Source: Oscillospiraceae bacterium
GTDB taxonomy: Bacteria > Bacillota > Clostridia > Oscillospirales > Oscillospiraceae
Assembly (NCBI GenBank): GCA_910575695.1
Contig: CAJTGJ010000010.1
Coordinates: forward strand, 1 to 64,000
Direction: 5' to 3'
DNA: 64,000 bases
In this document: positions 1-64,000 of the stretch, piece by piece
How positions within the stretch are numbered: the first letter of the stretch is position 1
Layout of the letters: each line of letters opens with the position of its first letter
The notes under the pieces: model-generated
The model's input: only the letters and a program-made list of their open reading frames with translations
Told to the model about the DNA's origin: nothing
Database searches by the model: none
Translations under genes and position numbers: made by a program

Positions 1-50
<50 letters not shown>

Positions 51-93
51 GGATAATTGCGCTCTTTCTGCCACTGGAACGAATGATGATCTT

Positions 94-141
94 AAAGCCC
101 ACCTGGAAAGCATTTATGCTGTCCGGGTGGGCTTTTTGCAC
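94..141 (+). terminator. Rho-independent terminator upstream of the regulator gene
   Basis: A 14-bp stem (arms 94-107 and 122-135, one G-T wobble) encloses a second small AGCAT/ATGCT hairpin and runs into T-rich sequence. It ends whatever gene precedes the regulator, which starts at 167. Confidence 0.8.
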
Positions 142-166
142 TTTTTTGTACAAAACAGGAGGTTGA

Positions 167-2539
167 ATGTTGGATAAAAATTATGTTGCCGCAGCAGGGG
201 CATTAAAAAAGTTGAAAAAGGCCCGGAGCTTACCGCAGACAGTATATCTCTATGGAGCCACCGGATTTGGCAAGACGGAATTGGTACGGCAATATCTGTC
301 AGGCCGCAGATATATTTACCTCTCCTGCGAGGAGCTGCCCTGGGAAACTGGGGCATTGCCCCCGGAGGAACCGGGCCGGCAAAACCGCCGTGTAGTGGTG
401 ATTGACGATCTGCACCGGCTGAAAAATGAGGAGCTGCGGAGGGAAATCATTGCTTTAGAACAACGGGACGATATTTGGCTGATTTTGATTAGCCGGAGTC
501 CAATTCCCGCATGGCTTATGCCCCAGCATATCAAAGATGTATTCGTTGTTATCACAGAGGACGATTTGCGGCTGAACAGCGACGAGATTGGCAGGTATCT
601 GGACGCCTGCGGTGTAACCCATACCGAGGACGACGCAAACCATTTGCGGAATACCTCCGAGGGCAACGCTTATATCGTTCACCATGTTGCGATGAAACTG
701 AAAGCAGGAAAGACTCTCGGCCCGGAGCTTTATTCGGAAATATGGGAAGCGTTTTCTTCCTATCTGGAAAATGTCGTGCTGATCCGCTGGGACAGTGACC
801 TGTTGGAATTTCTCATGCAGGTAAGCGTGGTGGACGAGTTTACGATGGAACTGGCGGAAATGATTTCCGGCAACCTCCATGTTACCGCTTTGCTGGAACA
901 GGCGGCGGAGGCCGGAAATTTTCTCACCCAGGAGGATGGCATTTACCAACTGCGTCCGTCCCTGATTACTGCGCTGCGGAATCGGGCGGCAAAGATTTAT
1001 GGCACAGAACGGGTAAAAGACTTCAAATACAACGCCGCCCTCTATTATGAGATGCACGATGAAGTCGTCCCCGCCTTAAAACTGTTTGAGGAGTGCGGCA
1101 AGGGAGAACGCATTAAAAACCTGTTGATCCGCAACGCCCGGATGAATCCCGGCAACGGCCACTACTATGAACTGCGCCGGTACTATTTTAATCTGGATGA
1201 ACAGGAGATCAAGGACAGTCCGGTCCTGATGGCTGGTATGAGTATGCTCTACTCCATGCTGATGGACAATGAAAAAAGTGAATATTGGTACAACGAATTG
1301 TGCGCCTATGCGGAGAACGCCAGAGGGGGCATCCGCCGGGAGGCCCAAAGCCGGCTGGCCTATCTGGATATTGCCCTGCCCCACCGGGGGAGCCGGGATG
1401 TGCTGGACGCAATGAAAAAGATCCCCGCCCTGCTGTTCGATAAGGGCAACCGTCTCCCGGAGTTTTCCGTCACCAGCAATCTGCCCAGCACCATGAACGG
1501 CGGCAAGGACTTCTGCCATTGGAGCCCCATGGACGTAACATTGGCGAAAACCGTGGGACCGCTGGTAGAGCGTGTGCTGGGCCGGTACGGAAAGGGAATG
1601 GTCAAGGCCGCGCTGGGAGAAAGCCTTTATGAGAAGGGCGAGGACACCTATAAGGTACTCGCGCTGCTGACCCGCGCCCAGATGGAGACCGAACAGGGCG
1701 GTATGCTGGAAATTGCCTTTGCCGCCGTAGGAATACGGGTACGGCTGGCCCTTTTGCAAGGGGACATGCAGGCGGCGCAGGAGCTGCTGGACGCCTTTGA
1801 GCAGTCTGTCCGAGAAAACAGAGCTGTCCAACTCCTTCCCAATATGCACGCGCTCCGCTGCCGTCTGGCTCTGTATGAAGGTAATCTGGGAAGCTCGGAA
1901 CGCTGGATAAAAACGGCCCCGGCAGAGGACAAGGAGTTTTGCATTTTAGAGAGATACCGCTATCTGACAAAGGTGCGCTGCTATTTGGCAAACGGGGAGC
2001 ATTTGAAAGCCCAGGCCCTTTTGGAAAAACTGCGCTACTACGCCGAACAAACTGACCGCCCCTATATCCGCATGGAGGTGGGACTGCTGTCCGCCGTGAC
2101 GAAAGAGCGGATGGGCGGACCGTGGCAGGAGGAACTGTCCGACACACTTCACGAAGCGGAGAAATACCGTTTTCTGCGCCTTATCAGCGAGGAAGGCGCG
2201 GCAATATGGCCTTTGCTGCAGCAGGAGAAAAAGAAACTGCTGGCAGACAAAACGCTGGATCAGCAGTGGCTGTGCCGCCTGCTGGATGAAACCGGCAGCA
2301 TGGCCCGGAATTATCCCTTCTATCTCAAAAAACGGACAGTAGCGGCAGCGGATTTCAGTGATACGGCGCTCCGTATTCTTCGCTTGCAGGCTGACGGGCT
2401 TTCCCTCAGCAAGATCGCCCGGGAGCTGGAGATGAAGCCTTTCAGCGTCAGCTATCATATCCAGGAGAATTATCGAAAGTTGAACGTCTCCCGCAAAGCG
2501 GACGCACTTCTGGCGGCACGGGATATGGGTCTTTTATAG
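167..2539 (+). CDS. MalT-like LuxR-family transcriptional regulator with STAND-type ATPase
   Basis: This 790-residue protein has the build of large ATP-dependent LuxR regulators (MalT/LAL type). A Walker A motif GATGFGKT lies at residues 30-37 and a Walker B-like VVVIDDLH at about 74-81. A long helical TPR-like middle follows, and the last 60 residues form a LuxR helix-turn-helix (DTALRILRLQADGLS, then KIARELEMKPFSVSYHI). In the family, ligand-bound ATP-driven oligomers activate promoters. The ATG at 167 has AGGAGG 4 bases upstream. Its nearest target is probably the coupled surface-protein pair just downstream on the same strand, an inference from position. Its ligand cannot be told. Confidence 0.88.
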   Translation: MLDKNYVAAAGALKKLKKARSLPQTVYLYGATGFGKTELVRQYLSGRRYIYLSCEELPWETGALPPEEPGRQNRRVVVIDDLHRLKNEELRREIIALEQRDDIWLILISRSPIPAWLMPQHIKDVFVVITEDDLRLNSDEIGRYLDACGVTHTEDDANHLRNTSEGNAYIVHHVAMKLKAGKTLGPELYSEIWEAFSSYLENVVLIRWDSDLLEFLMQVSVVDEFTMELAEMISGNLHVTALLEQAAEAGNFLTQEDGIYQLRPSLITALRNRAAKIYGTERVKDFKYNAALYYEMHDEVVPALKLFEECGKGERIKNLLIRNARMNPGNGHYYELRRYYFNLDEQEIKDSPVLMAGMSMLYSMLMDNEKSEYWYNELCAYAENARGGIRREAQSRLAYLDIALPHRGSRDVLDAMKKIPALLFDKGNRLPEFSVTSNLPSTMNGGKDFCHWSPMDVTLAKTVGPLVERVLGRYGKGMVKAALGESLYEKGEDTYKVLALLTRAQMETEQGGMLEIAFAAVGIRVRLALLQGDMQAAQELLDAFEQSVRENRAVQLLPNMHALRCRLALYEGNLGSSERWIKTAPAEDKEFCILERYRYLTKVRCYLANGEHLKAQALLEKLRYYAEQTDRPYIRMEVGLLSAVTKERMGGPWQEELSDTLHEAEKYRFLRLISEEGAAIWPLLQQEKKKLLADKTLDQQWLCRLLDETGSMARNYPFYLKKRTVAAADFSDTALRILRLQADGLSLSKIARELEMKPFSVSYHIQENYRKLNVSRKADALLAARDMGLL

Positions 2540-2552
2540 CCTTGATAAATGC

Positions 2553-2577
2553 GTTCAAATTGAGACGCACTTTAGAC
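2553..2577 (+). repeat. Left copy of 25/26-bp inverted repeat flanking the surface-protein pair
   Basis: The core TTGAGACGCA, with flanks GTTCAAA and TTTAGAC, recurs in opposite orientation at 8972-8997 with about 22 of 26 positions matching. It starts 13 bases after the regulator stop, in the leader of the small gene. It could be a regulator-binding site or one end of a mobile or invertible unit. Confidence 0.6.
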
Positions 2578-2610
2578 ATCAGCCATTTTGAGACAGGAGG
2601 CGAACGGCTT

Positions 2611-2811
2611 ATGAGCAAGGACAGCTCCAACCAAAACTTCACCCCGCCCCGCAACGCGAAGCCCATAGACCCTGTGCTGCGGTTCGGCATGGAGATGAAC
2701 GATCAATGGTACGCGCTGATAGACAGCCTGCGGCCCCAAAAACAGCAATTTGTAGAGGGATATATGTTATACAGCAAACTGCATCCCGAATCGGAGGAGG
2801 TTTCCAAATGA
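2611..2811 (+). CDS. Small protein upstream of and coupled to the surface protein
   Basis: This 66-residue soluble, hydrophilic protein begins MSKDSSNQNFTPPRN. The ATG at 2611 is preceded by ACAGGAGGCG, so it is preferred to the earlier in-frame start at 2542. Its TGA overlaps the ATG of the surface-protein gene (ATGA), which indicates translational coupling. There is no signal peptide or known domain. It may be a cytoplasmic helper or modulator of the secreted partner, but its function is unknown. Confidence 0.7.
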   Translation: MSKDSSNQNFTPPRNAKPIDPVLRFGMEMNDQWYALIDSLRPQKQQFVEGYMLYSKLHPESEEVSK

Positions 2812-5800
2812 AACGCAGAATTTTGAGCATCGTCACGGCTCTGGCCCTGTGCCTGAGCCTTTGCCCCACATGGGCCTTTGCGGTGGAGGGTGAGCCGGAC
2901 ACCGGGCTGTGCGCCCACCACCGGGAACACACCGGCTGCGGCTACATCGCCCCCACCGAGGGACGGCCCTGCGGCCACCGGCACACAGCGGAGTGCTACA
3001 CCCTGGGCGTCCTCCCTGATGGAGACAGCAGCGAATACTACGAAACCGGCGCGGACGCGGAAATCCTGGACTGCCAGCACGCCCACGACGGGGAGTGCGG
3101 CTATGTCCAGGCCGGCCCCGGCGCACCCTGCGGGTATGAGTGCCGTATCTGCCCCATCGAGGACTTGATCGCCGCCCTGCCCAGCCGGGTGACGGAGGAC
3201 AACCGGGCGGATGTGGGGGCACAGCTCCAGAAAATCCTTGACCTCTGCCAAGAGTTGAACGAGGAGGAGCGGGAGCAGATCAACCTGTCCCGCTGCTATG
3301 CCCTGCAAGCGGAACTGGACGCGGCCAATGAGCCGATGCCGCTGGCGGACGGTGAAACTGATAGTGTTACATTGGCTGGACAAACCCAGAGTGTAATATT
3401 CACCGAAACGGCGTGCCTTGAGGGCTGCAAGGGGCATACAATCACACAGCAAGGAACAGTAATAATAAGCCCGACAATCCTTGTAGAAAGCGGCACCCAT
3501 AACATTACATTTCAGGATTTAAATCTCACCGACGCCGAAGTCGGCGTTATGCCCGGTGCGGCAATGAACCTGACCATAAGCGGAACAAACAAAATCGCTG
3601 CATATATAGCGGGAATATATGTACCGGTGGGTGCAGCATTGGTAATTACAGAGCAAAGTACAGGTTCATTGGATGTTTCCGGGACAGGAGCTGGTGCTGG
3701 CATTGGCGGTGCATGTGTGGATATATCTGATCCAACTGGCTGGAGGGACGGCGATCCCAACTGCGGCACGGTAATAATCAATGGCGGAACCATCAACGCA
3801 ACCGGAGGGAGCAGCTGTGCCGGGATTGGTGGAGGACGTACTGATGATGTTCCCGGCAACGGCGGCAACGTCACCATCAATGGCGGAACGGTGACCGCAA
3901 CAGGCGGCAGTGATCAGGCTGGCAATTACGGCGGAGCCGGAATTGGCGGCGGCAGTAATGGCGAATCTGGCAACGGCGGCAGGCTGACCATCAACGGCGG
4001 TCATGTGACGCTGGCTCCCGGACAATATAACTCCGCCTATAGCACCGCCTACGGCTTCGGCAGGGGTAGCTGCAACCCCAATGACTCCACCGGAACGTGC
4101 AAGCTGATTTTGGCAGATAAAAGCTATCTGACCGTTGATTCTCTTGACCCCAAGGGTACCTATACCATCAACGCCGACCCCACCGAGGACATGATCGTGG
4201 TGCCCACGGACTTGATCTATAACGGCAAAGCGCAGGGGCTGGACGGAAAAATCTACATTGACGATACGAAAACCGGCACAGGCATCTATTTCAATCAGGA
4301 ATTTACCGTAAACGCCAGCGCGGACGGCTGGGTACTGCAAGATTTGGGCGCGGTAGTCGAAGCAAAGGAATATACCGCTATTTTCAAAAAAGGCGATAAG
4401 GAAATCAGCAAGACCTTTACCGTGGCGAAGTCCGGCACCGATCTGACCAGTGAGGGCAAGGTGCAGACTTACAAAGGCGATACCCTAACCAAAGACTTCA
4501 CCGCCGGCGACACCATCAAGGTGGTTGCCACGCCCACGCCTACCGGGGCGGCTCCCCAAAAGGCGGCGGCACGTCTGCGGGGCGGTGAGCCGACCACAGG
4601 CCAGATGGCGGTGTTTGTGGGTGACACCCAGGTTTCCGAGGCTGTGAACGCAGAGGACAGCAGCTACACCATGACCGTCACTGCTTCTGACGTGCTGCTT
4701 GCCGCGGGAGGCCCGAAAACAGGAATCACCCTCATCGCGAAATTCGTTGGGAATACCAGTATGGCGGACGGCGCGGGGACGGTAACGGTAAACATCACCG
4801 CCGCGGCAAGAGCCGAGAAGGACGGCAAGGTGATCGGCTACTATGGCGAAAGCAACCTTGACAAGGCGTTTGCCGCAGAGAATACCGGCGCGACGGTGAC
4901 GCTACTGAAGGATGTGGACTTGGGTGAGAATGATCTGATACTTCTAAGCGGCACCTTCACCCTGGACTGCGGGGCGTTTACGCTCTCATCCTCCTCCGAA
5001 TATTTTGTAATCAAGCTGGATAACGCCGATCTTACGTTTGCAGGCGGCACAATCCAAAACGGGACCGGGAACGCCGTGCTCTGCGCAGCAGGCGCTTTTA
5101 CCATGACAGGAGGCACGCTGAACGCCGCGTCGGATTATGCCCTCAACTGCGCCTACGGCGAAGCCAACATTCAAGGCGGAACCGTCGGGACACAGGGAAA
5201 AGGCTTGTATATTGGTAATCCAAACGGAGTAAAGCTCTCCGGCGGCACATACGCCACAATTTGTATTGGTAGCAACTATGGGACCCAGAAAGTGCCTCTT
5301 TCCACCATTCTGGCTAACGGCCGCGCCGCCTATGGCCCGGATGGACCTATCACCCGCGATACGGTCGATGCAGAACTAACCGGCCCCATTATCGTGAAGG
5401 AGTGCGAACACGATGGCGTCAAGCCGACCTCCAACAACAACGGCACCCATGCGCTGAAATGCCCGTATTGCGGATATAGCGGAGCTGCGGCGAACTGTAC
5501 TTACGTTTTCAGCGGGACAACTACCGGCACCTGCGCGACGTGCGGGGACAGCGTGACCGTGGCGGTTTCCGGCACGGAGAACCTGACTTATGACGGCACC
5601 GAGAAAACACTGGGCGTGACCGTCACAAGGGCTGGTACGGAGTTGGCAACGAGCGATTATACGATAGCCTACGCCGACAACACCAACGCCGGTACAGCCA
5701 CAGTGACCGTGACCATTGGGAGCGGCACATATACCGGGAACTTCTCCATCGGCAAGGCCACGCCCACGATTGAGTGGGCCAATAACGAAGTGACGCTGAC

Positions 5801-8800
5801 CTATACCGGCCAGCCCGCCGACATCAAGCCGGTCATGACGCTGGTGAACGGGGAAACCTTTAGCGGAACGATCACTTACACTTATGGAGGATATTCTGGC
5901 CCTAATCGGCCCATCGACGCCGCGAGTTATACCGTCAAGGCCAGTATCCCGGAGCAGAACAACTACACCGCCGCTACAAGTAGCTGGATGATACTGTACA
6001 TCAACAGGGCAGATCAAGATGCTCCCGATGCCCCCACCGCAGAGGACGCAAACATCAAGGACACCAGCATTACGCTGACTGTCATCGAAAACGCGGAGTA
6101 CAGCATAGACGGCACGAACTGGCAGGAAAGCCCGGAGTTTACCGAATTATCCCCCAATACGCAATACACTTTCTATGCCCGACTGAAAGAGGATAGGAAC
6201 CACAACGCCTCCCCCAGCAGCGCGGGAACGTCCATCACCACGAAGAAAATGCTGGTAAGCGATGCCACTGTGACGGTCAGCGGCGCTTATACCTATAACG
6301 GCACGGCGCAGACCCCCACTGTTACCGTCGTCAAAAACGGCAAGACGCTGACGGAGGGAACGGATTATACCGTCACCTGCACCAACAATACCAACGCGGG
6401 TACGGCGAGTATTACCGTCACCGGCATGGGCGATTATGAGGGGACAAACAGCAAGACCTTCACCATTAGGCGCAAGGCCCTGACTGTTACCGGGGCAACA
6501 GCCCGTGACAGAGCTTACAACGGCGCCAATACGGTGCAGATCACCGGCGTGACGCTGGATGGGATCGTGGGCAGCGATGAAGTGTCCGTTGACACTGCCA
6601 ATCTGACCGGCACACTGAACGGTTCCAATGTGGGGCGCTACACCGCCGTCACCCTGCCCGCCCTGACCCTCACCGGCGGCGGGGCTGACAACTACACCCT
6701 GACCCGGCCCGCTGGGGCCGTCAGCGCCAGCGTGACGATCTCCAAGGCCCCCGCCCTAACCCCCAAGACCGGCGATCTGGCGGTGGCCAACAACCAGGCC
6801 CACACCTACACCTTTGGCCTGGGCGCTCTGCGGCCCGATCTGCCCGCGGGCATGAGCTTTGGCAGCAGCGCCGTTACCTATGAACTGGGTACGGTCAGCC
6901 TGGGCAGCTACTACGATAGCAGCACAAACAGCGCAAAAATTGAGGGCCAGACACTGACCCTGCCCATCAAGGCGGTGAACAACGACAAGGCCGAGGGGAT
7001 CGGGACGATTACCGTTACCATCCACACCGGCAACTTTGAGGACATGACCGCCACCATCAACGTGCGGAGTGTCAACAAGATCATCCCGGAAGGTTCGCCT
7101 GCATTGAGTACGGACACGCTGGCCTACGGCCAGTCCATCAGTGCCATCACTCTGTCCGGCAGCATGAAGGACGGCGATAAGACTGTACCCGGCGTCTTTA
7201 CCTGGAGCAGCCCGGATAACCGCCCCGCGGTGCAGGACAGCTATGACGCGGCGTGGGTGTTCACCCCCACCGACAACAACGCCTACGCCATCGTCAACGG
7301 CACAGCCGCCATCAAGGTGGTCCCGGCCCCCATCACAGGCGCGGAAATCACGCTGTCTGAAACGGCGTACCGCTATGACGGCGCGGCCCACAGCCCCAGC
7401 ATTACCGGCGTCAAGCTGGGCGATACCACGCTGACGGCGGATACGGATTATACCGCCGCCATCCCCGCCGGAACGGAGGCGGGAACATATACCGTCACCG
7501 TCACCGGCAAGGGCAACTACACCGGAACCGCCACGATCACCTTCACCATCAACCCGGTAGAGACCGGCAATGAATTTGAGGGCGAAGGCGGTACGGTCCT
7601 GCGGCTGGAGGTGGAAACCGGCCTGTCCAGCGTCCCGGCGGCTCTGGAAAACAACCAGAAGTATGATACCCCGGAAAAAATCGAAAATGAGCTGCGGACA
7701 AGGGTTGAGCAGGCCATGTCCAATGTGGGCGAGAATATCGCGGTCTTTGATGTGACGCTCCAATACAAGGATAAAAGCGGAACATGGCGCAATGTTGACC
7801 CGAACGACTTCCCGAAAGACGGCGTGACGGCGATCCTGCCCTACCCCGCCGGAACCGGCATGACCGGCTATACCTTCACCGTCCAGCACCTCATTTCCAG
7901 CGGCGATAAGGCGGGAGAAATGGAAACCCTGTCCTATGAGCTGACCGCCGACGGCCTGAAGTGCAAGTTCAACAGCCTGTCCCCGGTGGCGATTGGCTAT
8001 CAGGCGGCATCGAAGCCTGTTGATCCTGTTAATCCCACGCCCACGCCGCCCAGCAGTTCCGGCGGCGGATGGAGCGGCGTCAGCACATACGCTATTACAG
8101 TGAGCAAAGCGGCCCACGGCAAGGTGGTGTCCAACTGCACCAACGCCAGCAGCGGCAGCACCGTTACCCTGACTGTCACGCCCGACAGCGGCTATGTGCT
8201 GGACGCCCTGACCGTCACCGACAGCCGGGGCAGCGAGATCAAGCTGATCGCCCAGGGCGATGGGAAGTACACCTTCACGATGCCCAGCAGGGCCGTCACC
8301 GTCAAGGCCGCTTTTGCGCCGCTCCCGGAGGATGTGGAGCAGCCCTGTGACGGCGGCGCGGACTGTCCCTCCCGCGGATTTACCGACCTGGGCGGGGTGG
8401 GGACATGGTATCATGAGGCCGTGGACTATATCCTGCGGAATGGCCTGATGAACGGTTACAGCAACGGGACGTTTGGCCCCAACGATAACCTCTCCCGCGC
8501 TATGCTGGCACAGATCCTTTATAACAGAGCGGGCAGGCCCGCCGTGACAGGCGGCAGTATCTTTACAGATGTGACCGCCGGACAGTGGTATACAAACGCT
8601 GTGATATGGGCAAATCAAAATGACATTGTGGGCGGCTATGGAAACGGAATGTTCGGCCCCAATGACAACATCACCCGTGAGCAGTTGGCCGTCATGCTCT
8701 GGCGGTATGCCGGAAGCCCCGCCGCCACCGATAAGGAGCTGCACTTCACCGATGCGGATGAAGCTGGCGGCTGGGCGCTGGATGCCCTGCGCTGGGGGAC

Positions 8801-8909
8801 GGAAAACGGCATTCTCAACGGATATGGCGATGGGCGGTTAGGCCCCAAGGGGCTGGCGACCCGCGCTCAGGTAGCGCAGATGCTGATGAATTTTTTGAAG
8901 GACAAATAG
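2808..8909 (+). CDS. Giant SLH-anchored surface protein with His/Cys-rich head, beta-helix and MBG/YDG-like repeats
   Basis: The 2033-residue product starts at the ATG at 2808, with GGAGGAGG about 9 bases upstream and an ATGA overlap with the previous stop. A Sec signal peptide (MKRRILSIVTALALCLSLC, cleavage after AFA) is followed by a His/Cys-rich stretch at about 40-115 with repeated CGY and GxPCGH motifs that could bind metal. Next comes a glycine/asparagine-rich right-handed beta-helix-like region (GGTINATGG, GGNVTINGG) at about 180-420. Many Ig-like, MBG and YDG-like modules span about 900-1580, and an InlB-type beta-repeat (GKYTFTMPSRAVTV) lies near 1770-1840. Three SLH domains at about 1854-2033 should attach it to cell-wall polymers. 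Its likely role is adhesion or surface-layer function. It is probably controlled by the LuxR-type regulator upstream. Confidence 0.92.
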   Translation: MKRRILSIVTALALCLSLCPTWAFAVEGEPDTGLCAHHREHTGCGYIAPTEGRPCGHRHTAECYTLGVLPDGDSSEYYETGADAEILDCQHAHDGECGYVQAGPGAPCGYECRICPIEDLIAALPSRVTEDNRADVGAQLQKILDLCQELNEEEREQINLSRCYALQAELDAANEPMPLADGETDSVTLAGQTQSVIFTETACLEGCKGHTITQQGTVIISPTILVESGTHNITFQDLNLTDAEVGVMPGAAMNLTISGTNKIAAYIAGIYVPVGAALVITEQSTGSLDVSGTGAGAGIGGACVDISDPTGWRDGDPNCGTVIINGGTINATGGSSCAGIGGGRTDDVPGNGGNVTINGGTVTATGGSDQAGNYGGAGIGGGSNGESGNGGRLTINGGHVTLAPGQYNSAYSTAYGFGRGSCNPNDSTGTCKLILADKSYLTVDSLDPKGTYTINADPTEDMIVVPTDLIYNGKAQGLDGKIYIDDTKTGTGIYFNQEFTVNASADGWVLQDLGAVVEAKEYTAIFKKGDKEISKTFTVAKSGTDLTSEGKVQTYKGDTLTKDFTAGDTIKVVATPTPTGAAPQKAAARLRGGEPTTGQMAVFVGDTQVSEAVNAEDSSYTMTVTASDVLLAAGGPKTGITLIAKFVGNTSMADGAGTVTVNITAAARAEKDGKVIGYYGESNLDKAFAAENTGATVTLLKDVDLGENDLILLSGTFTLDCGAFTLSSSSEYFVIKLDNADLTFAGGTIQNGTGNAVLCAAGAFTMTGGTLNAASDYALNCAYGEANIQGGTVGTQGKGLYIGNPNGVKLSGGTYATICIGSNYGTQKVPLSTILANGRAAYGPDGPITRDTVDAELTGPIIVKECEHDGVKPTSNNNGTHALKCPYCGYSGAAANCTYVFSGTTTGTCATCGDSVTVAVSGTENLTYDGTEKTLGVTVTRAGTELATSDYTIAYADNTNAGTATVTVTIGSGTYTGNFSIGKATPTIEWANNEVTLTYTGQPADIKPVMTLVNGETFSGTITYTYGGYSGPNRPIDAASYTVKASIPEQNNYTAATSSWMILYINRADQDAPDAPTAEDANIKDTSITLTVIENAEYSIDGTNWQESPEFTELSPNTQYTFYARLKEDRNHNASPSSAGTSITTKKMLVSDATVTVSGAYTYNGTAQTPTVTVVKNGKTLTEGTDYTVTCTNNTNAGTASITVTGMGDYEGTNSKTFTIRRKALTVTGATARDRAYNGANTVQITGVTLDGIVGSDEVSVDTANLTGTLNGSNVGRYTAVTLPALTLTGGGADNYTLTRPAGAVSASVTISKAPALTPKTGDLAVANNQAHTYTFGLGALRPDLPAGMSFGSSAVTYELGTVSLGSYYDSSTNSAKIEGQTLTLPIKAVNNDKAEGIGTITVTIHTGNFEDMTATINVRSVNKIIPEGSPALSTDTLAYGQSISAITLSGSMKDGDKTVPGVFTWSSPDNRPAVQDSYDAAWVFTPTDNNAYAIVNGTAAIKVVPAPITGAEITLSETAYRYDGAAHSPSITGVKLGDTTLTADTDYTAAIPAGTEAGTYTVTVTGKGNYTGTATITFTINPVETGNEFEGEGGTVLRLEVETGLSSVPAALENNQKYDTPEKIENELRTRVEQAMSNVGENIAVFDVTLQYKDKSGTWRNVDPNDFPKDGVTAILPYPAGTGMTGYTFTVQHLISSGDKAGEMETLSYELTADGLKCKFNSLSPVAIGYQAASKPVDPVNPTPTPPSSSGGGWSGVSTYAITVSKAAHGKVVSNCTNASSGSTVTLTVTPDSGYVLDALTVTDSRGSEIKLIAQGDGKYTFTMPSRAVTVKAAFAPLPEDVEQPCDGGADCPSRGFTDLGGVGTWYHEAVDYILRNGLMNGYSNGTFGPNDNLSRAMLAQILYNRAGRPAVTGGSIFTDVTAGQWYTNAVIWANQNDIVGGYGNGMFGPNDNITREQLAVMLWRYAGSPAATDKELHFTDADEAGGWALDALRWGTENGILNGYGDGRLGPKGLATRAQVAQMLMNFLKDK

Positions 8910-8918
8910 AGTGCTGAA

Positions 8919-8950
8919 ACGCGGGGCGGGGCAGCCGCCCCGCGTTCTCT
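8919..8950 (+). terminator. Terminator of the surface-protein operon
   Basis: A perfect 11-bp GC-rich stem (arms 8919-8929 and 8935-8945) with a 5-base loop, 10 bases after the stop codon. It is followed by a short T-containing tail. Confidence 0.8.
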
Positions 8951-8971
8951 ATACGCCGCTTTGCAGATTGT

Positions 8972-8997
8972 GTCGAAAATGCGTCTCAAGTTTGACC
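8972..8997 (-). repeat. Right copy of inverted repeat flanking the surface-protein pair
   Basis: Read on the minus strand this matches the site at 2553-2577, sharing TCAAA, TTGAGACGCA, TTT and GAC. The two copies face each other across 6.4 kb. The rest of the gap to 9130 holds only a small AATGGTTT/AAACCATT hairpin (9051-9081). Confidence 0.6.
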
Positions 8998-9130
8998 TAT
9001 TGGCAAGTCCGGTGAAGTTTTGATCCTTGCGGAATGCGTAGAATGATAAAAATGGTTTATTCCAATCCGATCAAACCATTATAAGGAAAACGGGATGAAA
9101 TGTGAGATATTGTTGGCTATGTAACACGCA

Positions 9131-9176
9131 AAAAACCGGGGGCACTTCACGTAGATGAAGTGCCCCCGGTTTTTTT
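9131..9176. terminator. Bidirectional terminator between convergent operons
   Basis: A near-perfect stem of about 19 bp (arms near 9131-9149 and 9156-9174) has A-rich and T-rich ends on both sides. It therefore terminates the minus-strand gene ending at 9176 and would block read-through from the plus strand. Confidence 0.9.
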
Positions 9177-12100
9177 CATGCAATTTTTTGTTCGCCCCAA
9201 CGGATTTCAAAATGTCCGTCCTCGTCCGCCTCACGGCGCATCAGCAATGACAGAAGATCGTAGTCAATGCCAAATTTTTTATAAACTTCATCCAGGTCTG
9301 TATCCTGTCCCTTCATAAACAGATTCAGCTTTTCTTTGACTAAAACCATCTGCATCAGGTTAGATTCCAGACTGCCAGCATAGGTAAGAAAGTAGATGTC
9401 CTTATACGCAGTAGAATTGTACCGGATAAACCGCATATAGAATTGACTCATAGCCGCATTATTGTAGTGCAGCTCAGGAATAATGACACGATTGACGTAC
9501 TCGAAATTAACGCTGCTGGGCAAACTCTGCTGGGTGCAGAGCAGTATGCCGTTTCCACTGTCCCGGAGCGTTTTTCGGAGTGCCCGGCGCTTTGTAAAAG
9601 AGGTAGTAGCACCGGTGACGACAAAGAGCGCCCTATCCGGCATGAACTCTTGGACCGCCTCGACATACTTGTCTAATACAGACTTGTGGCGGACGCCAAT
9701 GGCAACGATTTCATTCGGCCATTGGGCGGCCAGTTCCACTGCAGTTAAAATTTTTGCCGGCACATCTCCTTTGTACTCACTCATGGAATTGGGCGCCGCA
9801 CTGAAGCGTAGCAGCAGGGTGATTTGCTGGATCAAACGGAGCATGGAATCCTTGCGGTGGTCGCCAGTGGAGGCAAAGTATCTTCGCTGAATCATATGGA
9901 AGTCACTGATAATCTTTTTATAGATAATCTGCTCCTCCGATGTGAAGTCCACAAGGACCTGATGAAAACGACGAATCTCCTTCCCCACAATCTCCGCAAA
10001 GGTTCGTGTAATGACGGTCTTTCCCAAAATATCACTGAGCACATCAGAATTGTAGATGTCCTGCGTCCGCTCATTGACGCCAAACACAGTTGCTTTTTCC
10101 GGCAAATGACTGGCGGCAAACAGCTTATAGCCCTTTTTATACGCAGGAATTGGCTCTCCATAATGGATGTTTGGGCTTGCCTCCAAATCACCTGTTTTCC
10201 TGTCGTAATGGTAGAGCTCAGTACACCATGAGATCATATTGATAGAATTATTATAAAGCAATTCCATCTGGGGCGCAAACTCCGAGATGTTGTTGCGTGT
10301 GCTGGTGCCGGTAGTCAGCAGCTTGAAATGGCTGCGCCGAAAGCAGGTGAGCGAGGCTTTTGCCCGGATTGTGTCGGGATTGGCGATTTCATCACTTTCA
10401 TCCAACACCAGCTGTATCTTCTGGTTGTGTTGCTTAATCCACCTCCTGATATGCCGCTGGAGCTGGCCCAGCTTGTTCAGTGTTACCAGTACAAAGTCAC
10501 CGGGTTTGATGTGTTTCAAATCCGCCAGCCGCTCCACAAATATATACTGAATATTGTAGTTTTTGAGGACTACATCCCAGTTGTTGCGGATGGAGATAGC
10601 GGAGGAGACTACCCAGGTAGAATGAACATTTTGCCGCTCCATACGGTACAACCCCACGGCAATTCCTGCCAGCGTCTTACCGCTACCCTGCTCCCACTGG
10701 AGCATTCCGTATTGCTTTTGCAGGATCAGGTTGATGTCATGACGTTGAATGTCGTTCAGCCTGATGTATTCCTCGTTTTCTTCGTCCCACAGATCAAACT
10801 GCTTCAGCCACACAGCAATATCCGCATCCTCCTCCATCTTGGAGAAGGGCTGATTTTGAGTGTCATATTCTCGGCGCTTTCTCCGCAGCATTTTTGAAAA
10901 GCCGGGATACTCCTCCGAGGCTTCGTCCAATACCGCCTGATAGATTGGGACGGACCGGCGCATGGAATCGGACATCTGCCGGCGCACCTTGGCGCTGTAC
11001 CCCTTATAAACAAGACAGCCTTCCTGCTTTACCAGTGCGATCACATCCCGCTCCGGTTTCTTGTTCTGTTTCCGGAGGGCTGTTCGCAGATAGGCAATCA
11101 CCTTAGCCTCGGTCAGCCTAACCCGGCACCACTCATCGTAGGACATATTGGGCGGCTGCACCTGGGTATAGAAGCGGTGAAGGTACTCACAGCACTTCAT
11201 GTACTTGCCCCGCACGGTGGGATGCGCCTTGATCTGATACAGCAGTTTTTGTATCTGATAGATAAAATCCTGGGAGGACTGATGCTCTTTCGCAAGCTCC
11301 AGCAGAATACGCGATTTGTTCCGCTCCAGATCAGCTTTGGGGAGCATCAAAATTTTCTGATAGATCCACTCCGCCGCTTGCTGCGTATCAAACCCAGCGG
11401 CTAATGTTCCCATTGATTCGATTTCATACCGTCTGGCTTTCCAACCCTCTGCGGTACTGTTTTTCTGCCAAAATTGGAGTTTGGTCGCAAACGACTTTAC
11501 CCCCAACCTGGCAAAGGCATCTTCCGGCAGTTTGACCTGACCCAGAAAACTGAACCGTTTTTCCATTTCGCGGATCATCCTCTTGTCCATAAATGGGTCG
11601 GCCAGAAAGGACTGCGGAACAATGAGCGATAAAATGCCAAGGGGCTTCAGAAGCTCTGCGGCCTTCACACAATAGTACAGCTGGGACAGCAGTTCCTCTC
11701 CGCTTTCCGTTCGCCAGCGCAGATGAAAGGGCGGGTTGCCCACCACATAATCAAAACGTGGCTCCGGCTTGTAGGCGCGGATATCACCCTGGGTCAGATT
11801 TGCTTTGGGATAGAGAAAACGAGCCACCTTATATGCTTTCATGTCCAGTTCACAGCCATAAAGGTTTTCCTCCACCGGAAAAAAATTAAAGAAGCTGCCT
11901 TTCCCGCAGGTGAGATCCGCAACCAGTTCGTAATCAGCCGGCCTGATTGCGGCTGCAACGAGGCGGCATAGTTCAGGCGGCGTAAAAAACTGCCCGTTTT
12001 CGATTTCCTTTTTTGCTTCGCTGAAGCTGTGGTAATCGGTATAGTCGCTTCGTTCCAGCCCATGCAGGCCACCGTCCCCGGTATAAGCATTGTAAATGTC

Positions 12101-12217
12101 CTCGCCGGTGATGCCGTATTCCTGAAAAGTACCGCTGTCGATCAAATAGAGCACTTTTTCGTTCAACATTCTTCTCTGTTCCACAGTGAATAGGGCTGGT
12201 TGATACTGATATTTCAT
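9176..12217 (-). CDS. N6-adenine DNA methylase fused to SNF2/DEAD-like helicase
   Basis: This protein of about 1013 residues joins two enzymes. The N-terminal half has a gamma-type N6-adenine methyltransferase pattern: FTPPELCRLVAAAI, then VADLTCGKGSFF at about 100 (SAM binding) and NPPF near 160 (catalytic). The C-terminal half is a superfamily 2 helicase with Walker A EQGSGKTLAG near 512, a DESD box near 607 and a late motif FYMRFIRYNS. The ATG at 12217 follows GGAGG, so it is chosen over the GTG at 12235. No nuclease domain is visible, unlike type ISP restriction enzymes. It is last in a four-gene block with two large unknown proteins. It may modify or remodel DNA in defence, anti-restriction or element maintenance, which is inference. 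Confidence 0.85.
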   Translation of the reverse strand: MKYQYQPALFTVEQRRMLNEKVLYLIDSGTFQEYGITGEDIYNAYTGDGGLHGLERSDYTDYHSFSEAKKEIENGQFFTPPELCRLVAAAIRPADYELVADLTCGKGSFFNFFPVEENLYGCELDMKAYKVARFLYPKANLTQGDIRAYKPEPRFDYVVGNPPFHLRWRTESGEELLSQLYYCVKAAELLKPLGILSLIVPQSFLADPFMDKRMIREMEKRFSFLGQVKLPEDAFARLGVKSFATKLQFWQKNSTAEGWKARRYEIESMGTLAAGFDTQQAAEWIYQKILMLPKADLERNKSRILLELAKEHQSSQDFIYQIQKLLYQIKAHPTVRGKYMKCCEYLHRFYTQVQPPNMSYDEWCRVRLTEAKVIAYLRTALRKQNKKPERDVIALVKQEGCLVYKGYSAKVRRQMSDSMRRSVPIYQAVLDEASEEYPGFSKMLRRKRREYDTQNQPFSKMEEDADIAVWLKQFDLWDEENEEYIRLNDIQRHDINLILQKQYGMLQWEQGSGKTLAGIAVGLYRMERQNVHSTWVVSSAISIRNNWDVVLKNYNIQYIFVERLADLKHIKPGDFVLVTLNKLGQLQRHIRRWIKQHNQKIQLVLDESDEIANPDTIRAKASLTCFRRSHFKLLTTGTSTRNNISEFAPQMELLYNNSINMISWCTELYHYDRKTGDLEASPNIHYGEPIPAYKKGYKLFAASHLPEKATVFGVNERTQDIYNSDVLSDILGKTVITRTFAEIVGKEIRRFHQVLVDFTSEEQIIYKKIISDFHMIQRRYFASTGDHRKDSMLRLIQQITLLLRFSAAPNSMSEYKGDVPAKILTAVELAAQWPNEIVAIGVRHKSVLDKYVEAVQEFMPDRALFVVTGATTSFTKRRALRKTLRDSGNGILLCTQQSLPSSVNFEYVNRVIIPELHYNNAAMSQFYMRFIRYNSTAYKDIYFLTYAGSLESNLMQMVLVKEKLNLFMKGQDTDLDEVYKKFGIDYDLLSLLMRREADEDGHFEIRWGEQKIA

Positions 12218-12228
12218 ACCCGCCTCCG

Positions 12229-13119
12229 TCAGCACGTAGTTCCGAGATATTTATGAGCAAATTCTCCGGCAAGCTCTCCATTGGAAAATTTCAAATCCAC
12301 ACGGCCATTTTTGAACATTTTCAGGCCCCTGATTTTTTCACCGCTGGGCCAGTCGATAAAGTCAACTGTTATGCTTTTCCCATCCAGCAGTTCAGGGACA
12401 CCCTGGGGGAACGAATGATAGCTCCCCGTTTCAAAATGGACGGCTCCACGCAAAATCTCCCGCATATCGTCTGTCAGTTTCCACCTCTCACAAATGCCGC
12501 ACTCATAATTGCTGAAATGATTCAAAAAATGGATTGTACCTTTAGCTACTTCAAATTTTGGTATATGCTTCTGGATATTCCAAGCCGCCCTATGGCATCG
12601 CTCACATATCTCGTGGAGCGCTTGTTCAGAGAAACTGCGTCCGTCCAGCCGTAGGATGATCTGTTCCATCACCGACTGATATGGAACGGTCAGAGTCTGT
12701 ATCTGCTCTCGGTAATGCGCCGCTTCTGCTTTGGTGCAGTTTGTTGGTTCCTTCGGCAGAATAGATTTACATATGTCCTCGCCGTCTACCGCCACATGAT
12801 AGGCTTCGTTAAAATAGCGAACCAGCATATGAATAAAATCCGTATGCAGATGCTCAATGTGTGCGTCAATCGCCTTCTGTGATAGATCTGGGCCGTCCGG
12901 CGACAAAAGGTAGTCATGGAATTGGGGGTTGTCCTTTTGGCCCCCCAGCAGTTCCTCCTGTGCTCTTTTCATGTCGGACACAAAGAAAGCCAGTTCTTTA
13001 AACCCCGCAAGCGCCGCTTGATAGGCGGCCTGCTGGGCATCACAGTATTGCCGGTCTTCTGCGGAGAAGCGATTGTCCGCCCTGATTTCCACTGTTGCAA
13101 ATTTTTCCAACAAATCCAT
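12229..13119 (-). CDS. Unknown 296-aa protein of the methylase-helicase block
   Basis: I do not recognise a family. The start MDLLEKFATVE at 13119 lies 9 bases after a GGGGGG ribosome site. An ATG three codons earlier directly abuts that site and is less likely. The protein is mixed alpha/beta with a possible metal site in the middle (CERCHRAAW, and YECGICERW further on). It ends 11 bases before the methylase-helicase start, so the two are probably co-translated. Its restriction to this block suggests an accessory subunit. Confidence 0.72.
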   Translation of the reverse strand: MDLLEKFATVEIRADNRFSAEDRQYCDAQQAAYQAALAGFKELAFFVSDMKRAQEELLGGQKDNPQFHDYLLSPDGPDLSQKAIDAHIEHLHTDFIHMLVRYFNEAYHVAVDGEDICKSILPKEPTNCTKAEAAHYREQIQTLTVPYQSVMEQIILRLDGRSFSEQALHEICERCHRAAWNIQKHIPKFEVAKGTIHFLNHFSNYECGICERWKLTDDMREILRGAVHFETGSYHSFPQGVPELLDGKSITVDFIDWPSGEKIRGLKMFKNGRVDLKFSNGELAGEFAHKYLGTTC

Positions 13120-13145
13120 TGGTTCCATCCCCCCTGAAATTATTT

Positions 13146-13185
13146 GCCTGGGAGACAAAACGGCAATCCGCTTTGTCTCCCAGGC
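13146..13185 (-). other. Intergenic GC-rich hairpin
   Basis: A perfect 14-bp stem (GCCTGGGAGACAAA and its complement) with a 12-base loop sits between two genes of one operon. No T-run follows on the minus strand, so it looks more like an RNA stability or processing element than a terminator. Confidence 0.65.
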
Positions 13186-13204
13186 AGTTCTTCTGTTCAC
13201 AGCA

Positions 13205-15787
13205 CTACTCGAAAATATCAGCGCTGCGGACAAGAAATGTGTTAGCTTTATAGCAGCCCTCGGTATCGACAGTCGCTGCACCGCCCAGGCTGTCCAGATA
13301 CTGCGCTCCCGCTTTCGTCTTGGAGATATAAATATTGAACTTGGTATAAGTGAAACCTTCCGAGCGGATTCCATGGTAATCATCACTCAGCACCAGTACA
13401 GCGCCCAGGGCATTGGCCTTACGGCTGGCGAGCTCGATCATTAGGTCATTGATCTGGTGCTCCGTCTGGTCATTCACTCCGCCGAAATAAGGACATTCCA
13501 GAAACAGCGTTAATTGTTCGCCATACGGAGTTTTCTCCGTTTGCCGCTCCTGGATATTCTCCACATCCACAAATGTGAAGGCCGTTTTTTTCTTATCCTC
13601 GCCGGCTTGGCTCGTCTGTCCCTTTGTCAGCCGCAGGTATGCCCGGCCAACACGTTCCCCGGCTATCTCCGCATACAGAACCTTTTTATTGGAATCAAAG
13701 CCGGACAGCAGGCATTTTTTGTAGATGCCTTGGTCGTAGGCAAGGCAAGTGCGCTGCGGCTGAATACCGAGAAGCATAGTGGAAAAGAAATCATCATACT
13801 CCTTGACCATAAGTTCATCCTGCGATATGCTGGTATTCTCTTTCCAGCACGCTGCCGCCTGTTCAGAAACATTCAAGTCCAGTTCCTTTTGCAGGTCGCC
13901 TTCAAAATACTTCAGCGTATCAAGCTGCCCCATTAGCTCCGCTTTTACAACCCGCAAAAACGCTTCTTGCTGGGGCGAATCTAAATTGCGCTGGTACAGA
14001 TTGGCGATATAAGCTCCGTTGCGGCAGACAAACCGGGTAATTCCCTCCATGTACTTAGCCTTAAAATTATCGGTGAGTTCCATAACCTCGGAGAGTTGGC
14101 TCCAGTCAGCATCGATCTCAACAATATGTGCTTTCAGCGCGGAAACGGTGTCAAACAGGGCAAGATGCTCCAGATTCCGCAGAACAAGGATAGCGTCCTC
14201 CCGGCCCTCCAGCGTGGGCAGAAGATGCCGCACGGTGTCAAAATGAATCAGCAACTGCACCGCATCCAAGGCATTCAAATCACGGATTGCCTTGAAATCC
14301 TCCTGCATCCAGCGGTCTACCGGTTTCATGTTCAGTTTCTCCGCCAATGCGTCCAACTCCGCGCTGTCAGGAGCCTTTTTCAACAGCTTACGCTTTAAGA
14401 ACTGGCGGATAACCAGCAGCCGGTAGTCCTGCTTTGGCGAAGTCAGCCTATTGTAAAGAGATACATATACCGCATCGGCGTCATACAGTGTCCGGATCTC
14501 CTGAAACGTATAGATGCGCTCCGGCACGAAATTTTCCACATGGAGCCGTCTGCTTACCATCCAAGCGCAGTCTGCCAAATCCTTTTCCGTCAACTCATTG
14601 AGATTGAAGTGCCGCTGATACAAGGTCTCGTTGAACAGAATCGACGTAGACGGTACAGTCAAAAACGCTTTAGGGTTACCGTCTACCATATGGATAAAAT
14701 GCTTCTTATTTTTGACAATGGCATGGAGAAGGATGTTTTCCTGCCAGCCGGTAATGCTGCCAAAGTCAATGGACTTGAATCGTTTCCCATAGAGAAGATT
14801 GACATATCCGGCATAACTGGAAAAGATTTCTGTTAAATCCAGCTCCATATCAGCCGCAAGCCGCTGCTCCATAGTCTGCAATTCACCAAGCGGGCAGCCA
14901 CTCTCATGCCAATGGCGCATAAATGCGTTTGCGGTTCCCGGCTCCAAACAGCCCAGGATGGAAGGGATCAGCCTGTGGTATTCCTGGGCATTTTGAGAAA
15001 ACTGCGTATATTCTTTTATCCCCAACTGATCGCGGATATCCATTTCGCTCAAGAACTCCACAATACTGTTCAGGAGCGGATAGGAAGTCAGCAGTTTGCT
15101 CACTTCTGCAAAAGGCGCCGATGCAAACAGCTCCCTGTCGCCTGTGGCCTGTTTAAGTAAAAGCCCCTTTTGAGCCTCACTTAACTCAGAGGGCAGCTCA
15201 ACGCAGTTTGAAATACTCGCTGCCGCAATTTCACGATCAGCCTCGGGCAGCTTCAGCGGCGCAATGAGCCGCAGATAGTCAAGACGCTGCTGGTCCGTCA
15301 GAGTATCTCTCTCCAGCGTCTCCATCAATTCTTTCAGTGGGCTGTCCGTAATATCAATACCGGCTGTTCGGCAGATGCCCAGAAACGCTACCAGCCGCTC
15401 TGTCAAAATGTCTCTCCGGCTGTGCGGCCGGGGCGGTTCGGGACGGTTGTACCCGTACCGATTGCCGCTCCGATACGGATGAACCGTCGCAGGCGCAGTG
15501 GTTTCTTCCTGCGGCGGTTCCTCGGGGAGAGCCGTCAAAAATGCCGCATAGTACGCGGCGAACGCAGTGTTCTGGAGCATTTCTTTCTGCAGTTCAGGAG
15601 AGTATAACCTTACGCCGCTAAGATGCTCCTCCATACGTTCACAGCATGCGGAAATTTCCGACAGGCCGAATGTGCGAACCCATTTCCGATCCAGGTGGTG
15701 CTTCTCCATTTTCAAAAGTACCGTCACGCGCTCCCGCATGACTGTGCTGAAATCATTCGGCATAACTGCCAAAATCTGCTTTTCCAT
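13205..15787 (-). CDS. Large unknown 860-aa protein of the methylase-helicase block
   Basis: The family is not recognised. It is a long, mostly helical soluble protein without membrane segments. A low-complexity Pro/Tyr/Arg-rich stretch lies near 105-130 (HPYRSGNRYGYNRPEPP). The C-terminal third is alpha/beta (TCLAYDQGIYKKCLLSGFD, VLYAEIAGERVGRAYLRL) and vaguely recalls an acetyltransferase fold, which is only a weak impression. Its ATG at 15787 has GGAGG upstream and overlaps the end of the preceding gene by 35 bp, so translation is coupled. Confidence 0.75.
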   Translation of the reverse strand: MEKQILAVMPNDFSTVMRERVTVLLKMEKHHLDRKWVRTFGLSEISACCERMEEHLSGVRLYSPELQKEMLQNTAFAAYYAAFLTALPEEPPQEETTAPATVHPYRSGNRYGYNRPEPPRPHSRRDILTERLVAFLGICRTAGIDITDSPLKELMETLERDTLTDQQRLDYLRLIAPLKLPEADREIAAASISNCVELPSELSEAQKGLLLKQATGDRELFASAPFAEVSKLLTSYPLLNSIVEFLSEMDIRDQLGIKEYTQFSQNAQEYHRLIPSILGCLEPGTANAFMRHWHESGCPLGELQTMEQRLAADMELDLTEIFSSYAGYVNLLYGKRFKSIDFGSITGWQENILLHAIVKNKKHFIHMVDGNPKAFLTVPSTSILFNETLYQRHFNLNELTEKDLADCAWMVSRRLHVENFVPERIYTFQEIRTLYDADAVYVSLYNRLTSPKQDYRLLVIRQFLKRKLLKKAPDSAELDALAEKLNMKPVDRWMQEDFKAIRDLNALDAVQLLIHFDTVRHLLPTLEGREDAILVLRNLEHLALFDTVSALKAHIVEIDADWSQLSEVMELTDNFKAKYMEGITRFVCRNGAYIANLYQRNLDSPQQEAFLRVVKAELMGQLDTLKYFEGDLQKELDLNVSEQAAACWKENTSISQDELMVKEYDDFFSTMLLGIQPQRTCLAYDQGIYKKCLLSGFDSNKKVLYAEIAGERVGRAYLRLTKGQTSQAGEDKKKTAFTFVDVENIQERQTEKTPYGEQLTLFLECPYFGGVNDQTEHQINDLMIELASRKANALGAVLVLSDDYHGIRSEGFTYTKFNIYISKTKAGAQYLDSLGGAATVDTEGCYKANTFLVRSADIFE

Positions 15788-17894
15788 TATGAGGCGCCTC
15801 CTTCATCATAGTAATCAATTTTTGCGCTTCGGCAAAACACATCTTTTCCCTATCGACCAATCTTGCGCAGAGTTTCAACAGGCAGACGTACTCGGTTGTG
15901 TCCATGGCCCGGCTGTCTTCAATACTCAACAGGTATTCGTACACAGCGGTATCGGCAATCTCCAGTTTGTTAGAATATCTGCTGTAGTTTTCGATGAACA
16001 GCAAAAGCGAGGCCATTGTCCCATCTGTGATCTCTGTAAATCTATCTCGCACTTCTTTTTCAAGCGCAAGCTGTTCCTGCCGCTCACGCTCCAGCCTGAG
16101 TGCTGTCTGCTCCGCTTTCTCCGCCTCTTTTTCCTCTGTCGTCAAATACCGCTCTTTCAGCCGGACAGTAGAATTTTTTACGAGCGAGGAGTGGGCCATT
16201 GCCAGGTCGAACAAGGCCCGCTGCTCTTCAGGGGAAAACAGGCGGGCAACAGCTTCTTTATCCAGTATTTCAGAAATCAGCGGGATATAATACTCCGTCT
16301 CAAATGCAAAGAAGTATTCAGACAGCCAATACAGCAGCAGACGCCGCATATCATCATCCAGGTATTCCTGGTCAAGTTCAAGTTTCACTTGACTACCTGA
16401 CCCGTTGTAGCTGGATGAACAGGATGCCACGCTGTCGCGAAAAATGTGGTCGTTGCTAAAATAGGTGCTCAGTCCCTGAAACCCATACTGGGGCAGAAAA
16501 TGCTTATAAAATTGGAATGCCTGAACAGTAGTCATGCCCCGCAGATAGGATTTGATATGCCCGATCATTTGAGACTTGACAGGCATCCCTTCAGCATCTA
16601 CGCTGCCCTGGAATGTTTGCCAAAGGTCGATCACATCCTTTTTTACCAGCAGACTGAAGTTGTGCCAATAGGAATGCTCCGCACTGTATTCCAAGTAGTC
16701 CTGGCCTGTCAACTGATTAAACCTGGAGATTCTGGCCTTGATATCCTCTGTACTCAGTTCATCGCATAGAAGTGTTTCAAAAAACTCCGCATATTTTTGG
16801 AGTGTCAGCATGGCCGCCAGACTGTCCCAGTGGGAATCCATGATATCGAACTCCCGGAAAGCGTCGTGGGTGGGCGGGGCATAAGCACTGAACCACTGGA
16901 ATGTTTCCAGGCTCCTGATCCTCGCACCACAGCTCAACGCGCAGAGCAGCTTATCCTGACCGTAGCACTTGATGGGGAATGTCTCATATTTTTTGAGCCA
17001 TTCCGCAAGCTGGCCGTACACTTCGCTGGGGATCTGTGATTCGGTGCCAAAAACCTCTTTGAACAGATTGATCAGGATTTTCTCTGTCACAATAGAGTTC
17101 CAGCTCAACCGCTCTGCGGCCGGCGTAAGCCAAATTGCTCTCATGTTGGCATAGGCGATCTCAAGTGGGGTGTATCCGACCTTGGTCAGAAGTTCATGGT
17201 TCTTATCCCCTTCTTTGACAAACGATTTGGGCAAGGCACAGAGGGCCCGGAACAGCGCCATATCCTTTGTGCGGACCGACTTGACCAGTGGACGAATCCG
17301 TGAAATCAGCCAGACGAACAACCGCATATTGCCCATGACTGGGATAGTACGTTTTTTCCCGATCAGATGCAGCAGCAGAGGCTTGAAGTGCAGAAAGGAT
17401 TCTTCAGCATCGGGAAAAAGGCTCATTGCGAAAAGAATATCCTCCGTTTTACCATACTGCGCCTGCCGCAGCGCCGTTTCTAACTCACCGGCGATACTCT
17501 GACCCTCATAGAGCAGATAAAGCGCCCCAGTCAAATAGATGTCACTGGCAGAGGCTCTTTGCACCTTTTTCAGGAAATTGACACGCTGTGCCCCCACGAA
17601 CATATCATCCGGCGTCAGGTCTTTGGTATAACCGAGTGCCAGAGCTATAGCGCGAAACTCCGGAAGTGTCATACCAAACCGCTCTTCATACCGCTCCAAC
17701 AGCTCTCCGAGATACATAAAACCATACTTCTTTTGAAACTCGCCGTTTTCCTTGATGGAGAACGGGAAGATACAGTGTTCACGGATGGCACATATCTGAG
17801 CGTTATTCGCTTTGGTGGTATCCATAATAAAAGACATCAGATCTTGGAAAACTGTAAAGTTAACCTGCTTCTCCAGCGCATTCATTTCTTCCAT
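15753..17894 (-). CDS. Large unknown 713-aa protein of the methylase-helicase block
   Basis: The family is not recognised. This is the first gene of the four-gene block, starting at 17894 behind GAGGAG. It is mainly helical, with a charged predicted coiled coil near 585-630 (TEEKEAEKAEQTALRLERE). It overlaps the 860-aa gene by 35 bp, so the two products are likely made in fixed ratio and may form a complex. A terminator-like hairpin just upstream (17923-17962) sets this block apart from the small genes before it, although no clear separate promoter is visible. Confidence 0.75.
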   Translation of the reverse strand: MEEMNALEKQVNFTVFQDLMSFIMDTTKANNAQICAIREHCIFPFSIKENGEFQKKYGFMYLGELLERYEERFGMTLPEFRAIALALGYTKDLTPDDMFVGAQRVNFLKKVQRASASDIYLTGALYLLYEGQSIAGELETALRQAQYGKTEDILFAMSLFPDAEESFLHFKPLLLHLIGKKRTIPVMGNMRLFVWLISRIRPLVKSVRTKDMALFRALCALPKSFVKEGDKNHELLTKVGYTPLEIAYANMRAIWLTPAAERLSWNSIVTEKILINLFKEVFGTESQIPSEVYGQLAEWLKKYETFPIKCYGQDKLLCALSCGARIRSLETFQWFSAYAPPTHDAFREFDIMDSHWDSLAAMLTLQKYAEFFETLLCDELSTEDIKARISRFNQLTGQDYLEYSAEHSYWHNFSLLVKKDVIDLWQTFQGSVDAEGMPVKSQMIGHIKSYLRGMTTVQAFQFYKHFLPQYGFQGLSTYFSNDHIFRDSVASCSSSYNGSGSQVKLELDQEYLDDDMRRLLLYWLSEYFFAFETEYYIPLISEILDKEAVARLFSPEEQRALFDLAMAHSSLVKNSTVRLKERYLTTEEKEAEKAEQTALRLERERQEQLALEKEVRDRFTEITDGTMASLLLFIENYSRYSNKLEIADTAVYEYLLSIEDSRAMDTTEYVCLLKLCARLVDREKMCFAEAQKLITMMKEAPHNGKADFGSYAE

Positions 17895-17922
17895 TGCGTA
17901 TTCTCCTCGCTTTCATTAAAAT

Positions 17923-17962
17923 AGCCCGGGGAAATGGGCAGAATGCTCCATTTCCCCGGGCT
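17923..17962 (-). terminator. Terminator-like hairpin ahead of the four-gene block
   Basis: A perfect 15-bp GC-rich stem (arms 17923-17937 and 17948-17962) is followed on the minus strand by ATTTTAA. It lies between the 61-aa gene and the 713-aa gene and may act as a partial terminator. Confidence 0.65.
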
Positions 17963-18024
17963 TCCAATCAAATTGCTGCCTATGCTAGGAAATGCAGCAG
18001 CTCACAATCAGCGTTCTTCTCCAA

Positions 18025-18210
18025 TCAGAATACATTGATGTCAATGGTTCCAGTAACACCATCAACGGCTTCCATCGGCGATGCAGGGTCGGGCCAAACG
18101 GTACACTTATCCCAGTCAACGCCGTCTTCGACATGCCTGAACAAAATATCGAGGTCACCGTGCTCAGATACCGCTTTTTGCAATTCAGCAATCAGTTCGC
18201 TCGCTTTCAT
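18025..18210 (-). CDS. Small 61-aa orphan protein
   Basis: A short acidic protein (MKASELIAELQKAVSEHGDL) whose start overlaps the stop of the preceding gene by ATGA, so it is translationally coupled. No known domain is seen. Such small proteins are common in mobile-element accessory runs and the role is unknown. Confidence 0.65.
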   Translation of the reverse strand: MKASELIAELQKAVSEHGDLDILFRHVEDGVDWDKCTVWPDPASPMEAVDGVTGTIDINVF

Positions 18211-18587
18211 CCAAACACCAGCTTTCCAAACAGCGCATACTGCACGATGCAGTCGGCGTCCGCGGCATCCAGCGCTCCATAGTCTGCGAGCTGGAAATCC
18301 TCGATCATTACCCGGCCGTCTTCCTTGATGTAGAGTTCAATGCCCTTCAGGAATTTCTCCAATGTCAGCTCCCACTTGTCCGGACTTTCGGCGTCATGCA
18401 GAACCAGGGTTCCGCCACGGGAAATATGCTCATGGGCGCAACTTCCAAGCATTTCGCCAACGACCTCAGCATGGCCGCACCAGTAACAGATGCCGCCATT
18501 CAAAGCAGTACACATGAGATTGTCAATGTCCTGCTGAGTGATGCTTGTGTCCATCTCAATGTGGACAGGATATTTTTTGTCATTCAT
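18207..18587 (-). CDS. 126-aa orphan protein of element accessory run
   Basis: It starts at MNDKKYPVHIEMD (ATG 18587 with AAGGAG upstream) rather than at the longer in-frame opening. It has a CYWCGHAEVVG motif near 34-44 and ends with a hydrophobic helix. It belongs to a type of small protein frequent in Firmicutes conjugative elements, a memory-based impression. The function is unknown. It is coupled to the 61-aa gene downstream. Confidence 0.72.
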   Translation of the reverse strand: MNDKKYPVHIEMDTSITQQDIDNLMCTALNGGICYWCGHAEVVGEMLGSCAHEHISRGGTLVLHDAESPDKWELTLEKFLKGIELYIKEDGRVMIEDFQLADYGALDAADADCIVQYALFGKLVFG

Positions 18588-18606
18588 CGGACTGCTCCTT
18601 CCATTC

Positions 18607-18984
18607 TTACTCCGCAAATTTGAACTTCGGCTCTTTGCGCCGCTCCTCACAATGGCTGAGCCATGTCTTCATCGAATCGCTCCAGTGCTTTTGCCCCGCA
18701 GTGAACGTGCCGTCCGAGAAGATGATGCCTTGCTCGTTCTCAATCTGCCTGATCCAGAACGACTCTCCACCCCACTTGGGCTTAAACTCGATACGCCACG
18801 GCCCGGTTTCACCAATACGCTTGGCAGCTTCCGGCGTGGGAAAGGACATTACGAACTGCTTGGTATAGTCCTGTTCCATCTGGTCAAACATCCAATTCTC
18901 AACGTCCTCCAGGTCCCGGAACGTCCTCTGTTCATTTTTGCGGGCAAAGTCGTTCCAGTACCGCTCATATTTAACTGTAATCAT
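18607..18984 (-). CDS. 125-aa orphan protein
   Basis: A soluble alpha/beta protein rich in aromatic residues (MITVKYERYWNDFARK; FKPKWGGESFWIRQIE). GGAGG lies 9 bases before the ATG at 18984. No family is recognised. It is spaced 19 bases from the next gene in the train. Confidence 0.68.
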   Translation of the reverse strand: MITVKYERYWNDFARKNEQRTFRDLEDVENWMFDQMEQDYTKQFVMSFPTPEAAKRIGETGPWRIEFKPKWGGESFWIRQIENEQGIIFSDGTFTAGQKHWSDSMKTWLSHCEERRKEPKFKFAE

Positions 18985-19052
18985 TTAGTATGCCTCCGTA
19001 TAGATGGTGTTTTGTGCATGCCTAAGCGGCATTCTGCAATCAAATCATCTGC

Positions 19053-19490
19053 TCAGCCGCCGTTTTCTACCTCCTGATAGTCAATTTCAATGGGGTCATC
19101 GGTCAGGATGCCGATATAATGGCGGAGAATCCCGGCCAATCTTTCCTCGGTCATCCCACAATCAATATCGTCCATCTTCCAAGGGTACATGGGCTGATAC
19201 AGCAGATGAGCCTTGCCCTCATAATCATCACAGGCAGTCAGGTCGATGCCCTCTGCCTCCGCAATGACTTCCTTGAGGAGCGTGGCGAGGCCCAGGTAGA
19301 AGTCCTGGTCGAACTCCATGTAATTGTCCCAGGAGGGTTCTTCGATTTCCTGTTCGGAAAGCCAGCCATCAATCTTGGCCTTGAACTTTGGCGCCAGTTC
19401 CAAAAGCGTCTGCAGCCGTGCCATATCTTGGGTGCCGATGTCATCCACACAGACGCCATAGCCATAGTTATGCCATGTAGAATAGCTCAT
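19053..19490 (-). CDS. 145-aa orphan acidic protein
   Basis: A strongly acidic soluble protein (MSYSTWHNYGYGVCVDD, many Asp/Glu) whose start overlaps the preceding stop by 4 bases. Strong acidity and small size are seen in DNA-mimic and anti-restriction proteins, but nothing specific supports that here. Its function is unknown. Confidence 0.68.
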   Translation of the reverse strand: MSYSTWHNYGYGVCVDDIGTQDMARLQTLLELAPKFKAKIDGWLSEQEIEEPSWDNYMEFDQDFYLGLATLLKEVIAEAEGIDLTACDDYEGKAHLLYQPMYPWKMDDIDCGMTEERLAGILRHYIGILTDDPIEIDYQEVENGG

Positions 19491-20107
19491 TTGTCTGTAC
19501 CCCCTTCATGCTTCTTATGCTTTTCCCGAATTGCTCTGGCCAACAGTTCCCGGTCTGAAAGGAACCGGTCACTGTGTTCCCAAAGAAACTTGCTGGCAAA
19601 GTAGGTCAGAGTACCGCCCCATTCACCAAGGATCTGCATGGCGCTCAGGGAGGTATCCAGGGTCTTGTAGGTTCCCAGGTGCCACATTCGCTTTTCACCA
19701 TCTGCCTGGATTCTGCCTTGGGCGTAACAGTCGAGATAGATGCCCTCGCTGCCGCCAAAGCCAACTTTTGTGACAAACATGAAGTCATCACAGCTGATCT
19801 CGGCGGGAGAACCCAGGGTATCCGGCAGGAAATAGTCCAGGATATCTTCCGTTTTGGCGTAATGGCCGCTGTTCACTGCCATCTGGTGGATACCTCGCAT
19901 CAGCGTTTCTCTGGTCTCACGGGTGATTACAACTTTGACTTTGGGATCATCCTCCAGATACTCTTTACAGGTTTCCGCGCTGGAGCAGCCATTGAACTGT
20001 CGCTGCACCTTTATAGATGAATGTCCACAGTTGATAGTGGGGTCATTCCCAGGGCCAGTAATATGCCGCCATACACAGTGCCAACACATCGGTTTTTCAC
20101 ATTTCAT
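19487..20107 (-). CDS. 206-aa protein with cysteine-rich N-terminus
   Basis: The start at 20107 (MKCEKPMCWHCVWRHITG) has AAGGGG upstream and avoids a longer opening without a ribosome site. The first 50 residues hold several Cys/His (CEKPMCWHC, then C and H further on), suggesting a small metal site. The rest is alpha/beta with no recognised family. It overlaps the next gene by 4 bases. Confidence 0.68.
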   Translation of the reverse strand: MKCEKPMCWHCVWRHITGPGNDPTINCGHSSIKVQRQFNGCSSAETCKEYLEDDPKVKVVITRETRETLMRGIHQMAVNSGHYAKTEDILDYFLPDTLGSPAEISCDDFMFVTKVGFGGSEGIYLDCYAQGRIQADGEKRMWHLGTYKTLDTSLSAMQILGEWGGTLTYFASKFLWEHSDRFLSDRELLARAIREKHKKHEGGTDK

Positions 20108-20108
20108 T

Positions 20109-20537
20109 TCAATTCCCCTTAAAGTCCATGTTGGACAGGATTTCGGTGCCAGCTTCGTAAAGAAGCTGCTGAAAGTATCTCCCATTTCGTTTCCACCACG
20201 CGGTGGCCTGGTTTACGGAGAGCGTTACGCCCTGCTCTGCTGCAGCTGCCACAGCATCTTCCGGCGCCCATCTGGTGACTGCAAACCATACGGGTTCCTT
20301 GTTCTCCTCAGCCTCTATCTTTTTGTAGCTGTAAATGGTGGTGAGCCTGTCCAGACGTTCGCTGACAACACACTCCTGCATCAGCTTACGTCCGCTGTCC
20401 ATCCGTACCATGTACTCGGTACGCTGCTCCGGATGAAACAGCGTGATTTTTTCAACGCTGTCACCCAGGGTAAAAACCCGCATCTTCCAATCAAACTGTC
20501 TCATCAGGCTGCGGGCTTGTCTATATCCGATTGCCAT
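20109..20537 (-). CDS. 142-aa orphan protein
   Basis: It starts at MAIGYRQARSL (20537) behind AAGGAGG. It is a basic, aromatic-rich soluble protein with no family recognised. One base separates its stop from the next gene's start, consistent with co-translation in the long minus-strand train. Confidence 0.67.
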   Translation of the reverse strand: MAIGYRQARSLMRQFDWKMRVFTLGDSVEKITLFHPEQRTEYMVRMDSGRKLMQECVVSERLDRLTTIYSYKKIEAEENKEPVWFAVTRWAPEDAVAAAAEQGVTLSVNQATAWWKRNGRYFQQLLYEAGTEILSNMDFKGN

Positions 20538-20541
20538 ATTG

Positions 20542-20811
20542 TCATTCCTCCTTGTCACCGTCAAAGCCGCAGACCATGCCCCACTCGTTCAAGGGGAGCG
20601 GAGGACTGCCGGCCATATCGCGCAGAGCCTCATCCATTCCACAGACATTACAGATGTGAACATCCGCTCTCCGGCTGAGAGAGTTCTCAACGAGCCTATG
20701 CCTCATGCGCGGATAACCACAGCGGGGACACGGAATGCCTGCCGCCAATCCTTTCTCTTGCATTCTGCCCAGCTCTTCCAATATTTGCTTGGCTTGTTCA
20801 ATCGTTCGCAT
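20542..20811 (-). CDS. 89-aa zinc-ribbon protein
   Basis: It starts at MRTIEQAKQILEEL (20811). Two Cys pairs, CPRCGYPRM and CNVCGMDEA, about 30 residues apart form a typical four-cysteine zinc ribbon. Such small zinc proteins recur in this region and may bind nucleic acid or regulate. The specific role is unknown. Confidence 0.75.
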   Translation of the reverse strand: MRTIEQAKQILEELGRMQEKGLAAGIPCPRCGYPRMRHRLVENSLSRRADVHICNVCGMDEALRDMAGSPPLPLNEWGMVCGFDGDKEE

Positions 20812-20824
20812 ACGCTTATTCTCC

Positions 20825-21214
20825 TCACGCTTTCCGGGCCTTGTCAGCCCATTCATCCGCCTCATGGCGGGTATCGAAGTAGTCGTTGTACTCATCGAAA
20901 GTCTTGCCCTCGACCACCGTACTTTCGGGCTTTTCGGCTGCCTTCACGGTGTAGATACTCACAGCTACTCTGCCGTCGTCGAAATATTTCTGACAGACCC
21001 GCCAGAAGGTTTCCTTCTCATCGCCCTCGCGAATCAGCAGATCTTGGATGAAATACTCACTACCCTCACCGTCTTGGTAACGCATCTCCCGGATTTTCCT
21101 CGGACAGGGGCTCCGATTTTCGATGAACCGCTGGGCTGCCTCCAGGCTGCTATACGCTTCCGGGAAGACGTTACAGATCCCGTTGGCGCAAAATAACACC
21201 GCGTAAACCCTCAT
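20825..21214 (-). CDS. 129-aa orphan protein
   Basis: It starts at MRVYAVLFCANGICN (21214), overlapping the preceding stop by ATGA with GAGGGTGG upstream. It is alpha/beta, with the pattern of small DUF proteins that begin with a beta strand and end in a charged helix (FDTRHEADEWADKARKA). The function is unknown. Confidence 0.68.
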   Translation of the reverse strand: MRVYAVLFCANGICNVFPEAYSSLEAAQRFIENRSPCPRKIREMRYQDGEGSEYFIQDLLIREGDEKETFWRVCQKYFDDGRVAVSIYTVKAAEKPESTVVEGKTFDEYNDYFDTRHEADEWADKARKA

Positions 21215-21420
21215 AACATATCCACCCTCATTTTGTGAAGCGCTCTGGATACATCGCACTCCTTCTTTTCATCTATGAAATAATACGCAGAAGAGCACAT
21301 GAGGATAAAACGAGCGGTTTTAGCGGTGTGTGTTTTGCACAGGCGTTTGAAATCCGCCATTGTGTATAGCCGCTTATACGGCTGAATCCAGTCGTTTTCC
21401 TGGACATTCTTGAATGTCAT
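21211..21420 (-). CDS. 69-aa orphan protein
   Basis: It starts at MTFKNVQENDWIQPYK (21420) 7 bases after GGGAGA. It is a small basic protein coupled by ATGA to the 129-aa gene. Its function is unknown. Confidence 0.62.
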   Translation of the reverse strand: MTFKNVQENDWIQPYKRLYTMADFKRLCKTHTAKTARFILMCSSAYYFIDEKKECDVSRALHKMRVDML

Positions 21421-21592
21421 TGGCATTTCTCCCTTCATTTTGTGGACGTTGTACCGTCATGCCGGGGATACAGAAATTTTCACCCTGCTCGAACCGCCCC
21501 TCTACGGCAATATGCCGCAGAGGGGCGCCCGCCGTCAGGACGCTTTTGCGGAAGAGAATGTTCAAGCAACTGCCAGATACCCGGCAGTACAC
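21374..21592 (-). CDS. Doubtful 72-aa ORF in the gap before the 69-aa gene
   Basis: A GTG at 21592 with GGAGAAG upstream opens an ORF (YCRVSGSCLNILFRKS) that would overlap the 69-aa gene by 47 bases. It contains the hairpin at 21496-21525. Either it is a small real gene or the region is an intergenic hairpin with chance coding. No family is recognised. Confidence 0.3.
   Translation of the reverse strand: MYCRVSGSCLNILFRKSVLTAGAPLRHIAVEGRFEQGENFCIPGMTVQRPQNEGRNANDIQECPGKRLDSAV
21496..21525. other. GC-rich hairpin
   Basis: A GCCCCTCT/AGAGGGGC stem with an inner GGC/GCC pair. It is one of several hairpins that punctuate the long minus-strand gene train. No T-run follows, so termination is uncertain. 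Confidence 0.55.
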
Positions 21593-21595
21593 CCA

Positions 21596-22087
21596 TTATT
21601 CTTCTCCTTCCTGATAGTCGTAGTCGATGCACCCGTCACTGTCATTGATTCGGGGCTTGCGTTCATGTACCATGGCAAACCGACACTCGCCGCCGTGATT
21701 GAACTGGCAGGTACGGGATTCGCACTCAACACAAAGCTGCTTCAGATAGACCAGCTTAGCAAGGCCCTCTGTCCGATCAATTCCATCGGAGTACAGCAGA
21801 TAGCCGATGCCCTTGCTGTGACGCCGGTCGAACCAATGCCAGATTTCTTCTTTATCGGTTCCGCTCCCCCAGCCCATGAATGGCTCCAACAGGTGCTTAC
21901 CGTCCGAGTCCACCGGGATATCCTCCAGCTGTGCCCAAAGTTCTTCCAGAGCCTCATCCCGGTCGCGCAGTGTCTCGATCTCCGTGAGTCCATCATGAAT
22001 TGCCGAGTAGTCACCGAAGTCGATTCGGTTCTCTTGATGAAGTTTGTCAACACGGCTTATTGCCTCGGTTTTCAGATAGTTGCTCAT
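21596..22087 (-). CDS. 163-aa orphan acidic protein
   Basis: It starts at MSNYLKTEAISRVDK (22087) with AAAGGAGG upstream. It is acidic and soluble, with a C-terminal cluster CVECESRTCQFNHGGEC that could bind a metal. No family is recognised. It is in tandem with the next minus-strand gene (2-base gap). Confidence 0.7.
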   Translation of the reverse strand: MSNYLKTEAISRVDKLHQENRIDFGDYSAIHDGLTEIETLRDRDEALEELWAQLEDIPVDSDGKHLLEPFMGWGSGTDKEEIWHWFDRRHSKGIGYLLYSDGIDRTEGLAKLVYLKQLCVECESRTCQFNHGGECRFAMVHERKPRINDSDGCIDYDYQEGEE

Positions 22088-22089
22088 GT

Positions 22090-22425
22090 CTATTCCTCCT
22101 TTATTTCAGCTTTGGCGGCCGCAATCTGATTGCGGATGCCATTGATCCAGTCAGCCATATCCTCCTGGGTCATGCAGGATACCCGTTCGTCCGGTGCGTT
22201 CGCGTTCAGATGCCGAATCGTGATATGAAGTTCATCCTTCACATTGTAACCGCCATCAACACAGAACCAAAACCGCTTGCCCAATATGGCACTTTCCGCG
22301 ACGATATTCATTTTGTGGAACCGATTCACGCTTCCAGCCTGACAGAACTCATCAAAACCAGCCTCATGAATCGCTTTCCTGATTTTCAGGTACTTCCCGT
22401 TATAATCTGCATACGTTTCATTCAT
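22090..22425 (-). CDS. 111-aa orphan protein
   Basis: Three in-frame starts are possible (22506, 22443, 22425). MNETYADYNGKYLKI at 22425, with GGGATG about 10 bases upstream, avoids overlap with the PP-loop gene and is preferred with low certainty. It is an alpha/beta soluble protein of unknown function. Confidence 0.62.
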   Translation of the reverse strand: MNETYADYNGKYLKIRKAIHEAGFDEFCQAGSVNRFHKMNIVAESAILGKRFWFCVDGGYNVKDELHITIRHLNANAPDERVSCMTQEDMADWINGIRNQIAAAKAEIKEE

Positions 22426-22453
22426 TACATGTTCACATCCCATCGTGTTTTTG

Positions 22454-23320
22454 TCAAAAACCGTTCCATATCTGACGTCCGCGATACATAAGGCACTCGG
22501 CGTCATTGCAATCCTCCGGGGTCAGATCAGCGATCCGTTTCCGGCTGCGGGAGATAAACAGGTCGGAGTCCATTGGGGGCTTTGGGGTCTTGTCCCGGAG
22601 CAGTTCGTCAACCGCAAGCAGCTGCGCATATTCCCCAGGCATACATTCCTTCAGATGCTGGAAAAAATAATTTCTGTGGAATGGACAGAACGTACAGGCC
22701 GAAGCCCTTGTTTCCAGCCCCCAGACATCCCGTATGTAGGCATAGTTGTCTGCCCGCACCAGCTTCATCTCAACCAAGGGGAAGCGATTAACGAACATCG
22801 GATTTGTACTCTCCTTACATCGCTGCTTTTCCTCATAGCTGAACCCCATGTGCATTTCATGGGCTTTGCTGTCCTCCGGGCGGAGCCGTTGGCCCTTTTT
22901 GTAGCCGAGGACTTCCCAGCGCACATACTTTGAGATTGTCTCAATCTTATAATCAATCGTGCAATTTCTGGGCATTTTTGACTTGTGTCCATCATCTCGC
23001 AGCGTCCACCAGGGAATGCTGATTGTCCGCCGTTCCCCAAAGTTCTCCATAAAATCCTGATAGAGCGGGGATTCAATGACCTTGAAAAAGATGTCGGCTT
23101 CTTTGCAGGCCTGATGGGTAAACTCGACCTGTTTCATCACCCAGGATGGTTCCAGCCCCAAGTCGCAGAATACAACCAGGTCGTAAACAGGAATCCATGG
23201 GTATGGCGATGGGAGACCTTGCTTCTTCGCTGTGGCGTTTTCGCAGGACATCAGGGCAAGCGCCGTGGACTGCATCCCCGCTCCAAACGACAGGATTTTC
23301 AGGCCTTGACGGCCTTGCAC
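22454..23320 (-). CDS. PP-loop (PAPS reductase-like / adenine nucleotide alpha hydrolase) protein
   Basis: This 288-residue protein has the PP-loop signature near its N-terminus (LKILSFGAGMQSTALALM), a second strand FCDLGLEPSWVM, a basic patch MPRNCTIDYKIETI and a Cys pair CTFCPFHRN. PP-loop enzymes adenylate a substrate; cysteine-bearing members reduce or transfer sulfur (PAPS reductase, DndC, tRNA thiolation). Phage and element copies are often called PAPS reductase-like with unknown substrate. The start at GTG 23320 follows AGGGAG and is preferred to 23338. A nucleic-acid modification role is possible but unproven. Confidence 0.8.
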   Translation of the reverse strand: MQGRQGLKILSFGAGMQSTALALMSCENATAKKQGLPSPYPWIPVYDLVVFCDLGLEPSWVMKQVEFTHQACKEADIFFKVIESPLYQDFMENFGERRTISIPWWTLRDDGHKSKMPRNCTIDYKIETISKYVRWEVLGYKKGQRLRPEDSKAHEMHMGFSYEEKQRCKESTNPMFVNRFPLVEMKLVRADNYAYIRDVWGLETRASACTFCPFHRNYFFQHLKECMPGEYAQLLAVDELLRDKTPKPPMDSDLFISRSRKRIADLTPEDCNDAECLMYRGRQIWNGF

Positions 23321-23322
23321 GT

Positions 23323-24108
23323 TCAAAACTCCCTCCACTCGGTTTCCGCACCGCCGTTTTCCTCTTGCGCCATCATAAGGCGCGCTGTGGGTTGTGACTG
23401 CTGTACTACTAATGTGCCGTCCTGATATTGTTTTTCAGCCGTTTCCAATGCGGCGGAAATGTCAACGGCGGTTACAGGAAACGCTTGGGATATGTGTTCT
23501 TCTATCGTCACGAGATACTGCCGAAGTTCTGTTTCCAATGGATTGCAGGGGCCGGTATCCGCTCTGTCCGGTTCCGGCACAGCCGGGGGGAAGTTTATAC
23601 TGCAAGCCCCCTGCGTATCAACACACTGCGTAGCGGGGCGGGCCTGCATTGTATGTTCCATATCGCGCAAAGCAGACAGCAGGCCATCCATATAAGCCCT
23701 GCACTCCGTTTGGAGTGTGCGGATGTCCTCTGCACTTAAAAGCTCAGCGCCGCTCAGCTGATATCGGGCGCCTCCATGCTCAAACACACAGTTATACGGA
23801 AGGAACAGGAATCCCTCTTGAACGGGGATGATTGTGCCGCCGTCCTGCATAGAATCGGAAAAAGGATATTTCCAGATCAGCTGATTGCCAAATCGCTCTG
23901 TATAGGTGTCGCGCACCTTGTCCAGGGTTGAATCCAAGCCCCCGCATGTGTCCAGCAGCTTTATAAGCGCATCCTTGCTGTACAGATTACTTCTGTCGAT
24001 TGCAAGACCCATGTAGTGGAGTATGGAATCCGTATTGCCAGAGGGCGCAGTCAACTCCATAGCAGCATCTACACTGTCCGGCCTCTGTCTATTCTTGATT
24101 TCACCCAT
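23323..24108 (-). CDS. 261-aa orphan protein
   Basis: It starts at MGEIKNRQRPDSVDAA (24108) 6 bases after GAGGAGG. The N-terminal 150 residues are alpha/beta, followed by a low-complexity middle and a helical C-terminus ending WREF. No family is recognised. The start overlaps the previous gene's end by 8 bases. Confidence 0.68.
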   Translation of the reverse strand: MGEIKNRQRPDSVDAAMELTAPSGNTDSILHYMGLAIDRSNLYSKDALIKLLDTCGGLDSTLDKVRDTYTERFGNQLIWKYPFSDSMQDGGTIIPVQEGFLFLPYNCVFEHGGARYQLSGAELLSAEDIRTLQTECRAYMDGLLSALRDMEHTMQARPATQCVDTQGACSINFPPAVPEPDRADTGPCNPLETELRQYLVTIEEHISQAFPVTAVDISAALETAEKQYQDGTLVVQQSQPTARLMMAQEENGGAETEWREF

Positions 24109-24862
24109 TTGCAGCCTCCTCATCACAAATGCACTGACCTAAAAGTTCGTCCTGATTGACCAGGATACCAGTCGTACCACAGCAAAGGAATTTGTCGGCA
24201 TCAGAGCCGGTACTACAGTGAGTTACACCATAGGCGGAGAAAAACTCATCGGGGATCTCTGTCTCTACATCGCCCCAGTTGAAATCCTCGCAGGTATCCT
24301 CATAGGCTCGTTTCCCGGCCTCGGTCTGGAGGAAATCGCAGATAACCTTCCGCAGGTAGGCTTCACAGGCTGCTTCACTTGGCTCCGGAAGCCGATCCTG
24401 CGCAATCAGAAAGGTAGAATAGTACAACTCGTTATTCCGACCTTCTTGCCGCTGGCGAATGACCGTAACAGCATACATCGCTTTGTTTCCTGTAAACCAG
24501 ACGCCATCGTCCGCAGCGTGGGATGCCTCCACAACGAAGGGCAACATCGGCGACACGAGCTTCCGGCCCAGAGATTGAGAAAGTTCCCAGACCGGGTATT
24601 CACCAAAATCATTTACATCCCGCTCATAGTCATCAGCTTGGAGGGCCGTGAAGATGACCTCCAAGGCTTCACGGGATAAAGGTGTCTCCAGAAGCTTCAA
24701 GCTCCAGCTGTCGCAGTTGGTCTCTCCAACGGCCTGGGCCGGAGTGGAGTGGCCGAAAAGGGCAGTCAATAGGGCAGAACACATTTCGCTTAGCTGCGCC
24801 CAAGTGAAGAAATAGGCTTGGCATGAGGCTCCTGTCAGACTTGGCTTTTGGAACGTGAACAT
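24101..24862 (-). CDS. 253-aa orphan protein
   Basis: It starts at MFTFQKPSLTGASC (24862) with AAGGAGAG upstream. It is a soluble acidic protein with a Cys-rich tail (FLCCGTTGILVN, QCICDEE). No family is recognised. It overlaps the following gene, so they are likely co-translated. Confidence 0.68.
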   Translation of the reverse strand: MFTFQKPSLTGASCQAYFFTWAQLSEMCSALLTALFGHSTPAQAVGETNCDSWSLKLLETPLSREALEVIFTALQADDYERDVNDFGEYPVWELSQSLGRKLVSPMLPFVVEASHAADDGVWFTGNKAMYAVTVIRQRQEGRNNELYYSTFLIAQDRLPEPSEAACEAYLRKVICDFLQTEAGKRAYEDTCEDFNWGDVETEIPDEFFSAYGVTHCSTGSDADKFLCCGTTGILVNQDELLGQCICDEEAANG

Positions 24863-24912
24863 TAAAATCTCTCCTTCATGTTGTAATTCGCTTCACACAC
24901 TGGATATTCCGT

Positions 24913-25752
24913 TCAGCTTGCATAGAATACCCAGCGCAGTTTATCACCCACCGGATACTGCTTTGTGGTCCTATGCCTGGAAGGGGAATCCCACCCGGCG
25001 CCTGTACTTTTCACAATGCCATCCGGTTGAAAGCCCACCGCCCGCAGGCTGCTTCCGCTTTCAGCCGGCAGCGTATAGGTAAGAAACCGGCGGTAGCCCA
25101 TCTCACGCCCGATACGAATCGCACGGGCATAGAGGTTACTGCATACATCGGCATAGCGCGGATCGGTGCAGCAGCGGTTGATTTCCAGCGTTTCGCCATC
25201 CATCTGATGCCGGGCCTTTGGTATGCTTGCTACAGCCACGCCCACAGGTTCCGGCTCCCCAGCCACCCGCAGGCAGATGGAGAATTTATGGAATTTCGGC
25301 CCGGCATTGTGCCGGTGGTGCCGGTCAATATAAGCACCGGCCTCGCTCAGTGTGATAGGTTCTGCCTCCAGCTTTGTAATCAGGCTGGAGGTGGAACCAT
25401 CCACGCAGTACAGACGGCCATAGCCGTCCTCTGTATCCGCAATCACGTAATCACTGCATTTGTGCAGCACAGGCAAGGTCTGCTGGCGCCGCTTGTCTTT
25501 CAGACGCATCTTCTGTGCCGGTATTTCTGATAAAATGTGCTCTACCGGCTCCGGCAACATCGGAAACATCTGCAAGACCGGATTTTCCAGCGCCTGCCTG
25601 GGATTGTCGCAGTGGAAAGCCCGCAGGTTATAGGGCATCCGCCATTGAAGACTATCCATCAGCCGATCAAAAGCAGCATCGTCCATCGGCGATGAAGCAC
25701 GGTAAGATCGGCCATTCAACTGCACAAGGAAAACGTGGTATGTGTCCCACAT
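24913..25752 (-). CDS. XF1762-type GNAT-like protein with N-terminal extension
   Basis: The C-terminal half (about 135-279) matches my memory of the XF1762 family, a small acetyltransferase-like group found on phages and mobile elements: LSEAGAYIDRHHRHN, KFSICLRVAGEPEPVGVA, TLEINRCCTDPRYADVC, MGYRRFLTYTLPAESG and GWDSPSRHR. The N-terminal 130 residues are specific to this protein and unrecognised. The substrate is unknown. The start at 25752 has AGGAGGG upstream and overlaps the zinc-ribbon gene by 37 bases. Confidence 0.8.
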   Translation of the reverse strand: MWDTYHVFLVQLNGRSYRASSPMDDAAFDRLMDSLQWRMPYNLRAFHCDNPRQALENPVLQMFPMLPEPVEHILSEIPAQKMRLKDKRRQQTLPVLHKCSDYVIADTEDGYGRLYCVDGSTSSLITKLEAEPITLSEAGAYIDRHHRHNAGPKFHKFSICLRVAGEPEPVGVAVASIPKARHQMDGETLEINRCCTDPRYADVCSNLYARAIRIGREMGYRRFLTYTLPAESGSSLRAVGFQPDGIVKSTGAGWDSPSRHRTTKQYPVGDKLRWVFYAS

Positions 25753-26048
25753 GGCTCACCCTCCTGTTCGCATTTGTAGAAATCCTCATCACAGGTAAAG
25801 CACTGATATTCGTACTGGGGGATCAGGCTTCTGAACAGCGGACTGCCACAACGCCGGCAGGCACCGCAGCTCTCCAGAAATAACATGTGCCGCAATTCCT
25901 CATCGACACAGCCGGCATCCCGCAGTTCCTTTTCGGCCTGCTCCGTGCTGTCAAAGATTCTGACACCACCCTCGCCGTCCAGAAGATACTCCATCGCACC
26001 ATTGATGGGAATGTTGTTCACTGGCCGGCATACAACGACTTGCTTCAT
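25716..26048 (-). CDS. 110-aa zinc-ribbon protein
   Basis: It starts at MKQVVVCRPVNNIPING (26048) behind GGAGG. The C-terminus carries CGACRRCGSPLF and CFTCDEDFYKC, a four-cysteine zinc ribbon. The N-terminal part resembles a small alpha/beta domain. It is coupled to the XF1762-type gene by overlap. Its function is unknown. Confidence 0.72.
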   Translation of the reverse strand: MKQVVVCRPVNNIPINGAMEYLLDGEGGVRIFDSTEQAEKELRDAGCVDEELRHMLFLESCGACRRCGSPLFRSLIPQYEYQCFTCDEDFYKCEQEGEPCGTHTTFSLCS

Positions 26049-26135
26049 GAATACATACCTCCATTCATCATCACAATACAGTCCTGCATGTAATGCCCTC
26101 GATCTGACGGCTCTCATATCTCCTTTATGGACGCA

Positions 26136-26168
26136 CAGAGGATGGGGACAATCTATCCCCATCCTCTG
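26136..26168 (-). terminator. Hairpin between genes of the train
   Basis: A perfect 13-bp stem (CAGAGGATGGGGA and its complement) with a 7-base loop, downstream of the 180-aa gene. The following minus-strand sequence lacks a long T-run, so it may be a weak terminator or a stability element. Confidence 0.55.
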
Positions 26169-26189
26169 CCATCAATTAACAGTCCATGT

Positions 26190-26732
26190 TTACTCAGTAC
26201 AATGCCCGGCCTCTCCCCGAACTTCCCCGCGTCTGGAGGAGGGCAGTTCACCCCACCGCACAGAAAAATAATGCAGGTTGTTCCGGATGATAAAGTGGTA
26301 GAGGTTGTCCCTGAACTCTCTCATCGCCAGCCGCAGCGGATCACTGCGCGTCGCACCCTCCGAAGTTTGACAGAGCCAAAAATCAAGGAGCTGGGCGAGC
26401 TGGTAATGCCACGGGCATACAGCGTAACCATGCTCCCGGTACTTCGGGCCCTGATGAACAACGTACTTGCTCCCGTCAATGGTGGGGGCCTCCTCGTCAG
26501 CGGGTTCCTGACGGTTCCTGTACCGGCTGTTGTAGGCCCTGACATTGAGCGCATGGAGCCGGCGGTAGATGTCCTCGGCGGAAAAAATGCCGGAACTCTG
26601 GCAGTCGTTCAGCTCGCGGCGGAGGCTGTCCGGGGCCTCAAATCCCCAAAAGCCGTAGTCGCAGTTAAGCCTGTCCTCGACAGCATTTGCCAGTGCCGCC
26701 AGCGGCTCCAGATTCATCACCGTACATGACAT
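26190..26732 (-). CDS. 180-aa orphan protein
   Basis: The ATG at 26732 (MSCTVMNLEPLAALANAV) is 13 bases after GAGGAG. It is helical and soluble, rich in Arg/Tyr (VRAYNSRYRNRQEP). No family is recognised. It follows the 261-aa zinc-ribbon gene, with the two starts about 30 bases apart from the previous stop. Confidence 0.68.
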   Translation of the reverse strand: MSCTVMNLEPLAALANAVEDRLNCDYGFWGFEAPDSLRRELNDCQSSGIFSAEDIYRRLHALNVRAYNSRYRNRQEPADEEAPTIDGSKYVVHQGPKYREHGYAVCPWHYQLAQLLDFWLCQTSEGATRSDPLRLAMREFRDNLYHFIIRNNLHYFSVRWGELPSSRRGEVRGEAGHCTE

Positions 26733-26764
26733 AATAAATCGTGCATCTCCTCTCAAACATAGAA

Positions 26765-27550
26765 TCAGACACAATGGGCTTTCCTTCGCGCGGCAGCAAA
26801 GACCATCCGGTTCAGCCCGGTGGACTTCCCGCAGACCACATACTCGTAATCCCGGTAGTCCGTAGGCTCTGTGTAGCCGTCCCGGCGCATCTCAGCCTCA
26901 TCCCGGTAGACCCGCTCAATCTGCACGCTGCAAAACCGGGGCGTATTCACATAATCGCCGGCATGGATTTTCAAGGCCAGAAGGTCTTCTATTTTCTGAC
27001 CGTGCTCCGTAGCGTGATGCCCCTCCGGTTTCAATTCCTCGGCGCCCTGGTATAACGCCTGACGGCGTTCCTCGGTGATGAAATTCATCTGCCGGGCCAT
27101 ATCCACGGCGCCGATATAGCTCCAGTACCATGCAGCATGAGCTTCCGGCGTCAAAGATCCCTTGCGGATCTCCCACGCCGCTTCCCGGCGTATGGATGCC
27201 AGCCGCTTCTCTGCGCTGTTCTCCATATCTTTCCAGTCGTTCCCGCAGTTGGGACAATACGCAAAGGGAGGGAGCATGCGCCCGCAGACCGGGCATTCAG
27301 ACTCCGGCTCCAACTGATAGAGTTCGATGGAATCGCCTGTCGGATCGCCCATGAACAGTCCATTGCCCCCAAGAGTACCTTCCGAGCAGTTCATAAGAAT
27401 CACATAATGACCGTTCCAAGCGCCGCCGTCCTCATGCTGCAAAATATCTGCGATTTCTGCCACAGTCAGGCGTCCGCGCCGCTTTTGAATCAGGACAATG
27501 GATTTATCATGAAGATCTCTGTCCCATTTGATTGTTGTTCCTTTTTTCAT
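26765..27550 (-). CDS. 261-aa protein with central zinc ribbon
   Basis: It starts at MKKGTTIKWDRDLHDK (27550) after AGGAGG. The centre has CPVCGRMLPPFAYCPNCG, a compact double-Cys zinc ribbon. Flanking regions are alpha/beta, and the C-terminus (DYRDYEYVVCGKSTGLNR) recalls small element proteins. No enzymatic motif is seen. Its start overlaps the 111-aa gene stop by ATGA. Confidence 0.72.
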   Translation of the reverse strand: MKKGTTIKWDRDLHDKSIVLIQKRRGRLTVAEIADILQHEDGGAWNGHYVILMNCSEGTLGGNGLFMGDPTGDSIELYQLEPESECPVCGRMLPPFAYCPNCGNDWKDMENSAEKRLASIRREAAWEIRKGSLTPEAHAAWYWSYIGAVDMARQMNFITEERRQALYQGAEELKPEGHHATEHGQKIEDLLALKIHAGDYVNTPRFCSVQIERVYRDEAEMRRDGYTEPTDYRDYEYVVCGKSTGLNRMVFAAARRKAHCV

Positions 27551-27882
27551 ACTGCCTCCTGTTCCAAAGTGAATGTCACTCCGCCAACCTGCTCCTCGGC
27601 CAAACCGTCAGCAGTGCACGGCCGGCAGGCATCAGCCATCTCGTCCACGACGCCCAGCAGAAGCAGATGGTTCACATCTGCGTCATATGCGGCGCACTCG
27701 TCACCGAAAAGGTAGTGCCGCAGCGTCAGCGTCACATCATCAACAGGGATGTTCTCTCGCAGAAAATCCCTTACCTCCGAATTCTTTTTTGCCTCCTCTA
27801 CCGAGGAGACGAATCCGGGCAGCAATACTTTCAACTCATCATCGTTTGCCTCCAGGCAGGCCCTTGTGTAACGTATGCTCAT
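27547..27882 (-). CDS. 111-aa orphan protein
   Basis: It starts at MSIRYTRACLEANDDELK (27882) with GGGAGG upstream. It is an acidic, mostly helical soluble protein coupled by ATGA to the 261-aa zinc-ribbon gene. No family is recognised. Confidence 0.67.
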   Translation of the reverse strand: MSIRYTRACLEANDDELKVLLPGFVSSVEEAKKNSEVRDFLRENIPVDDVTLTLRHYLFGDECAAYDADVNHLLLLGVVDEMADACRPCTADGLAEEQVGGVTFTLEQEAV

Positions 27883-27920
27883 ACAGTTTCCTCCCGGCCA
27901 TCAGGCCATTGTTATAATGT

Positions 27921-27990
27921 TTTCCCCCGACTGTTCAGACGGAGCATTCGGCTTCAGCACCGTCCGTCTGCAATTTCAGAGCGGGGGAAA
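27921..27990 (-). other. Long-range hairpin in a 109-base gap
   Basis: TTTCCCCCG at 27921-27929 pairs with CGGGGGAAA at 27982-27990, and a second smaller stem (GACGG...CCGTC) lies inside. It fills the gap between two genes. Confidence 0.55.
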
Positions 27991-27991
27991 T

Positions 27992-28369
27992 TTACCTATC
28001 TTCCGTGGTCAGACGGATGAAGTCCCCGGCATACTCCTCGATTCGCGTTGGATGAAGCCCATCATCGATGCAAGCCACCAGGATATCCCGCGGGCGGTTT
28101 GTCCAAAGCTTCAGGACTTCCCACGCCCATTTCACGGCGTACTCGTTCAGCCTGTCCTGCCGCTCCAAAATCGTAACCGCAGTGCAAACAGCCACAGGAA
28201 CACGGCCAAACTCTTTCAGTGCCGTATTGTATGCGGTTTGTACCTGGGTAGTGGAGAGTGTCTTTTTCGCTGCTTTGACGCGCTTCAGGAATGCAAATTT
28301 CGCATCCCGACTCCCATCCCCGTTTGCCTGCTTTTTGATATCATTGGCAAGTGTTCGGTCAAGTTTCAT
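27992..28369 (-). CDS. 125-aa basic helical protein
   Basis: It starts at MKLDRTLANDIKKQ (28369) after AAAGGAG. It is lysine/arginine-rich and wholly helical by appearance (FLKRVKAAKKTLSTTQV), so DNA or RNA binding is conceivable. No family is recognised. Confidence 0.67.
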   Translation of the reverse strand: MKLDRTLANDIKKQANGDGSRDAKFAFLKRVKAAKKTLSTTQVQTAYNTALKEFGRVPVAVCTAVTILERQDRLNEYAVKWAWEVLKLWTNRPRDILVACIDDGLHPTRIEEYAGDFIRLTTEDR

Positions 28370-28439
28370 GTTCTACTCCTTTTTCATAGTCTGGGAGAGC
28401 ATCTCAAAATATGATTTCTCTCCCGATACTCCAGCAGCC

Positions 28440-29291
28440 CTACTGCGCCATGCCCAAGGCTCGAAAAATTGCTTCCCGGTTTTGCTGGCACTCCTCTTGC
28501 GTGGCGCCGCCCTGGGTGATAGTAGCACGGTCTAAATTCCGGATTTCCCCGGCACTGACCCGGCCGAAAGCGCAGCCGTCCATCGTGACGCAGTTGAAAT
28601 TGATGTGGTCGAGCAAGCTGTCGATGATATTGCAGGATTTCATGCTGGCCCTGTTGAAATTCGAGTGCCGCAAAGTGCAGTCGTGGAAATGCGTGTGGGC
28701 CATTGAAGCTAAAGCGAAGCTCACACTGTATAAAACGGAGGAGTGAAATTCAGAATCCCAGATGGAAGAACAGGAAAAAGATGCATCCCTGATCCTGCAA
28801 ACAGCGAAGGTGCAATTCCGAAATTCAGAAAAGGAACAGTCCGTCCCGTCCGGCATACAGTAAATCGTCACATGGTCAAAATAAGAATTTCGGAAAAAGC
28901 AAGGGGCAAAACCTCTCTCAGCCGCACGGTCAAAGGATTTTTGGTTGATGACCTTCAGCGAAGACCGCCCCATACGGGACAAGGGATCACACTTAGTGTC
29001 CCGGCTCATTCCACAGCCTTTCGTCAGCAGCTCCTTCTGACGCAGAAAATCTTGAACATCCTGCCGAAGCACAGCAATTTCCTTGGCATGACCATCACCG
29101 CCCTTTTGCGCCAGTTCGGTCAGCAGTTCCTCTGTGGACCTTTCCGAGCGGCCCTGCAAAATATCATTGATACCCCTTATACTTCCGGCCCGGTCAACCT
29201 GCCGGAGAGCGGCAGGATCGAACAGTTCCAGACAGGATACAATGCTTTTGCTGATGTCTAGGCTGCTGCGAACAGCCTTGTAGCGATTCAT
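28440..29291 (-). CDS. Pentapeptide-repeat protein with helical N-terminus
   Basis: The 283-residue product starts at MNRYKAVRSSLDIS (29291), overlapping the previous stop by ATGA. Residues about 130-260 show the A(D/N)LXX-type five-residue periodicity (CSFSEFRNCTFAVCRIRD, HFHDCTLRHSNFNRASM) that builds a right-handed quadrilateral beta-helix. Some members mimic DNA and protect gyrase; most have no known role. The N-terminal 120 residues are helical and unrecognised. Confidence 0.8.
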   Translation of the reverse strand: MNRYKAVRSSLDISKSIVSCLELFDPAALRQVDRAGSIRGINDILQGRSERSTEELLTELAQKGGDGHAKEIAVLRQDVQDFLRQKELLTKGCGMSRDTKCDPLSRMGRSSLKVINQKSFDRAAERGFAPCFFRNSYFDHVTIYCMPDGTDCSFSEFRNCTFAVCRIRDASFSCSSIWDSEFHSSVLYSVSFALASMAHTHFHDCTLRHSNFNRASMKSCNIIDSLLDHINFNCVTMDGCAFGRVSAGEIRNLDRATITQGGATQEECQQNREAIFRALGMAQ

Positions 29292-29758
29292 GAAAGCACA
29301 TCCTCCTCCAGAAGAATTTCCGCGACAGTGATGGAAGCCGCACTGTCCAGATTCACCTTCTCTACCAGCTTTTTGATGACGCTGCCAGTGCCCTGGCTGC
29401 ATTCCACAGATACGATATAGCCGCGCTGTCCGCCGTTCACGTTCTGCACGATCACAGCGTAGCGGCTGGGACGGTATTCATTCTCAAAATCCTCCCGCGT
29501 CAGACCTTCCACTACATCCTTGCCACAGGCAGGGCAGGCGGTGAAGGAATGCCCACAGATCACCTCATCGTGAAGCACATCTGCGGTGAAGGATTCTCCG
29601 CAGGCGCCGCATTGAATGATTTTGCCGTTGTTACATGCTTCGTCTGTGCAGCTGGTGCAGATACGAAGCTCTTTTCCCACGACGCCACGATTGATAAGCC
29701 TCGTGTCCCAGACGTCAAACGCCGCATGGCAATACATACAATTATGCTCTTTTTCCAT
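29288..29758 (-). CDS. 156-aa zinc-ribbon protein
   Basis: It starts at MEKEHNCMYCHAAFDVWD (29758) after AAGGAG. Several Cys pairs (CMYC, CTSC, CGACG, CPACG) suggest two zinc ribbons in the first 100 residues, followed by an alpha/beta tail. It is coupled to the pentapeptide-repeat gene. Its function is unknown. Confidence 0.72.
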   Translation of the reverse strand: MEKEHNCMYCHAAFDVWDTRLINRGVVGKELRICTSCTDEACNNGKIIQCGACGESFTADVLHDEVICGHSFTACPACGKDVVEGLTREDFENEYRPSRYAVIVQNVNGGQRGYIVSVECSQGTGSVIKKLVEKVNLDSAASITVAEILLEEDVLS

Positions 29759-29833
29759 GATGAACTCCTTTTTAATCAAGATAGCCCCTGTTTTCGCCGA
29801 ACAAGCGTTAACAGGAGCCTCGCATAGTTAGAT

Positions 29834-30301
29834 TTACGGTTCCTCTCCGCAGGACTTCATTTGCCGTAGCCGCTCTTTCCACGCCTCGGCAGCCTTGGCC
29901 CTGCGATTCAACTCCGCGGCCCGCTGTTCTGGAGTCAGGGCGGACAGCCTCCATTCATCCTGATCTGCTGTGAGAGCCCCGCAAAACCGCTGTAAGATGC
30001 TCAAAGCCAATTCTGTACGGGTAGGCGTGTGATTTTCCAATGCTGCCTGCCCCTGCCGGAACAGGTCGATGTATCTGTCATACTGCTTCTCTGTGATGAC
30101 TTCCCATCCGTAGGCATCGAGAATATCCTGCTCACTCCGAAAGCCTAAAGCGGTTTCCAATTCTTTCTTGCGGGCATCTGCCTCACGATTGATTTTTCGC
30201 TGAAATTTCTCAATCAGGCGGTTTACCTCTTTAATGACTACGCCGCAGGCCTCTGCCTCCAGCAAATAGCCGGCGGCCTCCGGGTTTGTGTACCTGCTCA
30301 T
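29834..30301 (-). CDS. 155-aa helical orphan protein
   Basis: It starts at MSRYTNPEAAGYLLEAEA (30301) with AAGGAGG upstream. It is almost wholly helical with charged runs that look like a coiled coil (RLIEKFQRKINREADARKK). No family is recognised. Confidence 0.68.
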   Translation of the reverse strand: MSRYTNPEAAGYLLEAEACGVVIKEVNRLIEKFQRKINREADARKKELETALGFRSEQDILDAYGWEVITEKQYDRYIDLFRQGQAALENHTPTRTELALSILQRFCGALTADQDEWRLSALTPEQRAAELNRRAKAAEAWKERLRQMKSCGEEP

Positions 30302-30323
30302 ATTGCACCTGCCTCCTTAGCGC

Positions 30324-30360
30324 TCTTTGGGGGCTTCGGCAAAGCCGGCGCCCCCAAAGA
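30324..30360 (-). terminator. GC-rich hairpin between genes
   Basis: TCTTTGGGGGC pairs with GCCCCCAAAGA, with an inner GCTTCGGC/GCCGG stem. It lies just upstream of the 155-aa gene on the minus strand and could attenuate transcription into it. The T-run is weak. Confidence 0.5.
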
Positions 30361-30390
30361 ATATGTGACAGAATGTGGTACTCCGTATCC

Positions 30391-30837
30391 TCACTTCCGT
30401 TCCTCGCTCTTTACGATCTGCGTCACGGCCTTTTCAATGCCGTGCTTGAGCCGCGGATCACCCAAAACATCCTGGGCTGTGTAGCCGAGTACGGTGAGCG
30501 CATCTTCTGTGTCCCTTGTATAGCCGTATTCGTGGTCTTCCAGCTCACAGAGAAACATCTGATAGATGTAGCCGTCGCCAGTCTGATCTGCGGCAATCGC
30601 CGCTTCCCGTTCCTGCTGATGCCTGCGGCACATATCACGATAGGCCGGAATGTCTTTTTTCAGGATATACGCACCGCCAAACAAGCTGGAGACCTGCGCA
30701 AGATCTTCTTTCTTGTCGGCGTCAAGCCCCCACTTGCCCATCAGCTCCTTGAACTGCTGGTTGCCAAACGCATAGCCAAGGGGAAATGCGTGTACTTCCT
30801 GCTGGTGCCGTTTTTTCATGGCCTTGTATTCGTTCAT
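30391..30837 (-). CDS. 148-aa orphan protein of conjugative-element type
   Basis: It starts at MNEYKAMKKRHQQEVHAF (30837) after GAGGAGG, overlapping the previous stop by ATGA. Its features are AFGNQQFKELMGKWGL, a charged helix RRHQQEREAAI, and a C-terminal YTAQDVLGDPRLKHG. Proteins of this look are frequent in Firmicutes conjugative elements, by memory only. The function is unknown. Confidence 0.72.
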   Translation of the reverse strand: MNEYKAMKKRHQQEVHAFPLGYAFGNQQFKELMGKWGLDADKKEDLAQVSSLFGGAYILKKDIPAYRDMCRRHQQEREAAIAADQTGDGYIYQMFLCELEDHEYGYTRDTEDALTVLGYTAQDVLGDPRLKHGIEKAVTQIVKSEERK

Positions 30838-31517
30838 TTATTGACCTCCTCAATCCACTGCTCCGGCTGAATGCCGAGTTTTCTGCATACCATGTCGCTG
30901 TAGTGATAGTTGTAGTCGAAAGGGTGCCAAATCAGGCCCAGGACAAAGGCGCTGTCCGGGGTATCACTCCGCCAGCCGCCGATATTGTCTCCATAGTAGT
31001 CCTCCGGAGCGCTGCCTTTTGGGGGCAGGACAATACTGTCGCCAAAATTGAGAATGTATGTCCCATTGATGAATACACGAACCTCTCCCTGGGTTGCGCT
31101 CTGCCTGACACGTTCCGTTGTGATAGCAAGGCCACGGATTACATTTCTAACCCGCAGGGCTTCTTCCCAGGAGCGAAAATATCGGGTTCTAAACTGCGTT
31201 TCCTGCATATCTCCCTTCGCGTCATCGGGCCGCTGTACCGATCTGACTGCATTGCCGGAAGAGGCCCACAGGCCACCGCCGTGCTTACGTGAGCTGACAG
31301 TGACCGGATACCAAAACACTCCCTCGGGAGTAAGTTCCCAGCGTTTAGCATCATTTTCGGAGAGCGGCCGTTCATATTCGATGTAGCCCCAAGCTGTCCG
31401 GCTAATTTCCTTGCATTCGGTAGGACTGTCGTAGTTGACGATCTCCACAACGGCATTCCCCTCCGGCTTCGGAAAACTGCCCGGCGTGATGGGGCGCTGG
31501 GTACTATAATACTTCAT
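30834..31517 (-). CDS. 227-aa orphan protein
   Basis: It starts at MKYYSTQRPITPGSFPKP (31517) after CGAGGAGG. It is mostly beta and soluble (AVVEIVNYDSPTECKEIS, GVFWYPVTVSSRKHGGG), with no membrane segment. No family is recognised. It is coupled by ATGA to the 148-aa gene. Confidence 0.7.
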   Translation of the reverse strand: MKYYSTQRPITPGSFPKPEGNAVVEIVNYDSPTECKEISRTAWGYIEYERPLSENDAKRWELTPEGVFWYPVTVSSRKHGGGLWASSGNAVRSVQRPDDAKGDMQETQFRTRYFRSWEEALRVRNVIRGLAITTERVRQSATQGEVRVFINGTYILNFGDSIVLPPKGSAPEDYYGDNIGGWRSDTPDSAFVLGLIWHPFDYNYHYSDMVCRKLGIQPEQWIEEVNK

Positions 31518-31585
31518 ATGATTTCCTCCTCGCTGCCGGGCCTGGCCGTAATGGCGCAGAGCCAAGCTATGGCCCACATACCTGC

Positions 31586-32128
31586 TTACGGTACGTCTGG
31601 CCCCTCATATAGATTTTTAAGGGCGGCTTCCTTGTTAAAGCGCAGCAATACTTCTACCTTTTTGTCAATGATATGAAAAAAACAAGGCCGCAGGCCATCG
31701 TCAATTTCGATGACATCATCCGCATAGACGGTAATCCCAATGATCTTCGACAGAGATTGAGCCTTCAGCGCCTTTTGGAACGTAGCCGGCTCCATGTCGA
31801 TGGTTCCTTTGACCCTCGGAGCGTATTCAAAGCCGCTGGGGGACATGGGAGTGCCATTCCGCTTGAGCAGGTCACGGTAATATCGCACCGTAGCGTTCAT
31901 GTAGCTATAGACACGGTATTCCGCCGGCCTTTTTCGCCTGGGACACCAGGAAGGCGGATACACCTTTGGATCACTTGGCCGGAAACGCCGGGCTTTTTTA
32001 CAGCCTTTGCAATATCTGCTGCCAAAAATAAGATGAGTGCCATCGGACTCAGATGGAGCCGGCCCCATGTAGGTAAAATTGTCCGGGCAGTCCGCACAGC
32101 GAAACCGGTGGATTTTCCCATTTGACAA
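31586..32128 (-). CDS. 180-aa zinc-ribbon-like protein
   Basis: A TTG at 32128 (SNGKIHRFRCADCPDNF) about 10 bases after AGGAGG is the likely start. The Cys pairs CADC and CKGC, about 20 residues apart, suggest an N-terminal zinc ribbon. The rest is basic (RRKRPAEYRVYSYMNATVR), consistent with nucleic-acid binding. No family is recognised. It abuts the preceding gene. Confidence 0.7.
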   Translation of the reverse strand: MSNGKIHRFRCADCPDNFTYMGPAPSESDGTHLIFGSRYCKGCKKARRFRPSDPKVYPPSWCPRRKRPAEYRVYSYMNATVRYYRDLLKRNGTPMSPSGFEYAPRVKGTIDMEPATFQKALKAQSLSKIIGITVYADDVIEIDDGLRPCFFHIIDKKVEVLLRFNKEAALKNLYEGPDVP

Positions 32129-32509
32129 TCACATCAGGCCTCCTTCCATATCCGACGAAAGGATCTCCCCATAATATCTCTGCTGCGCCCGGTCGGTAGA
32201 AAAGGACGTGTACGGGATGCACACGCCTCTGTCAATCAGCAGCTTGCAAAACTCAAAATCGCTGGCCTCGGGATAGACACGCTTATTCGGAACATAGTCC
32301 TCATTGCTTGCAACAGGCCGCTCCACCGGTTCCTTGCCATAATCGTACATCACCGTATGGATCACTCCAGCTGCCAAATAGACATGCCAGGAGGTGCGCG
32401 ACGTAGTATAGCCCCACAGCAATGTCCGGTTATCCTGATTTTTCAAATCGTTTCCGCAAATAAGCGGCGCCTTCCGCTCACAAAGAGATTCATACTCCTG
32501 TTTTGTCAT
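32129..32509 (-). CDS. 126-aa orphan protein
   Basis: It starts at MTKQEYESLCERKAPL (32509) after CGGAGGG. It is alpha/beta and soluble with no recognised motif, adjacent to the TTG-initiated gene downstream. Confidence 0.68.
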   Translation of the reverse strand: MTKQEYESLCERKAPLICGNDLKNQDNRTLLWGYTTSRTSWHVYLAAGVIHTVMYDYGKEPVERPVASNEDYVPNKRVYPEASDFEFCKLLIDRGVCIPYTSFSTDRAQQRYYGEILSSDMEGGLM

Positions 32510-32522
32510 ATAGATCCCTCCG

Positions 32523-32939
32523 TCAGCTTCCCAATCTGGGAGCGGGGCTCATACCTGCCATGACCATCATCATGGCTGTGCGATAGCCTGCGGCAAACGC
32601 CTGTTCCCGCTGCCTATCGCCTCGTTTGTTCATCAGGGAAAACGTGTGGTCAATCTGTTCCCAGATGTCCGGCGGAACGGCGGCACGAAGTTCGGTTTCA
32701 TTTGCCAGTATTTCGGCGGAGTAGCGGGAAATCTCATCAGTGTCCGGTTCATCGCTGGGATCATAATTACCCTGATATAACTGTGATAGAAAGTCCGCAG
32801 GAACTTCACAGGCAAAGGGAAGTCCGGCGGCAAGGGCCGGCTTATTCAGCGATTTTGCAATCAGTTCCAGGGCCTTGGCGATTCTTGGGACTGTTTTGCC
32901 ATAGAATTCGTGGCCCATTTGTGTATCATGGAAATTCAT
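32523..32939 (-). CDS. 138-aa orphan protein
   Basis: It starts at MNFHDTQMGHEFYGKTVP (32939) with GAGGAGG 8 bases upstream. It is a helical soluble protein with a GDRQREQAFAAGYRTAMM C-terminus. Proteins starting in this way occur widely in element accessory regions, by memory. The function is unknown. Confidence 0.72.
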   Translation of the reverse strand: MNFHDTQMGHEFYGKTVPRIAKALELIAKSLNKPALAAGLPFACEVPADFLSQLYQGNYDPSDEPDTDEISRYSAEILANETELRAAVPPDIWEQIDHTFSLMNKRGDRQREQAFAAGYRTAMMMVMAGMSPAPRLGS

Positions 32940-32950
32940 TGACATCCTCC

Positions 32951-33166
32951 TCATATTTTCATCCGCACAGGCAAACACTGGTCGAGATAGATGCGACGCC
33001 CATAGGGCTGGACAAACTGCCGCCCGTTCCTGGTCTGGCGCACCTTATAGCTTTTTGCAGTCTGCTCCCGCTGCGCCCCGACATATAAGACCATCAGATG
33101 ATCAAGAATATCGGGGTCGCTCCAGAGTTCATAGCCCGTAATACCAAGAGAATAGGTGATGTGCAT
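32951..33166 (-). CDS. 71-aa orphan protein
   Basis: It starts at MHITYSLGITGYELWSD (33166) with a GGGGG about 12 bases upstream. It has a basic C-terminal half (KSYKVRQTRNGRQFVQP). It is small and coupled to the neighbouring genes. Its function is unknown. Confidence 0.65.
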   Translation of the reverse strand: MHITYSLGITGYELWSDPDILDHLMVLYVGAQREQTAKSYKVRQTRNGRQFVQPYGRRIYLDQCLPVRMKI

Positions 33167-33182
33167 GTTCGCCGTTTCCCCC

Positions 33183-33719
33183 TCACGAAGCAATTTCCTC
33201 AATGATAGGCTGTGTGCAGCGCATACCGCCATGAATATCCTTCAACATATTCTCCACGCAGACATCAAACGAGTATTTGCCGATGCCCGGGCCGGTCAAA
33301 GCATAGTGCATCATGGTTTCCCGGTAGACGAATCGAATACCGCAATTTGTAGACAGCACAATCACAGCATAGACAGCCAAACAGCTGCAAACCTCATGAG
33401 GTACGATGTCCACAGCGGCGTCAGCAAATGGCGTGTCATTTTCCAGCACTGCGGCCCTGACTTTTTCGGTATATTCGGCCTGGTGGTCGCGGAAGTAGCG
33501 GATGCTCTCCAGCCGCTCATGCAGCCCTTGGATATAGTTCCGGCGGTCAATCCCGATATACAGCGTTCGGTCGCTTCCAAACACCAAGGAGTAGTCGTTG
33601 TGTCCCCGGTACTTGCCGCGGCACGCCTTTTTCTCTACCCGGTATGTTGTCTCACCGAACAGGCGGGTCAACTCCGCCTCCAGCTTCTTTGCCTCCTGGG
33701 CAGCTTTCAAATGTCCCAT
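33183..33719 (-). CDS. 178-aa orphan protein
   Basis: It starts at MGHLKAAQEAKKLEAEL (33719) with AAAGGGG upstream. It is alpha/beta and soluble, with a basic patch VEKKACRGKYRGHNDYS and a Cys-containing middle. No family is recognised. Confidence 0.68.
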   Translation of the reverse strand: MGHLKAAQEAKKLEAELTRLFGETTYRVEKKACRGKYRGHNDYSLVFGSDRTLYIGIDRRNYIQGLHERLESIRYFRDHQAEYTEKVRAAVLENDTPFADAAVDIVPHEVCSCLAVYAVIVLSTNCGIRFVYRETMMHYALTGPGIGKYSFDVCVENMLKDIHGGMRCTQPIIEEIAS

Positions 33720-33734
33720 AATTAGCCCCTTTCG

Positions 33735-34001
33735 CTACTTGACAGACAGGCCCTGCAGATCGTGTTCCTCAATAGTCCACGAATAGTAGTCTGTTCCATC
33801 CTCAATGTAGGCGGATCGGTTTGTGCAGTTACAGCAGTGGTCATCGCTCTGTTCAGACATATCGAAAGAGATTTCCTGAAGTTTTTTCGCATAAGCGGTC
33901 TCCATCTCCTCTCTTGCCGGGCCTTCGCTGGAATAGGGAGATACCCGTATCTCATAGCAGCCGTCGGTATCCTCCTTATAAATCAAAATATAAACTTTCA
34001 T
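33735..34001 (-). CDS. 88-aa orphan protein
   Basis: It starts at MKVYILIYKEDTDGCYE (34001) after AAGGAGA. It is small, acidic and alpha/beta with a CCNC cluster. Its function is unknown. Confidence 0.66.
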   Translation of the reverse strand: MKVYILIYKEDTDGCYEIRVSPYSSEGPAREEMETAYAKKLQEISFDMSEQSDDHCCNCTNRSAYIEDGTDYYSWTIEEHDLQGLSVK

Positions 34002-34011
34002 AACCATCTCC

Positions 34012-34206
34012 TTACCCGGCTTTGCGCCGGGATGCTGCGGGTTTGTATAAGCCGCCCAGACCGATATCGGATACGCGCCATTCCTTCGGGCGCTCCTGAC
34101 CGGCGCGGATCTTCTCCAACAGGCAGCGGTTGCCGCATACACCGTAAATCATACGCCGAAGGTGGCCGTTTGTACTTTGTCGCGTCAGTCTCACCAGTGC
34201 GTACAC
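34012..34206 (-). CDS. 64-aa basic orphan protein
   Basis: A GTG at 34206 lies 9 bases after AGGAGG. It is arginine-rich (YALVRLTRQSTNGHLRR) with two Cys (CGNRC). Its small size and charge suggest DNA or RNA binding, but it is unrecognised. Confidence 0.62.
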   Translation of the reverse strand: MYALVRLTRQSTNGHLRRMIYGVCGNRCLLEKIRAGQERPKEWRVSDIGLGGLYKPAASRRKAG

Positions 34207-34211
34207 AGATT

Positions 34212-34883
34212 TCAGCCTCCTTTCGCTGCCTCCACCGCCAGTTTTTTCAGTTCCTCTGTATTTCGGATGAACTGCGGCATGAAAGGCTGGTCTAAATCGT
34301 AGTTGTAGTAGCGGTAGAACAGGAATTGAAACAGCATCCTCTCAAACCGCTTTGCTCCCATTTCCCGGACAGCTTTGCCCAGAACAGGAAGGGCGTCATA
34401 GTCCGTCTTCAGAAACTGCCGGGCGTCTTTGAAGAAATTCTGATGGAACCAATCTTTAACAGACACATGGGCCCCGGTAAAGTGATGGGGCCGGTCTGTG
34501 CAGAGGCAGTAAAGAAAATCCTTACCGCAGTCACCCGGCGCTACGCTGAATGGATATAGACGGCAGATCCGCGGCCGGGCTTCATAGACGTCACACCTGC
34601 CATCCTTCAGGAAAACACAGGCATGATCCTGACCGACTGTATTCAGCAGAAAAATGGGCAGGCAATCCATCAGCAAGTCGGCATGAGTATACTCTGTCAG
34701 CACATCCTCCAGTCCCTCAATGGGCTCGCCTCGCTTCCGCAGGAGTCTGCCCAGCTGGTAGATATCCATTGGCTCCAGCATAAGACTGTTTTCTACCTCG
34801 CGGCAGCAGGCCCCGCACAACTGGCAGCGGAATGGCACCGATTCCGTTTGGGTTACAGGCTGTATGGTACTCGCTTCATTCAT
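34212..34883 (-). CDS. YkgJ-family cysteine-cluster protein
   Basis: It is 223 residues long and starts at MNEASTIQPVTQTESVPF (34883). The signature CQLCGACCREVENS near 20-33, with a later C-x-x-x-E-x-R-P-x-x-C pattern (CDVYEARPRICRLYPFSV), marks the CxxCxxCC cluster of the UPF0153/YkgJ group, thought to bind Fe-S or zinc. The cellular role of the family is unclear. It lies downstream of a strong terminator-like hairpin, so it may have its own promoter or depend on read-through. Confidence 0.82.
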   Translation of the reverse strand: MNEASTIQPVTQTESVPFRCQLCGACCREVENSLMLEPMDIYQLGRLLRKRGEPIEGLEDVLTEYTHADLLMDCLPIFLLNTVGQDHACVFLKDGRCDVYEARPRICRLYPFSVAPGDCGKDFLYCLCTDRPHHFTGAHVSVKDWFHQNFFKDARQFLKTDYDALPVLGKAVREMGAKRFERMLFQFLFYRYYNYDLDQPFMPQFIRNTEELKKLAVEAAKGG

Positions 34884-34897
34884 AAAGCTCTCCTCTC

Positions 34898-34940
34898 AAA
34901 AAAAGGGTGCGCCGTGGATTTTCCACAGCGCACCCCTTTT
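34898..34940 (-). terminator. Terminator between 78-aa gene and YkgJ gene
   Basis: A strong AAAAGGGTGCGC/GCGCACCCCTTTT stem with an inner GTGGA/TCCAC pair and a T7 tail on the minus strand. It is a good Rho-independent terminator placed inside the operon. Confidence 0.75.
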
Positions 34941-34954
34941 GGGTTCAGGCTCAG

Positions 34955-35191
34955 TTACGCGGCCATGCACAGCACCTGCTGCTCAGCCGCCTGCGGAGCA
35001 GGGTCCGGCAACAGCAGCCGATAGATGGTGTTCATGGTCTCAAACCGCACCTCATCGTGTTCGGCCTCATGGATCTCCACCACACGGGACGTGCGGGTGA
35101 AGTGTCCGTTATGCAGAATGAGGGCGCATTGCCCTACCGCAAGAGGATACATCAGAATCCCGTTCAGCGTGGTGGTTCTCTTGCCTTTCAT
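34955..35191 (-). CDS. 78-aa orphan protein
   Basis: It starts at MKGKRTTTLNGILMYPLAVG (35191) 8 bases after GGAGG. It is short, with a hydrophobic first half and acidic second half (HEAEHDEVRFETMN). There is no signal peptide. It is a typical accessory-run protein of unknown function. Confidence 0.68.
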   Translation of the reverse strand: MKGKRTTTLNGILMYPLAVGQCALILHNGHFTRTSRVVEIHEAEHDEVRFETMNTIYRLLLPDPAPQAAEQQVLCMAA

Positions 35192-35207
35192 GTTCAAAAC
35201 CTCCGTT

Positions 35208-35693
35208 TCAATTCATGTGTAGCTGCAAATATACGCGATATAACTCCCGCAGAAGCTTTCGTACCCGCCGGGTATCCATTCCCAGCGAGCGGGCCGTCTC
35301 CGCAATAGAACAGCCTTGCGCCCGCAGAGACGCCATCTCATATTGCTCTGGACTGGAGATAGCGGCCAGATCGTGTAAAATCAGCCTGGCTTCCATCTCC
35401 TCCATAGGGTCTGGCGGCGCCGACCAAACAGTTTCCATGTAGCGGCGCTCTGTCTCCTGCCGTCTGGCTTCGGCCCGGTGGAAAGATGCAATGCTTTGTT
35501 CCATAGAGCGCCATGCGACAGTAGAGAACGCATATTGACGCAGTTCGGGCATTGTGTGATACCGCCAGACAGCGGAAAGGTAGCCGAGGGCGGCAATATC
35601 GTAATATTCGCCCACGGCACAGCCTTTCCAATGTAAAAAGCGGTATATCAGCTCATGGTTCTCAGCTGCAAAGCTGCGCTGGTCTTCCGTCAG
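35208..35693 (-). CDS. Sigma-70-like factor or regulator, start codon unclear
   Basis: The C-terminus (SLGMDTRRVRKLLRELYRVY) is a region-4-like helix-turn-helix and the middle (YDIAALGYLSAVWRYH, QYAFSTVAWRSM) resembles region 2. An ORF from GTG 35615 would lose part of the domain. The same frame continues upstream without a stop to about 35749 and encodes LTEDQRSFAAENHELIYRFL, which aligns with the first residues of the other sigma-like protein here (59386-59991). No ATG, GTG or TTG lies upstream of 35615 in that stretch, so CTG 35693 is a placeholder. Coupling with the 277-aa gene (stop 35716) is possible. Confidence 0.68.
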   Translation of the reverse strand: MTEDQRSFAAENHELIYRFLHWKGCAVGEYYDIAALGYLSAVWRYHTMPELRQYAFSTVAWRSMEQSIASFHRAEARRQETERRYMETVWSAPPDPMEEMEARLILHDLAAISSPEQYEMASLRAQGCSIAETARSLGMDTRRVRKLLRELYRVYLQLHMN

Positions 35694-35715
35694 TGCGACA
35701 GGCCTATCGGCCGAA

Positions 35716-36549
35716 TCACAACGGCAGCTCGTCGCCTTCGCCGCTCACGACAGCGGCACCTACTCCGACAGCAAAATGTCCCTCGTTGTCGGGCATAGTG
35801 CGAACCGGACGGCTCACCTCGATTTCGCTGCCGGCGCTGGTCTCACGCTCGGCCATGCGCTGATCCAGAATCAGCTTGACCTGCTCCTTGAAGCTGTCCG
35901 CATAGGCCCGGACCTTCGCCAGATCGTCGCCGGTGAAGTCGTAGAGCCGCTTGAAGGTTGCGACGCTGTAGTCGTCCTTCCCATTGTTCATCTTCTTCAG
36001 GCCGATCTGTACCACGCTGCCGCAGACACCGCGACGGCGTGCCATGAATGCGGCATTCACAAACTCCCTGTAGGGGCGGATGCTCGTGGGCGGCAGGGAA
36101 ATCTGGATTGGGAGGAAGCCTCCGCTCTGGAGCAGGTAGATGACCCGCATATTTTTGCAGGACTTGCCTTTCCCGTTGGGGCCGGAGCCAAAGATGTTGT
36201 GCTCGCAGTGAGCGCACAGGCCGCCAGGGCAGCCGGCGCCCAGCTTGCCGTCCATGGACTGGCACTGCGGCGGGACATTCTTCTCCTCATCCTCATGACC
36301 GCCGGGCCAGTAGGCGTTGGAGTTGTGGCTGTGGACGATCACGCCTTCCAGCGTCTTGGAGTAGTCCGGGTTGTCCGGGTCATCGGTGGGAATCTCAAAC
36401 TGCAGCTGTCCGCCGCTGGGAATCTTGATCCGCTGGAAGCCAAGGTCCAGGCCCTCCATATCCTCGGCCAGCTCCTCCTGGGAGAAGTCGCTGCCGGTCA
36501 CCACATCGGGCAGCAGGAAGGGGGTACGCGTGTTCATCTGAGTGTTCAT
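35716..36549 (-). CDS. 277-aa element protein with Cys cluster
   Basis: It starts at MNTQMNTRTPFLLPDVV (36549) after AGGAGG. It has a beta-rich middle (GQLQFEIPTDDPDNPDYS) and a conserved-looking Cys region CPGGLCAHCEHNIFG, plus a later CKNMRVIYLL, consistent with one zinc or Fe-S cluster. It follows DUF932 directly. I recall such pairs as common in conjugative elements and perhaps linked to single-stranded DNA handling, but cannot verify this. Confidence 0.75.
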   Translation of the reverse strand: MNTQMNTRTPFLLPDVVTGSDFSQEELAEDMEGLDLGFQRIKIPSGGQLQFEIPTDDPDNPDYSKTLEGVIVHSHNSNAYWPGGHEDEEKNVPPQCQSMDGKLGAGCPGGLCAHCEHNIFGSGPNGKGKSCKNMRVIYLLQSGGFLPIQISLPPTSIRPYREFVNAAFMARRRGVCGSVVQIGLKKMNNGKDDYSVATFKRLYDFTGDDLAKVRAYADSFKEQVKLILDQRMAERETSAGSEIEVSRPVRTMPDNEGHFAVGVGAAVVSGEGDELPL

Positions 36550-36577
36550 GTAGTAGTCCTCCTATAAAAATGATATT

Positions 36578-36609
36578 TTAGCAGGGCCGTCAGGCGGCCT
36601 TGCTGCTAA
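36578..36609 (-). other. Hairpin over the DUF932 stop codon
   Basis: TTAGCAGGGCCG pairs imperfectly with CGGCCTTGCTGCTAA and includes the end of the DUF932 gene. It precedes the 277-aa gene and may modulate read-through or RNA stability. Confidence 0.5.
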
Positions 36610-37672
36610 CTTGGTTGATCCGCCGGAAAATCTCCGGGTTCATGGTCATGACCGAGTAGCCGATGCTTTCAAGCTGTGTGGCACGGTCATAGCTTTCCAC
36701 GTCCTGGCTGTGCCGCGTGACGGCGTTTGCCAGACCGTAAACAGTATAGTCAGCGTCCTCAATCAGGCGCTGAAGTACGCCGCCGCTCTCCGCTTCCGTG
36801 ATGCCAAAGCTGGAGCTTGCCAGCTTGACCACGCCGGGGAGATCTGCGGTATTCAGGTGCATCTGTGTACTTTCCCGCATTTTGCCCAGAACCTGAGCGA
36901 AGCGGGCCTCGTCTACCGCCGCCCGTACCGTGTCCCGAATCTTCATGACAAAAGCCTTATCATCGGCGGCCAGCGTCTCCTGGGAATAGAGAAAGAAGTT
37001 TTCGTCCGCAGCGTTGGCGCGGCCGATATGGGTGCGGCGCATCTTCGCCTCATTGACCACCATCCCGTTTGAGCAAACCAAACGGTAGACCAGCGGCTGA
37101 ATGTTCACCGCGCCTAATCCGGTCTCGCTGTTGGAGATCACCACGCCTGCCTGCACGATATCACCGGGCCTCACCTCGGCGGTAAGCCGGGGATTGACTA
37201 CCTTAATGTAGAGGTAATCCTCGGTGAGTTGGCAACTCTCATAGTAGGCGTCCGGCATTTCCTCAATAACCGGAAGCGTGATGTTGGCGATGTCCAGGTT
37301 ATCGATACGACGGTAACGGTCGCTGAGAAACGCCCTGGCCCGGCCATCCATGGTGCGGACCAAGCGGGTCTCGGCGCTCCGGCTGAGCCAGCTGTTGACG
37401 TTATCCGCCAAAAGACCCATATTCTCCGTCAGCATCTTCTCGTAATACTTCTGGGGGATGCCCAGATACGCGCCGAGCTGCCGGTGGGCTGTCTGCTGGA
37501 TATCCAGCGGTTCCACACGGTCTACGCCATCGTTACCCAGGAGCCGCAGCACCGGAGCGCTGCCGCTTGTTTCCATGTGCATATTGGCCGTGTTGACCGC
37601 GTAGTCCTGTTTTGCCTTACTTTGGCGCATGATTTCCCGCGCCATGTCCTGAATGGTCAGTCCTGCTTTCAC
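36590..37672 (-). CDS. DUF932 family element protein
   Basis: A protein of about 360 residues with GTG start 37672 (KAGLTIQDMAREIMRQ) after AGGAGG. DUF932/TIGR03299 proteins of phages and plasmids look like this: HRQLGAYLGIPQKYYEKM, LVRTMDGRARAFLSDRYRR, NIQPLVYRLVCSNGMV, RTHIGRANAADENFF. The function is unknown, with roles in element replication or DNA metabolism suggested by context in other elements. It is second in the operon after the leader region. Confidence 0.88.
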   Translation of the reverse strand: MKAGLTIQDMAREIMRQSKAKQDYAVNTANMHMETSGSAPVLRLLGNDGVDRVEPLDIQQTAHRQLGAYLGIPQKYYEKMLTENMGLLADNVNSWLSRSAETRLVRTMDGRARAFLSDRYRRIDNLDIANITLPVIEEMPDAYYESCQLTEDYLYIKVVNPRLTAEVRPGDIVQAGVVISNSETGLGAVNIQPLVYRLVCSNGMVVNEAKMRRTHIGRANAADENFFLYSQETLAADDKAFVMKIRDTVRAAVDEARFAQVLGKMRESTQMHLNTADLPGVVKLASSSFGITEAESGGVLQRLIEDADYTVYGLANAVTRHSQDVESYDRATQLESIGYSVMTMNPEIFRRINQVSSKAA

Positions 37673-37685
37673 GTTGCTCCTCCTT

Positions 37686-38438
37686 TCACCAAGCGACAAT
37701 GATACCCGCGTCGGTGGCTGTGGCGGCAAGACCGTTATTCTCCAGCACCTTCACCAGACCGGGCCAGTAGACCTTATCGGGGAAGGAGGGGAACATTCCA
37801 TGGGAAACTTCCTCACCGCCGTCCACAGGCTTGACGCAGATGTTTCCATCCTCTTTCAGCGTCAGGCTATGGTGTCCGCGAGAGGCCAGATCCGCCACCA
37901 GCGTTTCCAGGACGTCGCTGCCCTGCGTCTCATACCAGATGCGCGGGTCCAGCGATTCCTGGCCCGGCGCAGCAGGTTTCTCCTTTGTTTCGTTGATGGG
38001 AGCGATCTGAACGAGGGAACAGGTCAGTTTTCCGTTCCGATCCAGTGAGACATCCGCATAATCATAGTCAGGAACACCGAATACGCGGATACGTCCGGTG
38101 CCGCCCACAGCCACAAAAGCCGCAGGGTCCTGCATGACCCATTCCCATGTTGCCTCCGGAAAAGCCGATTTCAAGCAGCCGGAGATCCGGTAGTTGACGT
38201 GGTGCAGTAGGGTTCGCATAAGCGCCGCGTCAGGATTGGCTGCCCGCTCTGTCTGCTGGAATGTCCGCACGGTGCGTCTGGCAGGAAGCACCTGAGCCAG
38301 GATGACCCAGAGGCCCCATACGGCGAAAACGGCGATCAGCAAGGCGTTGCGCAGGATACCGTTGGTGAGGGCCAGAATGGCGATTACAACACCAATCAGG
38401 ATGGAAATGCTGCCCCACAGGGGGGTGTTTCTTTTCAT
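37686..38438 (-). CDS. Membrane-associated orphan protein, first gene of the long operon
   Basis: It starts at MKRNTPLWGSISILIGVV (38438) about 6-8 bases after AAAGGTGG. Two N-terminal transmembrane helices (ISILIGVVIAILALTNG and NALLIAVFAVWGLWVIL) are followed by a soluble domain of about 190 residues. It is the first gene behind the attenuator-like leader at 38476-38845. No family is recognised. The soluble part probably lies in the cytoplasm. Confidence 0.78.
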   Translation of the reverse strand: MKRNTPLWGSISILIGVVIAILALTNGILRNALLIAVFAVWGLWVILAQVLPARRTVRTFQQTERAANPDAALMRTLLHHVNYRISGCLKSAFPEATWEWVMQDPAAFVAVGGTGRIRVFGVPDYDYADVSLDRNGKLTCSLVQIAPINETKEKPAAPGQESLDPRIWYETQGSDVLETLVADLASRGHHSLTLKEDGNICVKPVDGGEEVSHGMFPSFPDKVYWPGLVKVLENNGLAATATDAGIIVAW

Positions 38439-38475
38439 GTCAATAGCCACCTTTTCTGTTTTTTTCTGAAAACGC

Positions 38476-38533
38476 AAAAAAGAGGCTTGATACCCACTTC
38501 CATACGCTTGGAATATGTGGTATCAAGCCTCTT
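38476..38533 (-). terminator. Second tandem terminator of the leader
   Basis: A perfect 15-bp stem (arms 38519-38533 and 38480-38494) with a 24-base loop holding an inner TTCCA/TGGAA hairpin, followed on the minus strand by T6. It sits 40 bases upstream of the first gene and is a strong attenuator candidate. Confidence 0.85.
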
Positions 38534-38612
38534 CATTTCGCCGGAACGCTTTTCCGGCATGGTCTTTCGCTGCGGCCCATAAACAGAGCCTCTGTTCGCT
38601 CAATAGCATCAT
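38523..38612 (-). CDS. 29-aa leader peptide
   Basis: The ORF opens ATGATGCTATTG and has GGAAAGG at its start. It translates to MMLLSEQRLCLWAAAKDHAG plus nine more residues. Its stop TGA lies inside the 5' arm of the second terminator, the arrangement expected for translation-controlled attenuation. No run of one amino acid is apparent. Confidence 0.45.
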   Translation of the reverse strand: MMLLSEQRLCLWAAAKDHAGKAFRRNEEA

Positions 38613-38647
38613 CCTTTCCGCCACAAAGGGCTAAAAATAAAATATAT

Positions 38648-38702
38648 AAAAAAGCACCGATAGGCAGACTGCTCCCATAAGCAGCGCAGTCCGACCTACC
38701 GG
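38648..38702 (-). terminator. First tandem terminator of the leader
   Basis: A long stem (CCGGTAGG and CGGACTGC arms against GCAGTCTG and CCTATCGG, two wobbles and a bulge) followed by GCTTTTTT on the minus strand. It lies about 100-160 nt from the predicted transcription start. Confidence 0.85.
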
Positions 38703-38809
38703 TACTTGCGTACAAACCTAACAACGTGTGCAATACGAGTGCCCCTCGTTCCCGGATTCTTGGAAACCGGCTCCGCGCTTTCAGCGGAGAACGCACAAAC
38801 AATCAATTA
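38648..38809 (-). ncRNA. Structured 5' leader RNA, candidate attenuator or riboswitch-like element
   Basis: From the predicted start near 38809 the RNA forms a CTCCGC/GCGGAG hairpin and possibly a CCGG pairing around 38750, then the terminator at 38648-38702. The sequence does not match a riboswitch class I recognise. It could also be a stand-alone small RNA. It may control the entire 29-kb minus-strand operon. Confidence 0.5.
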
Positions 38810-38816
38810 CAAAAAT

Positions 38817-38845
38817 ACTATAGCACAAGGCGTTTCACCCGTCAA
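38817..38845 (-). promoter_or_regulatory. Strong promoter of the long minus-strand operon
   Basis: The -35 TTGACG (38845-38840) and -10 TATAGT (38822-38817) are separated by exactly 17 bases, with a TGC extended -10. It is the best promoter seen upstream of the roughly 40-gene train. Confidence 0.85.
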
Positions 38846-38878
38846 CGGGGCTTTTTTGACTTGTTTTGTCGAATGATT

Positions 38879-38918
38879 AAAATATAAGGAGACCCGTGCA
38901 TGGGCCTCCTTGTATTTT
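38879..38918 (-). terminator. Terminator at the end of the Hsp70/FtsK cargo
   Basis: AAAATATAAGGAG pairs with CTCCTTGTATTTT, with an inner CCC/GGG pair, and runs into ATTTTAATC on the minus strand. It separates the cargo operon from the leader of the next operon. Confidence 0.7.
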
Positions 38919-38943
38919 AGCTGGTTCTATGGACATATTATCG

Positions 38944-39465
38944 TTATTGTTTGGTACTCTTTTGCAATAGAGCCAGCGTATCATTTGAAAGCCGATTTCG
39001 TAACTCTGCCGATTCCAATAGCACGTTTCTGACTTTATCATAATCAATGGGGCTTAGTGGAATTTTGTGATGCTCCAATATATACTCGTAAGCTGTTAGC
39101 TTGCCGACAAAAGTTTTCTCGACATCCACAGACGGTAATTCTCTCAATTCTTCTGGTGAGAGACATCCAACATGGTTGTATATGTATCCAGCTGATAAGT
39201 CGATCAGTATTGGGTACTCTGACCATCCCTCCATCTCTGATAGATTTTCCTGTGTGTTTTCGATTTTTTCAGGGGCAAGCGAATAAAAGATTTTCTGTGC
39301 GCCAAACTTCTTATCCCTGTATTCCTCGATGCTTTTACATTGATGGAATATAGTAGCAATGGCTATGGCCTCAAAGAACAGGTCTGATACATCCCAGTTC
39401 CTATAGTAGCCTAGGTCTGCTATTTGACCATTCACATAAACTGCTATTGTTGGCCTAAATGACAT
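38944..39465 (-). CDS. 173-aa orphan protein at end of the cargo operon
   Basis: It starts at MSFRPTIAVYVNGQIADLG (39465) after GAAGG. It is alpha/beta and soluble (GWSEYPILIDLSAGYIYNH). No family is recognised. It follows the RCC1-like gene with a 12-base gap, so it belongs to the same operon and may be the last of the cargo functions. Confidence 0.7.
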   Translation of the reverse strand: MSFRPTIAVYVNGQIADLGYYRNWDVSDLFFEAIAIATIFHQCKSIEEYRDKKFGAQKIFYSLAPEKIENTQENLSEMEGWSEYPILIDLSAGYIYNHVGCLSPEELRELPSVDVEKTFVGKLTAYEYILEHHKIPLSPIDYDKVRNVLLESAELRNRLSNDTLALLQKSTKQ

Positions 39466-39477
39466 ACTGCACCTTCT

Positions 39478-40818
39478 TTAGGGAATCATAATATCATTCC
39501 ATCCTGATACATCTATATCCCAAGAGCCAATATCACCTACGAGTAAAACTGTTCCATCTGACTTCAAGCCTAATGTTTGTCTGCAATCTGAATCTATAGC
39601 TACAATATCAGTCCATGTTGATACCTCAGCTTGTCCTTCTTCATTTGATCCAGTGCATATGACTGTGCCATCTGATTTAAGTCCAACTGTAATTCTTAAA
39701 CCAGCAGCTATAGAAGTAATATCTGTCCACTCAGAAATATTACATTGCCCATTATCATTCCATCCAGCCGCACAAAGTGTACCATCTGTTTTGAGTCCAA
39801 TTATCTGAACATCTCCTGAACCCTCTGCCATTTGCTTAATGTCTGTCCATTGCCTTATAGGCCCGTAGTTATCATCTTCAACTACTTCTTCCGAGTCACC
39901 GTTCTTTTCCCAGTGCATTATGCCTTCATCAAAGAATAATTCATCACCAGCAACAACGATTTCTCCATCCAGTGTGATCCCTATTAAACTTGAATCGCCA
40001 ACCCATATATTTACAATATTTCCAATGTTATTTATTTTATCCATCCATTCAGATGCTTCATTATATGATACTCGCCCAGCTATTACAACACTTCCGTCTG
40101 ATTTTAATCCTGCCGTATAGTCAAATCCTGTTCCAATACAAACTATATCTTTCCATTTAGAAACATCACATTGCCCATCTGTATTACTACCTGTTGCAAC
40201 TACTGTACCATCTGCTCGTAGTCCAACTGTATGTGAACCACCAGCAGATATAGATATTAGATCACTCCATTCTGATACATCACATTGACCGTCATAACTC
40301 CGCCCAGTAGCCACAGCTGTTCCATCTGATTTTACTGCAACAATGTGATTATTCATGGTGAAAGAGCCTATGGAAATTGTTGTAGTCTTAATCAAGTCTC
40401 TCCAAAGTGTTAAGCTTCTACTTTGCGCATCCTCGTAATCTCCTGCTTTGCCAAATTCAAGTGCTGCTTCTTGGTACTGGTTATTACTCAAATATGATAT
40501 AGCATTATTGTAGTGTTGGATGTGTAAATCATCCAGTTTCCTGTCTTGAATCGTCCTATTGATAAATAAACCTGCTGCTCCAGCTGCTATACAAACTAAA
40601 ACTCCTAAGACAATAAAGCCTTTAGTAGATTTCTTTTTCTTTTTTGTATTTTCAAGCAGTTTTATCTTTTCTTTGCAATATATTATTCGTTGATCTGCAT
40701 CTCTATATCCTGAGATTGATGAAAATTCTGTAATTGCAGATTGAAGAACTGATATTTCATCACTTTTGATTTTTTCTAGCGCAGATATATACTTCCTGCC
40801 ATTTTCAATATCATTCAT
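39478..40818 (-). CDS. Single-pass membrane protein with RCC1-like repeats
   Basis: The 446-residue product has a helical N-terminal region with YRDADQ-type TPR-like motifs and a charged KKKKKSTK stretch. A single transmembrane helix (GFIVLGVLVCIAAGAAGLFI, about 67-87) and a GDYEDAQ repeat follow, and then at least six RCC1-like beta-propeller units from about 150 (AGGSHTVGLRADGTVVATG, VGLKSDGTVICTGSNEEG). Its N-terminal cytoplasmic part resembles the juxtamembrane part of the 728-aa J-like protein. The propeller probably faces outside and may bind a ligand. It lacks the J-like domain. Confidence 0.85.
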   Translation of the reverse strand: MNDIENGRKYISALEKIKSDEISVLQSAITEFSSISGYRDADQRIIYCKEKIKLLENTKKKKKSTKGFIVLGVLVCIAAGAAGLFINRTIQDRKLDDLHIQHYNNAISYLSNNQYQEAALEFGKAGDYEDAQSRSLTLWRDLIKTTTISIGSFTMNNHIVAVKSDGTAVATGRSYDGQCDVSEWSDLISISAGGSHTVGLRADGTVVATGSNTDGQCDVSKWKDIVCIGTGFDYTAGLKSDGSVVIAGRVSYNEASEWMDKINNIGNIVNIWVGDSSLIGITLDGEIVVAGDELFFDEGIMHWEKNGDSEEVVEDDNYGPIRQWTDIKQMAEGSGDVQIIGLKTDGTLCAAGWNDNGQCNISEWTDITSIAAGLRITVGLKSDGTVICTGSNEEGQAEVSTWTDIVAIDSDCRQTLGLKSDGTVLLVGDIGSWDIDVSGWNDIMIP

Positions 40819-40853
40819 AAATGCAAATTATCCTTTCTTACTGGTATATGCTC

Positions 40854-43040
40854 TTAATAATGATAGTTTCCATCTGAACATTCAACTGTACCAGCAAAGC
40901 TCAAGTTACTTGCTATAGAAATCCATTGATCTGTTGTTCCAGCATAATGTATTATAGAATTTTCTTTGCAATCTTCAAATGCCATACTTCCAATAGATAT
41001 AACACTCACTGGAATTGTTATATCCATTAAACCATAGCATGAGCTAAATGCATAGTCACCAATTGTTTCTACACCATCTGGAATATTCACTGTCTCAAGG
41101 CTCCAACACATGCTATATTCTCTGTATCCTATTTCAACTATGTGTTCAGGAATCGCAAGATTAACAAACCCACATCCACCAAATATTTCTTCTGGAAGTA
41201 TAGTTATATTTTTAGGGATGTTTATATCAACAAGATTTGTACAATCCTCAAATGTATGCCAGCCAAGTTCGGTCACACTCTCTGGGATATACACAGATTT
41301 CAGATTTTCAGAAAATCTGAACGCAGCACTTCCGAGTTCTGTGACACTTTCAGGAATTATATAGCTTTCATCTGCTTTTGCTTGTGGATAAGCCCAAAGA
41401 ATTGTCATGTCCTTACTAAACAGAACCCCGTCTACTGATGTGAAGAAATTATTATTCTCATCAACTGTAATCTCTTCAAGATAAGTAGCTCCATCAGCTA
41501 TTGCTCTTAATGATTCCACAGAGCCTGGTATATGCAGTGTTTTTATTCCACTTGCCCAAAATATTGCACCATCAATAGAGGTGAGATTCCTAGGTAACTC
41601 AATATGTGTTAGCCTTTCACACCAATCGAATGCAGAATTGCCTATACTGGTCACACTATCTGGAATTGATACTTCTGTCAGGTTACTCAATCCATCAAAC
41701 GCATATTCTCCTATATGTGTGCAACCATCTTCAATAATAATAGTGTTTATTTTATCATATATTTCATCTGAATCCCAAGGCCTTGTTCTGTTATGATCAC
41801 CGCCAAGAGAAGCACTGTAAGGTTCATAGTCATCATACATTGGCCCGGCCCCAGTGATTGTTAGTACTTTTGCATCTGCATCATATTCCCATTTTAGGTT
41901 TTCACCACATTTATGGTGCATATTATTTGTCACAAATAAACCAATCACAATAGCTATTGCAATGATGGGAATAGAACATAGTATGACCTTATTTCTGCTT
42001 TTGTGCTTTTTTATCTTATGCTGCTTTTCTTCCTCTGCTTTATCTACTATACCTTGAATTTTGGAAATTATATCCTCGATTTGTTGAGTTGAATCCTTGT
42101 AATCCGAGATTGATTCAAATTTAGATATAGCCTTTTTCAATTCTGAAATATCATTAGATGTAGCTATTCTTTTTGCCTCTTGATAAACTCCATCTTTTCT
42201 TGCATTTTCAGCTACTTCCTCTTTTTCCCTCTGCTCTCTGGCAGCTTGCTCTTCTGCTCTATGCTGTTCGTTGACAGCATCTATTACCTTCTGTGCATTA
42301 CCCAGGTTCTCACCTAATGCCAAGGCCTCTCTTGCTAATTCTTCCGCTCTTACTCTATCTGGATTAGCTTCAAAATACAACGAAAAAGCCAGTGCCCCTA
42401 ACAAACGGCTTTTTGCATAGGTGTCACCAGTTGAATTGGCTACGTTCAATCCGATCTGTAATGTTTTTCTCTCTTCTTCATAGTATTGTGATGACTTGTA
42501 GCGGTCACTAAATTTTAATGCGGACGCACTACGCCCGTATATACCAGCCTTTACCATATAATGCAATCCGTTTTGAGGGTTTGTTACTATGGCATTGTTA
42601 ATGAAACTCAGAGCTACGCTATGCTCACCGACCTCCATGTAAACAGCAGCTGCAAGGGAGTAGAGATCATCATCCGAACTATCTGCAACAAGTGCCAACG
42701 CCCGGTCAACTGCTATCTTTGCTAAATCATACTCGCCTCTGTCATAGTATGTATCTGCGTCTGTTCTCCACTTCTTAATTTCATCTTTCCGCTGCTGATT
42801 GGAATCCACAGGCTTGGATTGCTGCTTACTCTCTGCCAGCTCACGATCATATCTATTTTTTGTGGTGGTGCTTTTGAATACTTCCCGCGCATCTATAATA
42901 ATCGCCAACATTTTTGTAGCTTTTTCAGGATTGGTAAGCTCTCTGCGTTTCCAGGTGTTCTCCAGCTTGCTCAGTTCCTTATTGATTTCGTCCACACCCA
43001 GACTACTATCAATATTTAACTCTGCATAGTAATCAGTCAT
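40854..43040 (-). CDS. J-like/TPR membrane protein with extracellular leucine-rich (BspA-type) repeats
   Basis: It is 728 residues from MTDYYAELNIDSSLGVD (43040, after AAGGAG). The domains in order are a J-like domain (1-70, HPD replaced by RRE at 32-34), a TPR-rich helical stretch (about 95-300), a charged linker, a transmembrane helix (VILCSIPIIAIAIVIGLFV, near 360), and BspA/LRR_5 repeats (EVSIPDSVTSIGNSAFDWC) to the end. The likely topology puts J/TPR inside and LRR outside. It is the largest of four sister proteins in the operon. BspA repeats usually mediate adhesion or binding. Coupling of an LRR sensor to a J-like domain is unusual. Confidence 0.88.
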   Translation of the reverse strand: MTDYYAELNIDSSLGVDEINKELSKLENTWKRRELTNPEKATKMLAIIIDAREVFKSTTTKNRYDRELAESKQQSKPVDSNQQRKDEIKKWRTDADTYYDRGEYDLAKIAVDRALALVADSSDDDLYSLAAAVYMEVGEHSVALSFINNAIVTNPQNGLHYMVKAGIYGRSASALKFSDRYKSSQYYEEERKTLQIGLNVANSTGDTYAKSRLLGALAFSLYFEANPDRVRAEELAREALALGENLGNAQKVIDAVNEQHRAEEQAAREQREKEEVAENARKDGVYQEAKRIATSNDISELKKAISKFESISDYKDSTQQIEDIISKIQGIVDKAEEEKQHKIKKHKSRNKVILCSIPIIAIAIVIGLFVTNNMHHKCGENLKWEYDADAKVLTITGAGPMYDDYEPYSASLGGDHNRTRPWDSDEIYDKINTIIIEDGCTHIGEYAFDGLSNLTEVSIPDSVTSIGNSAFDWCERLTHIELPRNLTSIDGAIFWASGIKTLHIPGSVESLRAIADGATYLEEITVDENNNFFTSVDGVLFSKDMTILWAYPQAKADESYIIPESVTELGSAAFRFSENLKSVYIPESVTELGWHTFEDCTNLVDINIPKNITILPEEIFGGCGFVNLAIPEHIVEIGYREYSMCWSLETVNIPDGVETIGDYAFSSCYGLMDITIPVSVISIGSMAFEDCKENSIIHYAGTTDQWISIASNLSFAGTVECSDGNYHY

Positions 43041-43104
43041 AGCGTTTTTCTCCTTATGTTCCATGGCAATAATCACACTTTGGTTGACTATGTAGCTTCA
43101 TAGC

Positions 43105-44355
43105 TTAGTTCCCTATTGATTGCCCTATGCGTTTTCCAATGATAGCGCAAATTGCAACAATGATAAACCATGCAATCATAAACTTGCCAAATGGCAATGG
43201 CATATGCCCGGGCCATTCACCATTAACTATAGATGCCGGTCCGAAGCAAAAAGCACCTACTCCATATGAAACTACAGGCCATCTGCCTGAATTTGCTGCT
43301 GAAGACATGCACATTAAGCTGCTACACGCAAGATAGTATATGAGCAATATGTTTGGATTTAATGTTGGCATCAAAAGAAGCAAGGAAGGACACAAGCAGT
43401 ATAAAATAAATAGAATGATTGACAAAGCAAAAAGCATGCTCCAGCGTTTCTGCTTAATCTTAATAGCTTCATCATGTCTGCGCTTTTTTTCTTCTGCTTG
43501 TTTCCGGGCCTCTTCTTGATCTGCTCTCTGTTTCGCTAGACGTGTTTCCTCTTCTGCTTTCTGTCTGGCTAACCGATCAGCCTCTTTTTGCTGTTGTCGC
43601 ATCTGCTGATCTGCCTTTTCTGCTGCCTCAATAACTGCCTGTGCATTCCCCCAGGATTCCCCTAAACGGAGTGCTTCTTTGGCATACTGAATCGCATTTA
43701 TTCTGTCTTGGGGATAATTAAAATATAGAGAACGGGAATAAACACCTAAAACATTTGCCTTATCGCGTAAACTTCCATTTTGCTCCGCTACTGAAATCGC
43801 TATTTTGAGGTTGTTACGTTTTTGATCGGAATATCCAAGATTTCCAACTATTTCAGCCTTTATTACATAATGCATACAATCGGTCGAGTTCACCAATATT
43901 GCTCTGTTTATTAAATTTAGGGCAGATTGGTTGTCTCCATTACACCTATAAATATCTGCCGCTAAACTAAGTATTGAATCATCTTCTATGCCAAGTGCTG
44001 ACATAAAAGATAGAGCATTATTAACTGTCAATAATGCCAAATCATATTGCTCACTCTCAAAGAATTTAACTGCATCGTTCCTGTTCTTTTCCAGCTGCAA
44101 CCTACTCTGTTCTTCTCTACTACGTTGTTCGTCTTTTTTATCTTCACCTTTGAGTTTCCGATCATACTGCCGTCGGGATTCCTCTGTTCTAAAAATCTCC
44201 CTCGCCTCAAGAATTAGTGCAATTACCCTGGCCGCTTTATCTGGATTGGTAAGCTCTCTGCGTCTCCAGATGCTCTCTAACTTACTCAGTTCTTTGTTTA
44301 TATCAGTTATACCAATGCCTCTATCAATTCCCAACTCGGTATAATAATCAACCAT
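43105..44355 (-). CDS. J-like/TPR protein with C-terminal membrane helices
   Basis: It is 416 residues from MVDYYTELGIDRGIGITD (44355). The J-like domain at 1-70 has RRE at 32-34 in place of HPD. TPR-like repeats lie at about 90-260, followed by a Gln/Arg/Lys-rich coiled coil (ADRLARQKAEEETRLAKQR) and a C-terminus with about four hydrophobic helices (SMLFALSIILFILYCLCPSL and others). Paralogous to the 728-aa and other sister genes, it should place its J-like head at the inner membrane face. The ribosome site (GGGGGCAAGG) is acceptable. Confidence 0.85.
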   Translation of the reverse strand: MVDYYTELGIDRGIGITDINKELSKLESIWRRRELTNPDKAARVIALILEAREIFRTEESRRQYDRKLKGEDKKDEQRSREEQSRLQLEKNRNDAVKFFESEQYDLALLTVNNALSFMSALGIEDDSILSLAADIYRCNGDNQSALNLINRAILVNSTDCMHYVIKAEIVGNLGYSDQKRNNLKIAISVAEQNGSLRDKANVLGVYSRSLYFNYPQDRINAIQYAKEALRLGESWGNAQAVIEAAEKADQQMRQQQKEADRLARQKAEEETRLAKQRADQEEARKQAEEKKRRHDEAIKIKQKRWSMLFALSIILFILYCLCPSLLLLMPTLNPNILLIYYLACSSLMCMSSAANSGRWPVVSYGVGAFCFGPASIVNGEWPGHMPLPFGKFMIAWFIIVAICAIIGKRIGQSIGN

Positions 44356-44531
44356 GACGCCTTGCCCCCAACCAATAGACTTAAAAATAGCAAGCGATAC
44401 TATCTCTTGTATCCAAGGCACAATATTTGTAGGATATCCAAATACAACCAGCATTGTCATTTGCTATATTAAATTGATATTACCTGTTTGTTTCGGATGA
44501 AAACTACCTCATAACACTGGTTTACACAACC

Positions 44532-44936
44532 TTATGCCAATGCCCTGGCAATTTCATCTCTGTGCTGCTTGCTAAACTTCAACTCAAAGAATTTTTCGCC
44601 AGACGTCATTGCGCCAAACACATCACTTCCGTATTTGGCTCCTGCCATAATCTTGCTCATGGTGCTTTCGCCTAGAGCAATCAGCTCAACATGCCGGGAT
44701 GTCCCCTGATCCAAAACATATACTTGAACCGCCCAGTAGCCAGCTACCAGCTTTAAGAGCCCTTTGCGCTCTTCGCCCGAAATCACAACTTCAATGTCTT
44801 GCTTAGACGCACCAAATCCTCCTAAAGGATCACCTTGAATCTTTTCAATTTGTCCACCAGCAGAGCGGAGTACATCTGCAATTTGATTTAGGTCTTTTCT
44901 GGTGTCAAATTGAATGGATTCTGTTTTCATAGCCAT
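44532..44936 (-). CDS. 134-aa orphan protein of the cargo operon
   Basis: The start near 44936 (MAMKTESIQFDTRKDLNQ) is backed by GGGAGA. It is alpha/beta and soluble (DIEVVISGEERKGLLKLV), without membrane segment or recognised motif. Its position among J-like genes suggests a partner protein. The gap to the next gene (44356-44531) holds no clear gene. Confidence 0.7.
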   Translation of the reverse strand: MAMKTESIQFDTRKDLNQIADVLRSAGGQIEKIQGDPLGGFGASKQDIEVVISGEERKGLLKLVAGYWAVQVYVLDQGTSRHVELIALGESTMSKIMAGAKYGSDVFGAMTSGEKFFELKFSKQHRDEIARALA

Positions 44937-45031
44937 TTGATCCTGTCTCCCTTCACTTTTGGCAATCAATTAAGAAAATTACAACGCTGATTGTACTTGA
45001 ATATCCTACAAATACCATTCATTTATGACCT

Positions 45032-46210
45032 TTAATCATTGTATGGTCCATCGCTTATGCCACATTCTTTGAGCCTGTATATAGCCTTGTCGAGTACAGT
45101 TCTCCAGAACATATTAAACCATTTCGATTTGCCAAACCACTTAACAAGCGTTGGACTCGTAGCATAATATACCTTAATAAACAATCTGCCGAACCAACTA
45201 TCTGCCAGTATATAGTCCCTAAATCTCCTTAACGCCCATACTTCGGGACAATCGTAGGAGCCGTATACCGCCGTTGCTATGTAACACCCGCCGTCACCGC
45301 CTGAGACGCTAGGATGATTCGCTCCCTGGTATCCCTGAAAATTTCGCTCCTGTTCATCTTGCTCTTCTTTGTCTTTTAGGACAAAATAAGACTGAGTATC
45401 TTTGAACACGCTTTCCCAATACTCTTCATGAACCTCTTTTAGCATTGCAATGTACCTATCCACATATTGCAGAGCTAATATTTTATTTACAGGGTCATCC
45501 CAATACCATGTAGATGCTAATTGATCCAACGCATAGGTTACATCCTTAAAACTATCCTGTTTTTCCCCCTCTTGGAGGATATACTTCAATACCTCTCTTT
45601 GCTTTTGAACCGCAGAATTAAGTGCATCAATATCAGCCTGCCGTCCATGCTCTAAATCATCCAGCACTTCAAATTTAATTGCAAAGAAAATGTTCTCTTT
45701 AGTTGTATAATAGTCCAGATTTTTAGGATTTTCTATGATAGCCTTGTTGATACAATCAATCGCTTTGTCGTAATTTTTTACTGACTTATAGGCTACAGCA
45801 GCTCTGTCATAGATTGAACAGTAATTGTCATCACCCTGCCGACAGTACAACAGAGCCTGATCGAACGATTGTGCCGCTAAATCAAACTGATGACTAATTG
45901 AATAGTTAAGTCCTTGATTGTACCACTTTTTTGCAATTTCTTTTCTCTCAGCATCCGTTGAATCTAATGTGTCATGAACTTCTTTTTTACTATCTTCAAG
46001 ATCCCGGTTATACTTTGCCTTGGTTGCCTCTGTTTTGAAGACTTCACATGCATCATCAATTAGAGTTAACATCTTTCGCGCTTTTTCCGGTTGATTGATT
46101 TCTCTCTGAATCCAAACCCGCTTTAGCTTTGTGAGTTCTGCATTGATCTCTTCAAGACTTGACTCTTTACTGATATTCAACTCCGTATAGTAATCAACAA
46201 GATTTGGCAT
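45032..46210 (-). CDS. J-like/TPR protein with CFI-box C-terminus
   Basis: It is 392 residues from MPNLVDYYTELNISKESS (46210, after GGAGG). The J-like domain at 1-70 has QRE at 35-37 instead of HPD. TPR-type repeats lie at about 90-290. After a glycine linker comes GGCYIATAVYGSYDCPEVW, the conserved CFI-box, a C-terminal domain of unknown function found in many bacteria, followed by hydrophobic and aromatic helices (WFGRLFIKVYYATSPTLVKW). It may act at the membrane. It is the third sister gene. Confidence 0.86.
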   Translation of the reverse strand: MPNLVDYYTELNISKESSLEEINAELTKLKRVWIQREINQPEKARKMLTLIDDACEVFKTEATKAKYNRDLEDSKKEVHDTLDSTDAERKEIAKKWYNQGLNYSISHQFDLAAQSFDQALLYCRQGDDNYCSIYDRAAVAYKSVKNYDKAIDCINKAIIENPKNLDYYTTKENIFFAIKFEVLDDLEHGRQADIDALNSAVQKQREVLKYILQEGEKQDSFKDVTYALDQLASTWYWDDPVNKILALQYVDRYIAMLKEVHEEYWESVFKDTQSYFVLKDKEEQDEQERNFQGYQGANHPSVSGGDGGCYIATAVYGSYDCPEVWALRRFRDYILADSWFGRLFIKVYYATSPTLVKWFGKSKWFNMFWRTVLDKAIYRLKECGISDGPYND

Positions 46211-46293
46211 ACTAGAATCCTCCGGCTTTTGTACTCAATTTAACTACACATGGTTGGGCAGGTTTCCTCCCCAACCATGCATAGTCATTTGTG

Positions 46294-48027
46294 TTACTGC
46301 GTAGGAAGGGGATATTTGGACCTTAGAGCACGTTCAACTCCCCTAATTTCGCTTTCTTCCTTTTGTTCCAGCTCTTTAATCAATCCGCTATATTTGGATA
46401 TGACCTTCTCGACTGTATCAATACTTGACATTGCTTCATATGCCGCTTGAATTTTTGCTTCAAGTTCCTTTTTCCGTTTCATAGCAAAAAAACCAAGTGA
46501 GCTAAGTTCATTCCGCATAGAAGAAATCTGTTGCTCAAGGTCTGCTATTTTCTGCTGATTTTTTACTGCCTCGTCTTTCTTCTGTTCATATTCTGATTCC
46601 AAATCTTTTCTATGGCCTGCGTATTTGTCTGCAATCTCTTGTTTCATAGGCTCAAGCTCTTTGTAATATTCCGCGTTGATTTTATTGCACTCTTCTATAT
46701 ACGCAGCCGCCTTATCTGCGATTTCCTTCAACCGGTTATATAATCCTTGCCCTTTCCTAAAATACCGTCTGACTAATCTAACGTGTGTTTCATCTCCATG
46801 TGCTTCGCTGGGAATACCTGCTATTCGTGTGGTGCTTACAATAGGGTATTTATCTCGCTTATCATACTCGCCATCAAAATCGAATTCAGCTAATATGTGT
46901 ATTATCGTATCAAGTTTTATAACCGTATTTTCAACATCATTAAAGTGCATAGATGGGTTGCGGTTGCTGATACGCTCATTGCTCCATTTCTTATATATAT
47001 AAAAAACGCCATCAGGTTTCAGTATAAAGCGTTCTTCTACTCTTTCTGTTTCATCAAAATCATCTTTACTATCAGGATGATACCAAAAATGCTCTTTCGT
47101 TGCTAAAAGCCATCCGTCATCACCATTTTGAGGAGTGCATGTTGAGATTATTTGCTGTACTATCTCTTCAATATCCTTCAAAAATGGAACATCCTCATTC
47201 TCGTATTGTCTAAGTGCGTTTAGGCCAACCCGCCTTGGCCGCTCTATTTCCTGAAGCATTTGCTTGGCTGTTTCGTTATTTGAATCATATTCCAAAGCTT
47301 GTCTTGCGAACTTTTCAACCATCCCATAATCGGGCTGTCCAAACAGCTCGAAATAGTATGATTTTGCTAATTGAACCATTGCATAAGCAGTCGTTTCAAA
47401 ATCATCAAATTTCGCACTTTTTTGTGCTAACATTTCACAAGTTTTTCTGTGGCTTATCACATACTTCGCTACATCACCATTGCACTTGTTCTGGTATTCA
47501 ATTACAGATATTAAAATATCTTCTTTTGTTTTATATGCGTAATACCAATCAGGCATTATACTAATCACTATATTGATATAGTTCATAGCATCTAAAAACA
47601 ACTCATTTTTATCATAGATATATGCTGCCCAAGCATAAACATCGGCTTCACTTTCACTGTACTCTGCCAATCTCAACGCTTTATCAACACAGATTTTGGC
47701 CAAATCAAATTGCTGATCGTTATAAAAATCCTGTGCTTCTTTAAGCCTTTTTCCACATTCCTGCCTCAACTCAATGTTGCAATCATCCTGATTAGCACCA
47801 TCCTCACTACGTTCAAGATCCTGATCATACTTTACTCGGACTTCCTCTGTCTCAAAAACCGCCTTCGCATCGTCAATCAATACCAGCATTTTCCGAGCCT
47901 TCTCAGGCTGAGCAACCTCTCTCTGATGCCATACCCGTTCTAACTTTGCAAGCTCAGCCTGAATTTCAGCAAGGCTCAACTCCTTGCCAATACCTAACTC
48001 TGCATAGTAATCCACCATATCAGCCAT
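46294..48027 (-). CDS. J-like/TPR protein with C-terminal coiled coil
   Basis: It is 577 residues from MADMVDYYAELGIGKELS (48027). The J-like domain at 1-70 has QRE at 35-37. TPR-like repeats lie at about 85-260 and a further alpha/beta part at about 290-430 (DDGWLLATKEHFWYHPDSK). A long coiled coil follows (LESEYEQKKDEAVKNQQKIA) to about 560. There is no membrane segment, unlike two of the sister proteins. It starts directly after the grpE stop, which couples it to the chaperone genes. Confidence 0.86.
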   Translation of the reverse strand: MADMVDYYAELGIGKELSLAEIQAELAKLERVWHQREVAQPEKARKMLVLIDDAKAVFETEEVRVKYDQDLERSEDGANQDDCNIELRQECGKRLKEAQDFYNDQQFDLAKICVDKALRLAEYSESEADVYAWAAYIYDKNELFLDAMNYINIVISIMPDWYYAYKTKEDILISVIEYQNKCNGDVAKYVISHRKTCEMLAQKSAKFDDFETTAYAMVQLAKSYYFELFGQPDYGMVEKFARQALEYDSNNETAKQMLQEIERPRRVGLNALRQYENEDVPFLKDIEEIVQQIISTCTPQNGDDGWLLATKEHFWYHPDSKDDFDETERVEERFILKPDGVFYIYKKWSNERISNRNPSMHFNDVENTVIKLDTIIHILAEFDFDGEYDKRDKYPIVSTTRIAGIPSEAHGDETHVRLVRRYFRKGQGLYNRLKEIADKAAAYIEECNKINAEYYKELEPMKQEIADKYAGHRKDLESEYEQKKDEAVKNQQKIADLEQQISSMRNELSSLGFFAMKRKKELEAKIQAAYEAMSSIDTVEKVISKYSGLIKELEQKEESEIRGVERALRSKYPLPTQ

Positions 48028-48627
48028 TTAAACACTCCTTTTCTTCCGTGCCACCACAACCTCTGCGGGTCTGATAACCTCGCCATTAAAGGTATAACCA
48101 TGTCTAATGATTTTGGTTACCCTGGGGGTATCCGCCATATCATCATTCTCAACACGAACTGCCTTGTTTAATGCTGGGTCAAATTTCTGTGTGACCTTAA
48201 TCCGTTCAACTCCACGACGGTTCAAAATCTCATACAACTCCTCGGCAATAGATGATGCAAATTCGAGACTTTCAGGAGTTGCCTTATCCAAACGGTCCAG
48301 CACAAGTATAATATCGGACACAAAAGGCTCTACATATGCGAATGATGCTTTTTCCTCCAAGGAGTTTATAAGCGCCGCTTTTTGCTTATCATCATATAAC
48401 CGCCTGACAAACAAATCCTGTAGACCTGCTATCTGTTGCTTTAACTCATTCAAAGCCGCCTCGTTGAATTTACACTGTTGCATCTGCTGTTCTGCTTGCT
48501 GGCTTTGCTCCTGCTGGATAGGTTGCACTAAGGCCTCCTGCCCATCAGGATTTGTTTGCGGCTTCTGACTTTGCGTTTCTGCTGACTCCATCGGCACTCT
48601 ATCCCCCAGTTCATAGTCGAAGCTCAT
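48028..48627 (-). CDS. grpE: GrpE-type nucleotide exchange factor
   Basis: The 199-residue protein has an acidic, Gln-rich N-terminus and a coiled-coil helix followed by a C-terminal beta domain with the GrpE signature (RVTKIIRHGYTFNGEVIRPA, then EVVVARK). GrpE releases ADP from DnaK. It lies between dnaK and the J-like genes (31 bases after dnaK) and starts after GGAGCGAGG. This is a dedicated second copy, since housekeeping grpE is normally beside dnaK/dnaJ elsewhere. Confidence 0.9.
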   Translation of the reverse strand: MSFDYELGDRVPMESAETQSQKPQTNPDGQEALVQPIQQEQSQQAEQQMQQCKFNEAALNELKQQIAGLQDLFVRRLYDDKQKAALINSLEEKASFAYVEPFVSDIILVLDRLDKATPESLEFASSIAEELYEILNRRGVERIKVTQKFDPALNKAVRVENDDMADTPRVTKIIRHGYTFNGEVIRPAEVVVARKKRSV

Positions 48628-48658
48628 GCCCGAACCTCGCTCCTTTCCCTATGTCTTT

Positions 48659-50242
48659 TTATTCTACTGTTGTTTTCCCGACCACACTAATCGCATCTTT
48701 CACCTGATCGTCGGAGAGGTTAGATGTTCTATCGATTTGGAATGTTCCAAGACTCTGGTTTGTAACCTTGTCAATGACCTCAATATAGATAGTCTGGTCA
48801 GGGTCATATGCGTAGATGATTTCTACCGGAGATCCCTTTGGGTATGCAGGTATAGTCAAACTCTTGCTGCCGATGACTTTAACATATTCTACATCTTCAT
48901 CATTACCCTCTGTTACCTCAACCAAGATTCGCGTCTGCTGGTCATAAACTGTCCTTACTTCCACGGAGCACTTGGTCGGTATCTTTGTATTGTGAGGGAT
49001 AATTATTGTATTGACTTTTTTATTGGTGAATTCAGATTCCAGGGTGATTACCCCAAGCGACTGAGAAGTAACGTCCGAAACTGTAATAGACGCCCTGCTT
49101 GAATCCTCGCCGCTGTCAGCACTCGCCCCGGCTACTGTACTATTGGGACTGTTTCTATCTAATGTACTTGCAAAGATAGCAGCTCCCTGTGCAACCGCCA
49201 AATCCGGATCTGCTTTGAATGTAACTTCCTTGCCAGATACTTCTTTGAGCATTTTTTTCACCATAGGCATCTTTGTTGAGCCGCCTACAATGAGCAGGTG
49301 ATCTATGTCAGCCCAAGTCAGGTTAGCTGCGCTCATAACCTCTTCAACAAGGAATTGTGTTCGCTGCATCAAAGATTGCGCTTCTGCCTCAAATTCCTCC
49401 CTCGTAATACTGATTTTTGGCGACTTCCCATTTACAGTGAAGGGTAAGCGCGTCGTTTCCACGCTGGACAGGGCTATTTTCATCTTTTCTGCTTTTTCTC
49501 GGATATCTGCCATCAAAGCATCGTCTTCATCATCAACCGCACACTCATTTTCTTCCAGTTTCCTAATGATAAGTTTAATAATCTGCTGGTCAAAGTTGAT
49601 TCCACCCAGCTTGTGATCTCCGTCTGTGGCAATTACATCATAGCTTCCCTTGTTTATATCCATGATGGTAACATCAAATGTGCCTCCACCAAGATCATAA
49701 ACCAGCACTTTGCCTTCCTTGGACGAATCAATCCCAAAGGCGATTGCTGCCGCGGTAGGCTCATTGATGACTCGCAGTACATTTAAGCCTGCTATCTTAC
49801 CTGCTTGTTTTGTTGCAATTCTGGCGGCGTCATCAAAATATGCCGGCACAGTTATGACTACGTCCTTAACGGCACCTGTATCCTCGCGTTGCTCCGCATC
49901 CTTACATACTTTCTTCAGGATCAACGCTGAAATCATTTCAGGCGTATACTCTTTGCCGCTCGGGCCCTGCACCTTAAAATCAATGGTTCTGTCACCCATA
50001 TATCGCTTGATAAACTGAACTACATTGTCGGGGTCCATAGCTGCAGAGTTTTTTGCCTGAGCACCAACTAAGGATTCATCACCACCATCAGCACTTTGAC
50101 CGACGAAATACACTACAGACGGTGTTGTATCCGAACCTTCCATGTTTTTGATGATATGAGCTTCATCGTCCTTGTAAACCGCTATTGCTGAGTTAGTTGT
50201 ACCAAGGTCAATGCCGAAGACCTTTTCATCTTTGCTGCCCAT
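48659..50242 (-). CDS. dnaK: DnaK-type Hsp70 chaperone lacking the C-terminal lid
   Basis: It is 527 residues from MGSKDEKVFGIDLGTTNS (50242, after AAGGAG), compared with about 610-640 for standard DnaK. The nucleotide-binding domain is complete: phosphate loops GIDLGTTNSAIAVY and LVYDLGGGTFDVTIM, the adenosine motif LLIVGGSTKMPMVKK, and ADPDLAVAQGAAI. The interdomain linker reads SITVSDVTSQSLGVITLE without the usual LLLDV. A beta substrate-binding part (CSVEVRTVYDQQTRILVEV) follows and the protein ends shortly after it, without the alpha lid. It probably works with the linked GrpE and J-like proteins on specific clients, such as the small helical proteins and FtsK-like ATPase upstream. Confidence 0.93.
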   Translation of the reverse strand: MGSKDEKVFGIDLGTTNSAIAVYKDDEAHIIKNMEGSDTTPSVVYFVGQSADGGDESLVGAQAKNSAAMDPDNVVQFIKRYMGDRTIDFKVQGPSGKEYTPEMISALILKKVCKDAEQREDTGAVKDVVITVPAYFDDAARIATKQAGKIAGLNVLRVINEPTAAAIAFGIDSSKEGKVLVYDLGGGTFDVTIMDINKGSYDVIATDGDHKLGGINFDQQIIKLIIRKLEENECAVDDEDDALMADIREKAEKMKIALSSVETTRLPFTVNGKSPKISITREEFEAEAQSLMQRTQFLVEEVMSAANLTWADIDHLLIVGGSTKMPMVKKMLKEVSGKEVTFKADPDLAVAQGAAIFASTLDRNSPNSTVAGASADSGEDSSRASITVSDVTSQSLGVITLESEFTNKKVNTIIIPHNTKIPTKCSVEVRTVYDQQTRILVEVTEGNDEDVEYVKVIGSKSLTIPAYPKGSPVEIIYAYDPDQTIYIEVIDKVTNQSLGTFQIDRTSNLSDDQVKDAISVVGKTTVE

Positions 50243-50260
50243 TCTCGCAGTTCTCCTTAT

Positions 50261-50521
50261 CTATTTATTGAGTTGCCTGATATAATCCTCTAATCCCGTT
50301 TTCAGAGTATATAAAGAACCATCTGCACACACAAGTTCTTTCATTGCCTCCGAAAGGGATGTGACCAGATATTGACCAGACTGCTGATCACCAAAAGTTC
50401 TCTGGGCCCTGTTCATGGCCTCCAATATTTCATTCTTGCAGCCTGCTATGTTGTGTGTGCATATAGATAGCTGCTGCTCTGCTTTAAGTATTTCCCTGGC
50501 GATGTCTTCAATAGAAATCAT
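50261..50521 (-). CDS. Small helical protein, fourth of the WXG-like set
   Basis: It is 86 residues from MISIEDIAREILKAEQQL (50521), overlapping the previous gene by 14 bases. It is a two-helix architecture with a short turn (FGDQQSG) near the centre, like WXG100 family proteins, though the W-x-G itself is absent. It is possibly an export substrate or adaptor of the FtsK-like ATPase. Confidence 0.72.
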   Translation of the reverse strand: MISIEDIAREILKAEQQLSICTHNIAGCKNEILEAMNRAQRTFGDQQSGQYLVTSLSEAMKELVCADGSLYTLKTGLEDYIRQLNK

Positions 50522-50804
50522 TGCTGTCACCATCATCTATCCACTCCATTACATCCAACTCATTCGCACATTGGTATGCTGTATTGAGTCTCTGTAATGA
50601 GCTTGATATTTCTTGAAGCGCACTTTGACAAATACCTATTAACCTTGCATCTGCACCAGTGGGAGAGCCGCCTACAGTTTGATTTAAAGCCGCTATCAAA
50701 CGATGTACCTCGTTGCTGACGTTGGACACATTTGTCGATATGCTTTGTATATCATTCCGCAGGTATATCCTCTCCCGCTCTTTTTGCCTGTCTATCACCC
50801 ACAT
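50508..50804 (-). CDS. Small helical protein, third of the WXG-like set
   Basis: It is 98 residues from the start MWVIDRQKERERIYLRND (50804), next to the previous stop. Helical halves are joined by VGGSPTGADARLIGIC, reminiscent of the turn in WXG100 proteins, and the end is acidic (MEWIDDGDSNDFY). An earlier GTG at 50837 is possible. The set of four such genes follows the FtsK-like gene, as in type VII-related loci. Confidence 0.7.
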   Translation of the reverse strand: MWVIDRQKERERIYLRNDIQSISTNVSNVSNEVHRLIAALNQTVGGSPTGADARLIGICQSALQEISSSLQRLNTAYQCANELDVMEWIDDGDSNDFY

Positions 50805-50805
50805 A

Positions 50806-51066
50806 TTATTTGGACAAATTCTGGAGACAGGTATCACAGGTCCGTCCCAGCGTCCGCATAGACGCCGCAGCCTCTCCCAGTGTATGGTTAACAGCTGCCA
50901 GCGCCATAACCGCCTCCTGGCCTGTTTGACTTCCTCTCACAAGGTTTGATATGATCGTACCCTGGCCTGCGAGATTCTGATTCGCTGCTGCCACCATAGA
51001 TGAAAGCTCTTCTGACATACGCTTGATATTTTGCACTTCACCAATTAGTTCCTGAATGGATGCCAT
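50806..51066 (-). CDS. Small WXG100-like helical-hairpin protein
   Basis: It is 86 residues from MASIQELIGEVQNIKRMS (51066, after AAGGAGG). Two amphipathic helices flank a turn VRGSQTGQEAVM, which resembles the W-x-G hairpin turn with R-G-S in its place. The C-terminal helix has CDTC. It could be a secreted or adaptor protein of the ATPase, as WXG100 proteins are for EssC. No signal peptide is present. Confidence 0.75.
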   Translation of the reverse strand: MASIQELIGEVQNIKRMSEELSSMVAAANQNLAGQGTIISNLVRGSQTGQEAVMALAAVNHTLGEAAASMRTLGRTCDTCLQNLSK

Positions 51067-51088
51067 ATGCTGTCCTCCTTATTACTGT

Positions 51089-51346
51089 TTAGATTGTCCG
51101 CACTCTCAGCAGCTTTTCCTTTGCTGCCTGCAATTTCTCAATCGCCTGGTTTACCTGAGCCTTTGTGGCTGCCAGCTGCTGAATCATATCTCGTCCATAG
51201 TTTTGTGTGCTTCCATCGAATGCGGCGTTAGTTCTGTTTGTGACCTTATCAATTTCCCCGATATAGGAAGTGAGCTTCCCAATCTGGTCGTCAATTTGGC
51301 GCTCCGCTGCCGATACCGCTGCGATGATTTGTTGTACCAATGACAT
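51089..51346 (-). CDS. Small WXG100-like helical-hairpin protein
   Basis: It is 85 residues from MSLVQQIIAAVSAAERQI (51346, after GGGAGA). The central turn NAAFDGSTQNYGRDM with flanking helices follows the WXG100 layout, F-D-G replacing W-x-G. It is the first small gene after the FtsK-like gene. In type VII systems such proteins form heterodimers that are recognised by the ATPase; the same is proposed here, by analogy. Confidence 0.78.
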   Translation of the reverse strand: MSLVQQIIAAVSAAERQIDDQIGKLTSYIGEIDKVTNRTNAAFDGSTQNYGRDMIQQLAATKAQVNQAIEKLQAAKEKLLRVRTI

Positions 51347-51365
51347 AGCAATTCATTCTCCCTTC

Positions 51366-53858
51366 TTATGCGTCCCAGAGTTGATTTTTAAACCTGGTTA
51401 CGTCCTCTTGTGTAATGGGGCTATATGGTATAAACACCATTTCTTCTGAAAATTCAATGCTATCGCTTACTAATGCCCTGTTGGTCTGCGCCGACCACTT
51501 TACAAACGGATTTGTCAGAGATTGAACGGTTCGCTCATCTGTTCTCAGGAACACCTTGCTGTTAAATGCGTCTGTATTGCCATATCCAGCCACCTGAGAG
51601 GTGAAACTGGATGCCTTGATCCACCAACCTATAAAGTGCATTTTCTTTGCAGGAGCTGTTTCAACAAATTTCTTTAGAGCGCTTCCTTGCCCATAAGGGT
51701 CTGCTTCAAACCTCCATCTGTCCAGTGCCGAGCAAAACACATAGATTGATTCACCGGATTCTTCCTGTTCATTTAGATTCTTGATCTCGTTATCAAAGTC
51801 GTCCGGTGCAATGCTTTCAATAAAATATCCCATGTTCTCTATGAGTTCTGCAAACCTGGGGTACAGCTTATCGTAAGATATTCCTTTTCCCTCGAAGTCA
51901 CAGAACAAAAATCTTGCGGTTCCTTTTGTGTTTTGAATTGCAAGTGAAATCGCTATGCTCTGCATGATGCCGGCCGCTTGATTACATTCGCCGTCAGAGG
52001 TCCCGATGATTGCTATGTTTCGGCCTGGTTCATCTGATAACGGCAGTGCAATATGTTTACCGTCAATCGAAATCCTATCTCCTATAAATGCAACCGGTAA
52101 ACTTCCTTTGTTCCTTGCTGCTTTTATAGATGCAATGCTGTTTGATACTGTAATTCTTCGTTCACTCTCAAAGACATATGGAGGATTTGTAGTTGTTCTT
52201 ACTTTTTCCCACCAAATGGTTCTTAACGGTTTAAGTACTTTTTCATCCGCAAATGCAACGATTGTTTTCCTGTTTTGCGACACTTCTCCATAATCCAGAT
52301 TTACAACCGCTTCTCTGGGCATCAGGAATGCTGCCGCTGAATTATTGAGCGATAAGGTCTGCTGTGATTCTGATATTGAGTTCTTCAAAGCTATCCTGAT
52401 TGGTACTTGACCAAATATGCTGTCTCGCTTTTGCGCCAATACTACGTTTCCGCTGATAGTTTGAGATGCCAGTATAAAATGGATTCCTGCTGCTCTAAAC
52501 AGTCTCACTGATTTTTCCAGTAAGTCCGCTACCTTTTGCCCTTCCTGCATCTCGCTCCCAAACATCATCTGAAATTCGTCTATAATGACCAGTATTCTTG
52601 GAATTTGAATTTCTGGGTGACAGGCTCTAAGCTCCCGAATACTCTTTACGCTGTTTTCCTTCAGCAAACTCATTCGCCTCTGATATTCTTCATAGAGCGA
52701 ATTTAAGACTGCTATACCAAAACTCACATCGCTTTCCAGACCTAATGCCTTTGCGTGTGGCAGGTATTCATCTTGGCCTATATTTGAAAATGGCTTGAAT
52801 GTGACTCCTTCTTTAAAGTCAAGCAAATATAATTGTAGTTCTTGAGGCGAATACCTCTGGCACAGACTATGAATGATGACTGATATCAAATTTGACTTGC
52901 CTTGTCCTACCGCGCCTGTGATAATCGCATTGTGCCTTTGGTTTATTTCATCTCCAATCGTTATCTTCATATCATTGATACCAAATTTTCCGATTGAAAA
53001 AGTCAACCCATCTATACTGCTCTGGTCCCACATCACGGATGTGTCGTTTATTTCAGTGAATTTAATTGTAGGGAGTTGAGTATGCTTTGTCGCCTCTATA
53101 AATTTCTCGCAGCTCTTTATGATTGTCTCTGGAGCTTGAGGTTGATAGATACTAATTGCGTTCGCCGTGGTGGACGCTTTGCTCGTGTTAGCGACTTTGC
53201 TTACACGATTTCCATCTACTTCAAGCACAGTTATGTTAGGCGCTATCGCTTCTACTGGTATATCTATTTCTCTGCCGCTAGACGTTTCCACAGACATAAT
53301 CGTGGTTGAAACGATTAGGAATGACACTCCAAACCTAGGCCCATTTCTCATTAGTAAAGAAATTTTAGACCTTGTATCTGCATCTATTGTCCCCATGTCC
53401 AAGGAGAGAACGATAAGTTTGTAGCTTTCTACGGGCCTTTGAATGGATTCCCGAAATGCGATCAGAGAATCCTTTCGGCCTTGAATTACATTCTGTGTTG
53501 CTTGGATTTGCTGTTTCGCATAGGTCAGGTGAGACAACAGATCCCTATGATCCGAAATTAACTCCAATACTCTTGCTTCCCCAGCAGATAAAGACGCGAA
53601 TGGCGAAAATATGCCAGATAAATCACTGTCATATCCCCAGATAGATAGTTGTCCTGGAGCAGTCTGAGTTATTGCCTGATAAATTATGTGTCGTGCCAAA
53701 TCGACTTCTTCTGGTTGATATGTGTTGTTAATCCAGACATTCCCTTTCCCAATAAAATCGACGCGCATCTCACCCATCGACAATGTACTATAGACATCTA
53801 AAATCGTACCCAAGAGAATATCCCCCCAAAGAAAACATGCATGAAAGATACGTTCCAA
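51366..53858 (-). CDS. FtsK/SpoIIIE (EssC-like) ATPase, first gene of the cargo operon
   Basis: It is up to 830 residues. A TTG at 53813 that follows GGGGGG gives 815 residues and is a better start than TTG 53858. An N-terminal part without membrane segments is followed by an FtsK domain with Walker A GAVGQGKS (near 317) and Walker B RILVIIDEFQMMFG (near 424). A second, degenerate ATPase repeat (FIGDRISIDG, NIAIIGTSDGECNQAAG) lacks the Walker A lysine, as in EssC-type proteins with tandem domains. FtsK-type motors move DNA or proteins. WXG-like partners argue for protein secretion or sorting. It may be truncated at the N-terminus compared with membrane-anchored relatives. Confidence 0.86.
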   Translation of the reverse strand: MERIFHACFLWGDILLGTILDVYSTLSMGEMRVDFIGKGNVWINNTYQPEEVDLARHIIYQAITQTAPGQLSIWGYDSDLSGIFSPFASLSAGEARVLELISDHRDLLSHLTYAKQQIQATQNVIQGRKDSLIAFRESIQRPVESYKLIVLSLDMGTIDADTRSKISLLMRNGPRFGVSFLIVSTTIMSVETSSGREIDIPVEAIAPNITVLEVDGNRVSKVANTSKASTTANAISIYQPQAPETIIKSCEKFIEATKHTQLPTIKFTEINDTSVMWDQSSIDGLTFSIGKFGINDMKITIGDEINQRHNAIITGAVGQGKSNLISVIIHSLCQRYSPQELQLYLLDFKEGVTFKPFSNIGQDEYLPHAKALGLESDVSFGIAVLNSLYEEYQRRMSLLKENSVKSIRELRACHPEIQIPRILVIIDEFQMMFGSEMQEGQKVADLLEKSVRLFRAAGIHFILASQTISGNVVLAQKRDSIFGQVPIRIALKNSISESQQTLSLNNSAAAFLMPREAVVNLDYGEVSQNRKTIVAFADEKVLKPLRTIWWEKVRTTTNPPYVFESERRITVSNSIASIKAARNKGSLPVAFIGDRISIDGKHIALPLSDEPGRNIAIIGTSDGECNQAAGIMQSIAISLAIQNTKGTARFLFCDFEGKGISYDKLYPRFAELIENMGYFIESIAPDDFDNEIKNLNEQEESGESIYVFCSALDRWRFEADPYGQGSALKKFVETAPAKKMHFIGWWIKASSFTSQVAGYGNTDAFNSKVFLRTDERTVQSLTNPFVKWSAQTNRALVSDSIEFSEEMVFIPYSPITQEDVTRFKNQLWDA

Positions 53859-53919
53859 AGTTATTCGTCCATCTAAATGCTATTTAGTTACGGAACACTC
53901 AGAGGCATCGACAAAAAGG

Positions 53920-53931
53920 TGTACCTTCCTG
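53920..53931 (+). repeat. Left inverted repeat TGTACCTTCCTG
   Basis: It matches the reverse complement of 54026-54037 exactly over 12 bases and with 17 of 19 when flanks are included (AAGG and TAA at the ends). It lies about 60-110 bases upstream of the FtsK-like gene. Confidence 0.75.
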
Positions 53932-54025
53932 TAAGCCAATTTTCCTCTTGGAAATATCTATTGAGGTATTGAAAGCAGGCTGTTTTTGTGGTATTCTATT
54001 CCATATCAAAAAAAAGCGCATTTTG
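53932..54025. other. Candidate invertible promoter segment
   Basis: The 94 bases between the inverted repeats hold a good extended -10 promoter pointing to the plus strand, away from the FtsK/DnaK operon. No comparable promoter is visible on the minus strand. The serine recombinase gene lies immediately on the other side, ending 22 bases from the repeat. Inversion would turn the promoter toward the operon. Confidence 0.5.
53969..53997 (+). promoter_or_regulatory. Promoter in the inverted-repeat segment, facing away from the operon
   Basis: The -35 TTGAAA (53969-53974) and -10 TATTCT (53992-53997) are separated by 17 bases, with TGG before the -10 (extended). It reads toward the recombinase gene, antisense to it. 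Confidence 0.6.
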
Positions 54026-54037
54026 CAGGAAGGTACA
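54026..54037 (-). repeat. Right inverted repeat of the same segment
   Basis: CAGGAAGGTACA reads TGTACCTTCCTG on the minus strand. A longer palindrome-like stretch AGGAAGGTACACATTCCT lies over it (54028-54045). Confidence 0.75.
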
Positions 54038-54058
54038 CATTCCTGTAAAATCGCCTTC

Positions 54059-54670
54059 TTACAACAATTTGGCCTTTTCGTAAATCTCTGCCCGGTAGCG
54101 GAAGGTGGACAGAGGCATTCCGCACTCCCTCGCCGCCGCTGTCCCTGTGATAGTCCCGGCTTTCCACCGCTGGTAGGCACTGTGATAGTTCTCTGGGAGG
54201 GGCCTGGGCGGCCTTCCAAAGCGAACACCCCTGGCCTTTGCCGCCGCAATACCCTCCTTTTGCCGCTGGCGGATGTTAGTACGCTCATTCTCCGCGACAA
54301 AGGACAACACCTGCAAAACAATGTCGCTTAGGAAAGTTCCCATCAAATCCTTACCCCGCCGAGTATCCAACAAAGGCATATCCAGCACTACAATATCAAT
54401 TCTCTTTTCTTTCGTGAGAATGCGCCATTGTTCCAAAATTTCCTCATAGTTTCGCCCCAGTCGGTCAATGCTCTTAATGTAAAGCAGATCGTCTGGCTTT
54501 AATTTTCTTACCAGCTTCTTGTATTGAGGGCGCTGAAAGTCTTTGCCAGACTGTTTTTCAACGAACATATTTTTCTCCGGGATAGACAACTCTTGCATTG
54601 CGATCAGCTGGCGATCCTCATTTTGATCCGTAGTAGAAACACGAATATAACCGTATGTATTATTGGGCAC
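54059..54670 (-). CDS. Serine recombinase (resolvase/invertase family)
   Basis: It is 203 residues from GTG 54670 after GGAGGG. The catalytic motif YGYIRVSTTDQNEDRQ holds the nucleophile Ser12. Further family motifs are IKSIDRLGRNYEEILEQW, LSDIVLQVLSFVAENE and a C-terminal helix-turn-helix (GTAAARECGMPLSTFRYR). These enzymes resolve cointegrates or invert DNA segments between inverted sites. It lies 22 bases from the repeats bordering the segment upstream of the FtsK-like gene, so promoter inversion is plausible. It has its own promoter. Confidence 0.9.
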   Translation of the reverse strand: MPNNTYGYIRVSTTDQNEDRQLIAMQELSIPEKNMFVEKQSGKDFQRPQYKKLVRKLKPDDLLYIKSIDRLGRNYEEILEQWRILTKEKRIDIVVLDMPLLDTRRGKDLMGTFLSDIVLQVLSFVAENERTNIRQRQKEGIAAAKARGVRFGRPPRPLPENYHSAYQRWKAGTITGTAAARECGMPLSTFRYRAEIYEKAKLL

Positions 54671-54704
54671 TCAATTCCCTCCTTATATTGTGGATTGGTC
54701 TTTT

Positions 54705-54733
54705 ATTTTACAGGATAGCAGGCACATTGTCTT
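54705..54733 (-). promoter_or_regulatory. Promoter of the serine recombinase gene
   Basis: The -35 AAGACA (54733-54728) and -10 TAAAAT (54710-54705) are separated by 17 bases and lie 35 bases from the GTG start at 54670. The region between this and the terminator at 54795-54837 shows no gene. Confidence 0.6.
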
Positions 54734-54794
54734 TTTGGCCTTTGGAACAGCACTTAGAACGACATCTGTGGTTTGTCCAGCGGAGATAAACAAA

Positions 54795-54837
54795 AAAAGA
54801 GCGTGCAACGAGAAAATGTCCCGCTGCACGCTCTTTT
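54795..54837 (-). terminator. Terminator of the small 79-aa gene upstream of the recombinase
   Basis: A perfect AAAAGAGCGTGCA/TGCACGCTCTTTT stem (13 bp) with a 17-base loop, bidirectional in appearance. It closes the transcript of the 79-aa gene and isolates the recombinase. Confidence 0.85.
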
Positions 54838-54920
54838 AATATATAGATTCTTATAAAATTGCTGTGTAAACGGACATGCGTCTCCCATGCCAATACAGCA
54901 CAGGAGACGCACATCGTTAT

Positions 54921-55160
54921 TTATGTTTCCACGAACAATCCCACCGGGCACACATCAGAGTAACCTGGAGTGGAGATGTACCAGCAGGCAGGGCCAATAT
55001 CGCTCCAGCTTACCTCCAGAGTGATGTCATGCCAGCCGTCTGGGAACAGGGCCCGGAAGCACTGCCCGGCATGAATACCATAGCCATCCAGCAGCAAGCG
55101 AGGATGGGGATCGGTGTCATTGGGACTGGGAAGTTTAAGCTGGCCGATTTTCTTTGCCAT
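54921..55160 (-). CDS. DUF5348-like element protein
   Basis: It is 79 residues from MAKKIGQLKLPSPNDTDP (55160, after AAAGGAGG). It is a small beta-rich protein with LLLDGYGIHAGQCFRALF and WYISTPGYSDVCPVGLFV, which fits the general look of DUF5348 proteins on conjugative elements. No known activity. Confidence 0.65.
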   Translation of the reverse strand: MAKKIGQLKLPSPNDTDPHPRLLLDGYGIHAGQCFRALFPDGWHDITLEVSWSDIGPACWYISTPGYSDVCPVGLFVET

Positions 55161-55244
55161 GGCGGCGTCCTCCTTTTTCTACGGTAGGCCTTTCTAACGA
55201 TTGTAGAATAACATGGTTCCTGTTACTTTACGGTCGAATTTTGT

Positions 55245-55937
55245 CTATACCCGCTCGAAAATAATCTGCTTGCGGAGATAGAGGTTGGCTACCGCCATGG
55301 TTACGCTTTCTACACTTTTAGATGCCTGCATCCGGGCCGGCATATTGTCGCTGGTGGAGTCATCGTCATTATAAAGAGCCGTCATCAGCTTTTCGCTGGT
55401 GGAGACATCCTTGACGCCCAGCTCCTCGCACTTAACCAGTTCCGCCGTAGACAGCAGCTCCTGTCGGGCCAGGGCCATAACACGCGCTTCTACAGCATTG
55501 GGGCGATCCTTACGGAATAACTCCATAGCACGGGAGATCGGGATTCCACGGCAGATAACCAGCTTCACAAAGGTTGCCAGCCGCAGCGGCAGACTCTCCG
55601 ACAGCGGCGCAACATACAGGCTGCCAATCAGATCATACACCGCCTCAAAATCCGTGTCGCCGGCCCCAGAGGCCACAAGACCCCGTGTCATCAGCCGCTG
55701 CAGGCAGTTGTATAATGTACGCTTAGGCTGTACCCCGCACTCCCAGGAGAGCCGGTCATATTCTTTTTCCAGCCGCTCAAAGCTCAATACCTGCCAGTTG
55801 AGAGCGGTCCAGACCGCCATTTCCTGAATATCCACCAGATACTCCTTCCGATTGATCAGAATGACCGGATGGCTCTGGCCGTCAGCGTTTGTCTCGCACC
55901 GGAAATGTCCGACAGCGGTATAGTATGTCTTTCTCAT
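55245..55937 (-). CDS. 230-aa element protein, paralogue of the 57224-57955 product
   Basis: It starts at MRKTYYTAVGHFRCETNAD (55937, after GGGGAGG). It resembles the 243-aa neighbour across most of its length (VGHFRC/VGYLRSN starts, AVWTALNW/ALWNALSH, SVTMAVANLYLRKQII ending), and appears mostly helical with a winged-helix-like middle (RTLYNCLQRLMTRGLV). A transcriptional regulator is a reasonable guess. An AATATCGTGATATATT palindrome-like sequence precedes its start. The IS5 copy lies just upstream. Confidence 0.72.
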   Translation of the reverse strand: MRKTYYTAVGHFRCETNADGQSHPVILINRKEYLVDIQEMAVWTALNWQVLSFERLEKEYDRLSWECGVQPKRTLYNCLQRLMTRGLVASGAGDTDFEAVYDLIGSLYVAPLSESLPLRLATFVKLVICRGIPISRAMELFRKDRPNAVEARVMALARQELLSTAELVKCEELGVKDVSTSEKLMTALYNDDDSTSDNMPARMQASKSVESVTMAVANLYLRKQIIFERV

Positions 55938-56144
55938 AATGGAACCTCCCCAATATCGTGATATATTGTTTTACGAAAAATCCCTGCTTTTTTCAACAAG
56001 ATAACAAAAATATTGTTGCAATTTCAGACATACCGTGTGATTGTAGGGACATTATCAGCAGCACTTCATCGATGGATTCTCCAGGTGATCTGTCGAGATA
56101 GCTTCGGTAGGGAATACTCCTGTGCGCACAGAGCAGTTACTTCA

Positions 56145-57278
56145 GGCAACACCGCATAAATCAGGGCAAAAATAAAACGGCCAGTCAAAGAAAACCAGCC
56201 GTTGGAGAAATGGTGTTGAAATGGCTGAGCGCAAACTGAATCAGGCCGCCAGGCAGGGCCTGTCAGCCAGGATCAGGTTTGCCAAAGCAAACACCATATT
56301 CAGTTTTGCGGTCTGTTTCAGCAGCCCTCGGTATCTGGTTTTTCGGTATTGGAATCTACCCTTGACTACCGCGAAAACGTGCTCGACTTTTGCTCTGACC
56401 GAGGATTTCTCGTGCTCCCTGCGTTTGATCTGTGCCTTGGAACGAGCGGAATTGTTCTTTGCCTGAGAGGGGCGGCGGTTGATTTTGTACTGAATTTTCT
56501 TGCCATCCTTGTTCCGAAGTACAGCGTCTTCCCGTTTTTCGGCACCAAGGTAACCACTGTCGCCATGAACCGTCTCTTCCTCACCGCTCAGCAGCTGCGC
56601 CGTCATCGTTACATCATGGACATTCGCCGCGGTGACTTTCAGGGTGTGCACCAACCCGGTATCCTTGTCTACGCCGATGTGGGCTTTATAGCCAACGTGC
56701 CAGTTGTTCCCCTTTTTCGTTGAATGGGCCTCCGGATCACGCTTCTTTTCTGCATTTTTCCTGCTTGACGGTGCAGAAATCAGGGTTGAATCCACAATCG
56801 TCCCCTTTTTCAGCAACAGTCCCCGTTCTTGCAGCAGCCTGGTCACCTGGGCGAACAGCTTTTCCTGTATCCCGTTGCGGGTCAGCAGGTTCCGAAACCG
56901 GCCCAGCGTGTCTCCGTCCGGCACCTGATTGCTGGATCCCACCCCGCAGAAATCTGAGAATGCCCGGCTGTCGATCACTTCCGCTACCGTTCCATCATCT
57001 GACATCGTATACAGATTTTGCAGCACATACAGGCGCAGCATCAACTCGATCCCGTAGGGCTTGTTCCCGCGCTCTCCTTTGTAATACCACGGCCTGATCT
57101 CTTCTACCCATTTCCCCCACGGTATCAGTTGATCTATTTGCTCCAAAAATTCTTTCTTTTTTGTCCGGGCCTGGGACAGCTCGTCCATTAGTCCAGATAG
57201 ACTCATTTGTTTATTCATGTCCTTTATTCTATCATATCCTCCCTCTTTTTTCTCCCCTTATTTTTGTGCGGGATTGCC
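56145..57278 (-). mobile_element. IS5-family insertion sequence (1134 bp)
   Basis: Both ends show inverted repeats (GGCAACACCGCA on the left and, read on the minus strand from 57278, GGCAATCCCGCA). The flanking target duplication is TTCA at 56141-56144 and 57279-57282. One 325-residue transposase fills the element. The insertion sits at the 3' end of a gene (see 57224-57955). The ends were found by eye. Confidence 0.9.
56241..57218 (-). CDS. IS5-family transposase
   Basis: The 325-residue DDE transposase has GTIVDSTLISAPSSRKN (D), ETVHGDSGYLGAEKRED (D) and RAKVEHVFAVVKGRF (E), plus HSTKKGNNWHVGYKAHIGVD, all typical of the IS5 group and closely like IS5 of E. coli. It appears intact, with start MNKQMSLSGLMDEL at 57218. 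It lies inside the IS bounded at 56145-57278. Confidence 0.93.
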   Translation of the reverse strand: MNKQMSLSGLMDELSQARTKKKEFLEQIDQLIPWGKWVEEIRPWYYKGERGNKPYGIELMLRLYVLQNLYTMSDDGTVAEVIDSRAFSDFCGVGSSNQVPDGDTLGRFRNLLTRNGIQEKLFAQVTRLLQERGLLLKKGTIVDSTLISAPSSRKNAEKKRDPEAHSTKKGNNWHVGYKAHIGVDKDTGLVHTLKVTAANVHDVTMTAQLLSGEEETVHGDSGYLGAEKREDAVLRNKDGKKIQYKINRRPSQAKNNSARSKAQIKRREHEKSSVRAKVEHVFAVVKGRFQYRKTRYRGLLKQTAKLNMVFALANLILADRPCLAA

Positions 57279-57955
57279 TTCATACAAATGATCCGCCCCT
57301 CCTGCCGCAGGGTAAAAACAGCGTCCAGAACACTTTCCAGTCGCGGAGAACTATACATCATCTCGGCGTATACCTTCATAGCTTTGTCTCTATAGCGGTC
57401 TATGCTGTCTGTGACGCTTTTGAGGGTTTCAGAGCTCCATGACTTGCATTCCACCGCCATGACTATCTGCGCGGTAGTCAGCGGCGTTTTCCGCACCAGA
57501 GCCAGCACTTCGCTTTCCTGCTGAGAGAGCCGCCGCTTAGGGCGCAGCGAATGGAGAGCCGGTTTATGCAACGGCAGAAGAAAAGAGGCTTGTGTCCGCC
57601 GGGTGTCCCTTCCGGGAGGTGGGAGAATGAGGATATCTTGCATCATATCATACCATGCCTCGATCTCATACTCCCCATTGCCACTAATAATAAACTCCCG
57701 CTCACATAGGCAACTGAGACATTCATCAAAGGAGACATCCTCACTCATACCAAGTTCATCAAGAAGATTCCTATATTCGGTTCTCATCTCCTCATCGGTA
57801 AGCGGCTTATGGCTGAGTGCATTCCACAGCGCTCCCTCATGGGGAGACAAACGGTACTCACCCCTCTTCGATAAAACGGTCAAATGGGCCTTGGCCCCCA
57901 GGTCATGGTTTGAGCGCAGGTATCCGACAGACAAATAATAAGTAAGTTTTTTCAT
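57224..57955 (-). CDS. 243-aa element protein, C-terminus changed by the IS5 insertion
   Basis: It starts at MKKLTYYLSVGYLRSNHD (57955, after TTGGAGG). It is paralogous to the 230-aa product (55245). The native protein would end at IICMK followed by TAA. The TTCA target and IS5 end replace the stop, so about 15 residues (AIPHKNKGRKKREDMIE) come from the element before a new stop at 57224. The tail is basic and may or may not harm function. A winged-helix-like regulator is a possible role, as for the paralogue. Confidence 0.75.
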   Translation of the reverse strand: MKKLTYYLSVGYLRSNHDLGAKAHLTVLSKRGEYRLSPHEGALWNALSHKPLTDEEMRTEYRNLLDELGMSEDVSFDECLSCLCEREFIISGNGEYEIEAWYDMMQDILILPPPGRDTRRTQASFLLPLHKPALHSLRPKRRLSQQESEVLALVRKTPLTTAQIVMAVECKSWSSETLKSVTDSIDRYRDKAMKVYAEMMYSSPRLESVLDAVFTLRQEGRIICMKAIPHKNKGRKKREDMIE

Positions 57956-58023
57956 ATGTGACCTCCAAATCTACTGGCAATTATGTGTTTATGCGGCGTT
58001 ATCCTGGACGCTGAAGAAAATAG

Positions 58024-58052
58024 TTGGCTTTCCCCTGTCAATGTGGTATACT
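58024..58052 (+). promoter_or_regulatory. Promoter of the DUF4317 gene
   Basis: TTGGCT (58024-58029) and TATACT (58047-58052) are separated by 17 bases, with TGG extending the -10. It lies 53 bases upstream of the TTG start and is divergent from the 243-aa gene. Confidence 0.65.
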
Positions 58053-58104
58053 CGGCCTTGCTATCGCAAGGCGTCAGCAAACCGAAAAAGAGAGGAGAAG
58101 CAAA

Positions 58105-59253
58105 TTGAATAAAAAAGAAATCGGCGAGCTTAGCCGCCGCTGGAAGCCGGAAAAGTGTGCTGTCAGCCGAATCTACGGCTGTTATGTGTCTGGAAGCGAA
58201 AAACGGATCGTTGCCGACTTGGATGAAAGCCTGGGGCGCATGTCCCAGGATGAGGCGGAGTTCTATCTTGGCTTTCTGAAAAAGGTGCTCTCCGGCACCC
58301 AGGGCCGCAACCTCATTGACGTTGTATTCTCTACCAATCAGGTTACAGATAGCGATGAGCATCGGCTGTTGATGGATCTGAAGAAGACAAGCCTCCAAAA
58401 CGGAGAAGCCCGCCGGATGTTTTACCAGAAAGTCATAGACTGCCTGGAAATGGACGAGGAAAACTATCTGATCCTGATGGCGTCCGATTCCTACGACGTA
58501 CCCCGCCGAGGAAAGGATGATGAACTCCAAACCGATGCTTCAGATGATGTATTTACCTATTTCCTCTGCGCTGTCTGCCCAGTAAAAGAGAACAAGGCCA
58601 GCCTGGACTATTTCCCGGGCGACAATGAGTTTCATTGTTCTGACAGTCATACAGTGGCACCGCCGGAGCTGGGCTTTTTGTTCCCGGCCTTTGATGACCG
58701 GGCCGCCAACATCTATAACGCCCTGTTCTATACAAAAAAGCCGGATAATCTGCACCAGGAGTTCATTGATGCTGTTTTCCATACGGAGCCGCCCTTGTCC
58801 GCAGCGGAGCAGCGGGAGAATTTTGAGGCGGCCCTTACCGAAACGCTGGGGGACGCCTGCAGCCTGGATATTGTGCAGGCAGTCTATGAGCAGCTGGCCG
58901 AAAAGATCGCCGAGCACAAGGAAAGCAAGAATCCAGAGCCGCTCTCCCTTACGCCCAAGGATGTAAGCAGTATGCTTCGTGACTGTGGCGTGCAGGAAGA
59001 TCAAGCCGCCGCCTTCGAGGAACAATGCGCTGTTTCCTTGGGGGAGGGAGCGGTTCTGAATCCTGTAAACCTGGTGGACACCGGGCGCTTTGAGGTCAAG
59101 ACAGCCGAAGCCAGACTAATCGTTGACCCGGCCTGTTCCTATGTAGTAGAGACCCGTGTGATCGACGGCAAACGCTACATTCTCATACCAGCCGGCGAGG
59201 AAGTCGAAGTCAACGGACTTCCCATCCGGGTTGGAGAGACCGGCGAGGGCTGA
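58105..59253 (+). CDS. DUF4317 family protein
   Basis: It is 382 residues from TTG 58105 (NKKEIGELSRRWKPEK) 8 bases after GAGGAG. The longer ATG opening at 58024 overlaps the promoter and lacks a ribosome site. Recognised by the opening, KCAVSRIYGCYVSGSEKRI, DYFPGDNEFHCSDSHTVAP and LTPKDVSSMLRDCGVQED. DUF4317 is frequent in gut Firmicutes elements and its function is unknown. It is cytoplasmic and read from its own promoter, opposite to the neighbouring minus-strand genes. Confidence 0.85.
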   Translation: MNKKEIGELSRRWKPEKCAVSRIYGCYVSGSEKRIVADLDESLGRMSQDEAEFYLGFLKKVLSGTQGRNLIDVVFSTNQVTDSDEHRLLMDLKKTSLQNGEARRMFYQKVIDCLEMDEENYLILMASDSYDVPRRGKDDELQTDASDDVFTYFLCAVCPVKENKASLDYFPGDNEFHCSDSHTVAPPELGFLFPAFDDRAANIYNALFYTKKPDNLHQEFIDAVFHTEPPLSAAEQRENFEAALTETLGDACSLDIVQAVYEQLAEKIAEHKESKNPEPLSLTPKDVSSMLRDCGVQEDQAAAFEEQCAVSLGEGAVLNPVNLVDTGRFEVKTAEARLIVDPACSYVVETRVIDGKRYILIPAGEEVEVNGLPIRVGETGEG

Positions 59254-59277
59254 CAAGGTCAACAGGGACTCATTCAT

Positions 59278-59382
59278 ATGGAGGAGAGAGCAATCTGCCT
59301 GGCTCCATTCCTGAAAAAGCCATACGCAGACCCGCTGCAAAATGGGAAGTACACCTCGCATGACCGATTTACCATCTCTTAA
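59278..59382 (+). CDS. Possible 34-aa ORF downstream of DUF4317
   Basis: MEERAICLAPFLKKPYADPL and 14 more residues lie between the DUF4317 stop and the convergent sigma-like gene. There is no clear ribosome site, and the sequence may be only a remnant or chance ORF. Confidence 0.2.
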   Translation: MEERAICLAPFLKKPYADPLQNGKYTSHDRFTIS

Positions 59383-59385
59383 TAC

Positions 59386-59991
59386 TTATGCGATCATCAT
59401 AAAAAAAGCGGCGCCACCCTCGGTGATGAGGGTGGCGTCCTTTCTCAATTTCTCCGCCGCACGGGAGATCCATGCCCCTACAAGGTTGGGCTTGACCCCA
59501 TAGAGCCGCGCGATATCGGCTCCTGTGTAGCCGCTGATTTTCAGTTCCATGGCTTCGATGCCAAGCCGTGCCGTTCCGCTATAGGTACGGCGTCCATATT
59601 CCAGCAGTTGCGTAAGGCAGAGCTTGTCCATCTGCCAGTCGGTATCATCGTAAGAAATCAGGCGCTCTCTAGTCTGCCCGTTTTCTTCACAGTCATCCAG
59701 GGAGATAACCAGCGCATTCCTGCGCTTAGCCTGAAGCGCACGGCAGTGATCCAGCAGATGGTTGCGGATGACGGTTCCCGCGTAAGTGGAAAATTGTGTC
59801 CCCGCATGGGCATCATAGGATACCGCCGCATAACACAGAGCCTCGCAGCCCTCCTGAAAGAGGTCGTCATATCCCATGCCGCAGACGTTTTCGTTAACAT
59901 CAACACTGCGCCGGAGCGTCCAGTGGACTAACTGTAAGTTTTCTTCTACCAAGGCCTGCTGACTGCTGGTAAGCGGTACATACTGTTTCAT
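59386..59991 (-). CDS. Sigma-70-like factor
   Basis: It is 201 residues from MKQYVPLTSSQQALVEEN (59991, after GAGGAG). A region-2-like part (GYDDLFQEGCEALCYAAVSY, FSTYAGTVIRNHLLDHCRAL) and a C-terminal helix-turn-helix (GYTGADIARLYGVKPNLVG) are visible. Such short sigma-like proteins are carried by conjugative elements and may direct element transcription. The end of the gene forms a GGCGCCACCCTC/GAGGGTGGCG hairpin followed by T7, so its terminator overlaps its coding end. Confidence 0.82.
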   Translation of the reverse strand: MKQYVPLTSSQQALVEENLQLVHWTLRRSVDVNENVCGMGYDDLFQEGCEALCYAAVSYDAHAGTQFSTYAGTVIRNHLLDHCRALQAKRRNALVISLDDCEENGQTRERLISYDDTDWQMDKLCLTQLLEYGRRTYSGTARLGIEAMELKISGYTGADIARLYGVKPNLVGAWISRAAEKLRKDATLITEGGAAFFMMIA

Positions 59992-60010
59992 ATTCTCTCC
60001 TCTCTTTCTG

Positions 60011-60409
60011 CTAAGCTGCCTGGGGCTGTGCGCCAAGAAAATGTCCGCACAGCCGAATGACCTGTTCACAGCGGTACTCGGAAAAATGTCCAATGTGAGT
60101 CTCTGCTTCTGGCAGGCCCAGTTGGATCTGAAGCCAGCGATATGCTTCTTTCCTGCTCATATAGCCGCACTCCCAGAATCTGCTTAACGCGCGATGGGCT
60201 TCCTGCCGCTTCCGCCGCAGGGGCCTGTCTGCCAGCGTTCCCATGGGAAGACCGTTCTCCCGGTGTGCCGCCACATAGGCGTCGCAAACCGGATACCGGG
60301 CGCAGACATAAACTTTTTCATCAGATTCTGCACCACTGCGGACTGCCTTTGCCGGCCGTAAAAGAGCCTTGGAGCCGCAGTATGGGCATGTGATCTTAAC
60401 GTGTTTCAT
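60011..60409 (-). CDS. DUF3268-type zinc-finger protein
   Basis: It is 132 residues from MKHVKITCPYCGSKALLR (60409, after AGAAGGG). CPYCG near the N-terminus, CARYPVCDAYV and a central helical part (GYMSRKEAYRWLQIQLG) match the DUF3268 family of phage/plasmid zinc-finger proteins. Nucleic-acid binding is likely. It is adjacent to the sigma-like gene on the same strand. Confidence 0.8.
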   Translation of the reverse strand: MKHVKITCPYCGSKALLRPAKAVRSGAESDEKVYVCARYPVCDAYVAAHRENGLPMGTLADRPLRRKRQEAHRALSRFWECGYMSRKEAYRWLQIQLGLPEAETHIGHFSEYRCEQVIRLCGHFLGAQPQAA

Positions 60410-60744
60410 TCAATTTCCCTTCTTTCTATCGAATCGGTGAGTGTGCCTGCGCATTTCATCCTGACAGCAAACGGCGTGATTCTGGCTATTCCGGAGAAGA
60501 CTTCCGGGCATATGGACGCTAAAGCCGCTCTGCTGGCTTTTCCCGCAGGCAGTAAGGTGACTCTATTCAGTTTTCACATGAGAATTTGCGTTGGCATTAT
60601 TTATCTCTCACTTTTATTACGCACCGCTCAAAGAGAAAAAGAGCACGAAATTTTGTGAATTTTCTGTAAATAAAGGCCAATTCAACGATTGGGTATGTTT
60701 TGGACTGGATTCTCGCTATGGATAGAGCGATATACCTGTCTCTG

Positions 60745-60773
60745 TTGCGAAAAATGCCGCAGCATGGTATGAT
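60745..60773 (+). promoter_or_regulatory. Promoter of the polymerase-glycosylase cassette
   Basis: TTGCGA (60745-60750) and TATGAT (60768-60773) are separated by 17 bases and lie 43 bases before the ATG at 60817. The rest of 60410-60744 holds no convincing gene. No clear LexA-type box (GAAC...GTTC) is seen. Confidence 0.75.
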
Positions 60774-60816
60774 AAGAAGCAAGAGAGCATAGAACACAGG
60801 AAAAGGAGGGCGGAAC

Positions 60817-62337
60817 ATGGAAAAAATCTATATTGCCATAGACCTCAAATCGTTCTATAGCAGTGTAGAGTGCATGGAGCGAGGACTTGACCCCCTGACC
60901 ACAAACCTTGTGGTAGCCGACGCCAGCCGCACGGAAAAGACTATCTGCCTGGCCGTGTCCCCCTCCCTGAAGGCCTACGGCATCTCTGGCCGGGCAAGGC
61001 TGTTTGAGGTGGTACAGCGGGCAAAAGAGATTAACGCCGCCCGATTGCGCTCCGCTCCGGGGCGGCAGTTTTCCGGCTCATCGTGGAACGATCCAGAGTT
61101 GAGGGCAGATCCTGGTCTGTCGCTGGATTATATCGTTGCACCGCCCCATATGGCCCATTACATGAAGTGCAGCACCGAGGTCTACGCGGTGTATCTGAAA
61201 TATGTGGCCCCCTCCGACATCCACCCGTACAGCATCGACGAGGTGTTCATCGATGCCACCCATTACCTCTCGACCTATAAGCTCACCGCCCGGGAACTGG
61301 CAATGAAAATGATCCTAGATGTGCTGGAAACCACCGGTATCACTGCTACGGCGGGCATCGGCACCAATCTCTATCTTTGCAAAGTGGCGATGGACATTTG
61401 GGCAAAGCACATCCCGCCTGACAAAAACGGCGTGCGCATTGCGGAACTGGATGAAATGAGTTACCGCCGCAACCTGTGGAGCCACCGGCCTCTCACTGAT
61501 TTCTGGCGTGTGGGTCCGGGGTATGCTAAAAAGCTGGAGGCCAGCGGTCTCTACACCATGGGTGACATCGCCCGATGCTCCGCCGGAAGCCCCGCCGATT
61601 ATTACAATGAGGAACTGCTCTACAAACTGTTCGGCGTGAACGCAGAGACCTTAATCGACCACGCCTGGGGTTGGGAGCCTTGCGGTATGGCGGACATCAA
61701 GGCATACAAGCCGGAGTCCAACAGCACCGGGGCGGGACAGGTTTTGCAGTGTCCCTATCCCTTTGACAAAGCCAGATTGGTGGCGTGGGAGATGGCGGAC
61801 CAGCTCGCTTTAGATCTCGTAGCCCAGCGGCTTGTCACAAAGCAGCTGACGCTGACGGTGGGCTATGACATCGAAAATCTGAAAGACCCCGCCCGGCGCA
61901 AACAGTACCGAGGCGAGGTCACAGTAGACCGCTATGGCCGCTCTATCCCCAAACACGCCCATGGCACCGCCAATCTGAGCGATTATACCGCTTCCTCCAA
62001 GCGCATCACTGGGGCTATTCTGGAGCTGTTTGACCGGATCGTGGACAAACAGCTGCTGGTGCGACGGCTGTATCTCACTGCCAACCGGGTCACACCAGAG
62101 AAGGACGCCCGGAGCGAGCAGCCTATGGAGCAGCTCAACCTCTTTACCGACTATGAAGCCGTCCAGGCGGAAAAAGAAGCTGAAGCGGCGGCGCTGGCCC
62201 GGGAGCGGAAACTCCAGGAGGCCATGCTGGCGATCAAAAGCAGATTTGGAAAGAACGCTATTTTAAAGGGGACAAACCTTGTGGACGGCGCTACGGCGGC
62301 GGATCGTAACGGCCGCATTGGAGGGCATAAAGCGTGA
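60817..62337 (+). CDS. Y-family DNA polymerase (DinB/UmuC type)
   Basis: It is 506 residues from MEKIYIAIDLKSFYSSVE (60817, after AAAGGAGGG). The catalytic motifs are AIDLKSFYSSVECMERG (first Asp) and YSIDEVFIDATHYL (SIDE acidic pair), followed by the helix-hairpin-helix thumb-like ATAGIGTNLYLCKVAMD and little-finger features (QLTLTVGYDIENL). Element-borne copies bypass DNA lesions and are often called UmuC-like. It starts a plus-strand cassette with overlapping genes, likely induced by damage, although no SOS box was found. Confidence 0.92.
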   Translation: MEKIYIAIDLKSFYSSVECMERGLDPLTTNLVVADASRTEKTICLAVSPSLKAYGISGRARLFEVVQRAKEINAARLRSAPGRQFSGSSWNDPELRADPGLSLDYIVAPPHMAHYMKCSTEVYAVYLKYVAPSDIHPYSIDEVFIDATHYLSTYKLTARELAMKMILDVLETTGITATAGIGTNLYLCKVAMDIWAKHIPPDKNGVRIAELDEMSYRRNLWSHRPLTDFWRVGPGYAKKLEASGLYTMGDIARCSAGSPADYYNEELLYKLFGVNAETLIDHAWGWEPCGMADIKAYKPESNSTGAGQVLQCPYPFDKARLVAWEMADQLALDLVAQRLVTKQLTLTVGYDIENLKDPARRKQYRGEVTVDRYGRSIPKHAHGTANLSDYTASSKRITGAILELFDRIVDKQLLVRRLYLTANRVTPEKDARSEQPMEQLNLFTDYEAVQAEKEAEAAALARERKLQEAMLAIKSRFGKNAILKGTNLVDGATAADRNGRIGGHKA

Positions 62338-62897
62338 AAAATATCATCAACCGCTGTGCCTGGGTCAACCTGAAGAATCCGCTGTATGTACGCTACCACG
62401 ATACCGAGTGGGGCGTCCCGCAGCATTCGGACCGGATACTCTTTGAACTTCTGATTGTAGAGGGTTTCCAGGCCGGCTTGTCCTGGGAGTGCGTACTGAA
62501 CAAGCGCGAGAACTTCCGGGCGGCCTATGACGGCTTTGATGTGGAGAAGGTCAGCTGCTATGGCGAAGAGAAAATCCATGCGCTGCTGTCCGACCCAGGC
62601 ATCATACGAAACAGGCTGAAGGTATATGCCAGCGTGACCAACGCAAAGGCCTTTACGAAGATCCAGGCGGAGTATGGCTCCTTCGATGCGTATATCTGGG
62701 GCTTTACCAATGGGGCTGTCATCCGGGAAAGCTACGATACGCGGACGACCTCGCCGCTGTCCGATTTGATTTCCAAGGATCTGAAAAAACGCGGGATGAA
62801 ATTCGTTGGCTCTACTGTCGTTTATTCTTATCTTCAGGCAATCGGAATCTTGAACGGTCATGGGCCGGAATGTGACTGTTTTAAGACCGGGAAATAA
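62334..62897 (+). CDS. tag: DNA-3-methyladenine glycosylase I
   Basis: It is 187 residues with GTG start 62334 overlapping the polymerase stop by 4 bases. CAWVNLKNPLYVRYHDTEWG, FELLIVEGFQAGLSWECVL, IRNRLKVYASVTNAKAF and FVGSTVVYSYLQAIGILNGH match Tag of E. coli. It removes alkylated adenine (3-methyladenine) from DNA. Zinc-binding residues at the ends (CAW near the N-terminus and CDCF at the end) are present. Paired with a lesion-bypass polymerase, it suggests a DNA-damage cassette. Confidence 0.93.
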   Translation: MKNIINRCAWVNLKNPLYVRYHDTEWGVPQHSDRILFELLIVEGFQAGLSWECVLNKRENFRAAYDGFDVEKVSCYGEEKIHALLSDPGIIRNRLKVYASVTNAKAFTKIQAEYGSFDAYIWGFTNGAVIRESYDTRTTSPLSDLISKDLKKRGMKFVGSTVVYSYLQAIGILNGHGPECDCFKTGK

Positions 62898-62916
62898 AAT
62901 TGTGGGAGGCCATATC

Positions 62917-63393
62917 ATGCCGGGAAACAAGGACACACATCAATACGATGATATCATCGGCCTTCCCCACCATGTATCAGACCGCCATCCGCAAATGTCC
63001 ATGTCGGACAGGGCGGCCCAGTTTTCACCTTTCGCGGCCCTGTCCGGCTATGAGGACGCCGTTCGTGAAACGGCGCGGCTGACCGACAGCAAAATTGAAC
63101 TGGCCGAAGAAGAACAGGCCATTCTGAGCGACCGGCTTCAGTTATTATCAGAAGTGGGCGACGGCGCTGAGGCTTCGTTTACCTTTTTTCAGCCTGACCC
63201 CAAAAAGGCGGGAGGCGCTTACGTTACAGTATGCGGTTGTGTTAAGCGTATGGATACTTTCGAGCAGACCGTCATCCTGACAGACGGAACAAGGATACCC
63301 ATGGAGGATATCCTGGCCGTTCAGTGCGAGGCATTGGAGCGTTTTGCCGCCAGCGGGAACGATGCATCACAAGAGGGGGCGGGTACGCTTTGA
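62917..63393 (+). CDS. YolD-like protein
   Basis: It is 158 residues from MPGNKDTHQYDDIIGLPHHV (62917, after GGGAGG). SMSDRAAQFSPFAALSGYED and LLSEVGDGAEASFTFFQ followed by DTFEQTVILTDGTRIPMEDI fit the YolD-like family, which often accompanies UmuC-like polymerases in Firmicutes and may be an accessory subunit or regulator. It lies directly between the glycosylase and the transporter. Confidence 0.82.
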   Translation: MPGNKDTHQYDDIIGLPHHVSDRHPQMSMSDRAAQFSPFAALSGYEDAVRETARLTDSKIELAEEEQAILSDRLQLLSEVGDGAEASFTFFQPDPKKAGGAYVTVCGCVKRMDTFEQTVILTDGTRIPMEDILAVQCEALERFAASGNDASQEGAGTL

Positions 63394-64000
63394 ACGACTG
63401 GAAACGGAAATTCGCAATGATATATACCGGACAGGCGTTTTCCCTTTTGGGGTCCGCTGCGGTCCAGTTCGCCATCATCTGGTGGCTTACCATTCAAACA
63501 GAGTCCGCAGTCACGCTGACGCTGGCGACCATTGTATCCTGCCTGCCGAGTATGCTTCTGGGCCCCGTTGCCGGGGTCTGGATCGACCGCTATAACCGCC
63601 GGACGGTCATGATTGTGGCAGACGGCCTCGTGGCCCTGTCTAGCGCCGCCATGGGCGGAGCTTTCCTGTTGACGGAAGCTCCGCCGATCTGGGCCGTCTA
63701 TGCGGTCCTTTTCCTGCGCGGGCTGGGAAACACCTTCCACTCCCCCGCCATGCAGGCCGCGATTCCTATGTTTGTTCCGACGGAAATGCTGACCAAGGCG
63801 GGGGGCTGGGGGAATCTGATCGTGTCTGTCTCCGCCATGCTTGGCCCGGCGCTGGGGGCGGGGCTGATGTCCGTACTCCCCATCGCCCCGATCATGATTG
63901 TGGACATTGTCGGCGCGGCGGCGGCGATCCTGTGCCTGCTGGCCGTTCCCATCCCGGATATCCCCAGAAGCACGGAGCACCCCCGCCTGTTTGCCGATAT
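63390..64000 (+). CDS. MFS transporter, macrolide-efflux (Mef-like), partial at window end
   Basis: A TTG at 63390 overlaps the YolD-like stop and has AGAGGGGG upstream. The product begins NDWKRKFAMIYTGQAFSLLG and has helices FAIIWWLTIQT, TLATIVSCLPSMLLG, then motif A GPVAGVWIDRYNRRTVMI. At least 203 residues are in the window, open at 64000. Similar to drug-efflux permeases of the Mef/MFS type, so antibiotic export is possible, but substrate cannot be inferred from the visible half. Confidence 0.85.
   Translation, partial: MNDWKRKFAMIYTGQAFSLLGSAAVQFAIIWWLTIQTESAVTLTLATIVSCLPSMLLGPVAGVWIDRYNRRTVMIVADGLVALSSAAMGGAFLLTEAPPIWAVYAVLFLRGLGNTFHSPAMQAAIPMFVPTEMLTKAGGWGNLIVSVSAMLGPALGAGLMSVLPIAPIMIVDIVGAAAAILCLLAVPIPDIPRSTEHPRLFAD

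What the first reader, a model, noticed from the sequence alone, without database searches (positions are those of the whole stretch)
38944..54670. Dedicated Hsp70 machine fused by context to an FtsK/EssC-like ATPase and WXG-like proteins
One minus-strand operon, in order: FtsK/SpoIIIE ATPase with a degenerate second domain, four small helical proteins (two WXG100-like), DnaK, GrpE, four J-like/TPR proteins, an RCC1-like membrane protein and two orphans. No EssB, EsaA or other type VII membrane components are visible. The pairing of a full chaperone set with a type VII-like ATPase is not a system I recognise. The hypothesis is that chaperones load or prepare small helical proteins for export or assembly, with LRR and propeller receptors outside.
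Basis: partly seen in the sequence, partly recalled or inferred. Interest (0 to 1): 0.9.

Follow-up and report, generated by a model that had tools for sequence, protein, structure and literature searches.

The report
Chaperone-coupled EssC-like ATPase operon
A bacterium carries a conserved gene cluster that joins a secretion-type motor, four small helical proteins and a private, oddly rewired heat-shock chaperone set with receptor-like membrane proteins; some relatives of the cluster carry toxin-like proteins, so it is probably an unstudied weapon or defence machine.

Summary
One minus-strand unit (53837 to 38944) encodes a three-domain EssC/EccC-like ATPase, four small helical proteins, DnaK, GrpE, four J-like proteins and membrane proteins with LRR and RCC1 ectodomains. 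It recurs: an ATPase scan gave 38 loci, mostly Clostridia and Actinobacteria by record title, and in 200 genomes of the host's family the full-length ATPase and this DnaK occur in the same 4. (1) The chaperone set is altered: HPD is found in 0 of 46 J hits (0 of 28 aligned J domains; 23 have Arg/Lys at the Asp position); the DnaKs lack the lid, have a changed linker, and keep the HPD-contacting Arg in 6 of 15 (13 of 13 housekeeping DnaKs from the host and relatives). (2) In Actinomyces the fourth small gene has a shared N-terminus with different C-termini, one EndoU-like: a polymorphic-toxin pattern. EssB, EccB and WXG100 were not detected in the host genome. Best reading: a receptor-linked, chaperone-gated effector-deployment system built on the soluble EssC-like ATPase/WXG module already noted beside CoCoNuT systems. 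New variant of a known kind; function untested.

The parts
51366..53837 (-). FtsK/EssC-like ATPase, 823 aa in the frame used here (listed ORF starts at TTG 53858); three ATPase-fold domains by model, only the middle one with P-loop (aa 308) and Walker B; no TM segment predicted
   Evidence: Pfam/NCBIfam, PDB profile hits to EccC and YukB, AF2 model pLDDT 87.7 and Foldseek match to EccC 4nh0, motifs, hydropathy
51089..51346 (-). helical protein h1 (85 aa)
   Evidence: first gene after the ATPase in related loci; alignment A4; weak ESAT-6 profile hit E 0.019 among coiled-coil hits
50806..51066 (-). helical hairpin protein h2 (86 aa)
   Evidence: AF2 hairpin, helices 4-42 and 47-85, pLDDT 94.2
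50508..50837 (-). helical protein h3 (109 aa as listed; relatives start about 11 residues later)
   Evidence: alignment A7; related to h1
50261..50536 (-). helical protein h4 (91 aa)
   Evidence: alignment A8; related to h2, E 4.7e-11
48659..50242 (-). Lidless DnaK/Hsp70 (527 aa) of an operon-type clade
   Evidence: Pfam HSP70 profile 1-511 of 599; motifs and length; tree; same 4 of 200 genomes as the ATPase
48028..48627 (-). GrpE (199 aa)
   Evidence: Pfam GrpE 2.5e-20
46294..48027 (-). J1: HPD-less J-like domain plus C-terminal region with weak coiled-coil-type matches (577 aa)
   Evidence: Pfam DnaJ 0.0013; J-profile vs PDB; HPD column reads HQR
45032..46210 (-). J2: HPD-less J-like domain plus TPR (392 aa), no TM predicted
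   Evidence: Pfam TPR_2 5.7e-9, DnaJ 0.011; HPD column IQR
44532..44969 (-). p145: unknown protein, similar to the N-terminus of a 571-aa multi-TM operon protein in L044 and L045
43105..44460 (-). J3: HPD-less J-like domain plus C-terminal TM segments (likely start 44355)
   Evidence: Pfam DnaJ 0.011; TM; HPD column RRR
40854..43076 (-). J4: HPD-less J-like domain, weak TPR, one TM (aa 364-382), BspA-type LRR ectodomain (likely start 43040)
   Evidence: Pfam LRR_5 6.5e-53; TM and charges; J alignment, HPD column KRR
39478..40818 (-). Membrane protein with one TM (aa 68-86) and RCC1-type repeats after it
   Evidence: Pfam RCC1_2 3.4e-28; TM and charges
38944..39465 (-). orfA: orphan, 173 aa, last gene of the unit
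   Evidence: no Pfam hit at E<=0.5; no relative among the ORFs of the 38 loci
38886..38911 (-). terminator-like stem (10 pairs) after orfA
   Evidence: consensus scan

Best explanation
An accessory, probably mobile, conflict system. Inferred mechanism: membrane proteins with LRR or RCC1 (elsewhere C-type lectin) ectodomains sense something outside; their cytoplasmic J-like/TPR parts, or sister J-like proteins, hold a dedicated lidless Hsp70 and GrpE at the membrane; this chaperone set keeps the small helical proteins (in some relatives carrying a C-terminal toxin-like domain) in, or releases them from, an assembly state; and the soluble EssC-like ATPase, probably a hexamer by analogy with FtsK, loads, unfolds or threads them. 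Shown by computation: the gene set, its recurrence, the ATPase architecture, the HPD-less J domains, the altered DnaK, and different C-termini on one shared N-terminus in Actinomyces. Inferred: topology, gating by the chaperone, ATPase action on the helical proteins, mobility. Not shown: export out of the cell, the target (phage or rival bacteria), and any effector in the window's own copy.
For: The 38 loci were found by the ATPase; with the window (39 sets) helical proteins were found in 35, J-like in 31, DnaK in 14, GrpE in 14. The 4 without helical proteins are three weak Planctomycete loci and one short partial match; the other 4 without J (L048, L049, L062, L066) have a contig end where J would lie. 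DnaK is on the ATPase's strand with a gap under 2 kb in all 14. In 200 genomes of the host's family, host included, 62 have some match to the ATPase at E<=1e-10, but only 4 near full length (the host; three at 62-64% identity), and these are the 4 with this DnaK at E<=1e-120. The operon DnaKs form one clade, support 1.000, apart from 13 housekeeping DnaKs, and its main groups resemble those of the ATPase tree (no formal test). Ectodomains: LRR_5, RCC1, Lectin_C. Effector-like slot-4 gene: L067 and L068 share 62 of 89 N-terminal residues while the rest aligns no better than shuffled sequence; L067's C-terminus matches EndoU_bacteria.
Against: The window's four small proteins carry no effector domain, and a search of its genome with the h2 profile finds only h2 and h4. 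EndoU scores 23.9 bits, below its 25.3 cut-off, with no NCBIfam or PDB hit. The different C-termini come from four Actinomyces loci, two of which (L068, L069) share theirs, and no DnaK lies in these loci, so toxin-like gene and Hsp70 are not seen together there. Slot 4 of Clostridia and of Actinobacteria are only weakly similar (22% probability). DnaK was not found in 21 of the 35 loci with helical proteins (several on contigs that end nearby), so it is not strictly needed. Housekeeping DnaKs of Actinobacteria were not in the tree. PMC13012618 notes that in some systems even an HPD/AAA J domain keeps some stimulation, so HPD loss need not mean a new mechanism. No membrane channel was identified. 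Eight of 11 carrier genomes have true WXG100 proteins elsewhere and 2 have EccB, so a link to ordinary type VII systems in those is not excluded.
Confidence: 0.5

Rival explanations
1. True secretion: a minimal type VII-like exporter without EssB/EccB, in which the chaperones keep hairpin substrates unfolded and the ATPase pushes them through the TM segments of J3 or of the p145-type multi-TM protein.
For: ATPase is closest to EccC/EssC by profile and fold; small helical partners in tandem; J hits with one or more predicted TM segments 34 of 46; the known relative is proposed to act in secretion (PMC11090510).
Against: The ATPase has no predicted TM segment; EssB in 0 of 11 and EccB in 2 of 11 carrier genomes, neither in the host; no conserved channel was identified, and the p145-type multi-TM protein was seen only in L044 and L045.
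Confidence: 0.25
2. Intracellular anti-phage or stress switch: nothing is exported; the chaperone-ATPase complex holds a toxic or pore-forming helical assembly in check and releases it when a trigger is met.
For: Distantly related ATPases on plasmids sit beside vWA, PP2C, kinase and CARF genes or TerD genes, as in PMC11090510; Hsp70-GrpE-DnaJ/TPR genes occur in predicted GAP1-N2 conflict systems (PMC7159879); patchy distribution (4 of 200 in family; 1 of 398 in phylum, the host itself, at E<=1e-60).
Against: Ectodomains point outward; no nuclease or clear killer in the window's copy; PADLOC scan of 10 of the 14 genes gives only ATPase similarity to SspH and mad8 and weak coiled-coil hits.
Confidence: 0.2
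3. Assembly of a surface structure: the chaperones and ATPase build the LRR/RCC1 surface proteins or a helical filament, with no conflict role.
For: Surface-type domains are encoded in the same unit; small proteins without added domains in most Clostridia loci.
Against: Ectodomains differ or were not found in other loci while the ATPase-helical protein-J core persists; a patchy distribution does not fit housekeeping.
Confidence: 0.05

Closest known systems
EssC-like ATPase/WXG100 module of Type III-A CoCoNuT extensions; stand-alone copies attributed to Anantharaman et al. 2012 (not held; through PMC11090510, section 10 read)
   Same: Three ATPase domains with only the central one active; no TM segments; small helical partner genes beside it
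   Different: Here no long N-terminal coiled coil, no TerY-P, CARF or McrBC genes; DnaK, GrpE and HPD-less J-like proteins instead; four small proteins, with no W-x-G in the aligned h1 and h2 sets
Type VII secretion (EssC/EccC)
   Same: ATPase fold; small helical partners
   Different: ATPase without predicted TM; EssB/EccB not detected in the host genome; single P-loop; chaperone set
GAP1-N2 GTPase-centred conflict systems, theme 2 (PMC7159879, section 29 read)
   Same: HSP70 with GrpE, DnaJ/TPR fusion proteins and membrane association in actinobacteria and firmicutes
   Different: No GTPase family found in this unit; the motor is an FtsK/EssC-like ATPase with small helical proteins
Mitochondrial PAM import motor (Pam16/Pam18, mtHsp70, Mge1; starts of abstracts seen)
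   Same: J-type proteins at a membrane regulate an Hsp70 with a GrpE-type factor at a translocation machine; that Pam16 itself lacks HPD is recalled
   Different: Analogy only; no homology claimed; no J protein with HPD was found in these operons
LXG polymorphic toxins of T7SSb (recalled; abstracts seen)
   Same: Helical N-terminal part plus different C-terminal domains with a following small gene (Actinomyces loci)
   Different: Short (about 90 aa) shared N-terminus; no LXG match in Pfam scans of L065, L067 and L069; not seen in the window

Membership tests
Type VII secretion system | EssC/EccC-type multi-domain FtsK ATPase | tested here: met
   PDB profile hits 4nh0 7.3e-23 and YukB 3.1e-20; Foldseek 4nh0 E 9.0e-28 over 931 columns, TM 0.44, rmsd 12.1
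Type VII secretion system | membrane-anchored ATPase | tested here: not met
   no hydropathy TM segment in the window protein
Type VII secretion system | EssB or EccB partner | tested here: not met
   host genome (95.6% complete, 296 contigs): no PF10140 or PF05108 match; 0 and 2 of 11 carrier genomes. EsaA, EssA, YukD not tested
WXG100 | Pfam PF06013 above cut-off and W-x-G turn | tested here: not met
   13.2 and 12.6 bits against 27.3; 0 matches in host genome, but matches in 8 of 11 carrier genomes, their operon proteins not being singled out; hhalign of h1 and h2 vs 4 WXG100-type sequences gives probability 4% and 1% (small control)
WXG100 | about 100-residue helical hairpin | tested here: met
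   AF2 of h2, 86 aa, two helices, pLDDT 94.2; Foldseek lists EsxA but nothing below E 0.5. Only h2 was modelled
CoCoNuT-type EssC-like ATPase/WXG module | three ATPase domains, only the central active | tested here: met
   one P-loop pattern per protein in 29 of 29 aligned (29 of the 39 sets); model and fold match
CoCoNuT-type EssC-like ATPase/WXG module | long N-terminal coiled coil | tested here: not met
   longest helix in the first 250 residues of the model is 22 residues (97-118)
CoCoNuT-type EssC-like ATPase/WXG module | TerY-P, CARF or McrBC neighbours | tested here: not met
   none in the 14 genes of the unit; annotated beside a distant relative, L081
GAP1-N2 GTPase systems, theme 2 | HSP70 + GrpE + DnaJ/TPR proteins | tested here: met
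GAP1-N2 GTPase systems, theme 2 | TRAFAC GTPase with GAP1 | tested here: not met
   no GTPase family in the Pfam lists of the 14 genes; GAP1 itself not searched by name
DnaK/DnaJ/GrpE chaperone machine | J domain with HPD | tested here: not met
   J fold supported (profile vs DNAJB8 5.5e-16), but HPD in 0 of 28 aligned and 0 of 46 hits; the host's housekeeping DnaJ has it
DnaK/DnaJ/GrpE chaperone machine | DnaK with ATPase motifs, SBD-beta, lid and hydrophobic linker | tested here: not met
   ATPase motifs and SBD-beta region kept; lid absent (510-529 vs 605-628 aa); linker changed
Polymorphic toxin systems | shared N-terminus with non-homologous C-termini | tested here: met
   L067 vs L068/L069; L065 shares the N-terminus more weakly; Actinomyces loci only, not the window
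Polymorphic toxin systems | adjacent immunity gene and toxicity | not testable with these tools
   small following genes seen; function needs experiment

The most novel reading that the evidence does not exclude
An Hsp70 machine that has replaced the HPD trigger: membrane-tethered J-like domains, mostly with Arg/Lys at the HPD aspartate, act on a co-evolved lidless DnaK with a relaxed HPD-contact Arg and altered linker, and use it not for folding but as a receptor-controlled switch that arms helical toxin assemblies driven by a soluble EssC-like motor.
Probability: 0.3. Interest if true: 0.88.

Novelty: new variant of a known kind. Interest (0 to 1): 0.72.

Why it matters
PMC13012618 calls HPD the universally conserved motif by which J proteins drive Hsp70. 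Here operons from Clostridia and Actinobacteria pair HPD-less J domains with their own DnaK, in which the HPD-contacting Arg is often lost and the linker changed. That is a natural test of how Hsp70 can be driven without HPD. It also links Hsp70 chaperones to type VII-like ATPases and, in relatives, to toxin-like genes, which makes an unstudied class of bacterial conflict system directly testable in cultured carriers such as Bifidobacterium species.

Tried and rejected
Rfam over the window: 0 matches at gathering scores. PADLOC (10 of 14 genes): ATPase similarity to SspH and mad8, and weak coiled-coil hits. IMG/VR: 164 pattern matches, none confirmed as a relative. Phage records: 186 with a match, none covering 80% of the query. 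Plasmids: 309 with a match, one covering 80% (Rhodococcus pseudokoreensis). WXG100 membership by Pfam, hhalign and Foldseek: not supported. Two pairs of helical proteins by duplication: h2-h4 is the strongest link, but h1-h2, h1-h3 and h1-h4 are also significant, so not settled. A caspase-like C-terminus in L072/L080 was suspected from a recalled motif and not supported. The first DnaK alignment used a wrong-strand frame as the housekeeping reference; replaced. The listing was cut in the middle, so the Bifidobacterium rows were seen only in part. The 'J' count of 31 sets includes hits through TPR, LRR or coiled-coil parts; the HPD alignment uses 28 of the 46 J hits, from 22 of the 31 sets (left out: L043, L045, L046, L051, L053, L057, L067, L068, L069; L045 is a near duplicate of L044), and some of its rows end soon after the HPD column; one search covers all 46 by text search of the first 150 residues, 42 of them with a J-type start.
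Full report
What is there. The minus strand of the window from 53837 down to 38944 holds 14 genes in one direction with short gaps: an FtsK/EssC-like ATPase, four small helical proteins (h1-h4), DnaK, GrpE, two J-like proteins without predicted TM (J1, J2), a small unknown (p145), two membrane J-like proteins (J3; J4 with a BspA-type LRR part), a membrane protein with RCC1 repeats, and an orphan. Family scans confirm the named domains (Pfam, all 14 genes; NCBIfam, 10 of 14). The two longest terminator-like stems of a consensus scan lie at 54837-54795 and 38911-38886 (17 such sites found, 12.2 expected in shuffles). A resolvase gene lies just upstream. The host genome has its own housekeeping DnaK, with a DnaJ that has HPD beside it.

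It recurs. In 200 genomes of the host's family, host included, 62 have some ATPase match at E<=1e-10, mostly 25-33% over the motor domain; 4 have it near full length: the host and three others at 62-64% identity. In the three, the small genes, DnaK and GrpE follow. Two have two J-like genes and a p145-like gene after them; on the third the contig ends inside a J-like gene after GrpE, and a TPR/TM/LRR-type gene lies upstream. A reciprocal search with the DnaK at E<=1e-120 gave the same 4 genomes. At phylum level 1 of 398 genomes, the host itself, matched at E<=1e-60, so the system is sparse. A scan of GTDB contigs with the ATPase gave 38 loci. By record title they are mostly Clostridia, Bifidobacterium, Actinomyces and Propionibacteriaceae, with Thermophilibacter, Buchananella, Nocardia, one record titled Saccharibacteria (L050), one 'uncultured bacterium' (L042) and three weak Planctomycete matches. 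Three records (L043-L045) have the lengths of the three family contigs and are taken to be the same loci; L044 and L045 are nearly identical. With the window, 39 sets were examined: helical proteins in 35, J-like in 31, DnaK in 14, GrpE in 14. The four without helical proteins are the weak or partial loci; the other four without J have a contig end where J would lie. A Rhodococcus plasmid carries Hsp70, a TPR protein, GrpE, the ATPase and small genes in a row.

The ATPase. In 29 of 29 aligned members (of the 39 sets) a P-loop pattern occurs exactly once, as GAVGQGKSN, in the middle domain. The AF2 model (mean pLDDT 87.7) matches the three-ATPase EccC structure 4nh0 (Foldseek E 9.0e-28, 931 columns, TM 0.44, rmsd 12.1) and EssC domains 2-3 (4lya, 2.6e-21). 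No TM segment is predicted in the window protein.

The small proteins. Four small genes follow the ATPase in most Clostridia loci and several actinobacterial ones; L053 has two (output cut in part). h2 is predicted as a hairpin with helices 4-42 and 47-85. The four families are related by profile comparison, strongest h2-h4 (E 4.7e-11), weakest h3-h4 (2.2e-4). They are not demonstrably related to WXG100 (the WXG100 profile had only 4 sequences). Weak hits to ESAT-6 (E 0.019) and an ESAT-6-like protein (E 0.29) sit among many coiled-coil hits and prove nothing. EssB was found in 0 and EccB in 2 of 11 carrier genomes, neither in the host. WXG100 was found in 8 of 11, not in the host, so links to ordinary type VII systems in other carriers are not excluded.

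The chaperones. The J-like domains have a real J fold: their profile finds DNAJB8 at 5.5e-16, and 22 of 30 full proteins match Pfam DnaJ at E<=0.05. None of 28 aligned domains has HPD; the Pro is absent in all, the His is kept in 4, and the Asp position is Arg in 19, Lys in 4 and other in 5. A text search finds HPD in the first 150 residues of 0 of 46 J hits, and the plasmid's TPR protein lacks it too. The operon DnaKs form one clade (support 1.000) apart from 13 housekeeping DnaKs and three other Hsp70s (the split L074 DnaK was left out). These housekeeping DnaKs come from the host and 12 relatives; actinobacterial ones were not included. Counted from just before the first motif, the complete operon DnaKs are 510-529 residues long against 605-628, lacking the lid. 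The Arg before the NEPTAA motif, taken as R167 of E. coli DnaK (mapping by motif, number recalled), is kept in 6 of 15 operon DnaKs, the window's among them, against 13 of 13 housekeeping ones. The linker LLLLDVTPLSLG, read in 12 of the 13 housekeeping DnaKs (one missed by the pattern), becomes forms like ITISDVTSQSLG in the 14 operon DnaKs read. PMC13012618 (passages) states that HPD is universally conserved, that its Asp contacts R167 and its His contacts L391 of the linker, and that DnaK R167A is suppressed by DnaJ D35N; it also notes that in some systems an HPD/AAA J domain still stimulates to a degree. The changes therefore sit where J and Hsp70 meet. Against a simple story: the window's DnaK keeps the Arg, and Arg-keeping DnaKs also occur with HPD-less J domains.

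Evolution. On the ATPase tree (midpoint root) DnaK occurs in three groups (Nocardia, Rhodococcus and two Bifidobacterium; other Bifidobacterium with Thermophilibacter; Clostridia) and was not found in the Actinomyces/Propionibacteriaceae group and several Clostridia. With the similar DnaK groups this suggests, but does not prove, an early gain and later losses. L042, the closest relative (ATPase 79%), has no DnaK between the small genes and J and keeps only the C-terminal end of GrpE.

Membrane and surface. Of 46 J hits, 34 have at least one predicted TM segment, mostly C-terminal to the J and TPR parts; one of the 34 (L046, 567 aa) looks like a signal peptide of an LRR protein. In J4, the RCC1 protein and L044's J578 the single TM is preceded by 7-9 Lys/Arg in 15 residues, which puts the J-like or N-terminal part inside and the LRR or RCC1 part outside (positive-inside rule); several actinobacterial ones show no such bias. 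A C-type lectin protein with one TM is in L055, and an ECF sigma-factor protein lies upstream in L057.

Effector-like genes. In four Actinomyces loci the fourth gene after the ATPase is longer. L067 (269 aa) and L068 (396 aa) share 62 of 89 N-terminal residues (L067 and L069 64 of 89), while the rest scores at the level of shuffled sequence; L068 and L069 share their C-terminus (279 of 306); L065 shares the N-terminus more weakly and has a third C-terminus. L067's C-terminus matches EndoU_bacteria at 5.7e-5, just below the cut-off, with no NCBIfam or PDB hit. This is the pattern of polymorphic toxins. No DnaK lies in these loci, and the window's small proteins carry no such domain. No second copy of the shared N-terminus was found in the three genomes where it matched, of 8 searched.

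Known relatives. PMC11090510 (passages and section 10) describes an EssC-like three-domain ATPase active only in the middle domain, without TM segments, with WXG100 proteins, in CoCoNuT loci, and cites Anantharaman et al. 2012 (not held) for stand-alone copies. L081 looks like such a neighbourhood by its annotation. PMC7159879 (abstract, outline, passages and section 29) describes HSP70-GrpE-DnaJ/TPR genes in GTPase-centred conflict systems. No paper with the ATPase-small protein-Hsp70 combination appeared in the listings of searches of the open library (98 and 112 listed 15 of 53 and 15 of 189); subscription papers are mostly missing from it.

Conclusion. The finding is real and recurrent. 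It is a variant of the EssC-like ATPase/WXG module with a dedicated and unusually altered Hsp70 set and receptor-like membrane proteins, probably used to deploy effectors. Mechanism and target are inference.

Noticed in passing
window 54059-54670: Serine recombinase (resolvase) gene directly upstream of the ATPase, with a 19-pair terminator-like stem further upstream; may mark the cluster's mobility.
   Followed up: partly
window 45032-46210 (C-terminus of J2): Tail CYIATAVYGS...LRRFRDYIL...YYATSP resembles the CFI-box C-terminal domain (recalled, no call).
   Followed up: no
L049 4087-4345 and L051 3735-4373: Clostridia MAGs: an extra domain of about 90 residues in front of a small helical part in slot 3 (L051; L049 is cut by the contig end); no Pfam or NCBIfam hit for L051.
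   Followed up: partly
L072 13379-14179 and L080 15355-16173: Helical N-terminus plus a conserved C-terminal region with AVIHG and F[AS]CSTG motifs, followed by a conserved small gene; no Pfam or NCBIfam match to the C-terminal region (both), no PDB match (L072 only searched).
   Followed up: partly
L042 3717-4385: Closest relative has no DnaK here and keeps only a C-terminal GrpE remnant inside a 222-aa frame.
   Followed up: no
L074 6179-7813: DnaK of the Bifidobacterium goeldii locus lies in two frames (split gene).
   Followed up: no
window 36590-37729 and 9176-12235: DUF932 protein and a large gene with N6-methylase and SNF2-related matches, of kinds often seen on mobile elements (recalled).
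   Followed up: no
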